Below are positions 1-64,000 of a DNA stretch of 64,000 nucleotides, piece by piece. Position numbers and translations under genes: made by a program. Source of the stretch: Siphonodentalium dalli (lineage: Eukaryota; Mollusca; Scaphopoda; Gadilida; Siphonodentaliidae); the NCBI GenBank assembly GCA_032622095.1, contig CP136064.1, positions 173,548,310 through 173,612,309 on the forward strand, read 5' to 3'. The first letter of the stretch is position 1. Each line of letters opens with the position of its first letter. The notes beneath the pieces were generated by a model, which did no database searches, was not told where the DNA came from, and saw only the letters and a program-made list of their open reading frames with translations.

Positions 1-733
1 GTAAATGTTGCAAGATAAAGTTTTATGTTGAACTAAACTAAGACAATTTCATTATATAAGTGGTTGGACATGTAGCTTCCTTGTATATCTAATGTTAGTG
101 GGGTTTTGCCGATTGTTGTCTGCCTGTCTCTTTAAAAAGTTGATGACAATAATTCAGATTTACATTACTAGAATTCACATTCAGATCTCTTTTCTTAGTA
201 CGACTGGGCATTCTCAAGGTTACTTAACAAAACTTTCCACACTTATCTGGTGTAGTAAACTTTTGCAAGGATTGTAATTTAGTAGTAATTATAAAAACAA
301 CAGGATGTGGACAAATAATTAGTAATAAATATTATTGGCTGGTAAAAACTTGAGGGTAATGTCTCCTACATTGCAAGGCGTAATTTTATCACATTCAACA
401 AATGCATAAATCATCTGCATTCTATATTATAAAATTGTCAACGTCATTGACCTCCGATCTCACAATTTAAATATGACCAATCATGAAGCTGTTTGCAGTT
501 GCTGTCAGCTTTTTAAAGAAACTAGGTTTCACCTGGCAATGAGATGTTATACCACTGACCAATGCCATTGCACTTAGTATCCGACATGACCAATGTTGAC
601 ATAGAAATCCCATTAACAGAGAAATGGGATCTGTATTGGAAATTCTATAGATGTAAATCTGAATGATTATCGTCTAATTTTTGAAGAGACTGTCTGTTTA
701 TATGACCCAGCCCTGCTAATTAGTGTTAATTAA
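1..733 (+). repeat. Long direct repeat, copy 1 (cut by window edge)
   Basis: Every block I compared between this segment and 1070-1802 is identical, at a constant offset of 1069 bp. Identity ends at 733/1802. The left end runs off the window, so the unit may be longer. The repeated segment starts GTAAATGTTGCAAGATAAAG. No protein motif was seen; the 61-codon frame in each copy is not gene-like. Confidence 0.9.
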
Positions 734-1069
734 TGGCGTAAGAATAGCAAAAGAGGCCGCCAAAGGACTCGAATATTTGTCATTCTTCCATGATCGAAAG
801 AGTACCATAAATTATTGGCCAGTGACAAACTATTAACATGTGTGGTTCTGTATTTCTTACAAGCCTTACCAACATCTCCTAACTCAATTTTATCTGATGC
901 TAAAAGATTTTTCATAGTATTATCTTATCTTTCCAATATACTTCTATTTTTAAAGTTCTGGTTTCATTGTTGAGTTAAACTTCATTAGCACTATGTGATG
1001 TCATCGTTGTTTTTTCAGAGACGGCCTTGGCATAAAAAAAAATCAATATTTGTGATAAGCACCACTGGA

Positions 1070-1802
1070 GTAAATGTTGCAAGATAAAGTTTTATGTTGA
1101 ACTAAACTAAGACAATTTCATTATATAAGTGGTTGGACATGTAGCTTCCTTGTATATCTAATGTTAGTGGGGTTTTGCCGATTGTTGTCTGCCTGTCTCT
1201 TTAAAAAGTTGATGACAATAATTCAGATTTACATTACTAGAATTCACATTCAGATCTCTTTTCTTAGTACGACTGGGCATTCTCAAGGTTACTTAACAAA
1301 ACTTTCCACACTTATCTGGTGTAGTAAACTTTTGCAAGGATTGTAATTTAGTAGTAATTATAAAAACAACAGGATGTGGACAAATAATTAGTAATAAATA
1401 TTATTGGCTGGTAAAAACTTGAGGGTAATGTCTCCTACATTGCAAGGCGTAATTTTATCACATTCAACAAATGCATAAATCATCTGCATTCTATATTATA
1501 AAATTGTCAACGTCATTGACCTCCGATCTCACAATTTAAATATGACCAATCATGAAGCTGTTTGCAGTTGCTGTCAGCTTTTTAAAGAAACTAGGTTTCA
1601 CCTGGCAATGAGATGTTATACCACTGACCAATGCCATTGCACTTAGTATCCGACATGACCAATGTTGACATAGAAATCCCATTAACAGAGAAATGGGATC
1701 TGTATTGGAAATTCTATAGATGTAAATCTGAATGATTATCGTCTAATTTTTGAAGAGACTGTCTGTTTATATGACCCAGCCCTGCTAATTAGTGTTAATT
1801 AA
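1070..1802 (+). repeat. Long direct repeat, copy 2
   Basis: This is the second copy of the segment at 1-733, with no difference seen where compared. The spacer 734-1069 is not repeated. The simplest readings are a very recent tandem duplication of about 1069 bp with the second copy truncated, or an assembly duplication of two haplotypes. Confidence 0.9.
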
Positions 1803-2001
1803 CGGTTGAGCCAAAGCAAAAAGAAATTTTGTTGGCTATTTTTCAAATTTCAGAACCTGCTGTGTTTTGTGCAAAATTGAAACAAATTGCTGCAGACATT
1901 GTCTTAGTGTTGCACTGTGGAAGACTGTGCACGGCAAAAAAATCATTGTTAAATGACAAGGACTACTGAGATAACAAGGAATATCTGGATAATCAGCAAT
2001 A

Positions 2002-2445
2002 TTAAAGGTACTCAATCCGATTCGATGGTCCCCATATTATCAGACTCCAACAACAATTTTTTTTGAAATGCCGCTCCTGTTATCAGAATCGACTAATTGC
2101 TCAAAAATAATGCTAACCACAGTCCACCATGGTGTAAATTGCCCAAAACCTGTTATTTATCAACATTTTGTACAATGAAATTTTGCTGGTTTGTCAAATA
2201 TCTGACACAAAAAGGCCACTTGAGTTTAGAGTTATCCATCTTCATCTGCTATTTGGTCTTCTCATCGACTTTTACTGGGCCACTAAATATTGCAGGTGGT
2301 GAAAAATAATAGATTTTAAAAATCGATATCTGCTCACTCTGAGCTTTGATGAATGGGTTCCTCGATTCAAATCAAATATTTTTTTTACCCCCGAAGCCAA
2401 ATAAATAGTAACTGAGGGGTGCTTAATCGGATTGAGTACCTTTAA
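2002..2445 (-). mobile_element. TTAA-flanked MITE, copy 1
   Basis: The ends are inverted copies of AGGTACTCAATCCGATT, and TTAA flanks both sides (2002-2005 and 2442-2445). The interior matches the element at 51843-52280 in the opposite orientation, for example the GATGGTCCCCAT segment next to one end. TTAA target duplications are typical of the piggyBac and Kolobok superfamilies; without a transposase the superfamily is only inferred. Total about 444 bp, non-coding. Confidence 0.8.
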
Positions 2446-2713
2446 GCCAGACCCAATTGTAAACTGATTTTATATGTGTAGAGCATGCAACTAGGTGGAT
2501 ACCAGGTTTTTTTTAGCAGAGGAAAGATATTTGGCCAAAACAAATTTTTGCTAATTAACAGGGCTGATCTGAACATGTCCAGAGATGAATAATAGACTAT
2601 TCCATTGTTTACTTTATAAATGAAAACAGAAATCCATTCATTCGTGAATGGGTCGAAGACTTAAATGAGGCCAGATAATGAAAAGAATAAAACAAAGCAC
2701 TATGTGACATGAC
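2446..2713 (-). other. Probable 3' UTR of WDR33 and downstream flank
   Basis: This follows the TGA stop on the minus strand. I see no canonical AATAAA within it. On the minus strand a TATAAA (2613-2618 region) and an overlapping AGTAAA about 100 bp after the stop are possible variant polyadenylation signals, which is weak evidence. Part of the segment (about 2565-2650) resembles the right half of the foldback repeats at 34699-34917 and 17340-17700. Where the transcript ends cannot be decided here. Confidence 0.3.
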
Positions 2714-4653
2714 TCAATGCCTTCCACCTCTCCCTGAACCTCGTCCACGATAATCACCGCCACCTCGACCTCTCTGTGAACCCATTGCATAGTCATTCAT
2801 TCCCGGGCTATTGTGACTCGATTGTGGGTCAGACCGACTGAACTTTGACCCTCTGGGTTCATCCATGGATGGACCACCTTGATCCATGGGGCCACCCGGA
2901 CCAGTGTTCCATGACCTCTTATTACCAGGCTCCGCCTCTCCTTGTCCACCATAATCAGAACTGTCGCCATACTGCGGGTTACGTCCTCTGCCTTGCTGTC
3001 CAGGTCCTTGGTTTCTAGTCTCATACTCCCCATAGTCTTGACCTCTCCTGGCATCATAATCAGAATTAGGGTCACGTTTGTCCGTATTATGAGCAGACGA
3101 GTTTGAACCTCTTTCACTCTCAGACTGTTGTGAATATCTAGCTTGTCCTCTCATTGCGGATTGGGCACTACTCGGAGCATTACTTGATGCTCCATCTTGT
3201 CGGGAAGGTCCACCCTGATCTCTCCGCGAATTTCTCACATTTGTGTCACTACCCCTCATATCAGTATCCCGTCGGAAGTCCTGATCAATAACTTGTCCAC
3301 GTGGGTCCCCATCGGTACGTAGCCGCTCATTTGTGTTTTGCTGATGAGTGCTATAAGTATTTTGGTTCGCAGACTGCATAGGTCGGCCAGCAGCTGTGCT
3401 TTGATACTGATCAGGCCTACCATGATTTTGATTATTTGGAGGCCCTTGTCTAGACTGACGTGAGGTGGTGTACTGATCCTGTGGAGGCCGTTGCTCACCA
3501 TACTGGCCTTGCTGTGGCCTCTGCTGTTGAGACTTCTGTTCACTATATGGGCCCTGTTGAGGCCTCTTTTCATTATACTCTCCCTGCTGTGGCCTCTTTT
3601 CACTATGCTCTCCCTGCTGTGGCCTCTTTTCACTATACTCTCCCTGCTGTGGCCGTTGTTCACTATACTGGGCTTGTTGTGGCCCTTGTGAATAACTTTT
3701 TGGAGCCCCTTGCCCTTGGGGTCCTTGACGTGATGGCATAGAGCCACCATGTTGGCCTTGTGGGGTTCCTTGAGGGGGCACCCGATGATTAGGATCACTG
3801 AGCTGTCCCTGCTGGGGACCTGCTCTATTTGCATCACCATATTGTCCTTGAGGAGCACCACCTTGGGGCCTTTGTCGATTTTGATCTCCGTACTGTCTTT
3901 GTGGAGGACCCCTCTGATCCGTAGCAGGACTGCCAAACTGTACTTGAGAAGGCCCTTGACCACGGGGTGGCCCTTGACCTTGAGTAGGCCCCTGCTGTTG
4001 TCCAGGCCCCTGTTGATTTGGTGGGCCGCCATATTGACTCTGTGGAGGACCCTGATGACGTGGTTGACCCGGCTGAAGACCCTGGTGGCTTGGTGGAATC
4101 TGCTGCCCATGAGGTGGCATCTGTTGGCCAGGCGTTACCTGCTGACCTGGATGTCCAGGTGGCAGTTGTTGCCCCTGTGGTATTGGTTGACCAGGTGGAA
4201 TCTGTTGTCCAGATGATAACTGATGACCTGGTGGTATATGCTGACCAGGTGGTATTTGGTGACCAGAAGGCATTTGCTGACCAGGCGGTATTTGTTGTCC
4301 TGGTGGAAACTGGTGTCCTGGAGGCATCTGTTGACCAGATGGTATTTGTTTTTGTGCTTGCCCGCCAGGTGGAGCTTGACCAGGTGGCGGCTGTGGTTTT
4401 TGGGTTCCTTCTTCAGCCTCCTCATCATCGGGAAGCCACAAGGCTTCTTCCTCCATTTTTATTAGCTCCTGTCTCAAGCGATTCCTTTCCTTATTTGATA
4501 TGGGTCGCTCTGGATTATCCAGAATTCCAAGTTCTAACATCCTAGCTTTTTCCTCATCAGTTAATGGCAAATTAGGATTTCCACGATTCCTTCCACCTGG
4601 ACCAATCCGCCTTCGATTTTCTATCTGCCTTTCTCGCTCACGTTCTCTTTTAT
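2714..4653 (-). CDS. WDR33: WDR33 terminal exon, Gln/Pro/Gly-rich tail and RGG end
   Basis: The exon encodes 645 residues and ends with TGA. Order: a basic segment (KRERERERQIENRRR); a conserved-looking block (LTDEEKARMLELGILDNPER, then a Lys/Glu helix and acidic EEAEEG); about ten P-P-G-[HQ]-Q-[IMFL] hexapeptides (about 4088-4342); GPQ-rich sequence; a 10-residue repeat RPQQGEYSEK coded by exact 30-bp units (3541-3690); a Ser/Asp/Arg-rich region; and a C-terminal RGG tail (RGRGSGRGGRH). Human WDR33 has collagen-like GPQ/GPP repeats here, so composition is kept while the repeat unit differs. Such tails are disordered and RNA-prone. The acceptor is CTTTCAG at 4654-4655; reading further upstream through MLTLS is intron. 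The long frames on both strands over this exon are shadows of its codon bias. Confidence 0.94.
3541..3690 (-). repeat. Coding minisatellite, five 30-bp units
   Basis: Five consecutive 30-bp units lie exactly in register inside the terminal WDR33 exon, each coding for a variant of RPQQGEYSEK. The middle three differ by one or two bases, so recent expansion or gene conversion is likely. The units preserve frame, and copy number probably varies between individuals (inference). Confidence 0.85.
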
Positions 4654-4765
4654 CTGAAAGAGTTAACAAGAGGTATTAGCATATTTCTCAGTGATACTAA
4701 GGCAAGACCCATTTAATAACGCAAATGAGGAACCCACTGATAATATTTTTCAATAAAAAAAACAA

Positions 4766-4830
4766 ACGAGAGGCCGATCACGATCGGCAGATGTTAACCC
4801 ATCCCTTGGTGACGGTAAATTACTATGATC
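4766..4830 (+). repeat. Family A head fragment
   Basis: It begins ACGAGAGGCCGATCACGATC, contains a palindrome GCCGATC/GATCGGC at 4773-4788, and continues GATGTTAACCCATC. It is the same start as at 12489 and 25694. The rest of the intron to about 5780 shows no recognisable element. Confidence 0.6.
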
Positions 4831-5783
4831 GGAATCATAAATGAGAGTTTTGGTGTTGAATTTTAGAGTATACTGTTATGTACTATGTACTACTGAATTG
4901 AAACTGACAAAAATTTTGCCAATCAATTACTCATCTCTGCATATATTGTTACTGCTGCCTGTATTTCGGGTTTCCATCTTTCGGTCATGGACAGACCAGT
5001 CCAAAACCGGCCATACATGGCAGTGGTGCGTATATACAGTGGTGCGTATCCATCATTTACAAAGTCACCGAACTGACACAGAACCCACAGGCACCCCTTG
5101 CAGCAGCATTAATATTAATATAATATTATATCGGTCAGTATTCATAGACCCGGTGAATGAGACGAGTGTCAGACTTGTTATGTTAAATGGATCTGCCAGG
5201 CGTCTCATCCACCTGGTCAGTGAAAAGATCATTTCTTTTAAAATAAACATATTCACAATCACAAGATTACAAGATTAGTAAATGTAGCACTTATGATGAT
5301 AAATTATTTTATCCACATTGACGATGGCTTTATCAATGTAAAATATCAATATATTAACATTGATGTCATTACCATTATTTTTTAGTATCAAAATGGAGAA
5401 TTTTGTGGTAACTATATTGTCTGCCTCGTGGCCGGTAGCATATCAGGGGACCACAATGGAATTAAGCCTTCGAGTGCTTTTTGTGCCATCCCCGATATCT
5501 AGCCGTACATGTATTCTACGATTTTTTATTTTTTTTTCTTCTAAATTTCAGCCATCATACCATTGGTATTCACTTTGACTTCTTTACAGCCTCATTTTTG
5601 TTTCAAAATTTGCGATTTCTTATATAGCCTAACAACTGAAATTATGTTAAAAACTCCTTTTTATTTGCTTGTAATTTACTATATTTGTAACCTGTTCAAA
5701 CAATATACGTGTATGTCTTTATATAAAAAATAAATCAAATCAATAGACAAATGTACACAACACAAATTATTGGAATTAATGGG

Positions 5784-5860
5784 TCACTCGCATTTATATA
5801 AGAGAATGCACTGGTACAGGATCTGTAATGCTGCACCACCACAGCCTTGGGTTAAATGTG
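5784..5860 (+). repeat. M1 hairpin family, half copy
   Basis: TATATAAGAGAATGCACTGG followed by ACAGGATCTGTAATGCTGCA is the right half of the hairpin repeat seen complete at 35220, 35576, 46440 and 51074. The inverted left half is missing. Confidence 0.55.
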
Positions 5861-6574
5861 AAAGGTGACCTGGACATGGAATACTTGGGTTAAGAGAGTC
5901 CAATTTAAGTTTACAATGATAATGTATCAATTTCTACCAACAATATAGATCAAGATAAGCCACCTCACTGCTGACCCATTAATATCAATTATATAGCAGA
6001 GCTGTCAACAAATCACAGGAATTGTTTATGTTGAAAGCTGACATCTCTATTAAACCAATAACATTTATAATGACCTCAGACCATCTGTAGAGTGATATCT
6101 TCAGCTGTGCAAGGCAGCACAGATTTCCAAGTCTACTGTTAATATCATGTGATGTGTATTGTTGAATCTTTATTTTAAATTAGATACCATAGCTTTCTTT
6201 ATCAGATTATCTGCACATTGGCATAATAGACATCAGAAAATAATATAGGCTTATCAATAGCTAATTAGTCCAAAGGCATGGGATGGAATTGGTGAATTGG
6301 ATTTAATGTCGCTGCAAACAAATTTACCAGTACATAACACAAGATTTTGGACCGATTTAAAAAAATTTGGTGTGGTGACTTGGGGTACCCTTGGCAGAGT
6401 TATAATGGTGTTAGTTTTTCAAATATTGTTAACTTTAAAAAAAAAGTTTTTAATTATTTAACAAATTTTATTTAATTGTTTTTTATTTTTTGGGGGGGGG
6501 GGGGGGGGGGTTAAATTGAGCAATGAATTCAATCTAAATTTTTTTTTTTTTTTTTTTTTTACAAGAGTGGATAT

Positions 6575-6821
6575 TTTTTTCGAAAAAGGGCCATAACTCA
6601 GTTAAAATAGTCGGATCAAACCCATATTCGAACTCGATCTGTCTTTTGTGCTGAGAAATTCATATACAAAATTTGGTTCCGATCAGATAGAAAATATTTT
6701 AATTATCGCACCATGCGTAAAGTGTCAACAGACAGACGGATGGACGGATGGACTAACGACGAGCGGTCAATCCGGACAACGACACTATGTTTACCATACT
6801 ATGGTATGGGTAAACATAAAA
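6575..6821 (+). mobile_element. Family A 3' part with terminal hairpin
   Basis: It contains one core module (GGCCATAACTCAGTTAAAAT, then GAACTCGATCTG), a run of GACAGACGGATGGACGGATGG type at 6730-6752, and a tail whose hairpin is TTTACCATA/TATGGTATGGGTAAA followed by CATAAAA. The tail is complementary to the family A head (ATGTTTAACCCAT). Non-coding; read as a Helentron/pearl-like non-autonomous element. Confidence 0.6.
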
Positions 6822-7059
6822 GCTGCCGCAAGCTGAAGTTGCTTGTCATGATATATAATATTTTTATTTTGGCAAGATCAAATATATGTTTCAGAGTTGT
6901 AAATTTGACACCAGAAGACAATTTCTTCTAAACTCAATGTTTTGTCAACATGATCAATTAGTACAGTTTCAAGACTGCTAAAATAGAAATATTATAATTT
7001 TATCCGATTTATCACCACTAAATTACCATTTCTTCAGTTTCGTGGTGAAACATATTTGA

Positions 7060-7135
7060 TATGAGTAAAGGAACCCATCCTCCAAAGCTCAAAGCTAAAA
7101 TATTTGGATTTTTAAAATCTATTTGTTTTTAGTTG
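7060..7135 (+). repeat. Fragment of the TTAA MITE family
   Basis: The words GGAACCCATCCTCCAAAGCT and AAAATCTATTTGTTTTTA match the interior of 51843-52280 in order and spacing. No ends are preserved. Confidence 0.5.
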
Positions 7136-7257
7136 CCATGATGTTGCATGCTGATATGACAAAATTCCTACAACTCTCGATGATACTCGATCCCTCAATG
7201 CTCACTTCCACCTTAACCTTCCCATAACTGGAGCTTCCTGCAATTTTGCAAATACCC

Positions 7258-7523
7258 TTTGCCAATGCATCTATGCCAGGCTTCCTATGGGAGAATGCAC
7301 TGGCATTGATGGTCATGATAAATATTGTTGTGAAAGTTCAAATATCAAATATGAATGTAATCGGTTGGTGTTTGTTCAAGTTTTCATGCTAACAGTCATA
7401 AAATTGCTAAAAAGGAGACAAACTAAGGGTCGTAACTCAGGTAAAGATGATCGGACAAACCCGGTATTTGAAATCAATCAAAATATGAACGGAATCAGTT
7501 TTTACCAAATTTAACCTTCTAAG
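7258..7523 (+). repeat. Diverged M1 hairpin plus core-module fragment
   Basis: GCCAATGCATCTATGCCAGG and TATGGGAGAATGCACTGGCA are a damaged M1 hairpin. The rest resembles 9715-10100 (ATTGTTGTGAAAG, AAATTGCTAAAAAGGAGACA, GGGTCGTAACTCAGGTAAA), the family H core. The hAT-like element at 7524 interrupts it. Confidence 0.5.
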
Positions 7524-9625
7524 TAGGGTTGCCACGAAGTCCTATGAGTTTTCATAATCGACTAATCGACCGTTATAATCAACGGTTAGTCGATTAATCG
7601 TTTATGTATATGGCCTATATTCAGGGTTTCCGCTAGGGGTTGGGGGAATGTGGCCGTATTTGGGAAGCACATACCCGGTGCCCTGTCGGGAGAAATTTTT
7701 GATGTTTATCACTGAAATGTATCCATTTCCTTGCACTTGAGACAACAATCAGGAACATTGAAGCTTCGTATAGAAACCAAATTAAAACAGATAGTCTTTC
7801 TTTGATCTCAAGTTAATGAACTAAGAGCATGTTAGCACCACCACATACAATTGATACAACGACTTTTATATCAGTAGCAATATTAAAAGCCGACATCAAA
7901 GAAATTACTGGGGTTGGAAAGACACATTGTCACACTCAGTGTTACGTCAGAGCTCACGTCACGTGCTTTGCACACGTTCTGCATGCCTGATTTCTTTACA
8001 GTACCGATCAGAACAAGTTGGTGTAAACTCAAAAGCCATTCCTCAGACGGAGATGACCACATGCTGGATTCGTATAATGGATAATTTTGCATTCATTGTA
8101 TAGGAAATAAATACACTGATAATACCTATTAATATTTTTATTTTTTTTAGTTTTAATTAAACATTTCTTTGATACAGACCTTATTTTGAGTTACTAGTAA
8201 AAGGTCCGCACTGTTCATCGCAGGGACTGCAAAAACTCAACCTGCATTCAGTATTCAGCCCCCACCCCCCCACCCCCCTCCGTAATGACTTACCGATGTA
8301 TATTGCGCATATTGAGGGGAAATAGTGGGTCAGAAAGTTGGGACTTATATAGACAGAAATCTACGGTAAATTAAAATGCGAGAGGCTGATTACTAATTTA
8401 CTACTAAACATTCAGGATGATGCAGACAACTGTGCACGTGGTCTGCGGTATTGATAATGTCTTATTCAGGCACCAAGTGTAGGATTCCTTGCAATCTGTT
8501 AATCATCAGTGTCAGTGATCGCTCGTCCTGAGTAAAAAGAGGGCTGAGTTGGTCTGTTGCTATTTTGTGACCAATATTATGTCAAGGTTGGGAAAGGGGA
8601 ATGAGGCCGCTGGACGGCCGGCCTGCCGTAGTAGTGGAAACCCTGCTATATTACACCCAGGTAAACAAGTGATAAATGCAAAATTCAGTCAGTCAGCAGG
8701 CTTGTCATTCTGAGGCCCCAGCCCGTCATCTGCCACCTAAATTTAAATTTGCGCAGCCGGTAAACGCCCTCTCCGTCGTTATTCCCGCGGACTAGAATTT
8801 GTTCTAATATCTGTCCAGTCAATCAATGTTCCACGTGAACATGCGTCGCGGTGCCAATTGAAAGCGTGTGAAATTGTCGCATACTTATTGAAAACAGACT
8901 ATAGTTAGTTTTGCAGGGAATCCCATAGTGTATCGATTCATTATTACGTCACCTAACATATATAGAGCACTTTTATTTCGCGGGGTTCGGTGTGTGTGCA
9001 CGCTGCTTGTTAATTACAAATTAATAGTTTATATAGGTTACCACATTGGAGAATGTAATGTATGTAGTACTAATAAGTGATGACACAAACTTGTTACTGA
9101 TTAACTGTCTAGTAACATTCCATGTCCCGCGAACTTTGTGAATAATGGTGACCATTTTACAGTATGGAAGTTGAAAAATGAACATAGATGCAGTCCGATG
9201 CACGTCGTCCATTTTGGCTATAATGATCGTTAATTACCAATCCATAGAAACATAAGTTCACAGTTGAACATAATTTATAAACAATGACAATGCGTAACAT
9301 GACATCAAAGGAAGCCGCTGGTTCGCCACGACTGTGAGAACATGTCGCACACCGAATTCTTTGAAGATTACTGCCAAACGTTGGCTGCGACATCAAACAC
9401 AAATGAAGCCTCATCAGAAGTGGCGAGAAAACAGGCTGTCGGGTGATAAATTGTGCTACATACACTGTTAATTGTTTCTTCCATGCATGGCATTTGTGCA
9501 TAGTACTGCTTACATTCACAAACATACCCACCCCCCTTGGGCGATTGGTCGACGAAAGTAAATAACCGTCGACTACCGCATCTGTCGAAGGTTAGTCGAT
9601 TAATCGAATAATCGTGGCAAGCCTA
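7524..9625 (+). mobile_element. hAT-type non-autonomous element, host of a nested element
   Basis: The ends are inverted copies of TAGGGTTGCCACGA (left) and TCGTGGCAAGCCTA (right). The subterminal parts carry TAGTCGATTAATCG repeats in opposite orientation. The flanking 8-mers CTTCTAAG (7516-7523) and CTTCTATG (9626-9633) match at 7 of 8 positions. An 8-bp target duplication and a TAGGG end are typical of hAT elements. No intact transposase is visible; a 124-codon minus-strand frame at 9157-9531 might be decayed coding sequence but has no motif I recognise. Confidence 0.75.
7622..8645 (+). mobile_element. CAGGGTTTCC-ended TIR element nested in 7524-9625
   Basis: It starts CAGGGTTTCCGCTAGGGGTT and ends GTAGTGGAAACCCTG. 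CTATATT flanks it on both sides (7615-7621 and 8646-8652), a perfect 7-bp match or 7 of 8 if read as 8. The element at 18815-19645 begins and ends the same way and also has a perfect 7-bp duplication. The interior is GC-richer than the surroundings and non-coding. Confidence 0.75.
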
Positions 9626-9639
9626 CTTCTATGGGAGAC

Positions 9640-10405
9640 TCACATATATAAGAGAATGCATTGGCACAGGATCCTTAATGCTGCACCAGCGCAGCTCCAA
9701 TCATGAAAGGGTTAATGTGGTATGGAGAACTTCAGAAGGGTTATTCCAGCATTGATAGTCAAGATAAATATTGTTGTGAAAGGTTAATGAATGTAATCAG
9801 TTGATGTTTGTTCAAGTTATTGAGTGCATAGCGGTCATAAAATTGTTAAAAAGGAGACAAATTAAGGGCCGTAACTCAGGTAAAATAGATCATTCAACAA
9901 ATCTGGTTCTTGAAGTTGTTCAAGATATTGTTGTGAAAGGTCCTTATACCAAATATGAATTTAAATTGGTTGCGTTTGTTCAAGTTATTGCGCAAACAGA
10001 CATAAAAATTTCCTAAAATTGCTAAAACAATAGACAAACTGAGGGCCGTAACTCTGGTAAAAACAAAATAGGCTAAACCTGAATTTCGAACTCGATCAAG
10101 ATATTGTTGTGAAAAATAGATATACCAAACATGAACGAAATTGTTGACCTTTGTTCAAGTTATCATGATAATGGACAAAAAATTGCTATAAATAGAAACA
10201 AGTGCCATAATTCTTGTCAGACAGTTGGGGAGCACCAAATTTTGTGTGTGCACATGTGGCATGTGACAATAAACTGACATTTTTTTAAATCCATCAATAA
10301 ACGGCTATGTTACATAGGTTTGGGGCCACCACCCAGACGCATGCTGGCCAACTGTCCCTCGTTGAATCCTAAGTCGAGTTTATTGAAAAAACTTGACCAA
10401 AAATA
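9640..10405 (+). mobile_element. M1 half copy followed by family H repeat
   Basis: It opens with CATATATAAGAGAATGCATT and the M1 right flank. It continues with family H core modules (GGCCGTAACTCAGGTAAAAT, TTGTTCAAGTTATTG, CATAAAAATTTCC) and ends in a hairpin tail AAGTCGAGTTT/AAACTTGAC followed by AAAAATAA (10368-10405). The same tail type closes 40342-41977. Confidence 0.55.
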
Positions 10406-10972
10406 ACAAGAGGTACGCTGTCGCGTGGCATTTGCCCGGGACCGTAGCAATTTGGATTAAGCATGGACGAAACTGCGGATATCCGAGGAGGTCTATATGA
10501 CCATTCCAAAAGAAGTTCGTACAGAAATGTTGACTAAAAACCACAAAACAAGCGATCCGGAAACCCCAAAAAAAAGCGAAAATTTGACGAAAATTCAAAT
10601 ATTCTAAGTTGAAAAAAGGGCCATAACTCAGGCAAAAATCATCAGATCATACCCAAATTCGCACTTGACATGTATTTTCATATAACTGATCCACAAAAAA
10701 ATGGGATTTGCAATCGTACCACCAAAGCTCACGCTATCTGGAAACCCCAAAAAACAAGAGAAAATTTTAATTTTCTAAGTAAAAAAGGGCCATAACTCTG
10801 GTGAAAATGGGTGGACGAAACCCGCGCTATGCTTGTAGCTGTTCCCCCATGCTGCTCTATCACCGTACCAAATATCAGCTAAATCTGCCCAGCGGTGGCT
10901 GAACAATAATGCAAAACGTTTGTACGGACGTCGACTATATACCCGCCAACTTCAAGTCGGGGGCATAATAAT
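10406..10972 (+). mobile_element. Family G Helentron/pearl-like element
   Basis: The head is ACAAGAGGTACGCTGTCGCG with a following TTTGCCCGGG; the tail is ACCCGCCAACTTCAAGTCGG then GGGCATAATAA. TGCCC in the head pairs with GGGCA in the tail. Two core modules lie between (GGCCATAACTCAGGCAAAAA; GGCCATAACTCTGGTGAAAA). It abuts the end of a family H copy exactly at the AAAAATA tail. Non-coding. Confidence 0.6.
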
Positions 10973-10990
10973 AGCTTTCATCACATTTAC

Positions 10991-11906
10991 TAGGGATGCG
11001 GACTGGACTGGACCGCCAGTGAAGAGGCAGTCCAGTCCAGTTCAGTCAAGCTCACAGTGGTACGGTATTCTTGCCTGGACCGGTCCAATCATTATAAAAT
11101 ACCTTAAATGGAGGGAAGTGTGTTAATTTTTACTTTGGTATATGCATTTGTGTTACAGAAAGAGTCAAATTACAGCCAGGCGAGCTTCTTTTAAACTCTG
11201 GGCATAATATATAATACATTGTATGTACATTGTGGAATGTGTAGTGTATTTTCTTATCTCCATCAATGTATAAAAGTTAGAGAATGAATAGATGTGCTTA
11301 AAACTTGTGACAGTGACTAAGTGTAGAGTCTGTAGTTCACGTTTCCGCTACTATCCCCCACATGCACTCATTATGTTTTGTTCTTAGCATTGCCAACTGA
11401 CATATTCCAGATAGATTGGTCGATTTCCGACATGAAGGTATGCTTCGGTATTGGATGTAGTTACTTGAAGTTAGATATTGCCAACTATAGGCTAATATAT
11501 CGCGATTCAAGACCTACATGTACATTGAAATGTAAATGAGGGTTAGTTAACATGGTATTGATGGTAATTCTCTTGTCTGATATCAATCATTCTCATTGGC
11601 AATATGCATACCCAATGTGTCAGATATATAAGCCAAAAAGTTGAGAATTGTTCGTTTAATGAAGGATCGTTATATTTGTCATGGATTAAAGCTCTAAATT
11701 TAGAGACGATGGCTGTTTTAGAAAGTGTCCCGCAAAACATTTTTACACCAATAGGGCCAGTACTTAGGCTAGGCATACATCTATGTATTCAAGTTCGCGA
11801 ACCGGTACAGTACCGGACCGATCCAATGACGGTGGTCCGGTCCAGTCCACGGCCTGGCCCTGGACCGCGGATGGACCAGGTTTTTGAAGTACAGTCCGCA
11901 TCCCTA
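10991..11906 (+). mobile_element. hAT-type non-autonomous element (TAGGGATGCGGACTG ends)
   Basis: The left end TAGGGATGCGGACTG is inverted at the right as CAGTCCGCATCCCTA. The flanking 8-mers ACATTTAC (10983-10990) and ATATTTAC (11907-11914) match at 7 of 8. The subterminal parts are rich in GGACTGGACCGG-like words in both orientations (TCCGGTCCAGTCCACG near the right). About 916 bp, no transposase frame. It sits only 82 bp from the donor of exon 11988-12371. Confidence 0.8.
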
Positions 11907-11987
11907 ATATTTACTACCATTTCAAACACCCGAAAAATAAAACAGGTCACTACACCTTTTCCCGATACAATAAAAATTAAAACATAC

Positions 11988-12371
11988 TTTGCTTTCCAGA
12001 CTGCCTATCAACCACAGCCTGCATCTGTTCTTCCCAGCTCAGTTTTGACATATCATCACCAGTGATGTCAATGCCTCGAGCCTTAAGTTTTTCTTCAATT
12101 TTCTTCATCTCATCAATATTAAGAGACATAAGTGGCGTGACGTCAGGATCATGGACCTCTCCCTCCTCATCCAGTGGTTTAGCTTCAGCCCATGCAGCCT
12201 CGAAGCTCTTTGGCACAGGCCTTTGGTATGGCGCTTTCCGTTTCCCCGAAGCTCTCTTTTCTTCGCCTTCATTCTTATCCTGTGGCACTTCTTCTGTGAA
12301 ATCCAGACCGGGAATCACAGGCAATGCCTCTGCTTCCTCCAATTTCCTTTTCTCTTCTTTCTTTTTCTCCT
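11988..12371 (-). CDS. WDR33: WDR33 exon, conserved linker with IPGLDF motif
   Basis: The 384-bp exon continues the charged stretch (EEKKKEEKRKLEE), then has LPVIPGLDFTEEVPQDKN, KRKAPYQRPVPKSFEAAW, and an acidic region ending MSKLSWEEQMQAVVDRQSGKQ. Human has MTIPGLDWGMEEV and KKVPYAKPIPAQFQQAW at the same place, so both short motifs are conserved, probably as protein docking segments (inference). The acceptor follows a long T tract (TTTTTTTTCAG). I placed the donor at CAAA|GTATGT because that restores frame into the last exon through an Asn codon (A+AT). Confidence 0.92.
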
Positions 12372-12408
12372 CTGAAAAAAAATAAGAAGAAAACTGTAGC
12401 AGACTGAA

Positions 12409-13245
12409 ACAAGAGCATGCCAGGCGTGGCTTAATACGCCCATTTGCAAAGTAAATAATTGTGATCTTTCAATTAATACTATCAAAGAACGAGAGGCCGA
12501 TCACGATCGGCAGATGTTTAACGCATACCTTGGCGATAGCGATTAGCTATAACTGATAATTGGTCAAAGATATGATCACCGTAATACATATATCAGTAAT
12601 TAAACTTAAAATCAAAAGCTCATATAATTTGTCTTAAGAAGGGGTTAAAGTATTTGGGGTGAGGGCGAGTCGTTTTAAATCTCATAACTCTGTCCCTATC
12701 ACTGTGAGATCCAATGGTTTAGCCATTAATCAATTTGACAGATAAGGATAAACAATTATCCAGCCAGCAGGTTGTTTATCTTTACCTTCATACAAACACC
12801 CCCTAGAGCTCTGTAACATATGTCATCACTCAATTAATAACATATTTCGCTTGGAATGACATCTATTAAAGGTACACTCATATAGTCTGGATATTGGATG
12901 TTCACATGGCAATTTATTGATATTATTATATTACATGCAACTATTGCAATAAAATCTTCATATTTTCAAAACAGGACAATCTCACATACCAAATCAGATA
13001 AAAAAAATTGTGAGTTATGGCAGCATGCGTGAATTATAAGTAAAAAAAGGGGCCACAACTCGAGAAAAAAAAAACTCGGATCAGACCCATATTCAAACTC
13101 GAACTGTATTTTGGGCTGAGAAACCTATATACAAAATTTGGTTCCAATCAAATAGAAAATGTTAGAGTTATCACATTATGCCTAAATTGTCTACGGACGG
13201 ACAGACAGTATGTGTACCATACTATGGTATAGGTACACATAAAAA
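12409..13245 (+). mobile_element. Family C head fragment followed by family A element
   Basis: A family C head lies at 12409-12440 (ACAAGAGCATGCCAGGCGTG, then AATACGCCCATTTG). At 12489 a family A element begins (ACGAGAGGCCGATCACGATC). It carries a 470-bp unique body shared with 25694-26100 plus 27566-27650, one core module (CACAACTCGAG..GAACTCGAACTG), GGACGGACAGACAG, and the tail TGTACCATACTATGGTATAG ending ACATAAAAA at 13245. Both ends are present, so this is the best complete family A copy, about 757 bp. Confidence 0.65.
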
Positions 13246-13830
13246 GTTTTATCTCATGCAGAGTACAAGAAAAATATATCAAACCTGGTGTGCCCCTTTA
13301 ATATTTCTATTCACATTTGTAATCAATTGAAATCAATGTCAAAAAAGCTTTCCATTAATATATAAATAAAACAAACTAGACATACAGTTCTAAAAGTGTT
13401 ATGATTAATTATTTTGTTCTCATAGACTGATACAGAGCTCTCAAGTTTAAAAAAATTTGAAAACCAAAGTTGTCTTCCTGTGCAACCAACAAAATTCCAA
13501 CAAATCTACTAAACACAATCACATTATTAACCTCCAATAGTAATGCTATTAAACAATAAAACCAGATTATGCCTTTAACTTAAAGATGAAATTTAAATAA
13601 CCATGCATATAAAATATAATAGCATAAACATTCCATCTATGATATCTAATCATATGGCCAAAGTATCTGGTAGCAGTTAATTAAACTCAATGCAAGAGAG
13701 TCAGTGTAACTGGATACTATCGCTGTTGCTCTATGTGATAAGACAACTTCATGGCTTTGTAAACCTGATTTATGAGATTCTACCTGGAAAATGCAAACTG
13801 TATCTTTGATATATTTTAGAGATGAATAAA
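13246..13830. other. Intron sequence, nothing recognised
   Basis: AT-rich intron between family A copies. I saw no conserved coding frame, terminal inverted repeats or tandem array. Confidence 0.5.
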
Positions 13831-14005
13831 ATAATCAAAGGGCCATAACTCCATTAAAAAAATATCGGATCAAACCCATATTCGAACTCGATCTGTATTT
13901 AGAGTTGTGAAACTCACATACAAAATTTGGTTCCTATCAGTTGAAAAATGGTTGATTTATAGAAGCATGCATGAATTCTATGTCAAAGAGCCATAACTCC
14001 ATTAA

Positions 14006-16239
14006 ACAAGACAGTCAAAGACTGTGGGGTCGCTCACCAGACTGCAAAGACTGGGACTCTGGAGACCACAATAGTCAGAACTTTTCATAATCACTTTAAA
14101 AGAAGTAGATCTAAACACGATGTGTTTAGAGAGGCTTCAGTAGTGTACAGTGGGTAATTTCAAGGTGAATATCGATCCACCTTGAAATTACCCACTGTAC
14201 ACTACTGATCACCCCCCTACTCCAGCTCAACAAATCCCCTCCCGACCGGGCTCCAGACTCCCAAGTCTTGGGTTGGAATTTCACAACCGACATCTCAAAC
14301 TTTCTCAATTTTTGGAAGCACCTTTTTATAAAACCATTTAGAATTGTTTGAAGCCCATTTATCCATGGACCCACAACACCATACATGTATGTCAGATTAA
14401 TCAGTTAGGTAGTTCCAAGGTAGATGTTTTAATGAATTTGGTATTTCAATGATTTTTTAAACACAAAAGTGTTAACTCCCCATAGCCCCGTCATTTCTTG
14501 ACCTGATGTTAACAAATCTGAATATCGGTCACTGAAGGATCCTCCATACTATATGTAAGCTAAATAGTCCAACCTCTCTTGAGAAGACAATTTAAGAATG
14601 ACTATAGAGACATACAGTTATGTCCCTGGTCCCACCCTATTTAACCTGGTGACCACATCTGAATAAATTTGATTACCAGACACCAAAGAACCCTTCATAC
14701 TAAATATCAGTAAAATAGACCTGATGGTCCTTGTGGTGGAAGCATGTTAAAATTTGTGGCTATTTCAGTCGAACAGTTTAACCCGAAGTAGGAAAATATG
14801 GACTGTTACTGGTTGAAAAATCAAATCTACGGCCTCATTGCCCCCACTCAGGCAGCTTAGAAATCAATAGGAATCTATATATTATTATACCAGTATCAAA
14901 CAGCATACATACAGGTAGAGTGGGTGGTTGAGAGTTAAATCTCTTATCTCTGCTCCTATTTGAACAAATGTGTATCCCCATCTATGAGATCCATTCATCT
15001 AGAAATGTCAAACGGTAGATTTTAAGAGTTGAAGAAAACTGATTTTCCTCAAAAGTTTCCTAAAAATGACCTCACGTGTACAAATCTGAACCCGACTCAC
15101 CAAAGGACCCCCCGTACCAAAAGCTAAATAGGCCTGATGGTTTTTGAAGAATTACTATGGAGGGAAAGAGTTATGGCCCTGGCTTCTCACCTATATGCCC
15201 TGATGAACTCATTTGAACAAATCTGAATGTGAGTCAAAATATATAAACCCATTCGGTCTTTAATATGTATGTGGAGAAGAACAAAATTGATGGACATTGG
15301 AGACATCCCAACAGAGGGATGGATGGGAGCTAGGACATACTGACAGACAAATTTAATCCAATATACCACCCCCCCCCCAGTTTTCTTTGCAAATCAGGGT
15401 ATAATGAGTACAACTGGATAGGTGGTGGTTAAGAATATAATAGTGGAACAGCCAAGCCTGAATATAGTGTCTGACTTTTGCAGAATGAGGTCCCTAAAGG
15501 GTGAATTTAGTGCTGCAATCCTGCAAGGTGGCCTAGCATCACCAAATTCACCATCTGGGGACCTCATTATGCTTAGGCCTCAACTGCTATGGGAGACATA
15601 GGAACAGATTGAAGTTGTCCAGTTAATTGGTGATGTGCACCCATTGTGCACTTCAATTATCAATTTTATCTTTAGCAAATTAGGGGATATAGAAACTGAA
15701 CAGAATGGAAAAAGTTAGTAGAAATGTCAATTTAAGACCCTGTATACTTCCCTGAAGATGAGGCCTAAGCAGAATGAGGTCCCTGGAGAGTGTATTTGGT
15801 GATGCTAGCCTACTGTGCAGAGTAACATCACTAAATTCACCCTCTGGGGACCTCATTCTGCAAATGTCAGACATACAGCATTTTGTTTTGATACACACAG
15901 GGCATGAATGTTTACACCTACCTGTAAGCCAGCTAGATAACATCTGAATTGATGACTGTGTTATTAACTCTTTCTGTCTGGGGCTAATACTAAGAATTAC
16001 TATGTTGGGAAAGAGTTATGGCCCTAGCTTCGCAACTATTTGACTCAGTGACCTTATTTTAACAAATCTGAGTCTGAGTCAACCAGGGAACATCCACACC
16101 AAATATGAACCCATTTGGCCTTAGGGTACTGGAGAAGAAGATGATTCTTGACGTACGGACAGACAGACAGACGGACGGACGACGGACGAGGAGTGATGAC
16201 TATAGCTCCACCGGAGACTTCGTCTCAGGTGAGCTAAAA
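14006..16239 (+). mobile_element. Family B Helentron/pearl-like element, apparently full length
   Basis: It starts ACAAGACAGTCAAAGACTGT then GGGGTCGCTCACC (14032-14038 GCTCACC), and ends CTCCACCGGAGACTTCGTCT, CAGGTGAGCTAAAA (GGTGAGC 16228-16234). Head and tail are thus complementary. The 3' hairpin is followed by CTAA. The body has repeated modules (AAAGAGTTATGGCCCT; TTTGACTCAGTGACC; GAACAAATCTGA), an F-type inverted-repeat block (15356-15861), and GACAGACAGACGGACGGACG at 16160-16180. Non-coding; a reversed copy of the same class could supply small RNAs but nothing shows this. Confidence 0.7.
15481..15861. repeat. Two palindromic hairpin units, F type
   Basis: Two units of about 92 bp (15481-15571 and 15769-15861) each run from GCAGAATGAGGTCCC to GGGGACCTCATTCTGC, with GGTGATGCTAGC near the centre. 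Each arm is about 35-40 bp with mismatches. The same unit recurs at 31265, 31554, 32199 and 32723. Confidence 0.8.
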
Positions 16240-16616
16240 AGATCAGATCAAACCCATATTCGAACTCGATATGTATTTTGGGCTGAGAAACTCGCATACC
16301 AGATTTGGTGCAGGTCAGATAAATATTTTTTGAGTTATGGCAGCATGCATGAATTCTAAGTAGAAAAAGGGCCATAACTCCGTAAAAAAAACTCCGATCA
16401 AACCCATATTCGAACTCGATCTGTATTTGGTGCTGTAAAATTCATATACAAAATTTGGTTCCGATCAGATAGAAAATATTTCAGTTATCGCACCATGCGT
16501 AAAGTGTCTACAGACAGACAGACAGACAGACGGACGGACGGACTAACGACGAGTGGTCAATCCGGACAACGACACTATGTTTACCATACTATGGTATGGG
16601 TAAACATAAAAATGGA

Positions 16617-17065
16617 TATCAGGTACAAAACCCCAATTCGAATTTGACCTGTAGTGTAAGGTAATAAACATACAAAATATGAGTCCAATAGAATAACGCA
16701 ATATATTATCTGGAAAGCAAGAATATGCAAAATTTCTAAGTCAAAAAGGTCCACAACTCCGGAAAAAATCATCGAACCAAACCCAAATTTTAACTTGACC
16801 TGTATTTTGGTATGACTAAGCCACATACCAAGTTTAGTTGTCATCAAGTAATCCAAACTCAAGTTATCATCCAGAAACCAGAATGTTGATGTAAAAATTG
16901 AATTTTCCAATTTGTAAAATGCCCATAATTCTGACAAAAATCATCGGGACAAACCCAAATTCGAAGACCTGTATGTTGGTATGACTGAGCCACATATCAA
17001 GTTTAGTTGTGGTCAAATAATCCAAACTTGAGCTATCATCCAGAAACCAAAATGTTAAGACTGAT
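16617..17065 (-). repeat. Core-module repeats without ends
   Basis: Three to four degenerate modules (CCACAACTCCGGAAAAAATC, AACCAAACCCAAATTT, CACATACCAAGTTTAGTTG, ATCATCCAGAAACC) occur with a period of about 150-180 bp. A 118-codon minus-strand frame (16581-16937) is open only because the module keeps a stop-poor frame on that strand; the same phrase pattern recurs at 43574-43816. Confidence 0.6.
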
Positions 17066-17339
17066 TACATAATGTAATATGGTCCGTATTAACAAATTTA
17101 TAACAAAATAAGAAGTTTAGATGCATCACATATTTTTTTTAATCAGGCAGATTGTTTGTTGCATGTGACTTTAATAATATCTCCTTGATCAGTCTATATT
17201 AACAGTGTGGAATGTTACTTGCCATAAAACACAAATGCTCACCAGTTGCCTATGACATATTAAAGTCTTTCGACATAATTTCCCCAAAAGCATTGCCAAT
17301 AACAATGGAAATCTAGACTTTATTCACTACCCTGTAACT

Positions 17340-17700
17340 CAATGTTAATTATCTGCCCTTAAAAAGTGCATTCTGATTGGTTGAAAACTTTCATTGGTCA
17401 TTCAGGAATTGAAGCATGAGAAAAGTTTGTGAAGACTCATTGACGAGTAGTTCCCTAACTTTCATTTGGATATATTCAGATAATAAGTTCATCAAACAGC
17501 AATAGACCGTTTGTTGAGTTTATTATCTGAACATTTGTCACCAATTAATAGAAATGCTAAACTGCACTTGTGTTATCTGTTCATCATTCTGTTGTCTTAT
17601 TATATTTTCTGTACACCCCTCCAGATGAATACCAAACCATTCCAATGAATAATTTTATAACTGATGCCAAAATCCATTAATAAAGAGAGGGTTTAAAAGT
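17340..17700. repeat. Foldback repeat of the M2 type
   Basis: It contains an inverted pair, CAGATAATAAGTTCATCAAAC (17477-17497) against GTTTGTTGAGTTTATTATCTG (17509-17529), 18 of 21 pairing. It shares GACGAGTAGTTCCC and AATAATTTTATAAC words with 34699-34917. Outer ends are unclear. Confidence 0.5.
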
Positions 17701-17733
17701 AGACTATTGAGAAGGCAGAAAGATGCAACTCAC

Positions 17734-17847
17734 CTTCCTTTTTCTTCGCCTCCTCTTCCCTCTCTCGTTTAGCCTTCTCAAGCGCCTGTTGTTGTAACTC
17801 GATCTGGCCCATACCAGGAAGGCTGGGTGCATTCTGTGGCTCCAAAT
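17734..17847 (-). CDS. WDR33: WDR33 exon, post-propeller linker
   Basis: The exon encodes (D)LEPQNAPSLPGMGQIELQQ, then a Lys/Glu-rich helix-like stretch QALEKAKREREEEAKKKE. Human has DDLEPNSLAVIPGMGIPEQL at the same place, so DLEP and PGMG are conserved anchors. The charged stretch looks like a single solvent-exposed helix and is low complexity, so it adds little to the family assignment. The acceptor is GTTTCAG and the donor GTGAGT. Confidence 0.92.
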
Positions 17848-18036
17848 CTGAAACGAGATAGCTAATAGTGTAGGAAGCCTAGGCAGACAAAGTGAATCTG
17901 GTATTTAAAAAAACAATTACAGTAAGTTGAATAGAAAATTTAGGCAGGCCGTGAGTCTGTAAATCAGATTAGGCTTTTAGTTATCTTAGTCTCCACTCAT
18001 GAGGTTAATTTGCCTACAATCTTGAGGCTAAAATAA

Positions 18037-18100
18037 AACTAGAGGTTTGACTATCCCAATGGGACCGCCCGCAGTGCAACAGGACTACATTAAACGGACA
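18037..18100 (+). repeat. Head-like start of an unassigned repeat
   Basis: ACTAGAGGTTTGACTATCCC then AATGGGACCGCCCGCAGTGC has the form of the heads of families A to G (A-C-N-AGAG followed by a short palindrome). No matching tail was found in the window. Confidence 0.3.
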
Positions 18101-18530
18101 TCACTCGTTCAAGGCCCAAAATTATGCATACATAAAGAAGTATCTCAAAACATACCTATGTGGAAGATTTCAGAACAAATTCGTCGGTTATAGCACTGAA
18201 AATAAGTGTTTTGTTTCTTATATTTTTCGATAAATTTGAGATCGTTTCGATTGTGCGGGTTCAATTTTTTTAGTCAGTGATCGTGTAAAAAATTACAACT
18301 GTGGACAATGGGAAGAAAATCCAGTGCTCTCGCCACTCTGAAACATTTATGGTACTCCATAATTTTGATGATTAAAACAAGGATAAAGCAGTTCGTGAAG
18401 TTTATAAATAGTTTCATGTTAATATAATGTAATATACATTTTCAGGACATTCCGTTTCCGATTCCAGAATTCCGATGAATACAAATGGCAGAGTTTTTTT
18501 TGGGGGCATGAACAAAGTCAACCAAGTCTG

Positions 18531-19668
18531 GCCTTTTTGGATGGTATTTACATTCCTCATGATGAAATCAGCCTTTTAACTCACTGCTAAATATTTATTG
18601 TAGAAGTGAATTCTCTGGTCGGACTTAATAACTAATTGACCTCAAATGTTGTACCATTTCGATGATAATTGCATTAGCACAGACATATGCAGCTCAATAC
18701 ATAGTACTAATAATACTGCATAAACCAGCAATATTAGCGGATCCCATTGATGGCAAAGGATTCAAACTCGTGGGAGTGAGTACCAAGGCCGATTTATCAT
18801 GAGGGATGTAAATATAGGGTTTTTGCTAGGGGTTGTGAGAATGGTACCCTTATGGCTGCTGGGGGGAAATCTCAGTCCATCAACAAATTGTGTACATCTA
18901 CATGTAACAGTATTTAGTAAGTCAGTCGATAATTTAAGCCAAATTCTGAATATCAACAGTAATATAAGTACATGTAGATAAAGTCAAGGAATCATATTAT
19001 TGTGTTTTATTTTTGACAATTTGAAGGGTTAATGCAAGGATGTTGCCATTTGGCACTGCATATAAACACTGATAGGTACCGCCAACTGTGCGACAAAACG
19101 TCAAGTTATATTCACGCTTAAAATAAGTGTACGCACAATTTTTCGTACCGCCACCATCAACAGTAGAGGAAATTGTTAAATTTATTTATTTTGACCTCCA
19201 ATTTCACTACATTCATTACAACATGTTATACTATGGAATATTCCTGATCATCCTTCAGTGGCTAACATCTGGGCCTCATCTACATAATTATTAATCAGAA
19301 CCAGTCAGAAAAGTGTGTTAGTTCAGAACGTAATTGCAATGTAACCAGGCATAATCAAGCACATGGCTTTTAGCGATGTCTGCTTTGATATCTTTCAGAA
19401 TAAGGGTAAAATAATTGTCAATGTGTGTTGCTCCATAAATTATTCTTTTCCTGATCAATGTTAACATGCAAATAAAATTTTCATTTACCACTCAATGTTA
19501 GTTTTATTTAGTGGCAGATACACATGTTTATAGGCATTAATCTGTGGATCGAGTAGGAGAATAATCAGAATATGTCGGAGGGGAACTTAGGATGAGGGGA
19601 AAGGGACCCTAAAAGGGACCCGCTGGCCCTGTTGCGGAAACCCTCGTAAATAGCATCCAAAAAAGGCT
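18531..19668. repeat. Foldback repeat interrupted by a TIR element
   Basis: GGCCTTTTTGGATGGTATTT (from about 18531) is inverted as AAATAGCATCCAAAAAAGGC at about 19648-19668, and the flanking TAATTGACCTC phrases are shared (18633, 19696 regions). The TIR element 18815-19645 lies between the arms. Confidence 0.5.
18815..19645 (+). mobile_element. CAGGGTTTCC-family TIR element, copy 2
   Basis: It starts TAGGGTTTTTGCTAGGGGTT and ends GTTGCGGAAACCCTC. GTAAATA is present on both sides (18808-18814 and 19646-19652). The left 30 bp matches the left end of 7622-8645 closely (GCTAGGGGTTG), as does the GGGGAAAGGG segment near the right. About 831 bp, non-coding. Confidence 0.7.
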
Positions 19669-19851
19669 GGACTTTGTCTATAGAGATGAAAATTAATAAT
19701 TGACCTCTAATGGTGTACCAACTCATTGATACTGATGTCATATTACTAATACACTTTTGCTACTAGCAAGCTAAGATGAAGGAAACTTGACCTAAGATTG
19801 AGTAAACTAGGCTTTCATTATTTTTGAACAAATGGAAATCTTTCTGCTTAC

Positions 19852-19946
19852 CATAATCTAACATTTCTTGCTCGCCAATGGTCATTGTATTTAAGTTATA
19901 CTTGTCTCTCATTTGGTCACCAGGGCGGTTTCTTGTCCAGAACTTA
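19852..19946 (-). CDS. WDR33: WDR33 exon, end of propeller
   Basis: The exon encodes KFWTRNRPGDQMRDKYNLNT, then MTIGEQEMLDY, matching human KFWTRNRPGDKMRDRYNLNL. KFWTRNRPGD closes the seventh blade and is nearly invariant in the family. After YNLN the sequence departs from human, as expected at the start of the linker. The acceptor is TATTGCAG and the donor GTAAGC; the last G begins the Asp codon of the next exon. Confidence 0.95.
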
Positions 19947-20917
19947 CTGCAATAAAAAGAATAACTCTTTTAGTGGTGTTCATATGGTCAGATTACTTAC
20001 CTTTCATATACTTCCAGTTTCAGATCAGAATAAAGTCTATTTTGTTGGTATTTTAAGTAAAACCTAGTGTTTACAACTTAAACTCTTAAGGTAAGTTAAA
20101 TATAAGTCAAAAGAGCATTCGAAATCAGTCACAAAAATGTCCATTCTTGTCAATAGATAAAGAAACATGAGATAATTAAGAAATTCATTCTTCAAACTCA
20201 TTAGGCCAAACTTTTTTATTTTACTGCTTTACGGATCCGCCGACCCTGTTTTCTGTGGCCGGACAAGGAAATAAAAATAAAATATAATTTTTTGTTTTAT
20301 TTACACAGCCGACCGTAGCTGTTTCTGCTTATCAGTAACAAATTATCTAACCACATTTCACTGTTGATTAAAGATGCATAGGACCCACCAACTATAGATA
20401 TCTCTGGCTTTAATTACTTTTAACTACATCCAACTTTCACATATTTTCAATTTCTCTGTTCAAATGGACAAACAAATCAAGTGGCAGTAACTACCTGATA
20501 ATTATTTAAAGGGATCCAAGGCATTCACAGTGGGTAAATGTGCAACAAGAGATGGACTGTCGTCCGGTGCATACCCCCTCGTGGCATACCGCCTCGTGTG
20601 GGCATATCTATAACTTATGAGGGCTATACTCAAGACAGATGGACCCAAACACCAGCATTTTCATATAAACAAAGATGAGTAACTATAGAACAATAAAAAC
20701 AAAACAAACATTTGAATGTGCCATTAAATGTCCTCATAGTGGTGAACAACCATACAAAATTTCATTGAGATCCGAGCATTACTGTTCAAGTTATGAGCTG
20801 AACAGACATTGGATGGACCAAACAACCAACATTTCCATGAATAACTCTAGAATGGAAAAGCAGAACAGAACAATGGAACCCTCTATTGAATGTCCTCATA
20901 GTAGTGAACATCCATAC

Positions 20918-21967
20918 TAGGGTCCTGCGAATATTCGATACGAAAGTCAAATTCGATTCGAATTCGATTCGAAATTGCCAACTCGAAATTTCGAATATAC
21001 ACTGATGGAAAAGTAGGCTTTTTACGGGCAGGTACACACGTCAATCTTAGCTGTTTTGTGCCATTTATTACAGAAAATGATGTATATATCTACCTTATAA
21101 TTCTCATTGAACATCGCGATTATATATATTAAATATAATAAAGTATAGACAGCAATTAGCCACTATAGGACAACTAAATACGTCTGATTTATATCTTTTA
21201 ACATGGTAGCCAAAAGCTCGGAGATCGCCGATGGACCGACGACGCGCGTAAATTATAATATCTATGAGACTGATCAACCGCTAGCGTTATCCGCGGTCTA
21301 TCCATCTCAGATTCCGCGTTATGTAATATAGCTCAGAATTTAAACAACACGTGTTCCCGGCATCGAAAACTGCATTTTGGCGGTGTTTTTTTTTAAAGTT
21401 TACTTTCAATTTCGGAGCTTCCTTTGACACTTAACAAAACGTCATCCGTTATTCATGTTTATTTTAAACATGATAAAGCTGCAGGCTTACACATGTGATG
21501 AATGCAACATGGTGTATAAATCGTAAGCATCTGGGACCCACCTATGGAATCATCTGTCCAAGAAGCACCCAGCACTACATAAACAGGCTACACTGCGACT
21601 GTTGTTGCATCTTCAAGTTTATAACTACGGGTGATTCCGAATGTTGATTTGCAATTTTTCATGCACATGCAATCTGTACAAATTTTGCGTGATTTTAGTT
21701 CCAATAATCCGTTTAGTGTTTATATATTAATCGTCGTGACGGCCGCTTGGACGTTTTAATCAATTATCAATTGAAGTTAAAAGTATTGCAAATGACAGTT
21801 CGTCGCCACATAAGTTATGATTTAACTTCGTGCATGTAGTTCATGGAATGTTTTACAAATCGTCTAATCGTTGACAAAACATGCCCAATTGAGAATACAA
21901 CATACAGATATGATTCGAATCGATAATCGATTCGATTTCCTGAATTCGATTCAATATTCGATTCGAT
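20918..21967 (+). mobile_element. hAT-type element with BED finger remnant, right end lost
   Basis: The left end is TAGGGTCCTGCGAATATTCG, followed by many ATTCGATTCGAA words that recur inverted near the right (ATAATCGATTCGATTTCC, 21925 region). The expected inverted right terminus is missing, so the junction was deleted together with part of the surrounding family E unit. The interior contains the broken BED zinc finger at 21476-21600. Confidence 0.65.
21476..21600 (+). pseudogene. Broken BED-type zinc finger, hAT transposase remnant
   Basis: The plus frame reads KLQAYTCDECNMVYKS, a stop, then ASGTHLWNHLSKKHPALHKQ. CxxC followed by HLxNHLxKKH is the BED-finger pattern found at the N-terminus of hAT transposases and ZBED proteins. 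The stop codon TAA inside the finger shows it is not functional. No catalytic region follows. It lies inside the hAT-type element, which fits. Confidence 0.7.
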
Positions 21968-22843
21968 CAACATTTCCAGATAAACAAAGATGTATAACTC
22001 TAGAATGGAAAATCCGAACAAGACATGAACAGACACCAGACGGACCAAAAAGCCAACATTTCCAGATAAACAAAGATGAATAACTCCAGAATGGAAAATC
22101 CGAACAAAACGATGGAACCCTCTTTTTAATGTCCTCATAGTAGTGAACATCCATACCAACTTTCATTGAGATCACAGCACAACTGTTGAAGTTACAACAT
22201 GAACAGACACCAGATGGACCAAAAAGCCAACATTTCCAGATAAACAAAGATGAATAACTCCAGAATGGAAAATCCGAACAAAACGATGGAACCCTCTTTT
22301 TAATGTCCTCATAGTAGTGAACATCCATACCAAATTTCATTGAGATCCCAGCACAACTGTTGAAGTTATGACATGAACAGACACCAGACAGACCAAAAAT
22401 CCAACATTTCAAGATAAACAAAGATGAATAACTCTAGAATGGAAAATCCGAACAAAACGATGTAACCCTTTATTGAATGCCCTCATAGTAATGAACAGCC
22501 ATACAAAATTTCATTGAGATCCGAGCACTACTGTTCAAGTTATGACATGAATAGACATCGGACGGACGTACGGACGCACGCACAGACGGATGGACGGGTG
22601 CAAAACAGTAATTCCATTATAACAGTAATGTTTACATAAAAATGATTTTGAATATGCAAAATCTCGTTCATGGAGAGTTATCATAATGATAGTAGAACAA
22701 AGTCAATCTATTTTTATATGTAGTTGCTGATAGGTGTTTTAAAGACTTTAATAAAAAATTATTTTATTTCGCATGAAGCCACTGTGAAGGCCTTACGTCC
22801 CTTTAAGTAATGTCTGAACACTATTTGTGGCTCAATTACTTAC

Positions 22844-22954
22844 GTTGAGTGATCATTTGAACCCGATGCTAATATGTGTCCCAGAGGATGCCATGCCAGA
22901 GTCCAAACCATTCCATCGTGAGCTTCCTCCATTCCACCTACCTCTCGGTCAGTA
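22844..22954 (-). CDS. WDR33: WDR33 exon, WD40 blade 7
   Basis: The exon encodes [36 protein letters not shown], matching human [20 protein letters not shown] and LGHILCSGSNDHTSKFW. It forms the body of the last blade; the closing KFW strand is on the next exon. The acceptor is CATTTTAG and the donor GTAAGT. It is separated from the blade 6 exon by only 454 bp, one of the two shortest introns in the window. Confidence 0.95.
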
Positions 22955-23408
22955 CTAAAATGTAATAAGAACAATCACGGATGATGTGGAAGAAATGAAT
23001 AATACAACAGATTGATCATTTAACACACAACTTGAAGAGAAATATTTAGCCTCAAGAAAAAAGTCCTGATAAAACATTGGGCGTGATCAGAATTTGTGTT
23101 TCATTGATAGATTCACAAATTCAGAAGAAAAAAATATGAACTGCCCACATTCCATCTGCAGGAAAGATCCAGATCGAACGACAGGTAGACATACACTGAA
23201 TTACCTCATTTGATTGAATGTTCATCTCCTTTTTAATACTCAACAGAATATATGTAACAAATTAATGAATTTGAGTTATGGATTAGAGCAAAATACACTC
23301 ATGTGCTCTATGAACGATACAAACAACATGGTAATTATAATGAAAATGAGTTTATGACTTTAATAAGTCATATATATTTGTATTCTCTACCAATGCACAA
23401 AAACTTAC

Positions 23409-23487
23409 CCAACATTCCAGAACAAAATGCCGCCATCTGAGCCTCCACTTGCAAACAATGACTCATGGATTGGGTGCCACTTTACAG
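23409..23487 (-). CDS. WDR33: WDR33 exon, WD40 blade 6
   Basis: The 79-bp exon encodes (A)[19 protein letters not shown] then ILFWNV, matching human [20 protein letters not shown] and LLFWHV. The previous exon ends with G, so the first codon GCT is split and gives Ala. The last two bases GG give the Gly completed by the next exon. The acceptor is TTTCAG and the donor GTAAGT. Confidence 0.95.
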
Positions 23488-24251
23488 CTGAAAGTCAATA
23501 GTTTTTCATTCATTAACCCTCTAATACAAAAAATAGTTGCATAAACATAAATGTCGCAAAAACCGTAGCGCTTAATTACTTGCGCAAACCCAAGTGTGTA
23601 TTGTTTACTTATTTGCTAAAATATCTAGAGCGCCTGCCCAGCACCACTCATGACAGCCAATGGATGATTAGATTCCAAGAGAATACTGAAAATGAAATTA
23701 TGGGATATTGACATTGGCCGTACATTGAAAGTCACTCATGGTTCCGGTTAACTTCCATGTTGCGAGAATGGCTAATTGCTAAGTTTGGCCCCAACAAAGG
23801 TGACTAAAAGCAACATGGCAGTTTTTTTAAGAAGTTGTTTAAGTGCTCATTTTGGTGTGAATTATGTTGGACTACTATGACTCAACAAAAGGCCGCTAGG
23901 CCACATACCCACCCGAATAAGGTACTTTATTTGACTAGTGACTTAGTTAGAAATGAAAAATTTGATTCTGGGCAACCTTTGAATCAAACTTTCCATCCAC
24001 CTGCCTATGTTAACTATTGACGGATGCAAAATTCATCAGATGTATTCTCAAATTGTAAGTCATTACACAAAATTCATCGGACGTAGCTCAGATTCGAACT
24101 GAGCTCAAATTCGACAAGGAAATAACTACGGTAAAAATGGGCAGACCGAACCTAAATTCGAATTTGATCTCTATTTTCGTATGAGTAATCCATATACCAA
24201 ATTTGAAAACAAACATAACTATAACTAAAGCGGTCACCCAGAAACGAAAAT

Positions 24252-25088
24252 AAAAGTGTCAATGACACTGTAGATCAACTTGGAAAGAGAATAATTTCAT
24301 GTTTTACAGTCAATGGAGTGATTAGGAATGTGGAAAGATGAAAGGCCTAGTTATGCAAAGAGTAAAATTCAAGATGGCCGCTGGCAGCCATGTTTTTTTG
24401 CCGAATGACCCCAAAAAGACTCGTTACCATTTACATGTCACTGTTAACATCTATAACAAATTTCATGATGATCCGACAAAAGATACAACCTGTAGCCTGT
24501 GTCAAAGGATTTAGTCATGTAAAGAGTAAAATCCAAGATGGCAGCTGGCGGCCATATTTTTTGGTCGAATGACCCCAAAATGACTCGTTCCCATCTACAT
24601 GTCATTATTAACATCGATGACAAATTTCATGATAATCCGACCAAAGCTACGACCTGTAGCCTGTGCCAAAGGATTTAGTCATGCAGAGAGTAAAATCCAA
24701 GATGGCTGCTGGCAGCCATGTTTTTTGGCCAAACGACCCCAAAATGACTCGTTCCCATCAACATGTCAACATTAACATCCATGACAAATTTCATTATGAT
24801 CAGACAAACAGTACGACCTGTAGCCCATGCTAATGGATTGAATTTTGAAATCCAAGATGGCCACTGGCGGCCATGTTTTTTTGCTGAATGACCCAAAATG
24901 ACTCGTTCCCATCTTCATGTCAATGTCAACAGCCATGACAAATTTCATAATGAGCTGACCAAAGGTACGACCTGTAGCCCGTGCTAAAGGAAATTGTTGA
25001 CAAATCACACACGCACCAACACACACGGACAACGGATACCAAGCCATGGCAATAGCTCAAACTTTACAAAGTAAAGTTGAGCTAATAA
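24252..25088 (+). mobile_element. Family D element, apparently full length
   Basis: The head AAAGTGTCAATGACACTGTA (a palindrome) is followed by GATCAACTTGG. The tail is AGCTCAAACTTTACAAAGTA then AAGTTGAGCTAATAA; the tail forms a hairpin and its AAGTTGAGCT is complementary to the head. The body has four modules of about 150-170 bp with AAGATGGC..GCCATGTTTTT, GACCCCAAAATGACTCGTTC and GACAAATTTCATGATGATC. It is followed by core modules of another copy up to about 25410. Non-coding. Confidence 0.7.
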
Positions 25089-25693
25089 TGGTCAAACTAT
25101 AAGTCAACAAGGACAATAACTCTGGTAAAATTAGGCGGACGGAACTCAAATTTGAAATTGACCTGTATTTTCATGAGTAATTCATATACCAAAGTTGATA
25201 ACAAACATAACTATAACTAAAGTCATCACCAGAAACCTAAATAATCAGCAAATTCTAAGTCGACAACGACCATAACTCCGCAAAAATGGGCGGATAAAAC
25301 CCAAGTTTGAACTTGACCTGTATTTTAATGTGAGTAATCCACATACAAAATTTGAGAACTATCACCTAACTGAAAAAAAAGTTATCATCCGGAAACCATC
25401 TGTTATGGACACAGCTTATTTGTTTTGTCCCCCAAAAATATTTCTGGGGGATAATTACATGTGGTCAATTTGTGTGCATTTATCGCCAATTTTGTATGAT
25501 GTGATTTAGTTTGCTTATAGGGGAAGTGGTTTCGGTATGAAAACCTTGCTTTTCTAAGCAGAAATTTGAATTATCTACACAACTAAGATGATAACAAATC
25601 ATTTCTACCAATTCAGACTAACTTTCTAATCCAACAAAACTCTACATATGAGCCGAGTATATTTCTCTTCCCCTATTTTCACTCAAAGATAAA

Positions 25694-27653
25694 ACGAGAG
25701 GCCGATCATGATCGGCAGATGTTTAACCCATATCTTAGCGATAGCGATTAGCTATAACTGATAATTGGTCAAAGATATGATCACAGTAATCCATATATCA
25801 GTACCAAACTTAAAATCAAAAGTTCAAATAATTTGTCTTAAGAAGGGGTTAAAGTATTTGGGGTGGGGGAGGAGTCGTTTTAAATCTCATAACTCTGTCC
25901 CTATTCACACAAGGACCTCTCACTGTGAGATCCAATGGTTTAGCCATTAATCAATTTGACAGATAAGATAAACAATTATCCAGCCAGCAGGTTTTTTATC
26001 TTTACCTTCATAGAACCACCCCATAGAGCTCTACCATATGTCATCACTCAATTAATAACAGATTTCACTTGGAATGACATCTATTAAAGGTACTCTCATA
26101 CAGGCCCCAAGCTAGGAGGCGACTCGGGCGAGAATTTCGGGCGAGAATTTCGCCCTCGGGCCAGCGAAGTCGCCCTCTGATGTCCGCAAGGCGAAAAACG
26201 AAGTCGCCTTCCAAATTTGACAAAACTAGCTTAGGATTTACTGTAATTTTACCGGTGAAAATTAGACTCGTTTCTGCTCGTTTTGCAAAAAAAATATAGT
26301 CTCAACTGTTCCAACGAGGCATTTTATTTATAAATTATATATGATGTACCCTATCCACATATTCTAATCAGATTGGGTGCTTTTGGAAATGGCAAATTGA
26401 GCTGAGCAACGAAGTTTATGATGAGCTACTGGTTCGTTTTAAGGAGACTGGAATTTAGACCTTACTTAATTTGTTCCGTCGGGTCATTTTGTAACTGCAA
26501 ATTGTATAGCCATACATAGTTTCCACTGCTCATGCAGTAGCCAAAGTGAACAAATAATACTGGCTTTGAAATTAAACTAAAACATATCTATGAATTTTCA
26601 CTTTTACAAAAGTAGTTTGTGTCGGATTCCGTTTCCCAATCCAACTTTTTACTTTTTGGAATTGCATTTTATTTTGTTTACCAACAAGAACACGTGCTTG
26701 CTTACTATTAAACACAGAGGTTTGAATGTGCGTTGGAAGTACTTAATTTAATGTTCTTAGTTAAATCAAAGATCTACATAATAAACTATTACTATCCAAA
26801 CTCATTTAAAAGGATTAATTTGTGTCAAAACTATGTGTTTGCAAATTACAATTGTTGTCAATCTATCGCTCAGACCATGTGCTCCGCGTATATACCGGTA
26901 CGTCTGTTGACGGTTGCAAATTAATTGCATGTAGGCCTACTTCGTTACAATGCAGGTATTTAAATAACCTGCTGGTGCATATTATAAGCTCAGCTGGTCT
27001 CTGTTAAGAACACATTAACGACTATTGTGACACGGCTATCAAACTCGTCAAGTTTATTGCTTTAATCGGATTATCATCAGACAACACTGACGGTCTTGAT
27101 GATGGTATTCAACAATAAACTCTTTAGAAACAAAATTAAAAGCTTTTACACCTCCTTAATTAGTCCTTATTGTTTATTTTAACGGACACCCACATTACAG
27201 CAGTAGCCAAAAGCCATTTCCAAACATTTAAATTTATAATAACAATTCAGATATTAAAAGTTATGAAGTAGACAATTAATTTCTTCAGAAAAAAGTCAAC
27301 AGTTTAAAAAAAAATTAAAGTTATAAATTTAGTTAAAATTTTAGATTATCGATCTATACAGGTGCTATACTTGTGTTGTATCTTGCTAAATATGTTTTAT
27401 CTTGTTGTTTTATCTTATTTATTGATGTGCAGATAAATAAAGCGAATTTTGAAAATTAGTAAGTATTTTTTTTTATAAGTCTCCCTATTCTGGCTCAAGT
27501 CTCCCTAAAAATCTGCAGAGGGAGACTTCATTTCTCCCTGTTTTCAATACCTAGCTTGGGCCCTGCTCTCATATACTCTGGATATTGGATGATCACATGG
27601 TAATTTATTGATATCATTATATTACATGCAACTATTGCAATAAAATCTTCACA
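25694..27653 (+). mobile_element. Family A copy split by a hAT-type insertion, 3' end lost
   Basis: The head (ACGAGAGGCCGATCATGATC) and body at 25694-26100 match 12489-12880 closely, and after the insertion the match resumes at 27566 (ATACTCTGGATATTGGATG) to about 27653, equal to 12890-12965. The 3' hairpin tail is absent. The copy at 12489 serves as an empty-site comparison. Confidence 0.75.
26101..27565 (+). mobile_element. hAT-type element with perfect 8-bp target duplication
   Basis: The ends are CAGGCCCCAAGCTAGG and CCTAGCTTGGGCCCTG, inverted. The flanking 8-mer CTCTCATA is identical at 26093-26100 and 27566-27573. The paralogous copy at 12489-13245 has this position uninterrupted (GGTACACTCATATAGTCTGG), an independent confirmation of both boundaries. 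The left subterminal part is GC-rich (GGCGACTCGGGCGAGAATTT) and the right has GGGAGACTTCATTTCTCCCTG. About 1465 bp with no transposase frame. Confidence 0.9.
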
Positions 27654-28068
27654 CCTAATTAATGGTATACAACTAAAACAAACTACAGTGTCAATGACAA
27701 TTTTTTTTTTAATTAAACATTTTTTTAATTATTATAAAACTATTTTAATATTTTTTTTTGTGTTAAACTGAGCGAGGAGTTCAATCTGAAAATAATAAAA
27801 TTTCGAATGTTTTTCTCAAACAAGACAGTCAATGACTGTGGGGTCGCTCACCAGACTGCAAAGACTGATAAGACTGGGACTCTGGAGACCACAACAGTCA
27901 GAACTTTTCATAATCACTTTAAAAGAAGTAGATATCTAAAGTGTTAAATCTAAAACAAAAAATTTGGAGTTATGTCCCTGGCCCCGCCCACATTTGACCC
28001 AGTGACCTGATTTGAACAAATCTGAACCCCAGTCAACCAAGGATCCTTCATACCAAATATGAACCCAT

Positions 28069-29126
28069 CAGGGTTCTTGCAGCTATTTTCATATGAAATT
28101 CAAGGGTTTTCAAGGAGTATTCGGGGTCAAAATTTAAGGGTTTTCAAGGAGTTATATGCTAAAAATTCAAGGGTTTTCAAGACCATACACAGTTAAATAC
28201 ATCGATTTGTTTTCCCCTATACTCAGCTGCCTAGCTATTTGGCTGTTAGGAAACATTTGATGAAATACTTTAGATACATTTGAACAGTGTTGTAGATGTA
28301 ATGACTTGCACACATGTTTGCACACCACAAAAGTTCAGCCTTAAGTACATCGCTGCTGGTCACCAGGGACGACACAGTGCTAATAGTTACAGGTTGGGTA
28401 GTACTAGTATTGCGCTGCTCTTGTTGTTGTTATTGTTGGTCTGAGCTGGCAGTGGAATTCAAGGCAGAGGAAATGCTTATTAAGTTCCCCCTCTCTCAGA
28501 CGGCTTTTTTATGCTTGTCACTTTTAGTATGACTTTTAATGGCATGCTCCCCCATGACAGAGAGGTCTATATTCGTTTGACAGAATAAGCACCTTGCCTT
28601 GTGTTTGTTGTCGGCTACTGCACGTAGCCACGCAGAATACTCTTGATTTGAGAGCCATTTATTATTGAATTTGCATTTCCCTCCTGTCATATTTCTATTT
28701 CGAGCATTGGTAACACGCTGTTTTTTCAGCCGACTTCAGATATGTTACGCGCAATTTGATTTGTCAATAGCTGGAGGGGATAGTCATTGACCAATCACAA
28801 TGAGCAATACATAATTACTCGATCGATTGTTACTACTGTAAACAGTGTGAAATTCATAGCGCGTAATAGCCACTATTTACATTCTATGTCAGTCGGTCAA
28901 AGGTCGTTAGGTCACTGTGTTCCGTATGTTTCTATGCGAGTTAAAATTGTGCGTTCGCATTGCGTTATAACCTGGTGTATACCTTCTATCTTGTGTTTAT
29001 ATATTAGGTTCACATTCAAGGGTTTTCAAGGGCTGGTACTGGAATTCAAGGGTTTCAAGGGCCCTTGAACAATGATTTTTAAATTCAAGGGTATTCAAGG
29101 GTTTTCAAGGACCCGCGGGAACCCTG
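28069..29126 (-). mobile_element. TIR element with BED-finger frame, 5-bp flanking repeat
   Basis: The left end is CAGGGTTCTTGCAG and the right end GACCCGCGGGAACCCTG. CCCAT flanks both sides (28064-28068 and 29127-29131), in a family B module where uninterrupted copies read GAACCCAT. Subterminal ATTCAAGGGTTTTCAAGG repeats occur at both ends in direct orientation. The interior has the BED-finger frame at 28496-28690. Likely a hAT-like deletion derivative; the 5-bp duplication is shorter than the usual 8. Confidence 0.7.
28496..28690 (-). pseudogene. BED/TTF-type zinc finger, transposase N-terminal remnant
   Basis: The 64-codon frame contains KFNNKWLSNQEYSAWLRAVA, ARCLFCQTNIDLSVMGEHAI and KSHTKSDKHKKAV. 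C34, C37, H54 and H60 give C-x2-C-x16-H-x5-H, with a tryptophan-rich lead-in typical of fingers in hAT-like transposases and their domesticated relatives. The frame stops right after the finger and no catalytic domain follows in 400 bp, so I call a remnant. A short independent DNA-binding protein cannot be excluded. Confidence 0.65.
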
Positions 29127-30045
29127 CCCATATAGCCTGATGGTATTTGAGAAGAAGTCACTTTAAGAATACTATGGAGGGAAAGAGTTATGGCCCTGGC
29201 TTCGCAACTATTTCAAGTGAACTCATTTGAACAAATCTGAATGTGCTTCACCTAGGGAACATCCACACCAAATATGAAACAATTCGGTCTTATTGTTCTG
29301 AAGATGTTTAAAAGAATTACTATGGTGGCAAAGAGTTATGGCCCTGGCTTCGCAACTATTTGACCCAGTGACCACATTTGAACAAATCTGAATGAGAATC
29401 ACCTAGGGAACATCCACACCAAATATGAACCCATTTGGTCTTATGGTTCCAGAGGAGAAGATGTTCAAATAATTGTTGTCGGACGGATGGACGGACGAGG
29501 AGTGATGACTATAGCTCCGCCGGAGCACAGGTAGGGTGGCTGGTTGATAATTAAATCTCTTATCTCCGCCCCTATTTGAACAAACGTGAATCCCAATCTA
29601 TGAGATCCATTCATTTGGTAATTTCAGAAATTAGATTTTAAGAGTTGAACTGAACTGATTTTCCTAAAATGACCCCAAATCTGAAAAAATCTAAACCCCA
29701 GTCATCGAAGGACCCTCCATACCAAACATAATCTAAATAGTCCAGATGGTTCTTGAGAAGAATTTTTTTTAAGAATTACTATGGAAGGAAAGAGTTATGG
29801 CCCTGACTTCTCACCTATTTGACCTGATGAACTCATTTGAACAAATCTGAATGTGAGTCACCTGGGGGACATCCACACCTAAATATATAAACCCATTTGG
29901 TGTTTAATATGTATCTGGAGAAGAAAACAATTGATGGACGGATAGAGACATAATGACAGATGGATGGATGGGAGAACAGTCTGACATAGAGACTCACAAA
30001 TTCAATCCAATATACCCCCCAAGTTTTCTTTGCAAAAACAGGGTA

Positions 30046-31181
30046 CAGGGCTGGTGATCTAGAAAATCCAGGAGGGCTATTAATAGCCCTCCTAGATATG
30101 CCTAGGAGGGCTATAGCCCTCCTCAACTTTTAAAGTTATGATTTATTTTATCTGAGTTACTACTGCCGTTAGTTTGTCTATTTTTGATGTTGTATAACTC
30201 CATTTAAATTAATTTTCTTCATGTGGAAACAAAGTGTCCACAGAGTTGTGAATTTCAAAATCCCCCACAGTAATTATGGTAATAAAATGGTTTTATATGT
30301 TGTGATAATCTATATGTACAAGAAACAAAATGTAAGAGTATTTGTACTCAACAATTTGTCAGTCGGTGTCCAACCCATGCAACGGAATTGGGTGAGTTTG
30401 TCCACATTAAAAGCATTCTCCATGAAAGTGTAATTTTACGTAAAATACACAATCAAGAACAATATTAAATCCAGTATATTTGCACTTGAATATTGACTGA
30501 TTTTTCTCTCAAAGTAATCCATATTCCATTGTCGATCGCAGACTGCTGCTTGCAGCGGTCAAGTCGCTATCTATAGATTTACTGGGTGTTTGCAATTGGG
30601 GACATAGCAAATAGTTTCTGAACTTTAATAATTGAATAACAGTGTAAACTAGAATACGTGGATACATTTAGCTAATTATATTAAAATATTGTCAATCGAA
30701 GCGATAAAAGACGGCTGCAAGCTAAATACAATTTTCACTGATAGGAACCGGAAGCGGAACGAAAGGTTGAACTTAATTGGGACAGTGACATTTGGTTCTC
30801 ACTATCCACAAACATGTGTCATTTTATCCAGTGAAATATATTGTAAGCTCAATCTTATGAAGAGAAATTATTTATTTTGGTCATAAAATGTGTGAGAATC
30901 GATTAAAAGATCAGATTTACGAAACAGTTCGTTCCGGAATTTACTGATTCCGCTATAATTCCCATTTGACATTACCGTCAAGTCACGCATGCGCACAGTC
31001 CCCACACTGTACAATATAATTACGATTTCGATGCAGTATTTTACTCATTAAACACAATAAAATAACTAAATAACAAATGTCCTATCGTAGACGAGGCGGG
31101 CTATAAAAAGCCCGCCTTGGAAAATTCTAGGCAGGCTGTAGGCGGGCAGCCCGCCAGCCCGCCTTGAGATTTCCAGGCCTG
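30046..31181 (+). mobile_element. TIR element with AGGGTA duplication, inserted in an F/B repeat
   Basis: The ends are CAGGGCTGGTGATCT and, inverted, AGATTTCCAGGCCTG. AGGGTA is present on both sides (30040-30045 and 31182-31187). The copy at 15385-15415 has the site empty (AATCAGGGTATAATGAG). Each end adds its own local hairpins (AGGAGGGCTATTAATAGCCC on the left; GGCGGGCTATAAAAAGCCCG on the right). About 1136 bp. Interior frames are short and unrecognised. Confidence 0.75.
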
Positions 31182-32850
31182 AGGGTATAATGAGTTCAAC
31201 TGGATACTGGTGGTTAAGAACATAATATTCGAACAGACAAGCCTGAACATAGTGTCTGACATTTGCAGAATGAGGTCCCCAAAGGGTGAATTTAATGACA
31301 CAATCCTGCAATGCGGGCTAGCATCACCAAATTCACCCTCTGGGGACCTCATTCTGTGTAGCCTCAACTGCTATGGGAGACATAGCATTAGATTGAAGTT
31401 CTCCAGTTAAAGTTGGTGATGTGCACCCATTGGGCACCTCAATTATGCATTTTATATTCACAAATTAGGGGATATAGAAACTAAACAGAAGGGCTAAAGT
31501 AAGTAAAAATGTCAATTTAAGTGCCTATATACTTCCCAGAAGATGAGGCCTAAGCAGAATGAGGACCCTGGCTAGTGTATTTGGTGATGCTAGACTGCTG
31601 TGCAGGGTAGCATAACTAAATTCACCCTCTGGGGACCTCATTCTGCAAATGCCAGATAGAAGACAAATTTAATCCAATATATACCCCCCCCCCCATTTTT
31701 CTTTGAATATTAGTCGTATGATTTCATCTGGATAAGTGGTGATTAAAACAATAATATGAAATGGCCAAACCTGAATTTAGTATGTCTGACATTTGCAGAA
31801 TTAGGTCCCAAAAATGTGGATTTAATGACAATATTCTGTAAGGCAGGCTAGCATCGCCAAATTCATCCTCAATCTGATTAGGCCTCAATGGCCAATAAAA
31901 CCAAGGAACATATTGAAGTCCTACAGTTGAAGTTGGTGATACACACCCATTGAGCACCTCAATTATGCATTTTATCTTCTGCAAATTAGGGGGACATTGA
32001 AACTGAACAGGTGGAAAAAAGTGACTAAATCAATGAAGTCCTACAGTTGAAGTTGGTGATACACACCCATTGAGCACCTCAATTATGCATTTTATCTTCT
32101 GCAAATTAGGGAGACATTGAAACTGAACAGGTGGAAAAAGTGACTAAATCAAACTGTCAATTTGATACTTAGGATACTTCCCAGAAGATGAGGACTAAGC
32201 AGAATTAGGTCCCTGGCGGGTGTATTTGGTGATGCTAGCATGATGTATGGGGTAGCAACACTAAACTCACCATCTGGGGACCTCACTATGTAAATGTCAG
32301 ACACTATTTCCAGACTTGAAGAAATCAAAGCCATTCACAGTATCATTGAATGTCAGTCATCACCAAAAAAATGAAGCACCAGTTTGTTGTTAAATTGCTA
32401 CAGATATGTTTAGATTAGAATAATACATGTCATCTGGCCAGTTTATATAATTAATGACCTGTACCTTTACAGATATGTATGCCTCTGTGGTGAGAAGAGG
32501 TATTAAATTGAGAGGTGATATTGCTTGGAAGGGATGTTGGTTGATGGCAGGGTTGGGCCTGTGCCATGTGGGAGGGGGTGGGTGGGGGAGGGTGGAATGT
32601 TTCCATAATTTCATTAAAGAGTAAAGTTTCATAACTCTGCAGATGTTATATATAATGGTGTCACTTTTTTTCAAATTTTAAAACATGTTTAAAAAAAAAT
32701 TGTCCCAGAAGATGAGGCCTAAGCAGAATAAGGTAATTGAGGGTGTATATTTGGTGATGCTAGCCTGCTGTATGGGGTAGCAACACTAAATTCACCATCT
32801 GGGGACTTCATTCTGCAAATGTCAGACACACTATGTCCAGGCTTGGAGAA
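31182..32850. repeat. Array of F-type palindromes with a 120-bp tandem duplication
   Basis: Palindromic units of about 92 bp lie at 31265-31356, 31554-31646, 32199-32292 and 32723-32817, with a decayed one near 31797. Between them are conserved spacers (TTGAAGTTGGTGATACACAC; CAGAAGATGAGGCCTAAGC). 31914-32033 and 32034-32151 are near-identical tandem copies, differing by about two positions, so the duplication is recent. Tracts of C lie near 31685 and of GGTGGG near 32575. Confidence 0.8.
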
Positions 32851-33049
32851 ATGAACAATGGACTATTCCTTGTAGACTCTGGTAGAATAGTTGTTTAGCT
32901 AATGTCATGTCTTGTAATGATTATGACAGATGGTAAACTGGTCTGAAGCAAGCAATCTTCAGCAAGAGTATCAGGTGACCACACTATGATAAATTGGCTT
33001 TTTCAATAATACAGGCTTCAGTGTTCTCTTAAAAATTAATAGTGCATAG

Positions 33050-34240
33050 CAAAGAGGTGTGAATTATAAAGGGCCATAACTCTGTTAAAATATATCGGAT
33101 CAAACCCATATTTTAACTTGATCTGTATATAAGTGTCAAAAATTCATATACCAAATTTGGTGTTGATCAGATGTTTGAGTAATCCTGTCTTGGATGAATT
33201 ATATATCAAAACATGAGTGGAAGGGGTTAAATAAACAATACCAAAATCCATACAGATGAAGAACATGCTAAGAAAAATCTAGGTAAGAAATATGAGGCTC
33301 TGATGTGTCCTAAACAAAAATTAAAGGTCAAAATGCAAAAATTTAATATTTTTTTTTTTAAGTTATGTCCCTGGCTCTGCCCCTATTTGACCCAGTGACC
33401 CCATTTGAACAAATCTGAACCCCAGTCACCCAAGGTATCTCTGTACCAAATATAAGCTAAATCGGCCAAATATTTTTTTAGAAGAAGTCATTGTAAGAAT
33501 TACTATGAGTTATGGCCCTGGTTTCTCAACTAATTGACAGGGTCACCTCATTTGAACAAATCTGAACACCAGTGACCCAAGGACCCTCCATACCAAATAT
33601 TAGCTAAATCGGCCCAATGGTTCTGAACAAGAAGTCGTTGTAAGAATTACTATGGAGGAATAGAGTTATGGCCCTGGCTTCGCAACTATTTGACCCAGTG
33701 ACCTCATTTGAACAAATCTGAATGAGAGTCACCTAGGGAACATCCACACCAAATATGAACCAATTCGGTATGATGGTTTCAGAGGAGAAGATGTTTTTAA
33801 AAAAGTTGACGGACAGACGGCGGACGAGGAGTGATGACTATAGCTCCACCGGAGACTTCGTCTCAGGTGAGCTAAAAAGGGTCATAACTCCTTTAAAATA
33901 AATCGGATCAAACCCATATTCGAACTCAATCTGTATTTTGGGCTGAGAAACTCACATACCAAATTTGGTGTCAACCAAATGTTAAAGTCGAAAAAGGAGC
34001 ATAACTCTGTAAAAAAAAACTCGGATCAAACCCATATTCGAACTCGATCTGTATTTTGGGCTGATAAACCTATACTTGGTTCCGATCAGATAGAAAATGT
34101 TTGAGTTATCGCATTATGCATAAAGTGTCTACGGACGGACAGACAGACGGCACAACAGACAGATGGACAGAGGAATGATGAGTGGTCAATCCGGACGTCG
34201 ACACTGTGTACCATACTATGGTATGCGTACACATAAAAAT
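33050..34240 (+). mobile_element. Mixed family A and B copies with both tails
   Basis: A core module (33070-33190) is followed by family B body modules from 33360 and a full family B tail (CTCCACCGGAGACTTCGTCT, CAGGTGAGCTAAAA) at 33840-33878. Family A modules follow, with GGACGGACAGACAGACGG and the tail TGTACCATACTATGGTATGC ending CACATAAAA near 34238. Again a B copy sits inside an A copy: the text on each side of the B tail is a broken A module (GGTCATAACTCCTTTAAAAT). Confidence 0.6.
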
Positions 34241-34244
34241 CTAA

Positions 34245-34692
34245 CCAAAAATAACTAGAACGGAAAACATGAAGAAAACGATTGATTGTCATCATAGTAG
34301 TGAACATCCATACCACATTTCATTGATATCCATCAACCGGTGGTGGAGATATGGACAAAGAAAAAACATCCATACCAAATCTCATTGAGATTCCTCAACC
34401 GGTGGTGGAGATATCTGCTTGGATGGACAAAAAAACAAACATTTCCAGATAAACAAAGATGAATAACTCTAGAACGGAAAATCAAGAAAAAAAAAACCGA
34501 TTAAACACTCCATTGAATGCCCTCATAGTAGTGAACATTCATACCAAATTTCAATAAGATCCGATCCGACAACCGGTGGTGGAGAGATATCTGCATGGAA
34601 ACAGACAGAATAAACCGACAGATAAATGTCTGGACAGACTGAAAAGGTCAATCCAGTATACCCGTTATTCTCTTTGAGAGTGGGGGGTATAA
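34245..34692 (+). mobile_element. Family E copy with tail
   Basis: Family E units (AACTAGAACGGAAAACATGA; TAGTGAACATCCATACCA; AGATAAACAAAGATGAATAA) are followed by the tail CAGTATACCCGTTATTCTCT, TTGAGAGTGGGGGGTATAA. The GGGGGTAT of the tail pairs with ATACCCCC of the family E head at about 20566-20573. Confidence 0.6.
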
Positions 34693-34698
34693 ATATGG

Positions 34699-34917
34699 TT
34701 TAACTCTTTCTATACTAAATACTCATTATCGATGAGTAGTTACCTTAAAAACTTATTATCTGAATATTTCCCACAAATGAATATGAATAATTCTGTTCTT
34801 GTACTATCTGATTTTCAATCAGTTGTCTGCTTTTATAACCTGAACACCCCTCTAAATGAATAATAGACCATTTCAATGTAAACTTTTATAACCCATTCAG
34901 TAGGGAAAGGGTTAAAA
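34699..34917. mobile_element. M2 foldback MITE beside exon 34940-35094
   Basis: TTTAACTCTTTCTATACTAA at the left is matched inverted by GGGAAAGGGTTAAAA at the right, about 219 bp. The next arm segments (AAACTTATTATCTGAATATT) recur in 17340-17700 and, inverted, at 50885-51531. It lies just past the donor on the minus strand. Confidence 0.6.
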
Positions 34918-34939
34918 CCGCCACAGGGTTCCTAATTAC

Positions 34940-35094
34940 CTGTTGCTTCTTTTTTGTGACCTTTAAATGACTGAATTTCTTCTTTCATGTTCCTGATGTC
35001 AAAGAGTTTAAGCAGATGATCTCGGGATGCAGTAAGCATCCAGTTTCCATTTTGATTCCATTGTAGGTCCATCACAGTCATCTTATGTGCATGT
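34940..35094 (-). CDS. WDR33: WDR33 exon, WD40 blade 5
   Basis: The exon encodes [40 protein letters not shown], then [11 protein letters not shown], matching human [20 protein letters not shown] and [20 protein letters not shown]. The acceptor is TTTGTAG at 35095-35096 and the donor is GTAATT. A second, imperfect copy of the acceptor and the first 20 or so exon bases lies about 60 bp upstream at 35136-35178; using it would run into a stop almost at once. A short foldback element (34699-34917) begins about 20 bp beyond the donor. Confidence 0.96.
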
Positions 35095-35135
35095 CTACAA
35101 AGATATATTATTAAAACTTTAACAGATCAGACCTA

Positions 35136-35178
35136 ACAGTCATCTATGTGCATGGCTACAAATATATTATTAAAACTT
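35136..35178 (-). other. Duplicated, non-used 3' splice site
   Basis: 35136-35178 repeats 35074-35119, which contains the true acceptor and the first 20 or so bases of the WDR33 blade 5 exon. Shared words are ACAGTCATCT, ATGTGCATG and TATATTATTAAAACTT. The copy keeps an AG (35156-35157) and a similar upstream tract but has lost bases, so splicing to it would meet a TGA a few codons in. Inference: a decoy acceptor from a local tandem duplication. Confidence 0.75.
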
Positions 35179-35214
35179 CCACGACGGAGCTGCGCTGGTG
35201 CAGCATTAAATATA

Positions 35215-35700
35215 CTGTGCCAGTGCATTCTCTTATATATGCGAGTCTCCCATAGGAAGCCTCGCATATATAAGAGAATGCACTGGCTTACAAGGTCAAA
35301 TTAAATATTGTTAGGCCAATGTATTCTCTTATATATGCGAGGCTCCCGTGGGGGATTCGCATATATAAGAGTATGCATTGTATTCTCATCGTCCGTATTC
35401 TGACATGATTACACAGTATAAATGTCTGGTATAAAGTATGAAAGTCATACTAGTCACTCAACATTTATTCTGCTATTGGACACCACACCATTATCGCATT
35501 CATGATGGGACCTGTGCCAATGCATTTATAAGAGAATGCACTGGCTTACGAGTTCCCAAGGTAAATATTGTTAGGCCAATGCATTCTCTTATATATGCGA
35601 GGCTCCCTATGGGAAACTCGCATATATAAGAGAATGCATTGGCACAGGGTTTTTGCAAAATTTCAGGAAGCTCCAGTCATTGAAGGGATAAACAGCGAAT
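35215..35700. mobile_element. M1 hairpin MITEs, three hairpins in a 713-bp intron
   Basis: Perfect 26-bp inverted arms lie at 35220-35245/35261-35286 and 35576-35601/35617-35642, each around a 15-nt loop; a third, imperfect pair is at 35316-35340/35356-35381. The arm reads ATTCTCTTATATATGCGAG and its reverse. A half copy starts near 35521. Flanking words GCTGCGCTGGTGCAGCATTA (left, inverted) and CACAGGGTTTTTGCA are shared with the copy at 46440. The transcript of this intron would fold into strong hairpins on either strand. Confidence 0.85.
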
Positions 35701-35807
35701 TTCCATCTGGAAACAAAGATTAATCTTTAATAAATATTAATAGAACTTTCTGAAAGTAACCTGGGGCAACATGATCAAATTTGATGAAGGGATGGTGCAC
35801 AACTCAC

Positions 35808-35934
35808 ATTGTAGCAAGACTGGTTCCTGACTTGGGATCCCAGAGTTTGATTGGCTGTTGGTTGTCTCTGCTGCCTGATGCTATCAAGCTCTTCTGAGGG
35901 TGCCAGTCTACACATTTCACATCTGAACCATGAC
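35808..35934 (-). CDS. WDR33: WDR33 exon, WD40 blade 4
   Basis: The exon encodes (G)[20 protein letters not shown], then [21 protein letters not shown], as in human [20 protein letters not shown] and QQPIKFWDPKTGQSLAT. The longer loop containing NQQPIK is characteristic of WDR33. The acceptor is ATATTCAG and the donor GTGAGT. The exon ends with AT, which joins A of the next exon to give Ile where human has Leu (SLATIHAHK against SLATLHAHK). Confidence 0.96.
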
Positions 35935-35999
35935 CTGAATATTAAGATGACATTAAAAAATCTCATATGATGGGCAGCAAAAATCTCAGGATAATACAT

Positions 36000-37225
36000 T
36001 AGTGCCTACTAGTATTTATAGCATATTAAACATTTATATATAACACAAGCTGTTAATGCTGTGGAAAGTGTAGAAGTATAAATGTATTTATATTGAATAC
36101 ATACAGCAGTTGTATCTCCGAGGTATATAAAACAATGTCTTCCTTAAACAGTTCCTACTGATTTCAGAAAAGAGAATTCAATGACAATGGACCTTTATTC
36201 AGCTGTCAATCAAATAATTATTTACAGATATTTTCTACAAATCCGTGACCGAGCCAGTCGCTTGCTGCATTGAAAGTTCTTTGATCTGCGCACATTCATC
36301 AGTGTTAAATTGCCTATTTTTTTGTTGTCAAATCACAATGTACTGATATTTCGACTTGTACAATAATGTTAGAAATTGATCCATGATTAAACACTGTTTT
36401 TCATTTTGCATGAAACTCGTCATATTTTACACAATCAGAGATGAAAAGAATACATCTATGTTCTGTGGGTATTATAGCATATAGGCAGGCACTGTAAAAC
36501 TAATTAAACTATTGCTGCACACACACCTTGTCTCCTAGCAACTGTAAGCTCCTCGCACTAATGAATGTGTGTAAACCTCCATTATTATTCAAGGATTAGA
36601 AGATGACTTTCGAGGACTAATGTATAGTATTAGCACTATTTATACCATGATCTGCTATATTTCTATAGTATTAATGCTAGCTAGTTAAATTTGTAGTTTA
36701 ATTGGCATTGCAAAATTAAACGATGCTACTGTATGATTAAATGATGTCACTGTAGGTTTAAATTTCCCCCATGTATTTTGAATGGCAAAGCCTTAATACT
36801 ATAATAGGGATACTATATCGCGTGTGACCTTTCATGACCAAAACAAAAGCCGGTGCAAGTTATTTTTTTTAGCGATTATGCTTCATCACTTGTTCAGGCT
36901 AAAAAAAAATGAATAAAACTTCACACAAATGCACAGAAATTAAACAGAATAATGTCCCAAACATTGCAATTAAAACAAATAGACATGATCACACTGTATT
37001 TATCAAACTTAGGATGCAATTAAGCAAAACGAAGGGAACAGTGTCCAAAAAAATACGTTTTGTGACCGATTAGAATGTGGTATTACTACGATGTCTACTC
37101 GCCATTGATTATCGATCAGTGGTGAGGTTCAAACTGGGTGAAAACGTCGTCATTACTATCATTCTGGTTTTATCATCTGAAGTGTGGTAAAAAAAATCTA
37201 ATAAGAAGTGATCCTGGTATAAACA
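36000..37225. other. Intron sequence, nothing recognised
   Basis: AT-rich sequence with no TIR, array or conserved frame that I could see. Confidence 0.5.
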
Positions 37226-37229
37226 AAAT

Positions 37230-37345
37230 ACATGCAGTGTTTCTGAATAACGAATTTAAACCACTCGTGATTGGGCGATTTACAACCCCCCCCCCCCCCC
37301 TCGGTAAAGCTCGTGGCTTAAATGTTATTCAGAAACACTGTACAT
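37230..37345. repeat. Perfect-arm hairpin around a poly-C tract
   Basis: CAGTGTTTCTGAATAAC and GTTATTCAGAAACACTG are exact inverted arms; further in, ATTTAAACCACTCGTGA pairs imperfectly with GCTCGTGGCTTAAAT. The loop holds a run of about 16 C at 37287-37302. About 115 bp; a small MITE-like foldback. Confidence 0.7.
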
Positions 37346-38640
37346 TTATTATATATTTGTCCATTAGTTATTAGACTTCCCATTTAACCCATTGGAAAAT
37401 GAATCATGATTAGTAGCTTGATTTCCGTTGATTTATGATAGGGCTGTGCAGCTAATATGTTCAAGGTATAATCTTGGTGCTCAAACCCTTGAATTTGTTG
37501 ATAACTTCTGATATCTTAGGTGAAAATCAGAGGGCTTGAATGACCCGTGGGGATCTCTCATCGCTGGGGTTGATATAAAAACATATATACATGTATGATG
37601 TAAAAAATACTACTTGCATGTCATAGTTGACGCAACAAAAATATAATTGCTTATGGTATGGCAATCTATGGTACTGTACTAAGTTTGAAAGCAAATGGGC
37701 TTTAAGAGCATTCATGATTCATAACAAATATTGCCATGCACTTTTTCAATAATAAATTAATATGGTAGAATGCCCCTGGTTTTTACAAAGTCTCCAAAGG
37801 AGTTTTTCAAACTGAATGCGAGGGTGGTTAGATTGTGATAGAAGGTTTGGGGACACGAAACGTTTGTAACATATGTTTGATGCAACGAAATTTGTTCTAG
37901 CAATGCAATTATTGTTGATCTTAACAAAAGTCCCTTGTTTGCGATAGATATAATCTGATACACCTGGGAAGTTGCACATATATGACCCTCCCTGAAAACC
38001 TCCAGTGTATCTGGAGAATTCTCAGACTATAAAATTTAGGGGGAAGGTAACCTTTTTGATAGAAACACTTTGAAAAACATACATCATGAAGCATAACAAT
38101 TTAATATTATTTGACCAGCATACAGTTTTGTGGCAAATCAATTTTACAATTTCTTTTTCATTATTCAATATCAGTGTTATGACCTTTTTTGTTATGACTA
38201 GGCAGAAGAAAGACTAACTGGAATTTTGGGGTTGTTTTAATATAGCATGGTCATAATATTCAAAATAATCTTTCAATTACCTTACTTGTATTTAAATTCG
38301 TGCAGTACTATTTTTAGCTCAGTTTAAAATTTGCGCTCTTTGAATTCACATATCATGCTGCGCGAATTCAAAACTGACAGAAACATTTTCGTAGAAGACT
38401 TGTATTTGGTGACAGTGTATATTAACAAGTTTGCTGCCACTACGAATTAACTCATAGTAAACGGTTCCATGGGGACTGCTACTACAAGTTAACTCATAGT
38501 GGTGTCCATACCACATACATGTAAGTAACAATAGAAACTGCGAGCAATGTAGGATTATGTACCAATACATGCCCAGCGATCCCACTGAATGATTGTATAT
38601 GTATAATTAAAATGGCTTGAGATACAATGATTCGAGCTAG
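37346..38640. other. Intron sequence, little recognised
   Basis: AT-rich. Near 38440-38510 the phrases CTACGAATTAACTCATAGT and CTACAAGTTAACTCATAGTG are a short direct repeat related to the palindromic element that follows. Confidence 0.45.
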
Positions 38641-38789
38641 CCCTAGCTCAAGTGTATGCACAAGCTGATACACATGGCTTGTATACCCATAAATGCAAGT
38701 TCATTTTGCTGGATATGGGTGTACAAGTGTGTATATATAAAATCATTTATAGTGTTTTATACAACTTTAGTCTACCAAAATGTGGTTAA

Positions 38790-39155
38790 ATGAAGCTGAA
38801 ACATGTTATAAAGCTACTACGTGATAACTCGTAGTCAGCACCTCGGACGGAATTTACCAGTGGTCATAGCTGGTGCCAGGTATGAGTTATCTCGTAGGTA
38901 AATACATATTACATTTTCGACATCTTAGGCGATGAGTGTACCAGTGATTATATATAAATTCATTTACTGTGTATTATACATGATATGATTGTACCTCTAT
39001 AGCAGTCGTCGTCATCTAAGTGGTTGAAAACGTAATTGTATTTACCTACGAGAGAACTCGTAGCTGGCACCAGTGATGAAACACTTATAAATTCCATCCC
39101 AGTTGCAGACTAAGAGTTATCACTTAGTAGCCATATGACATGTTTCAGCATCATA
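38790..39155. mobile_element. Long palindromic (foldback) element
   Basis: The arms pair over most of 38790-38907 and 39037-39150. Left GCTGAAACATGTTATAAAGC and CTACTACGTGATAACTCGTA are matched inverted by right GTTATCACTTAGTAGCCATA and GACATGTTTCAGC; left GCTGGTGCCAGGTATGAGTT and CTCGTAGGTAAATACA pair with TGTATTTACCTACGAGAGAA and CGTAGCTGGCACCAGTG. The centre is near 38972. Non-coding; terminal boundaries are uncertain. Confidence 0.75.
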
Positions 39156-40341
39156 CCCGACATTGGTCGAACAATCACTCATACATACGTAAAATATCAA
39201 CTACTATCAGCAAAACATGCAATCCCATGTTGGCATACGGGATGGAATTACCCAGTGAACGTGTTAAAGACCATCACCACGAAAACTTGCATCGAGTAAA
39301 TTATAACTGTATATTATAATATACACAATTATAGATTAACTGTTCGACAAGTTATAAAACAGATGATGAATAAAAAATGTCCATGCTTTACTAAAGGAGA
39401 AAACAGACCACTGATTTCAAACTCTATATTTATTGATAAAAAACTCACCTTTTGTTCAAAACTTCTACATGTATCAGTAGTTCCAATGTTAATCTACACA
39501 AACCAATCAAATCTACCCAAATATATTTGAATACATTAGAATTCTGAATGATCTAAACCAGTTTCTACACAACGGGAACATCTGGCAGTCATATGAATCA
39601 GCTGACCTTCAGTAGCTATAAATAGCAATGCAAATTTGAAGTTTGCCGTTTTACAATCTAAACCTTCTCATTAACAGATTTTTTTTTCAATTTTTTTTGT
39701 GTTAAAAAATATATTTTTGAAAAACCCAAATGATTTTATTGAACATATAAATAGGATGAATTGATTACAACAATATTCATACACAGTGCATATTCACTAA
39801 ATATGTTGCACATCTTCAATGTGTCGAGAAAGGGGTCAATAACTCTAAAAAAAAAACATAAAACATTTCTTTGTCGAAAAATAGAAATAACTACCAAAAA
39901 TGACTCCAACTGAACTCAAAATCACAGGTGCGCAGATTCCCATGCTGGTTGACATCTGTGCCAAATTTTAAAATGAAAGTGTCAATGACACTGTAGCTCA
40001 AATTGAGAAGGAGTTTATTTTTTGCTGAGCAATGAATAGAATAATAAAGAAGGAAAGTCAAAAAGTTACAGTAAATGTCTTTTAGATGAAGTGGGCTGCA
40101 GGGTGTGCCGATGGTTTAAATTTGAAATCCAAAATGGCTTTCGGAAATAATCGATGGTGCCAACCCAGAGGACACCCCGAAGATCCATATGAAGTTTGGT
40201 GATGATTGGATGATTGGGAATAATCGATGGCTCCCATCTAGAGTTCACTCTGAAGATTCATATGAAGTTTGATGACGATCAGATGAGGGATGTGGCCTGT
40301 AGGGTGTGCCAAAGGATTTAGTCATGCAAAGAATAAAATCC

Positions 40342-41977
40342 ACAAAAGGTGGCATCAGAGATGCTGTGTCTCGTTTTCGGTGGCTTACCGCCGGTGGCTA
40401 CCGCCAATTGGTGTGCATCAGTATCGGTTGACTAATTAATAGGTAAAATCGTTTAATATTTGTTCAAGTTATCGCAAAATGGCTAATTAAGGGCCATAAC
40501 TCTATCAAATTTTATCGGGCCATGCTGGTTTTCGAACTCGTCTAGGATATTATTGCAAGACACGGTCACACCTATATACCAAATTTTAGTTGAATCGGAT
40601 GACGTTTGTTGAAGTTATCGCGCTAACAAGCTAAAAATTCACGAAAAATGACTAATTAAGGGCCATAACTCTATCAAATTTTATCGGGCCAGGCTGGTTT
40701 TCGAACTCGTCCGAAATATTCTTGGCAAGTATGTCTATTCCAAATTTTAAACAAATCGGAGGACGTTTGTTGAAGTTATCGCGCTAACGAGCTAAAAATT
40801 CACGAAAAATGACTAATTAAGGGCAATAACTCTATCAAATTTTATCGGGCCAGGCTGGTTTTCGAACTCGTCTAGGATATTATTGGAAGACACGGTCACA
40901 CCTATATACCAAATTTTAGTTGAATCGGATGACGTTTGTTGAAGTTATCGCGCTAAAAATTCACGAAAAATGACTAATTAAGGGCCATAACTCTATAAAA
41001 TTTTATCAGGCCAGGCTGGTTTTCGAACTCGTCCGAAATATTCTTGGCAAGTATGTCTATTCCAAATTTTAAACAAATCGGAGGACGTTTGTTGAAGTTA
41101 TCGCGCTAACGAGCTAAAAATTCACGAAAAATGACTAATTAAGGGCAATAACTCTATCAAATTTTATCGGACCGGGCTGGTTTTCGAACTCGTCCAGGAT
41201 ATTATTGGAAGACACTTATATACCAAATTTTAGTTGAATCGGATGACGTTTGTTGAAGTTATCGCGCTAACGAGCTCAAAATTCGTACAAAATGACTACT
41301 TAAGGACCATAACTCTATCAAATTTTATCGGACCGGGCTGGTTTTCGAACTCGTCCAGGATATTATTGGAAGACACTTATATACCAAATTTTAGTTGAAT
41401 CGGATGACGTTTGTTGAAGTTATAGCGCTAACGAGCTCAAAATTCGTACAAAATGACTACTTAAGGACCATAACTCTATCAAATTTTATCGGACCGGGCC
41501 GGTTTTCTAACTCGTCCGAGGTATTCTTGGGAGACACCTATATATCAAAATTTCAATCAAATAGGATGATGTTTGTTAAATTATCGCGCTAACGAGCTGA
41601 AAATTTGTGAAAAAATGACTAATTAAGGGCCATAACTCTATCAAATTTTATCGGACCTGGCCGGTTTTCGAACTCGACCGAGATATTCTTGGGAGACACC
41701 TATATACCAAATTTCAATCAAATCGGATAACGTTTGTTGAAGTTATCGCGCTAATTAAGGGCCATAACTCTATCAAATTTTATCGGACCAGGCCGGTTTT
41801 TTTTGTTTTTTGTCTGCAGCTTACGTGCATGGATATGTACTCACACACCAATTTTTTTTTTAATCCGTCAATAAACGGTTGAGTTATAAGCATAACACGC
41901 CATTGCGAATAAAACACGCCGCCCGCCCACTGTCCCTCATCAAACTATAAGTCGAGTTTTGGAAAAAAACTCGACTA
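40342..41977 (+). mobile_element. Family H element carrying a tandem array
   Basis: It starts near GGTGGCATCAGAGATGCTGT (left end approximate) with a local palindromic stretch CGGTGGCTTACCGCCGGTGG. It then has an array of about nine units and ends in the hairpin tail AAGTCGAGTTTT/AAAACTCGACT followed by AAAAA. The same tail type lies at 10368-10405. The segment before the tail (CACTGTCCCTCATCAAACTA) is also shared with the 10340-10370 region. Confidence 0.65.
40440..41810 (+). repeat. Tandem array, about nine units of 160-170 bp
   Basis: The phrase GGGCCATAACTCTATCAAAT recurs near 40491, 40660, 40821, 40981, 41142, 41304, 41463, 41627 and 41758. Each unit continues TTTTATCGGGCCAGGCTGGT, TTTCGAACTCGTC, ATATTCTTGG or ATATTATTGG, ACCAAATTTTAGTTGAATCG and GTTGAAGTTATCGCGCTAAC. 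Alternate units differ by a shared variant (ATTATTGGAAGACAC against ATTCTTGGCAAGTATG), implying that some expansion was by two-unit blocks. The repeat length matches bivalve satellite/core repeats. Confidence 0.85.
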
Positions 41978-43181
41978 AAAATGGCAACTGGCAACCATGT
42001 TTTTCTACGAATTTTGATAAAAAAAATGATGACTCCCATCTAGAGGTCACCATGAAGATCCATATAAAGTTTGGTAATGATCGGATGTGGGATGTGGTTT
42101 GTTGGGTGTGCCAAAGAATTTAGTCATGCAAAGAGTAAAATCCAAGATGGCTGACGGTGGCATGTTTTTCATCGAAAATTGTTCAAATTGATGACTCCCA
42201 TCTTGAGGTGATCCTAATTATGCCTGAAAATTTCAAAACAATTCTCCAATAAATGTGGGCTGCGGGCTGAGCCGATGGATTCAAAATTAAAATCCAAGAT
42301 GGCTGCTGGCAGCCATGTTTTTTGGCGAATTTCGGGAAAAATTGATGGCTCCCATCTAGAGGTCACCCTGAAGATCCATATGAAGTTTGGCGATGATCGG
42401 ATGAGGGATGTGGCCAGTAGGGTGTGCCAAAAGATTTAGTTATGCAAAGAGTAAAATACAAGATGGCTGCTGGTGGCCATGTTTTTTATCGAATTTCGGA
42501 AATAATTGATGGTTCCCATCTAGAGGTCACCCCGAAGACCCATATGTTTGGTGATAATCGGAAGAGGGATGTGGTCTGTAGGGTGAGCCAAAGGATTTAG
42601 TCATGCAAAGAGTAAAATCCAAGATGTCTTCCACCGGCCATGCTTTTCATAAAAAAAAATCGCTAAAATTTGATAGCTCCCATCTAGAGGCGATACTAAA
42701 CATGCCTGTAAATTTTCAAAACATTTATGCAATAAATGCAGGCTGCAGGGTGTGCCGATGGATTCAAATTTGAAATCCAAAATGGCTGCTGGTGTGGCCA
42801 TGTTTTTTAACAAATTTCGGAGAAAATTTATGGGTCCCATCTATAGGTCACCCCGAAAATCCATATGAAATTTGGTGATGATCAGATGATGGATGTGGCC
42901 TGTAGGTGAGCCAAAGGAAATTTTGACGGACAGATGCACACACAGACGACGGACACCAACCCATGGAAATAGCTCAAACTTTATAAAGTCAAGTAGAGCT
43001 AAAAATTGACTTTCACAAAAAAAGATAAAAGAGATTAATATTATCCATCATGACCTGGGGTGTGGGATGGAAAAATCTCACCTGAGGGGCCAGACATGAA
43101 GCATCAGTTCATCAGATAGCACAAGTCTATGTGAGGAATGGAAAGTGTTAATATTTTCTAAACCGATTAACAAAAGATACA

Positions 43182-44098
43182 ACAAGAGCTACGCTGGGCG
43201 TGCAAAATACGCCCTCTCTGGGGAAAATTGGCGGATGGAACCCAAATTCGAAATTGACCTGTGTTTTGGTGGGAGAAAGTAATATACCAAATTATCATTG
43301 AATCCGATAAGCTCTAGTAAAGTTATCATCCGGACAACAAATTTCAGGGATTTTCTAAGTCAAATTACGTCAAATAAGGGGCATAACTCCAGTGAAAATT
43401 GGCGGACAGAACCCAAATTCGAACTTGAGCTGTCTTTTCTCCTAATAAACCCACATACCAAATTTGATTGAAATCGGTTCACTCTAACTAAAGTTATCAT
43501 CCGGACAACAAATTTCAGGGATTTTCTAAGTAAAATTACGTCAAAAAAGGGGCCATAACTCTCACAAAAATTATCAGATTAAAACGAAATTCGGACTTGA
43601 GCTGTATTTCGATATATGTAATCCACAAAAAAACGGGTTTTGCGTATAAACATTCCAAAATCGAGTGATCATCCGGAAACCAAAAAACATAAGAAAAACT
43701 GAATTTTCTGAGTCGAAAAAGGGGCATAACTCTGCCAAAAATGGTCGGACAGAACCCAAGTTCGAACTTGACCTGTGTTTTGGTGGGAGAAAGTAATATA
43801 CCAAATTTGGATTCATTCCGATAAACTATACTAAAGTTATCATCCGGACAACAAATTTCAAGGATTTTCTAAGTAAAAAAACGTCAAATAAGGGGCATAA
43901 CTCCGGTGAAAATTGGCGGGCGGAACCCAAATTCGAACTTGAACTTACTTTTCGGCTAATAAACCCACATACCAAATTTTATTAAATTTGGTTCACTCTA
44001 ACTAAAGTTATCATCCGGAAACCAGGTTAACGGACGCCCTGACGGACGGACGGACCAATACTATAATACGGCCGTTTTTTCAAACGGGCGTATAAAAA
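43182..44098 (+). mobile_element. Family C element, complete
   Basis: The head ACAAGAGCTACGCTGGGCGT, GCAAAATACGCCC forms a hairpin (GGGCGT 43196-43201 with ACGCCC 43209-43214). The tail ACGGCCGTTTTTTCAAACGG, GCGTATAAAAA forms another. ATACGCCC (43207-43214) is exactly complementary to GGGCGTAT (44086-44093). Five core modules lie between (GGGCATAACTCCAGTGAAAA; GAACCCAAATTCGAACTTGA; AAAGTTATCATCCGGACAAC), then GACGGACGGACGGACC. Non-coding. Confidence 0.8.
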
Positions 44099-44262
44099 AC
44101 TAGAGGTGAGGGATGGATTATCATAAACCTGCATATAAAATATGAACACGAACCAATACAAAATACTCCAGTTATCGAGTCAGATAGCATGTGTCTACGG
44201 ACAGACTTGATGGTTGATCCGGATATTGGCATTATGTGTACCATACATGGCATGGTTACACA
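44099..44262 (+). repeat. Family A 3' fragment
   Basis: ACTAGAGGTGAGGGATGGAT begins directly at the family C tail, and the segment ends with a diverged family A tail (TGTACCATACATGGCATGGT, ACACATAAAA). Confidence 0.45.
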
Positions 44263-44829
44263 TAAAAATCAACATCATTTGCTTCAATAATAAGTATATA
44301 TTATGTGTGCTGAGCCACTTGAAGAAGCAAATGATAATCTATCATATTAACATCTCTAAAAGTCAGATGCAAAATCCTATTTCTCAGGAGGAGGGGCTTC
44401 CAACAGTGATCAAGTTCAGGGTCAGTTAATCTAATACGTGGATCATCTTGACTAAATAAGGATTGCATGAGTTGTCTCCCATAAAACATTAGTATTGAAT
44501 AAATATCTACAACTGCACTGTGTTGTTTTTGGGTTAATAATCTTATTGCATGACAGCAGAAGGCATAAGGATATACCGTGTAATAAATATTAATATTATA
44601 AACAATTTGCATTGAATATCCTTGGCTGATGAAATATAAAGTTGAAGTTAAAGTCTCTTATAGACTGCAAAACATCGGATTTGTTTTTACATCAACATGT
44701 GAGTGCATACACATATTTACAACCTGTGTATGTTAAACTGAATCCTGTTGGGTGATTGGTCAACTGCCAATTGGGTCATGCCTTTCATGTCCCAATAAAA
44801 CACACAATAACATAAACTGGCATCACATC

Positions 44830-45942
44830 TAGGGGTGCCACGATTAATCGTATAATCGACGAACCGTTGATAAAGCCGATAATCGATTACCATTTCCGTC
44901 GTCGATTAATCTGCGTTATTTATTTCGGACGTTGGAAAATGCCGGTTATTGTTGAATACCCCGATTGTTTTTCACAGTTTAATATACAACCGAGGGGTTA
45001 ACAACATTTGATCATGTATCAAAAGAGATTCCGACAACTTGAGTACTACTAGTATATGTTGCAAACAGCCGGCAGTTCATTTGATGACATGGTTACTCTT
45101 CGAGTCATTGTATATTCTTCAAATTGCATGGCGCCATGATGGCGGCACTGCAGCTTTGAACTTATGCCGACATCGTTGTATATTTCTACAAGAAAGGCGG
45201 CACTACGTCTTTGAAATGGACTGACTGTCAGTGAACTGAATGCACTCACCCTTGAATCTCATTGGACCAAAGGGGAGTTGATTGACATTCTCTCGATATC
45301 AGGGAACCTACGGCATTTTAATCAGCGATATTCTCGGCGGTGTCATTTGCAGCAAGTATACTTTGTTTGTATAAGTATACTTAGATGTTACTAGTACAGG
45401 CTATCGCTTATAGTGTGGTGACTGCTAAATGAAATTAACTATTACCAAATACTTATTTTTTTATGAGTCCTGAAATTTGCGGGCAGGGGGCCACCTTTGT
45501 AATTGTTATCCATGCTCTGGAAGTTCGCTGAAACTTATAGTTTCCGTAACATTAGATTCCTTTTTTTTAGGAACCACCGTCGGTCCGTCGTGCATTCCTA
45601 CTTTTATATTGCTTGTATGTTTGGCTGTTAAATTAATCGCTACACTCGTTCCAATGAACTCACAAATATTATAACCATGACATCGCCGAGAACTGTGCTT
45701 GTATTGAACACATTGTGCTCATTAGTCATTACCGGTGGTTTATGATGCACTTTATTAACTCAAAAATTACATCAGCCGATGCCTCAAACAAGCAGCGATA
45801 GCAGTTAACCAGCACCCAGCCAATAGGCCATATTATGGAATACTTCTACTGATGTTATTATTATTATGTACGATTAATCGATTATAGTCGATTATTGACG
45901 ACCGATGATCGATTATCAAAATAAATAATCGTGGCACCAATA
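44830..45942 (+). mobile_element. hAT-type element with ATTAATCG subterminal repeats
   Basis: The left end TAGGGGTGCCACGATTAATC is matched inverted by AATAATCGTGGCACCAATA at the right. The subterminal parts carry ATAATCGACGA and TCGATTATAGTCGATTATTG in opposite orientation, the same style as 7524-9625. No convincing target duplication is visible (ATCACATC against ATGTTGAC), so the boundaries may be off by a few bases or the copy is old. No transposase frame. Confidence 0.65.
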
Positions 45943-46439
45943 ATGTTGACCAATATTACTAAATGCAGACTAATAGAATAACTGGGCGTTTTGAGTGCAC
46001 AGACAGATTAATTGATCGATAATTCACAGGTAGAATATTGGGCTATTAACTTACAGTGCAGTATAGTATAATATAATATCCAAACTGCAGACAGATTCCA
46101 GAATAAAAATGCAGTTGAGTTTTTAGAAATTAATAAGGAAAATTCTTTAAAATAGCTGATATAAATATAAGAAATGAATGTAATTTGAGTGCGTTTTATT
46201 AAGGTGGTATGTTACTGTGGCCATTGGGAGCACATTTAGTGAGAACCGTTTTGCGGTTCACACAATATGCCCAACAGCCACAGCACTACACCCTTCAGTA
46301 AAATACTCAAACTAAATTCATTTCTTAAATATAGCCAATCACTGAGCAGTTCTTGAAATATTGATATTTCAGGTCAGTCAATCACACCTTGTAATTCAAT
46401 GCAGGCCTCAAGATATGGTGCTGGAGAATTGCAGAATAT

Positions 46440-46620
46440 TAGGGAGACTCTCATATATAAGAGAACGCATTGGCCTAACAATATTTACATTGACCTTGTA
46501 AGCAAATGCATCCTCTTATATATGCGAGGATCCCTATGGGAGACTCGCGTACATAAGAGAATGTACTGGCACAGGATCTTTAATGCTGCACCAGTGCAGC
46601 TCCCATCATGAAAGGGTTAA
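46440..46620 (+). mobile_element. M1 hairpin MITE, complete arrangement
   Basis: Two opposed arms CATATATAAGAGAACGCATT (46452 region) and GCATCCTCTTATATATGCGA (46508 region) are followed by a third, GCGTACATAAGAGAATGTAC. The copy ends GGATCTTTAATGCTGCACCA, GTGCAGCTCCCATCATGAAA, GGGTTAA. This shows the full order of the family: arm, spacer AACAATATTTACATTGACC, hairpin, then a GCTGCACC/GGTGCAGC-type flank. Confidence 0.7.
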
Positions 46621-46786
46621 TATGAAGATTATCATTGGCTTTTTAATGGGACACCCCATTTCCCATATATGCTGTCCATATTCTTCTTTGTTCTTGATAA
46701 TTCTTCTCGAAGGTTTTTGTTTTTCTTCTTCACCTTTAAAAATTACAGCTGTAATAAACACTGAGATGCACAAGCTCTTAACTAAC

Positions 46787-46884
46787 CTCGTAAAATCCTT
46801 TCTTCGTGACAACGTGAAAAGTCCCAGACTCGAACTGTTCCATCATCAGAACAAGAGGCAAACTTGGAATCCGTCGGACAGAAA
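46787..46884 (-). CDS. WDR33: WDR33 exon, WD40 blade 3
   Basis: The exon encodes [20 protein letters not shown] then [12 protein letters not shown], nearly identical to human [19 protein letters not shown] and [13 protein letters not shown]. This is the best conserved blade in the window, with the [10 protein letters not shown] signature. The acceptor is CCCAACAG. The first base T completes Ser from the previous exon, and the last base G starts the Gly codon completed by the next exon. The donor is GTTAGT. The 11.3-kb intron before it and 10.9-kb intron after it leave this 98-bp exon isolated among repeats. Confidence 0.96.
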
Positions 46885-47856
46885 CTGTTGGGGAAAATAA
46901 CAACAGAAAACTGTATACTTATATGAAGTACATTTATTTTTGAAAAATAAATGCACTTTACAACAAAAAAATTCCAGCAGACAAACTCCGAAAACAAAGC
47001 TGGAAATTAACCATAAAGTCAGTCCGGTTGTCATCATCTGTGCCGTTAGTTCACAAGGTTCTTTAAATTTTAAAATGATGTTCAGTCATTTTCTTCTTGA
47101 CCACAGCTTCTGTTCAATATCGGATATTCTATACTTGCTCATTTTCAAATTTTCAAAACTATTCACCAATCATCCATTCCTGTTATTGTATATTGCGGTA
47201 TTCTGAGATTATAAGATGAAATAAGAAAATTTTCTCTATGAAAGTAGCTTGTGAATTTTCAGTTTTTGTTATTAGTGAGCAGAAATGAGTAAAACTCCAA
47301 GAGGCTCAAAGGCGCCTTCAAAATGAGTATGGACTATAGATAGCCACCTTGAGAGGCCCTGCAAATATTCAAGATCCTATCGATATCGCTGGTGTGATCT
47401 GGTGTAGACAGATTAATTGTGCTATCAGACTGATATAGGTGTATATTTGTCCTATTAATCTGCACAATTATGTGTGTACATGTAAATATATCGCTAATTG
47501 GTGTCACATGGTCACTCCACGTCTGATTTCAACTCGCATCAGGATTAGCGATTAACTGCAGTCAGCTAACTGCAAAATTGTGACCAACGTGAGGACTTAC
47601 GCTATGCATTGTCAGCTATCCATTTCAATTTGATATTTGCCCCCAGATTCGATAGCGGATTTCGATTCTGCTGAAAAGTGCTGATTCTGAGGGTTAAGTC
47701 ACAAATTTTGTAGTGTGAGCAAAGCATGTGAACCGAAGTCAAAACATTCATCATTCATTACTGATATTTTCACTTCACCATTTGTTCAATGATTTTCATA
47801 TTAAATAATGTTTCAAAAACACTAACAAAGTATAAATCATCTTTTGTCTATATTTG
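46885..47856. other. Intron sequence, nothing recognised
   Basis: This follows the blade 3 acceptor. A frame runs from the exon into the intron on the minus strand but has no conserved sequence beyond 46884. No arrays or TIRs seen. Confidence 0.45.
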
Positions 47857-47864
47857 ACTATAGC

Positions 47865-48646
47865 CAGAGACGTGGCGACAGGGGAGGGGGGGGGGGGGGG
47901 GGGGTGGCACCCCCCCCCCCTCTCAACTTTGGTCAAAATTTTCAACAGTTGGAAATTTTCCAACCTAAGTGGGGGTGTCAGGTTTGAAATTTCCAACTCT
48001 ATGAGGGCTTGATACTAGTCTAGATGCTAGGATTTTGCGATTTTCTTGTTCAGATTTCAAAATTTTCCCACACCGGGCCGAACCATGGCCGGCCCGGTGT
48101 CTCATTGTCCCTCCCCCGTGGCCAATACAACACTGCTATTTAGTTTAAGAAAACAATATTTTACTACATTTGGTCAAACTTGTGGACTAAAATGGTCATC
48201 AGTTGGAGAATTTTCCAAACTGAGGGGGAGTATGAGGTTTGAAATTTCCAAAATTATAGGAAAGCTTCAGTTGAGGCCAGTCTAGATGCTAGGGTTTGCG
48301 ATTTTCTTGTATATAGTTTTCAAAATTTTCTCACACCACGCCGAACAACCATGGTCGGCCCAGTGTGTCGTGGTCTCTTGTCTGTAGCCGTGTGCATTTG
48401 TCTGGAGTTAGACCACTAGATGTTAGGATTTATGCAATTTTTCAGGTTAGAATACCATGGAATATAGAACCATGGTTTATGAAATCTAGGATATATTAGG
48501 ACTGAGCACTGAGGTGCAAGGGGGTGGGTGGTGGTGGTGCAAATGGAATTATGCAAAACTTGTGTGGGGGGGGGGGGGGTTGCAGTTGGAATTTCCCCAA
48601 GGTGGACACCCCCGCCCCCAATAGAGACCCTCTAGCCACGTCCCTG
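47865..48646 (+). mobile_element. hAT-type element with perfect 8-bp target duplication
   Basis: The ends CAGAGACGTGGC and GCCACGTCCCTG are inverted. ACTATAGC is identical at 47857-47864 and 48647-48654. The interior has G and C homopolymer tracts (47881-47919, 48566-48580) and an internal direct repeat of TTTGAAATTTCCAA with AGTCTAGATGCTAGG at about 47980-48035 and 48238-48292. About 782 bp, non-coding. Confidence 0.88.
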
Positions 48647-49639
48647 ACTATAGCAGTAATTATTATCATAAATGAAACCTTCCCAGATATGGGATGTATT
48701 GCATAAAATAAAACGTAAAAAAAAATTGAAGATCAAATGAAATTTATCACATTTTCCCCCCATCATTTTGTGCAGCATAATAACACAGATCACACATGGC
48801 ATTCTGAGGTGGTAGGCCTGAATGATTAGTTTGGTGTCGTTAAATTGACTTGGCAGGAAATGGGTTGAGTATGAATCATGGTTATATATATCCTCAATAA
48901 AATGGCACTGACATGCAATGAGGACACATTAAATCATCTCCAGTATCTAAGAGAAACAATCAGTGTGGTCAGTGTCAATACTCCCACCAAACTATACCCA
49001 GCTTATCCACAATAATTAAACATTGAGTGAAAACTATATGAATGAGATGTGTGGATTCATCATCCATGTTGTGAAGTTAGGCCAAAATAAATCAATAGCT
49101 AGATTATCATCTAATTTTTGACAATTGGGGCTGTGGGTAAATTGAATTTTTGCCAACACAAATAATCACGGCCAGTTCTGGAATTTAAAACAATATTTTA
49201 CTTTATATCGTACCAGCTCTTTGAAACTGCTCAATTTGAATTTTGATCCAATTGGAGTCATCAGAGTTAGTGGGATGTAATTCAACAAATAAGGCATGTG
49301 AAAATCTAATCAAAATTATCAGAATATAAAAACTTTGAGGTGGGGACATAAATATAGGAGGTGATGATAATCTAGAATGTGTTTTTAGTGGCCTTAAATC
49401 ATCTTTTACAAAATAAGAAAAAACAAAAACAAGAAATTTAACCTCGATTTGATTTATTTTGTACCACCAATGTTCACCAATCCAGTAATTTGCATCTGCA
49501 AGTGATGATTTTGTGGGAGAGGGGGTGGTTGTTGGGTGGTAATCTGTAAGCTGTGTAATCAAGCTATTCATTCTCAAATGTTTAGACATAGGCCTAACCA
49601 GACAGCAGAAGTAATCAAAAATAGGTGATTCTAAATACG

Positions 49640-50690
49640 ACATCTGTGGCAATTTTGGCCCAAAATTCAAATAAATGTGTGTTTTTGTCCAGATTTTGAT
49701 TACTGGGATTTATTATTTGATTGAGGATGAAAATCTTATTTTGCAAATTGAAGTTGCACTGATCAATAATAATAAATCGTTTATTATCATTATGACTCCA
49801 CTATGAGTCTCGGTGTATAAAAAACCGACATGCAATTAAAATTAGGACATGTTTGCTTTTATACATCGAGCCCAATGGTATGTTAATTTTTAATTATACG
49901 TTGGTGTTTTGTAGGACAATCGTTAAGTTTTAAAGTGATGTGAAACACTCCGGTAGGGTGATAAAATAGAAATTGAGAATAATCTTGTTCGAAATCATTT
50001 TTGTCAGTTTATCGCAGATAGTCGAGTCCCGAATGAAGATGTAAATATTTACAATTGAGCATAGTTCAGACGATGTTTTCTATGGATTGGTAAGAACAAT
50101 TTCTTTGAAATTTTCTGGCATGTTAGTAGAATGCTCCATTCCCCAGGTTGGCATAGAGCCAGAGTACTAACATGTCTTTAAGAGCAGCGTAATAATAGGT
50201 CAAGTCTAAAGTATTGTTAATCCTAAAGTACAGAAAGTAATAAATGTCAGTCAGCTGTTTACATTTAAAGCTTTTTGAATACACGCAGAATTTCTCAACA
50301 CTACCTCCACCCCACCCCCCCCCCCCCCCCCCCCCCCACCACCACCTTAGGTTGTGTGGTTTGACTAGTGCAATTTTAATTCCTTGGTATATCTTTTCAT
50401 TACGATGTTTGATAATTTGTATGATGTTTTCTATCAGAATTCGTTTCTTGTGTATTTCTATGTGTCATGCGCCTTTACGTGTGTTGTTTGTCAGTTCACA
50501 ATTTGATTTGCAAAAGGGGTGATTTTGGCCCAAATTCAATCAAATATGTGTTTTTGTCCATATTTTGATTATTCCATGATTATTTGATTGATGACAAAAA
50601 TCATTATTTTCTGAATTAAAGTTGCACTAACCTATAATAATAAATTGTTTATTATCATTATGACTCCACTGTGGGGCTCTGTGTATAATG
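49640..50690 (+). repeat. Two direct copies of a 175-bp sequence flanking about 700 bp
   Basis: 49640-49822 (ATTTTGGCCCAAAATTCAAA to GACTCCACTATGAGTCTCGG) is repeated at 50522-50692 (ATTTTGGCCCAAATTCAATC to GACTCCACTGTGGGGCTCTG) with moderate divergence. The spacing is about 880 bp. A short inverted pair TCGGTGTATAAAA/TTTTATACATCGA lies at 49815-49871. No LTR-type ends were recognised. A C tract lies at 50318-50336 within the spacer. Confidence 0.65.
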
Positions 50691-50750
50691 TCTGTTGGCT
50701 TAAGTTGTACAAATTAAATTCATCAAAGTAGCAATAATACGTGGACAAAG

Positions 50751-50812
50751 TAAACGTGTGAGTTATATCGCTTGACAGGACTAAACGTGTGAGTTATATC
50801 GCTTGACAGGAC
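50751..50812 (+). repeat. Exact 31-bp tandem duplication
   Basis: TAAACGTGTGAGTTATATCG followed by CTTGACAGGAC occurs twice in a row with no difference. Confidence 0.85.
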
Positions 50813-50884
50813 AAGTATTCATTCCATAAATCAAGGAACAGAGTAAATTTGCATGGCCAATAATAAATGTAAGCATAAAATAAT

Positions 50885-51531
50885 TAACCCTTTCTTTACT
50901 AAATGGACTCTCCCATCCAGTTATAAAAGTATACAGTGGAATGATAAATAATTATTCATCTGGGAGCAGACGACATATAATAAAAGTGAAAAATCATTTG
51001 CATTCATTGCTGGGAGATGTTCAGAAAATAAGTTCAACTTTGTTAACCCTTTACCCAACAGAACGGCCCTGTGCCAATGCATTCTCTTATATATGGGAGT
51101 CGTCCATAGGTCGCCTCGCATATATAAGAGAATGCATTGGCTTAACACATATTAAAAATGATCAAATTGTCAAAGAATGTAGAAAATATTATAAGAAAAA
51201 ATGGTAAAAAGTGTTAAAAGGATTTTTTTAGGCCAATTTTGATGCATTCTCTTATATATGCGAGGCGACCTATGGTCAACTCGCATATATAAGAGAATGC
51301 ATTGGCACAGGTCATAACTCAGTGTAACCATCACAATGTGGTCAATGAACCGGTTCCAATGATATCCATATTTGTATGGTGTTATTGAGACAGACCAAAG
51401 ATATTTTAGGCTGTTGAAGCTTTATTTGGGCGCTTTTGGCCGGTTTGTTGGGTAAAGGGTTAAACTTATGATCTGAAAATTTCCTGAGGGAAGTACTCAT
51501 CAATCGAGTATTTAGTATAGAAAGGGTTAAA
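50885..51531. mobile_element. M2 foldback MITE hosting a second MITE
   Basis: The outer ends TTAACCCTTTCTTTACTAAA and, inverted, TTTAGTATAGAAAGGGTTAA match the ends of 34699-34917. Inside, GTTCAGAAAATAAGTTCAAC and ACTTATGATCTGAAAATTTC are the opposed arms, broken by the element at 51043-51463. Confidence 0.7.
51043..51463. mobile_element. TTAACCC-ended MITE carrying two M1 hairpins
   Basis: TTAACCCTTTACCCAACA (51043-51060) is exactly inverted at 51446-51463. The terminal TTAA may be the target duplication. Two M1 hairpins lie within (arms near 51074 and 51118-51140; 51241-51264 and 51280-51304). This links the M1 hairpins to a TTAACCCTTT-ended carrier and explains why other M1 copies end with AAAGGGTTAA. 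Confidence 0.75.
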
Positions 51532-51842
51532 ACTCATGCCCAATGTAGACCGTTTTACACAGGGACCAGGTGCAATTTGAGAGATGTCACTTCTCCCTAT
51601 TCATTTAATAACAACCTGCTCGTCACTGTGCGCGATGAGTAAACCAGAGGCAATTATTCTTCGCAAAGTTCTTTCCTTAATATCATATCGGGGATGTTCG
51701 ATATGCTTTGCCTATTATCAAATTACAGTGAAGAGGATTGTTTCGAACAGTTAACACCTGAAGATCAGCCCTCTGTATTTGATCAGTGTGATAAGGCAAT
51801 ACAAAAAAAACCTCTTACAATGTGCAAACAAAGTTACTCCTT

Positions 51843-52280
51843 TTAAAGATGTATAATCCGAATTAACGCTCGCAAATTACTATTTCCTTGGCTTCGGGGG
51901 TAAAAAGTATTTGATTCGAGTCGAGGAACCCACCCATCAAAGCTCAGAGTGATCAGGTATATCGATGTTTGAAATCTATTACTTTTCACAACAGATAACA
52001 GCCGACGAGAAGACCTTCTCAGACCAAATTGCAGAAGATGGACAACTCTAAAATCAAGTGGCTTTTTTGTGTCAGATATATGACAAACCGGCAATATTTT
52101 GTTGAACAAAATGTTGATCAATAACAGGTTTTGGACAATTTTATACTATAGTTGACTGTCGTTAGCATTATTTTTGGGTAATTACTCGATTCTGATAACT
52201 GAAGCAGCATTTCAAATTTGTTTATTGTTGTTGGAATCTTGATGATATGGGGACCATCGAATCGGATTTAGTACCTTTAA
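51843..52280 (+). mobile_element. TTAA-flanked MITE, copy 2
   Basis: This is the same family as 2002-2445, about 438 bp, flanked by TTAA at 51843-51846 and 52277-52280. The right end (AATCGGATTTAGTACCT) is well kept; the left end is more diverged. Shared internal words include GAGGAACCCA, CAAAGCTCAGAG and GTGTCAGATAT. It has no coding capacity. Confidence 0.75.
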
Positions 52281-52429
52281 TCACACTAATATGCATTCTT
52301 TGTTTGCTTGAACATAACCCTATCAGAAATGCAGAGAGGAGTCACTTCTCCCTGGCTAAACAGACAGATGGGTGCAACATTGCAGGGAAGACAGAAATGT
52401 CCCATGTCTACCTCCATCTGGGCTGGTCT

Positions 52430-52560
52430 GTTATCAGGGCTCGAAATGTTCACCTGTCCACTGTGACCGATAGTTCAGTTTGTGGGTAACAAGTAAATTC
52501 TTTGGCTACCTGTCACATGACAGGTGACCTTAGTGACAGGTAATCTTACTAGTATTTTGC
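52430..52560 (+). repeat. Single CAGGGCTCGAAAT end with CCTGTCA palindrome
   Basis: CAGGGCTCGAAATGTTCACC resembles a hAT-type left terminus but no inverted partner was found. CCTGTCACATGACAGG at about 52511-52526 is a near-perfect palindrome. Probably a truncated element. Confidence 0.4.
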
Positions 52561-52599
52561 AGGCTTCATTTTGGGAACGTAGCATAATATCTACATAAA

Positions 52600-52985
52600 G
52601 AAAGTGCCAATGGTACTGTAGCTCAACTTCGAGAGGGGACATTTCATATGTTAGTCAATGGAGTGCATTGGAAATGCGGAAAGTTGAAATGTCTAAGTAT
52701 AACTAGATGTCATCATGAAGATATATATGGCCGCTGGCAGCCATGTTTTTTGCCGCATGACCCAGCATGACCTCAAAATAATTTTTCGTTCGCATCTACA
52801 TGCCAATGCACATGGCAAATTTCATGATGATCAGATGAACGGTACCACTTGTAGCCATGCTAATAGATTGAAATTTGAAATCCAAGATGGCTACTGGCAG
52901 TCATGTTTTTTTTGCCAAATGACCCCAAAATGACTTCTCATTTACATGTCAAAGTCGTGACAAATTTCATAATGATAAATGAGAA
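52600..52985 (+). mobile_element. Family D copy, 3'-truncated
   Basis: The head AAAGTGCCAATGGTACTGTA, GCTCAACTTCGAG is followed by two modules (GCCGCTGGCAGCCATGTTTT; AAGATGGCTACTGGCAGTCA). The hairpin tail is missing. Confidence 0.6.
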
Positions 52986-52989
52986 GGAA

Positions 52990-53955
52990 TTGGTGGGATT
53001 ATTAAATGTCCAGTTTTGTCAGATTAATCAGGATCAATTGAGAATTTTTAAATTTTAGAATTCACAATGTACATTATATAGAATGGAATCATCCTCAAAG
53101 ACAAATTATGATTCCTTAAATGAGGTATGAAATGTCTCATTATTTACTGCAAAAACAAGCAAGAAGTAAACGTTTTTGGACACAAAAATGGAATAAATAT
53201 TCATCGGCCATGCCCAGCCACTACTTTCACCTGCTGAATAATAGTGAAGGGGTGCATTTTTAGCTGAAATTATTAATAGTGAAGCAATTAAATAAAGGCA
53301 TACACCAAAGTCAGAAAATACTGCAATGGAGCTCCAAATCTGTACTTTTGATTATGAAGGGGTTACAATAATCATGAAGACTTGTATTTTTAAGTCAAAG
53401 TTAAATGATAGCATTGTCACTATTATTTGGCAGGTAAGAGACTATGAGTAGAAGAGGGAGCAACTACTCTCAATTTGACCACCAATGACTCCAAGCATTG
53501 GTCATTGATATAGGATGTATACAAATTGACCCACTTAATTTTAGAAGCAACATCGAAATATGGAAAGTAAGTTGCAAGTTATCTCCAATAAACCCTGATA
53601 AATCAACTTATTTTATATGACAACCCTTTTGTGCATAGCAGCATGTCAGTCAACACGATTACCTGTTGTTTTGGTCATGTATGGGATTAGCTCTCTCAAA
53701 CATTGGGCTGGCTTTGTGAAATTGAACTCCAAACCCAGTCAAGTTTATTTTCAAACCCAGTCAGGTATATTTTCTATTTTTTCCCCAAGAAATGTGTCTC
53801 TTTGTGGTGTTAATCTTTAGAATGCCCATTAATTCGAGTGGGCTAATCTCATACTATGATGTTGTTTTGATCACGCGAACAAGATACACCCAATATTCAA
53901 AATTTAATTGCTTTTTGTCAAATTTAACTTAATATTATTTACTTTTTATAAATAT
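52990..53955. other. Intron sequence, nothing recognised
   Basis: AT-rich. No TIR, array or conserved frame seen. Confidence 0.5.
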
Positions 53956-53958
53956 GAC

Positions 53959-54336
53959 TCAATGCGACTGTGTGTATTTTGTGTTCTCAGGTGACATATA
54001 TTGGGAGTAGAGAGATATGCAGTGGGGATATACCAATTGGTACTTATTTCCCAGGTTCCCATTTGAGTAGGTCACACAGGGGTTTGGAAAAGCTTTACAC
54101 ACAATAGAAAGTTCAGAAGTGCAAAAGAATTCCTCAATCATAAACAGGCAGTCGTACTCGCAATAATCCCCATGGGCACCCCGATTTATATGGCATGCCT
54201 GAACTCCATCAATTGATGGTAGTGACCATATGATACCTTGGTCATAGAAAGATTTCTTTCCCACACAAAATGTAGGGGTTACATTCATTGCACTGCGCTG
54301 TGTCATGCACGAATGATCACAATACATCGCAAACAA
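53959..54336 (-). CDS. Unexplained cysteine-rich open frame (hypothetical)
   Basis: A 125-codon minus-strand frame in an AT-rich intron, same strand as WDR33. It has eleven cysteines, including MYCDHSCMTQ, GVQACHINRGAHGDYCEYDC, EEFFCTSELSIVCK and NPCVTYSNGN. The PCVTYSNGN segment faintly recalls the TYSN core of Kazal domains, but the cysteine spacing does not fit and I do not assign it. No signal peptide is evident at the first Met and I see no convincing promoter. It could be an exon of a nested gene, a decayed gene fragment, or chance. Confidence 0.2.
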   Translation of the reverse strand: MFAMYCDHSCMTQRSAMNVTPTFCVGKKSFYDQGIIWSLPSIDGVQACHINRGAHGDYCEYDCLFMIEEFFCTSELSIVCKAFPNPCVTYSNGNLGNKYQLVYPHCISLYSQYMSPENTKYTQSH

Positions 54337-54639
54337 TGAAAGAATGTCTTTTATTCATGTGGACTAAACACATGTTGACGATAGAGGCAAAGCTAGCTTC
54401 AGGTGAAAATCAATAAACGTAGGGTCCCGAAAAGACCGTAATTATAGGTGGGAACTTTGTTTTAAAAAGAATAAGCGTACAGTATGCTTATTTGGGTCAT
54501 GAGAGTAACTTGGAAGATGGAAGGATGAAACAACAACATTATTTAAAGTTGAACCCTTTGTCATATGCATAAACAGGGTCAAAGACCGCAGTCTTTTTAT
54601 AACGATTCCATCGTGAATTTCTGGCAGCAACATGTTCTA

Positions 54640-55960
54640 ATAAACTATTTTTATCATGGTTGGCTTGGTGTTGATGCTCCCTTTTGCCTCAAAATAAATA
54701 ATCATGATGGGTCTTAATAATCGTCATTACCTGCCAATTATACAAGAAATTGATAATCGTGAAGTCACAATTATTAGGCCGATGTGAGTACTGCATGAAG
54801 GTCAAATCTGCCTCGATTAACAACTGCACTCCTTCAAATTGCCAGACCGTCCTATACGCAAGAGAATTATTTGTGAGATATCCTTGTGTTTCTAAGCAGG
54901 TAAGTTTAACTGGCCCATAATTTGTTCCAAGACTCTACAATTAATTTGACGAATACAAAGCGAATGCAACACCAGTTGAATGAAGAATTAGCTGTGCAAG
55001 ATGCAATCTCCCTTGATATTTGTAACAATGAATAACAGTGCAAAGTGTATTTTCATTCATTTTAAGATATTCAACAACGGATTTGTATTTATTCAACTGT
55101 CAACAGGGTTGGTGATTTATTTGATTTTTTCGATTTTTTTCCTAATTGTTATGAAAATATGCAATTGTGCAATGTCTTTGATAAATGAAGGTTCTAAAAG
55201 GTGTTGCTTATTATATCCAAGGCTGGATTAATCAAAATTCTATTATTATTTTTTGTATAACTACATGTATCAAGCACAAATATCATGGCAGAACAGATAT
55301 AGCGACCATGTACTTTAATTATGCATACACTTAGGTCCATGTGAGTTCCAATGTTGTGATATTTGGATAAGTAGACCTGTGCTTAAAGATTTACTAAAAC
55401 ATTTAGTAAATTTTAGCCGAGAACTGAATATATTATCAATCACCTTTTCTCCTCGGTGACGAGGACATACATGTAATCACACCATACATATATCAAGTAT
55501 GGATAACTAGAGTAGTTTAGATGGCACAGTATATGGTATAATTACTTTGTTGGCATTTACATGTATGGCAATCAGAAAAGGAAAGGAAATTTAATAGTGT
55601 ATAAATGAGGAGTGCTGAATCTGATTGTAGTTACAAATAAGCGGAACAGGTCGTTGCTGGAGCAGTAATCCCAGAACCATGCAGTATGCCTGTTTCTATA
55701 GGGTTGACAATTACTTCACAATTTCATATCTATTATCCAATTTTGTATATTGTTTAATCATAATCATGTTATAGTTTACAAAAAACCTTGTTAGATATTG
55801 CAAATTCTTGAGATATGCAATCATTTCAATTTTTTTTATTTAAATCGATGATTACTTGATTTAAATCAGCCAACCCCGACTGTCAACCTGATCAAACTAG
55901 GTTGGTACGGTAAATAATCTTTTTGGTGGATATAATTCCCATTTTCAAGGGCAGAGGAAG
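54640..55960. other. Intron sequence, nothing recognised
   Basis: AT-rich, with short T and A tracts (for example 55120-55145 and 55825-55850). No element ends or conserved coding frame seen. Confidence 0.5.
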
Positions 55961-56830
55961 CATTTTCATATGGGCATAATCATGAAATCCTTGTGGATGG
56001 GCAAGCTACTTTATTTTGACCTACACCAAATCCTTGAGTACCAATATATAACTATTTGTAATTTTGTAGTAATATATCTGTATTTATTTTATATTAACAC
56101 CAACAATATTGACAGGGAAAGTACCGTTATTTGTATCTGGACTAATGCTCAAACCCTATGAGCACAGGATATAGACGTTTTTATTTAAGCATCAGACCAA
56201 CCCATATTAGCAAGGGAAAGATATTTGTATTCAATGAAACATTTTAACGTTACCAGCATTAACAGAGGATATACTGTTATTTCTGTTCTGAAATGGACTA
56301 AAATATTGTGGACACAGGATGTAGCTGAATCTAGATTTATTCAAACATCCACATAATCATTATGAGCAAGGGAAGAATATTTGTGTTCCTTGATACATTA
56401 ATCCCAGTTACTAATGGCAGGAGAGGTATGTTTATTTGCACTTTGACACAATCTCAAACCTTGTGGGCAAATGACATACCAAAAATTTGCACTTATTCAA
56501 ACAACAATTGGATCTCATTGTGAAGTCAAGTACTATTTGTATTCATTGAAACATTAACCCAATCCCAATTTAAACGGAAAATACCTCTACAAGTATTTGG
56601 ACATAAAACCAGACCTTTTGGGTGGAGGATGTACTTAATTTGTAGCAAACATAAGCCAATCATTACGGGTATTTGTATCTAGAAATGAACCCAAAACTTG
56701 TGGGCTAAGGATGTAGCTTAATTTATATTTATTCAAACTTCCTTGTGGGCAAGGTAAGGATATGTGTCTTTAACCCATAGGCAAAGGAGGTACCTTTATT
56801 TGTATTTGACAGATGGTTATATTTTTACCG
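55960..56830 (+). repeat. Old tandem array of about 155-bp period
   Basis: Variants of CTCAAACCTTGTGGGCAAAG and AGGATGTAGCTTAATTT recur near 56025, 56150, 56303, 56455, 56612 and 56690. They alternate with TTATTCAAACATCC and GGGAAAGATATTTGTATTCA phrases. Units are heavily diverged, so the array is old. The last interval is about half a unit. It is unrelated to the GGCCATAACTC modules. Confidence 0.55.
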
Positions 56831-57133
56831 ATTCAGACTTCAACCAATAATACCAATTCGGTACATATATCTTGTTGTCATTCAAATATTAGCTTTTGAC
56901 ATGGGCAGGGGGGAACATTTTACATTTTGTTTGGATTGAAACAAAATCATGGTAAGGTGGGTAGGTATTTGAAATCTTTGCTTATTCATACATCAAACAT
57001 TTTAATTTGGTCAGGTAGACCATATGAATGCAACACTTCTCAGAGAAAGAATTGTTTATTATTTATTCAATCATCAAACAATTCACTCTGGAAGGGGGTG
57101 TGGGGTGTTTTAGGTCAGTTTTCCCCAGGTGGC

Positions 57134-57303
57134 CATGTAGTATGTTTATGAGTGGATGGGAATTGCAACAGGGTGACCTAAAACCTATCGCTATAAGCAA
57201 ATTATTCCCTCATTCAACCATGTAGCATGTTTATGAGTGGATAGGAATTGCAACAGGGTGACTTAAAACCTATCACAATAAGAAAATTATTCCCTCATCC
57301 AAT
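57134..57303 (+). repeat. 85-bp tandem duplication
   Basis: CATGTAGTATGTTTATGAGT at 57134 and CATGTAGCATGTTTATGAGT at 57219 begin two units that both contain GGAATTGCAACAGGGTGAC, TAAAACCTATC and AAATTATTCCCTCAT. They differ at several positions. Confidence 0.8.
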
Positions 57304-57309
57304 CCCAGA

Positions 57310-58211
57310 TTCACTCCATATATACCCCTATGATTGTTAATAAGGCGAGGTGGGGAACAATTTTTCTCTTGGGGCTTTGAGGAACATGTTTATTCGTCTG
57401 TGCAGCCATGCAGTATTTAATGGGATAGGCCTCGGAGAAGAGAATCATGCAGGCATGTTGCTATAAAATCGCTTTATTTCAACTCGGAGTGAGGTAGAAG
57501 TTTACTTTATTTACCTCACTTTATCTCAACAAACTGACATACTTCAAATAGTACCAATGTCACCTCAATATATAGAAAATTGCTCATCAAAAATAAAGTT
57601 TCAAATGTAAACATATACTCTTAAAATTCATATCACAGATATACAAATCCATACATGAAGGAAGTTCATATTAAGAAATAATACAGGTAGCTTCAACGAC
57701 ATCAGTCGAGAATGTGAAAATATATTTGGAATCAGTATTAAACATTTAAGCTTAATGAACAATCTGCTTTTCTTTATTTTCTTATTGTCACATTTTTGCA
57801 ATTTGTGAACTATCACTCACTAACTGTCAAGAATCAAACTTGGAATGTGACTCTGCTTTTAGCAGTGGCAGTGTTGTGTCAGTTGCATAAAGATGAAGAC
57901 GAACGGTACACTGTAAGGTGTACAAGTCCTTTATAATTTATTATATGCCAAATGCATCTTTAGATTCAAATTTTTTTCAAAGTGCCTTCTCATGAATATC
58001 CTTCATGTATGAATTTTAGATTCCCAGCTTTACCCATTTATTATTCCAATCTCCTGATCACTCACTGAATTAGCATATATCAAAATTCTTATTATTGCTG
58101 CTAAATTCAGTGAGGAAAGAAGGCATAAAAACATAACATATAGTATGTAACATTACGGTTGCATAACAGACAGCTAGACACCGGTTGTCATTGTGACTCT
58201 GTGAGGCCCAC
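57310..58211. other. Intron sequence, nothing recognised
   Basis: AT-rich sequence up to the donor of exon 58212-58363. The minus-strand frame that enters from the exon ends near 58070. Confidence 0.5.
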
Positions 58212-58363
58212 CTTATCCCGCGTATTGCTTCTTTATGACCTTGGTACATCTTGACATTATTCATGTTCGTCTGCCAGTACTTGATGAAGCCTGCGTGATC
58301 TGCTGTCACCATCCAGAGATCGTTGTGACTCCATTGCATGCTCCTCACTGACGTGTCATGAGC
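58212..58363 (-). CDS. WDR33: WDR33 exon, WD40 blade 2 and start of blade 3
   Basis: This exon encodes [19 protein letters not shown], then [19 protein letters not shown] and GHKEAIRGI, matching human AHDSPVRAMTWSHNDMWML and HKEAIREAS. It carries a full GH/WD-type blade (AH start, KYW end) and the GH of the next one. The acceptor is TTTCAG. The donor reads AAG|GTGGGC, less usual than GTAAGT, but the split codon AG+T gives Ser, as in human EAS. The frame continuing past this donor for about 45 codons is intron read-through. Confidence 0.95.
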
Positions 58364-58811
58364 CTGAAAGGTTTAGACAAAGCATTAGTATTGATCATCT
58401 CAGTCGGTTAAAAAGCTAAAATTATGTCATATTTTGCCTCGGCTCATCCGAAAGCCAATGCTAATTAACCTGGCTGAAATCTGACCAACCTCACAAATGC
58501 AGGTTAAGATGGTGATTAGCTATTGATAAATGATTCTTACTGAAGAGTAGTTAATTGTTTTCCATTGACATCGGAATAATATATAGAATTTAAAACATTC
58601 TCAATAAATTTCTAAAATGAACAATTATGCTGGATTCTCAATACCTCTCTTTTAAAATTAGATAAGTATTTCAATGAACAGTATTTAGTTGGTAATTCCA
58701 AACAATAATTTGAATGTAATTTTATGGAAAAAGTCATTAACCAGAATCAAACTACAAGTACAGATGCCCAAATAATAAGGAGAGCTGAGTGACAGAAATT
58801 GAATTAATTAC

Positions 58812-58907
58812 CTGCAGGATAGTTTCGAAGTTGAAGGTCAGACCATTCCAGAGTGTGAATTCCCCGCTTGATGCACCAGTCACCAATCGACGTCCTTCAG
58901 GGGTCCA
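58812..58907 (-). CDS. WDR33: WDR33 exon, WD40 blade 1
   Basis: The 32-codon exon reads [20 protein letters not shown] and ends FNFETILQ, almost identical to human residues 127-158. It forms the first blade strands. The FNFETILQ end carries the equivalents of human Phe153 and Ile156. In published CPSF structures, as I recall them, these lie against the U3-A6 base pair of the AAUAAA signal, so the visible part of the RNA-binding site is intact. The acceptor is TTATCAG and the donor GTAATT, a weaker site than the neighbouring GTAAGT donors. Both flanking introns are phase 0. Confidence 0.95.
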
Positions 58908-59085
58908 CTGATAACAGAATATACAGTTTTTTTAGCTGTTAAGACAAGAATTAGGAGGGAGTGGCCTGAAGCTGATCTCATCTTATGTAGAACATAATGT
59001 TGTCTGCTATCAGGAAATGGTTACACAACTTACATGGGGCAACTCCTTTTTGGATAGTCACAAAATTTAATTTGTTTAGATCTAA

Positions 59086-60060
59086 ACAAGAGCATCGTTA
59101 GGGCTTGGCAAAATACGCCCGTGGTTTGTCCAAAATGCAGACATGAAGGACAATCTGATGTGATGGTGCAAAGACAGAGCTCAAAATGAAATTTCATTCC
59201 ATTCAGTTCAGACTTATTAAAGGCACGTGCGGCCTTAATTGTCGAAAATATTCATATTTGTTCCTTGTTTCCTGTGTAATATATATCCCAGTTATGCCCC
59301 TGTTAAAGGCACGTGCGGCCTTAATTGTCGAAAATATTCATATTTGTTCCAAACACCGTAAACAGAAAAACATTAAAACGCATACAGTTCCGTTCATATA
59401 TACCATGACCATCGCGTAAACAGCATGTTATCATAAAGACCTACTATATTTTACCTAAGCAAGAGCCTGATTGTGTTACAGAAGACAGCACAATGCTACT
59501 GGCTAATCACACACAAATGGCATAAACGCTCTTTATTAGTTCCATATCAGGTATTCACCAACAAACGACGCTCTTTATGTTTACCATCATAATGTAAACA
59601 AACACCAGAAAAGTAACTTTTTATGCTTTTGTTTACATAACAATGGTCAAACATATGACCATAACATACTGTTTATGCGATATATCTTATTTGTATACAG
59701 ACAAAGTTTATCTAAAATTTGATGTTCTTTCTGTTTGTGGCGGTTTTTAACGGGTGGAGATATTTTCACAGGATACCCACCGCCAAGGCCAACCGTGTCT
59801 TTAAAGTTATTATCCAGAAATAAAATTGAGTGCAAATTCCAACAAAAATGGCTGTAACTCTGGTGAAAGTAGGCGTGCAGAATCCAAATTCGAACATGAC
59901 CTGTATCTTGTGCTAGTAAACCCACATAAACCCAAATTTAATTGCATTCGGTTCAGACTTACTAATGATATCATTCGGAAACAAACAAAAAAGTGAACGG
60001 ATGGGTGGACAGGCGACCAATAAGATATACGTCCTTTTTTTTTAAATGGGCGTATAAAAA
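59086..60060 (+). mobile_element. Family C element, complete, with inner MITE
   Basis: The head ACAAGAGCATCGTTAGGGCT, TGGCAAAATACGCCC and the tail TTTTTTAAATGGGCGTATAA carry the complementary pair ATACGCCC (59113-59120) and GGGCGTAT (60048-60055), as in 43182-44098. The body is interrupted: GTAAACAGCATGTTAT (59416 region) and ATAACATACTGTTTATGCG (59661 region) are inverted, and core modules (GGCTGTAACTCTGGTGAAAG) appear only after 59840. Confidence 0.75.
59217..59350 (+). repeat. Exact 48-bp direct repeat
   Basis: 59217-59264 and 59303-59350 are identical: TTAAAGGCACGTGCGGCCTT then AATTGTCGAAAATATTCATA, TTTGTTCC. The unit contains CACGTG and begins with TTAA.AGGC/GGCC.TTAA symmetry. The spacer is 38 bp. 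Confidence 0.85.
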
Positions 60061-61126
60061 GGTTAGTTCTTATAGGGAAGACACCAATACATGTACTTCA
60101 CCTTTCAGAAATTTTACCACTTCTCCAAGGCGATAATTCTCAGAGAACAGTATTTATCACTTTTATCTATAAGAATACATCTTCATTTAGGTCACAAAAG
60201 GTTCTGACACTTATTTTTTTCAAAATGAGCAGTCAGGCATGTATTTAAATTTTATTATTAACTGCAAAATGTATGTTATCAATATAACAAGACTGTTGTA
60301 CAACACAAAGACAAAGTTTAAACAAACCAAAAAGAAAGCTTTAATATTATCAGAAATAACAAATGGAAATATCAGATAAAAGTCGAAATGTGTCTAGCTA
60401 AGATTATGTCAGTCGTTTGGCCATGTCGAGCGGCAGGATAATTTTTATTTTCAGTGGGCCACAAAACGCACACAGGAGGCCATATTTTTATGAGGGGACA
60501 GGTGTCTGAGAAACAGAACATTAATTATATTTAGCATTATATCATGGATGACACATCATGGATTAAATGTTGTCAGTGGATAATAATAAAACATGCAGGG
60601 ATGAGAAAAGGCACTGCTGAAAAAAGCTGGAATGCCGATCGAAGCGAGCGCCACAAGGCGCGAACCACAGGGTGAGGGTTTGGGGGGCCACGTAGGCCCC
60701 CCGAAGCTCTAGGAGTAAGGGGGCCAATTCCTGTAAACGGAGGCCTCTCCTAAGAGGAATATTTGATAAACTGAGTGCAATTTTTAGTGGATAATCTTCA
60801 TTTTTCCATTTTTTTTAAAACACGTCTCAAGAAATTTCTACATGCAGAGAATGGATCCAGCATGTATCTACATGTACATCCAATATGCTATTAAATACAA
60901 AACATTTTTGTTAATTAAGATAATTTTTAATGTCCCTGTATTAGTGTAAACCTGAAAATATTTTTAAATAAATGAATAGATAATTCTACACCTACCAACT
61001 TATCAAACAGGATAGTCTATTCAAAATGAATATTCCCATGTCTTACATTATGTTATTCTGTTTAAAAAAATTCATAATGTACAGAATAACATTTGTGTTT
61101 TTAACTTTTACAATAATCTGTTAATG
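60061..61126. other. Intron sequence, little recognised
   Basis: Between 60640 and 60740 there is a GC-rich patch (CGATCGAAGCGAGCGCCACA; GGGGGGCCACGTAGGCCCCC) that stands out from the AT-rich background and includes a GGGGCC palindrome; no inverted partner or gene was found. Confidence 0.45.
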
Positions 61127-61576
61127 GTTACACTGGTGTAAATGTTTTCCGTAGGCCTCAGTGCTAACGTTTTAGCGTATAGTGTTGGCAATATAAATGT
61201 TGGGTCCAAAATTTTCTTTAAATCTGAAAAATTGACTTTTTGGGAAACTTTTTACACAAAAAAATCATGTCTGTCTAGCAGGGAATTCGCCTTTAAATCT
61301 TATGTTTTCGTAACTAGTGTCAGAACCGCATAAAAAAATACAGTCATATTTTAGACCACACCAAAAAATTCAAACTTCACTACAAAGGGTTAATTCCTGT
61401 GCCAATGGTTATTTTACCTATGGGAAATCATAGGGAAGAGGTGTGATGATTTTTTTATGTGAAAAGCACACAAGGCTATTGACCAATCAGGGCCCAGTGT
61501 CTATTTTATTCTCTCCTATATATTCCTCCCGCATCCGCTAGATGTCACTCGGAACCTTATTTACACCAGTGTAACC
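61127..61576. mobile_element. MITE with GGTTACACTGGTGTAA ends
   Basis: GGTTACACTGGTGTAA (61127-61142) is exactly inverted at 61561-61576. TAAT occurs on both sides, a possible 4-bp target duplication. About 450 bp, non-coding. A further ACACCAGTGTTCACACTGG palindrome lies just beyond at 61739-61757. Confidence 0.6.
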
Positions 61577-62709
61577 TAATGCTGATATACTGTGGCTGCC
61601 ATACTTCACAGTTTGATTTAAACAAAAACACAAACAACGAGTCCCGATTCTCCACTTTTCGGAAAAGTTCTCCCTAGTTTTCTCTTTGTTGTTTGTGACC
61701 AACCAGCGCAGTGCGAAACGGTCTTTTCCAATCATTCACACCAGTGTTCACACTGGAACTTTTCTTTCTCATTCCTGTCAATCTCACACAACTGGTGATC
61801 GTTTTTCACTTTGATTATTTGTTTCAAAGCCAACATATAGTCACGACGAAAGTTACAATATACAATCTAGGACAGAAGCAGATTTCAAAACTGAAAACAT
61901 TTTTAAAATACATTTAAAAATAATTGTGTTATGGATCATCAATGTTCGCATTTTGGGCCTGGGTTGACAATATTTTTATGCCTGAAACTTACATCTCTGG
62001 GTCAAATAACAAATTTGTACGTGGTCATTTATAGGATGTCAACATACTCATACACAACATTTGATATTAGAGAACAGTATTAAATTATTGTCTAATTCAT
62101 TGTAAGTGAAATTGAAATTAGTTCTCTTGACTTTGCATGTTTATTTTCCTGTTGGTCTTCAGTGTATTTAAATTTAACTTTTCTCAAGAAGGCCTCGTCA
62201 GACTTGCATCAACGACATGGGGGACACGATCTCTCTTAATACACTTGGTGGAACATTCACTGTTAATAATGATGTCCAAAATCCACTACTGATTTGGACA
62301 TCCTCTTTTCTTTTTCTGGCCACAAACCTGCTTTTTTCACATATAAATCTCTACTGGATGGATTAGAAATGTTATGTAGATGATTTAGTCTTACTGGTAG
62401 GAATAGGTTAATGATAAGGACTGTTGGTGGAACATATAAGCTACTGTGGTTGATGGTGTGACACAAATTGACAGCTCGGACACTATGTTCAACCTTGTTG
62501 TGTGAATAACACTTGGTTTAACATAAACTTCAAGCCGCCAATGTCACACCATGTTATAATCAACCCACCATAATAAATTATAACAGAAACTTCACAATCC
62601 ATTCACCTCTATTACAATACAATTCCCTTACGATGCATTTTATAAACCACAGAACCAAACTAATGATTAAAATTATTGATACAGGTGGACAAAACACTTT
62701 ATTGAACTG

Positions 62710-63190
62710 TCTATTGGGGGCTGAAGGGGTCACTATCATGACGTGACGTGCGGTTGAGAACCCAGCTTAATATTTCTTGTGGTCGAGTACCTCGCTTAAT
62801 GAATCAATGCAGTTGAATACCTTGGTTAACGAAATCTCCGACTATGATCACATTTTCTGAATGGCAAACTCAAAGCATATATACTTAATTAATGATGGAC
62901 ATTTAATATACCATCAATTAATAATTGTAAAGTTATACGGTGCGTTTTTTGACTTTATGTCACACCAGCTTGCATTTTCATGTTGTTTTGGACATTGGAA
63001 TTCCCCAAAAATTAAAACAATTTAGCAGATGATATTGGGGATCTCGTTTAGCTGTGATATATCGTAAAGTGAGGTACTAAACCGCACTGATTCGTTAAGC
63101 GAGGCACTAGTACTCGACAGCACGAATTATTAAGCTGGGTACTCATCTGAACGTCACATGATGATAGTGACCCCTTCAGCTCTATTAGCC
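62710..63190. mobile_element. Foldback element with arms of about 115 bp
   Basis: GCTGAAGGGGTCACTATCAT, AACCCAGCTTAATA, GAGTACCTCGCTTAATGAAT and CAGTTGAATACCTTGG in the left arm are matched inverted by AGTGAGGTACTAAACC, GATTCGTTAAGCGAGGCACT, TTATTAAGCTGGGTACTC and ATGATAGTGACCCCTTCAGC in the right arm. The centre is near 62945. It ends about 65 bp from the donor of exon 63254-63358. Confidence 0.8.
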
Positions 63191-63253
63191 ACCAAAATGT
63201 TCTAAGTCTCAGCCATGAACAGCTATATTTTGACACATGACTGATATACTTAC

Positions 63254-63358
63254 CGCAACAGCAAATATTGGACACCTGAATTTGTTTGTACTCTGTCGGA
63301 TGAACTTTGAAGTAACACAGTTTGTTGGGTTATGTAACATTGCTGGAGGTGGAACCAA
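63254..63358 (-). CDS. WDR33: WDR33 exon, pre-propeller linker (first exon in window)
   Basis: This 35-codon exon starts LVPPPAM and includes [15 protein letters not shown], close to human WDR33 residues 92-126 (LVPPIGM and TKFVRTSTNKVKCP). It is preceded on the minus strand by a TTTTGCAG acceptor and followed by a GTAAGT donor; both introns are phase 0. In the human protein this segment joins the N-terminal RNA-contacting arm to the first WD40 blade. The residues that make most contacts to AAUAAA (human Phe43, Lys46, Arg47, Arg49, Arg54) are encoded upstream and cannot be checked here. The open frame that runs on past the donor is intron read-through. Confidence 0.93.
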
Positions 63359-64000
63359 CTGCAAAACAGATTTCATCCCATTATCATGCATGGCAACAGG
63401 ATAACAAAACTCCAGGAGAGTTGAAACACAGCTACATGACAAACTATTACACAAGAAATAGATATTGATTGGGAAAAAGCGACAACATCTGTTGGAATAG
63501 GTCTGATAAAAAAAAAATTCTCAAGAATTGTCACTTCCTGCAAAATGCTAAGCCTCTGAGGTTTTAACATATTTATTACCTCCTGTAATAGAATATGTAT
63601 AAATTTATATATATAAAAAACCCTCTGCCCAATCATTTGTCAATAACTTCAATTGGCCAAATTAATTCCTTGTGCAATCTTAGAAACCCATCATAATTAA
63701 AAATAATAATGCTCAAACTGACAAACACTTGGCAACACTCATTTGTGGCCTATTAAAATTTATAACTCCTGATTCTCTGGCAGGGATTTTTCTACCCTTT
63801 TTGAGATAAGGACCTTAGGTACTTTATTATTATTTTATGTGAATAGAGCAGGAGGATTTGAATATCGCCAAAATATAAAGAAAAGCCCTAAATTGAATAA
63901 ACAGACTAAGAGAGTTCCTGTGAATTTGGAATTTTAGAGTAAGAAATTGGGATAAACCTGAGTATTTCCCATTGAGAATGGGGCCCATATTTGGCCAAAA
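63359..64000. other. Intron sequence upstream of the first visible exon
   Basis: Both strands were read for the preceding WDR33 exon, expected to encode something like human DQRDMRAIQPDAGYYND. It is not here. No repeat of the families above was seen. Confidence 0.6.

Follow-up and report, generated by a model that had tools for sequence, protein, structure and literature searches.

Family-specific matched ends of probable Helentron-type elements within the WDR33 gene of the scaphopod Siphonodentalium dalli

Helentron-type families and the elements in WDR33

The Cg_HINE elements of the oyster Crassostrea gigas resemble those of this locus in many respects. In the parts of their description drawn on here, they carry a 5' subTIR, a complementary inverted copy (IR), a GTCC-type microsatellite, a tandem body, a 3' subTIR and a palindrome, they insert into T-rich sequence without a TSD, and they fall into several families, each with a subTIR and IR of its own, some having similar flanks and unrelated bodies (PMC7492417). 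The same paper reports that subTIR, IR, stems and microsatellite vary in an element-specific manner and that there are subTIRs with one mismatch. The HINE/Helentron and DINE-1 elements of mites and Drosophila are alike in their subTIRs, the 5' IR (in DINE-1), the 3' stem-loop, the microsatellite, the TT target, the lack of a TSD and the endonuclease-bearing Rep; the sections of that paper used here require 11 bp or more of identical subTIR within a family and show an autonomous partner with the same ends, which was not found in S. dalli (PMC4067079). The FoHeli elements of Fusarium, of the Helitron2 type, differ in being autonomous and fungal; according to the passages cited, they share a subgroup-specific 5' hairpin sequence that is repeated inverted near the 3' end and, in one group, a CTCCTGT-like 3' end (PMC5148889). 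Finally, the bivalve pearl elements CvA, CvE and CvG, which we liken by description (cited in the part of PMC11136912 used here), have a common structure and differing sequence.

The window, that is, the whole stretch of 64,000 nucleotides analysed here (contig CP136064.1, positions 173,548,310 to 173,612,309), lies within one gene, WDR33, as indicated by a WD40 motif scan and by PDB matches (Table 1). Pfam gave no match for six window ORFs. Very probably, the repeats of the window are non-autonomous rolling-circle elements of Helentron type (HINEs), of which several families reside here together. From 5' to 3', the layout is a T-run, the subTIR, its IR, a GTCC microsatellite, the body, the 3' subTIR, a palindrome and a terminal CTCTTGT followed by T. 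The head motif, hairpins, GGCCATAACTC modules, GGAC/GACA run, tail hairpin and A-rich end listed in the first-pass annotation are all present in the window. Its head-to-tail order is opposite to that of published HINEs: what it calls the tail corresponds to the 5' end, and its head to the 3' end. The likeness that it saw to Helentrons, DINE-1 and pearl elements is borne out by the subTIR, IR, microsatellite, 3' palindrome, T-run insertion and lack of TIR-type target duplication. The matched ends of the HINE families here fit an already known element class.

The 5' hairpin, in which the IR is complementary to the 5' subTIR, folds in all 17 chosen 5' sequences, 15 of which have an internal bulge or mismatch. 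A bulge is not universal, since E3 and H2b fold without one; in family I the hairpin takes in just part of the subTIR. The palindrome near the 3' end was seen directly in the 3' modules, by inspection and without a shuffle score. The microsatellite near the 5' end is present in families A, B and C of the window; the 67 loci described below were selected by their (GGAC)n run and are hence no test of this trait.

The 3' flank is a T in 37 of 44 elements, and a direct repeat of at least 4 nt was found in 3 of the 44, with none in the other 41. Paralogous empty sites were found in other loci, and L070 and L071 also form an empty-site pair. TIR-type target duplications, which had been named beforehand as the observation that would speak against this type of element, were not seen, nor was the fixed-length duplication of a TIR DNA transposon or MITE. 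The ends and targets likewise lack the 5'-TC, the 3'-CTRR and the insertion between A and T of a canonical Helitron.

Table 1. Coordinates of WDR33 and of HINE features in the window
Feature	Position	Strand	Remarks
Host gene WDR33	2714..58931	-	exon matches in protein order
WDR33 exon matches	58755-58931, 46785-47006, 34935-35126, 23408-23494, 11977-12468	-	
Probable last WDR33 exon	2714-4675		open frame of 653 aa
HINE family A	4766..6821	-	5' subTIR 6806-6817; 3' subTIR 4791-4802, 1 mismatch
Family A HINE 3' palindrome and CTCTCGT end	at 4766	-	
HINE 'G'	10406..10975	-	5' hairpin near 10970; 3' end CTCTTGT at 10406; matching subTIR 5 bp only
C-type 3' end, 18% edits	12409..12441	-	no 5' partner identified
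A'-like HINE	12489..13246	-	5' hairpin ATGTGTACC/GGTACACAT; A-type 3' end (ATGCGTTAAACAT); ends match each other poorly
HINE family B	14006..16240	-	5' subTIR 16228-16234; 3' subTIR 14032-14038; nested in A-type sequence
5' part of A HINE	16241..16612	-	split by B element
Degraded E2-like 3' end, 15% edits	18038..18080	-	weak
E3-type 3' end only	20545..20578	-	
D-type 5' hairpin	25030..25089	-	no 3' partner found
A-type 3' end	25694..25732	-	
B-type 3' end	27819..27852	-	
B-type 5' end (hairpin, microsatellite)	33800..33878	-	
A'-type 5' end	34180..34239	-	
E-type 5' end, degraded hairpin	34640..34693	-	
Complete HINE C2	43182..44099	-	5' subTIR 44086-44093; 3' subTIR 43207-43214
Complete HINE C	59086..60060	-	5' subTIR 60048-60055; 3' subTIR 59113-59120

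End codes and their pairing

Among the complementary pairs that had been proposed for the window, those of A (with one mismatch), B and two C elements are indeed found there, D and E are not pairs here, and G, whose pairing rests on 5 bp, is weak. D was dropped as a demonstrated pair because no element end is seen at 52620 and because neither the window nor 3.6 kb of locus L039 yielded a 3' partner. For E, 20571 and 34683 mark ends of two separate elements lying 14 kb from each other, not of a single one; the E code is real outside the window, where an E module occurs in all 15 E loci with a 3' module (3 further E loci have none). A large family, H (GTCCCCCG), had been overlooked. Two hairpin-scan matches, at 48063 (plus) and 27948 (minus), lack any known end code and are not included among the HINE ends.

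Pairing was counted in 67 loci from C1:0.18-68 Mb, chosen by their (GGAC)n run regardless of subTIR. In 48 of them the 5' family could be called and a 3' module was present; of the other 19, 5 lacked a 5' family call (1 of these with a 3' module) and 14 lacked a 3' module. The two ends belong to the same family in 45 of the 48 loci, against a shuffle mean of 13.0 and with none of 100,000 shuffles as high, the 3' modules having been picked after all codes had been searched in all loci and the results read. Some labels were given by eye (L002 and L003 unclassified, L026 as I, L046 as A'), and the count is unchanged when these four loci are labelled H. Of the three mismatched loci, L029 has an E3 nested within it and its B end further along, and L046 and L063 have no own 3' end within reach. 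For B, a 3' end of B type lies 1.8-3.3 kb away in 6 of 10 loci. Genome-wide searches with end patterns gave 5,732 matches for A 5', 4,713 for A 3', 4,616 for H 5', 4,160 for H 3' and 3,565 for B 5'; the reversed-pattern controls gave none in any of the five, so that these end strings greatly exceed chance expectation.

The longest exact 5'/3' match averages 7.7 nt with the own family and 4.2 with other families, and a match of at least 7 nt is seen in 28 of 44 own pairs compared to 10 of 1,410 foreign pairs. The median longest match is 8, lengths of 7-9 bp being frequent, and 16 of the 44 fall below 7. Only 6 of the 44, which are C1 and H1 copies, reach the published 11 bp, which is a naming rule for families and not an anatomical criterion of the class. 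In Cg_HINE, as far as the cited text allows a comparison by description, the matches are of 11-12 bp (PMC7492417).

Random pairing of heads and tails, which the first-pass annotation had set as the contrary outcome, was not seen. Its proposal that heads and tails co-vary holds at the level of family modules, and fails as strict end-to-end matching, which is contradicted by the A' variant. The A' variant accounts for 10 of the 100 A-type 5' ends among the matches listed; its 5' hairpin is altered in both arms, and its 3' copy, where a 3' end was found, is unaltered. By eye, the A' base occurs in none of the 100 A 3' ends among the matches listed. Nor is the co-variation undescribed: the oyster and the mite/Drosophila papers, in the parts used here, already describe family-specific ends (PMC7492417, PMC4067079). 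Oyster and mite already provide families that each have a specific subTIR and IR, so the co-variation nearly coincides with how a family is defined in the literature. Compared with the cited account of Cg_HINE, what differs here is that the coupling was counted against shuffles and that changes confined to the hairpin (A') can be set beside changes running from end to end (H3) (PMC7492417).

In family H both ends have changed together and the IR is unchanged. Position 5 agrees in 37 of 41 H pairs (shuffle mean 27.6), a count that includes the G/G lineage H3 and that used 55 of the 100 listed H 3' matches, the other 45 adding no pair below 3 kb. Bodies, which had been called interchangeable, are so in part: C1 and C2 share theirs with H2, H3 and H4 (median identities 76-81%), and with neither H1 nor H2b at the cut-off used.

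What may couple the two ends

In the explanation that we prefer, a Rep/helicase/endonuclease made elsewhere in the genome would recognise the subTIR at both ends, nick at the 5' hairpin and stop at the 3' palindrome, and one strand would be mobilised and then joined into a T-run. Being recognised at both ends, the two subTIRs of a family would have to stay recognisable to one protein and would therefore diverge together as families split. Such shared recognition would keep the matching close within a family and tolerate single changes, as in A'. The bodies would be cargo, exchanged more freely than the ends. The multiplication of A' with an unmatched 3' subTIR, the matches of 7-9 bp and the failure to find a Rep-bearing element with these ends in the flanks searched count against this explanation.

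The match might instead be a matter of inheritance only, each family having had one founder with matching ends, and not be maintained today. We consider this possible, though rather unlikely. It would account for the multiplication of A' with one unmatched base, for the IR arms that deviate from the subTIR in C and H1 and for decayed ends at single loci. It is harder to reconcile with E1, E2 and E3, which share an 8-bp code at both ends without detectable body similarity, with the complementary differences at both ends between C and E and between H1 and H3, and with C1, in which, by eye, both subTIRs are constant in most copies among the matches listed while the IR varies.

About as tentative is the view that these are non-autonomous Helitron2 elements, whose partner lacks the endonuclease, rather than Helentrons. 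The features of Helitron2 given in the cited passages, namely asymmetric inverted repeats, hairpins at both ends and insertion between TTTT and T or C, agree with it, as does the CTCCTGT end of FoHeli3-5, close to the CTCTTGT found here (PMC5148889). On the other side, the genome has Helentron-type ORFs with OTU, Helitron_like_N and C-terminal endonuclease matches, among them long Rep ORFs with the endonuclease match, none tied to a set of ends. The suggested search for Rep/helicase partners, candidates for the single mobilising system that had been proposed, yielded the ORFs and, in flanks of up to 10 kb, not the same ends. Own ends of HINE type were not found 4 kb upstream of 10 Rep matches, nor 6.5 and 4.3 kb downstream of two, nor 9-10 kb either side of two related Rep copies, whose similarity to each other continues through most of the stretch compared. 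The only HINE ends in the flanks searched look nested; the E2 end that lies directly upstream of the L071 Rep gene is a nested insertion.

It is a good deal less probable that the two ends bind to each other by base pairing of single strands, strand locked to strand, instead of serving as two sites for one protein. The ends are indeed reverse complements, and the compensating change of H3 sits at a base that is unpaired in the 5' hairpin. In A', by contrast, the hairpin has been restored and the end-to-end mismatch kept in all five cases with a 3' end found (of 10 A' 5' ends among the matches listed). Cut-and-paste MITEs with subterminal repeats, likewise short, non-coding and provided with inverted repeats, can practically be set aside, given the asymmetric ends, the empty sites and the scarcity of target duplication beyond T-runs.

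The end codes offer a counted example of how rolling-circle families split, showing which base pairs among the three subTIR copies change jointly and which do not, and A' and H3 are natural mutants that would separate recognition of a protein site from pairing of strands.

Strand orientation of neighbouring elements

Every HINE end identified in the window has the sense orientation of WDR33. HINEs of different families 5-30 kb apart lie on the same strand in 43 of 47 pairs (shuffle mean 23.4), a count that omits pairs below 5 kb because of nesting, in which the pairs share elements and are not independent, and whose shuffle keeps positions and not local clusters. A control repeat showed no such strand sharing. 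Pairs of the same family at these distances agree less often, in 25 of 35 (A 6/7, H 7/10, B 12/18), which weakens the orientation reading. Outside the masked elements, runs of at least 6 comprise 44 A-runs and 46 T-runs, a rough supply of targets since the mask was typed by hand. Beyond the window, six 2.95-kb pieces of three myosin genes contained one clear element, sense to its gene, the other matches being fragments without a clear strand.

Whereas the matched ends fit a known class, the shared strand of neighbouring HINEs is an unexpected feature. The chances seem to us evenly balanced that, across tens of kilobases, HINEs of unrelated end-code families keep to one strand when they insert (or are retained), in line with the sense strand of the host gene or with replication direction. 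In the bacterial IS200/IS605 elements, replication direction sets orientation. If the orientation reading is true, local genome polarity, and not target sequence, would orient a eukaryotic rolling-circle element in a comparable way. The replication fork, transcription and selection in introns are the candidate causes, and each predicts a different pattern. Should the orientation hold genome-wide, it would be relevant to the way in which a single-stranded intermediate reaches its target in eukaryotic cells.

Anatomy of the elements and their insertion target

The repeats of the window (contig C4, 173548310-173612309), which was drawn from a 2.23-Gb assembly of 9 contigs, have a single common layout, whose orientation in the literature corresponds to the minus strand of the window. 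The 5' end consists, in order, of a T-run, the subterminal inverted repeat (S), a loop, an inverted copy of S (IR) and a GTCC microsatellite, after which the body begins; at the 3' end, the inverted subterminal repeat (S') precedes a palindrome, and the element closes with CTCTTGT or a similar terminus, next to which is a T. This layout agrees with the anatomy of HINEs, the non-autonomous Helentron-type rolling-circle elements, in passages of PMC7492417 and PMC4067079. The elements that the first-pass annotation recognized are real and of a known kind; their orientation has to be reversed, since it was the reverse complement that had been described, and what was called the tail is the 5' end. 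Within the stem of 17 chosen 5' hairpins, a bulge or mismatch is found in 15, the hairpins of E3 and H2b being without one.

A T lies directly 3' of the element end in 37 of 44 complete elements. Several insertions can be compared with their empty sites: an H1 element (locus L019) has inserted into the T-run within a C2 body, and the empty form of that body is present in L046, L042 and other loci, the C2 element of L012 and the H3 element of L020 have empty sites in L087 and L047, respectively, and the E2 element of L071 is absent from L070. Target duplications of the TIR type, the mark of a cut-and-paste mechanism that had been named beforehand as contrary to the proposal, were seen neither in the 44 complete elements nor at the empty sites; a direct repeat of at least 4 nt accompanies only 3 of the 44.

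Coupling of the ends, bodies and natural mutants

A query that ignores the subterminal repeat, a (GGAC)n run and then AAAAA within 50 bases, gave 3,458 genome matches, some places matching repeatedly, and the places among the matches listed make up 67 distinct loci. The S sequences seen among them are those of families A (ATGTTTACC), B (AGCTCACC), C (ATACGCCC), E (ATACCCCC) and H (GTCCCCCG), with D, I and others as single cases. After extension of ten B loci and two further loci, 48 of the 67 could be assigned a 5' family and also had a 3' module. The nearest 3' module was that of the element's own family in 45 of these 48 (shuffle mean 13.0; none of 100,000 shuffles as high), and a separate run gave 45/48 against a shuffle mean of 13.2. 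As for the three mismatched loci, L029 is a nested element, and in L046 and L063 the own 3' end is out of reach. Own palindromes also lie downstream of the E1, E2 and E3 5' ends. The longest exact match that the 5' end makes with the inverted 3' end averages 7.7 nt over 44 complete elements, compared to 4.2 nt with the ends of other families, and it exceeds that with every foreign partner in 31. Heads and tails in these loci do not pair at random. The co-variation is genuine, and comes close to how Helentron families are defined, but it is not strict, as the A' variant described below makes clear.

The suggestion that bodies are interchangeable is supported in both directions. C1 and C2 bodies are similar to those of H2, H3 and H4 (median identities 76-81%), but at E 1e-10 they share no sequence with H1 or H2b, and E1, E2 and E3, which have identical S, show no mutual body similarity at the same threshold. 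Matches between B and E3 bodies (5/30 pairs) are put down to an E3 nested in L029. In the oyster, a passage of PMC7492417 describes related flanks with unrelated tandem repeats.

Three natural comparisons of position 5 (A/A', H and C/E) disagree, informatively. Among 100 listed of the 5,732 A-type 5' ends of the genome, the bases in S and its IR partner are T/A in 88, G/C (the A' form) in 10, T/C in 2 and G/A in none: the two arms of the A' hairpin changed together. The A'-matching base was found by eye in none of 100 A-type 3' ends among the matches listed, of 4,713 in the genome. An A-type 3' end lies within 3.5 kb downstream on the same strand of 5/10 A' and 42/88 A 5' ends among listed matches (0/10 and 2/88 in the wrong-direction control). 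Thus A' multiplied while its ends were unmatched. The H family mostly has C or G at position 5, with agreement of both ends in 37/41 pairs (shuffle mean 27.6). H3 has G at the 5' end and the complementary base at the 3' end, and its IR keeps A, as in H1, in 11/11 G copies among the matches listed, so that the hairpin is mismatched at this position in both H1 and H3. Between C and E, sequence comparison shows a joint difference in S, IR and S'. In C1, most of the listed matches, judged by eye, have the same S and S', and IR has a second common form. A possible rule, offered only as a suggestion from two or three events, is that hairpin-paired bases follow IR and unpaired bases the far end.

A candidate autonomous partner

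The genome contains at least 151 matches to PF14214, and stop-free open frames of 1,835 to 2,864 aa occur among the lower-scoring ones. In the L070 frame, OTU and DUF6570 are matched in addition to a part of Helitron_like_N, inside which the sequence analysed ends; in L078 the continuing frame has an Exo_endo_phos match. The predicted product is a Helentron-type enzyme. Loci L070, L071, L073, L074 and L078 carry related copies of such long frames, in which OTU, DUF6570, Rep and endonuclease domains are matched, and HINE ends are nested around them; terminal sequences of the enzyme's own element were not found in the flanks searched (up to 10 kb). One Rep would recognize both ends of a family, and the 3' palindrome would act as terminator, by analogy with Helraiser as presented in a passage of PMC4778049. 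Rep matches are grouped about 8-26 kb apart (contig C2, 141795020/141803591; C6, 36914596-36934946; C9, 50089810-50141471), and these may be rolling-circle tandem copies.

Shared orientation of neighbouring HINEs

The window lies within one gene, five minus-strand pieces matching WDR33 chains in protein order.

WDR33 matches and tandem arrays of the window
Feature	Position	Strand	Remarks
WDR33 exon match	58755-58931	minus	WDR33 chains, E 9e-20
WDR33 exon match	46785	minus	E 3e-16; generic WD40 chains score above WDR33
WDR33 exon match	34935	minus	E 8e-29
WDR33 exon match	23408	minus	E 4e-14
WDR33 exon match	11977	minus	E 0.005
Open frame, 653 aa	2714-4675	minus	repetitive, Gly/Pro/Gln-rich; probably the long last exon of WDR33, coding its Gly/Pro/Gln-rich tail
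Tandem array	22022-22567		unit about 174 bp
Tandem array	40476-41754		unit about 161 bp; contains GGCCATAACTC modules

All 11 HINE 5' ends identified in the window (G included) and, in a scan of both strands, all 11 3' modules are on the minus strand; these elements therefore run in the sense direction of their host gene. A C1 element within a myosin gene on contig C3 is also sense to the gene (one element). The window contains A-runs and T-runs in about equal numbers, and genome strand totals are balanced (A, 2,823/2,909; H, 2,369/2,247; B, 1,839/1,726). Orientation was compared for pairs of A, H and B 5' ends among the matches listed on contig C1, 1-80 Mb. At a spacing of 5-30 kb, 43/47 cross-family pairs share a strand (bins summed; shuffle mean 23.4; 0/2,000 as high), and the share is 27/40 at 30-60 kb, 39/61 at 60-120 kb and 63/143 at 120-250 kb. 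Same-family pairs at 5-30 kb, among the same listed ends, are less coherent (25/35). For listed copies of a control repeat (3,445 copies; bins summed), the same-strand count at 5-30 kb is 19/42 versus HINEs and 4/11 with itself.

Possible causes of the shared orientation are a link of insertion to transcription, selection acting within introns, and the direction of replication. For the last, a passage of PMC5371812 describes replication as determining the orientation of bacterial IS200/IS605 elements; for the oyster, a passage of PMC7492417 reports insertions in both orientations. In the literature searched, which comprised few subscription journals and included the orientation passages of PMC4067079, PMC7492417, PMC1431729 and PMC4683698, we found no report of same-strand domains for Helitrons or HINEs. 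That neighbouring HINEs of different families mostly share a strand is an unexpected observation.
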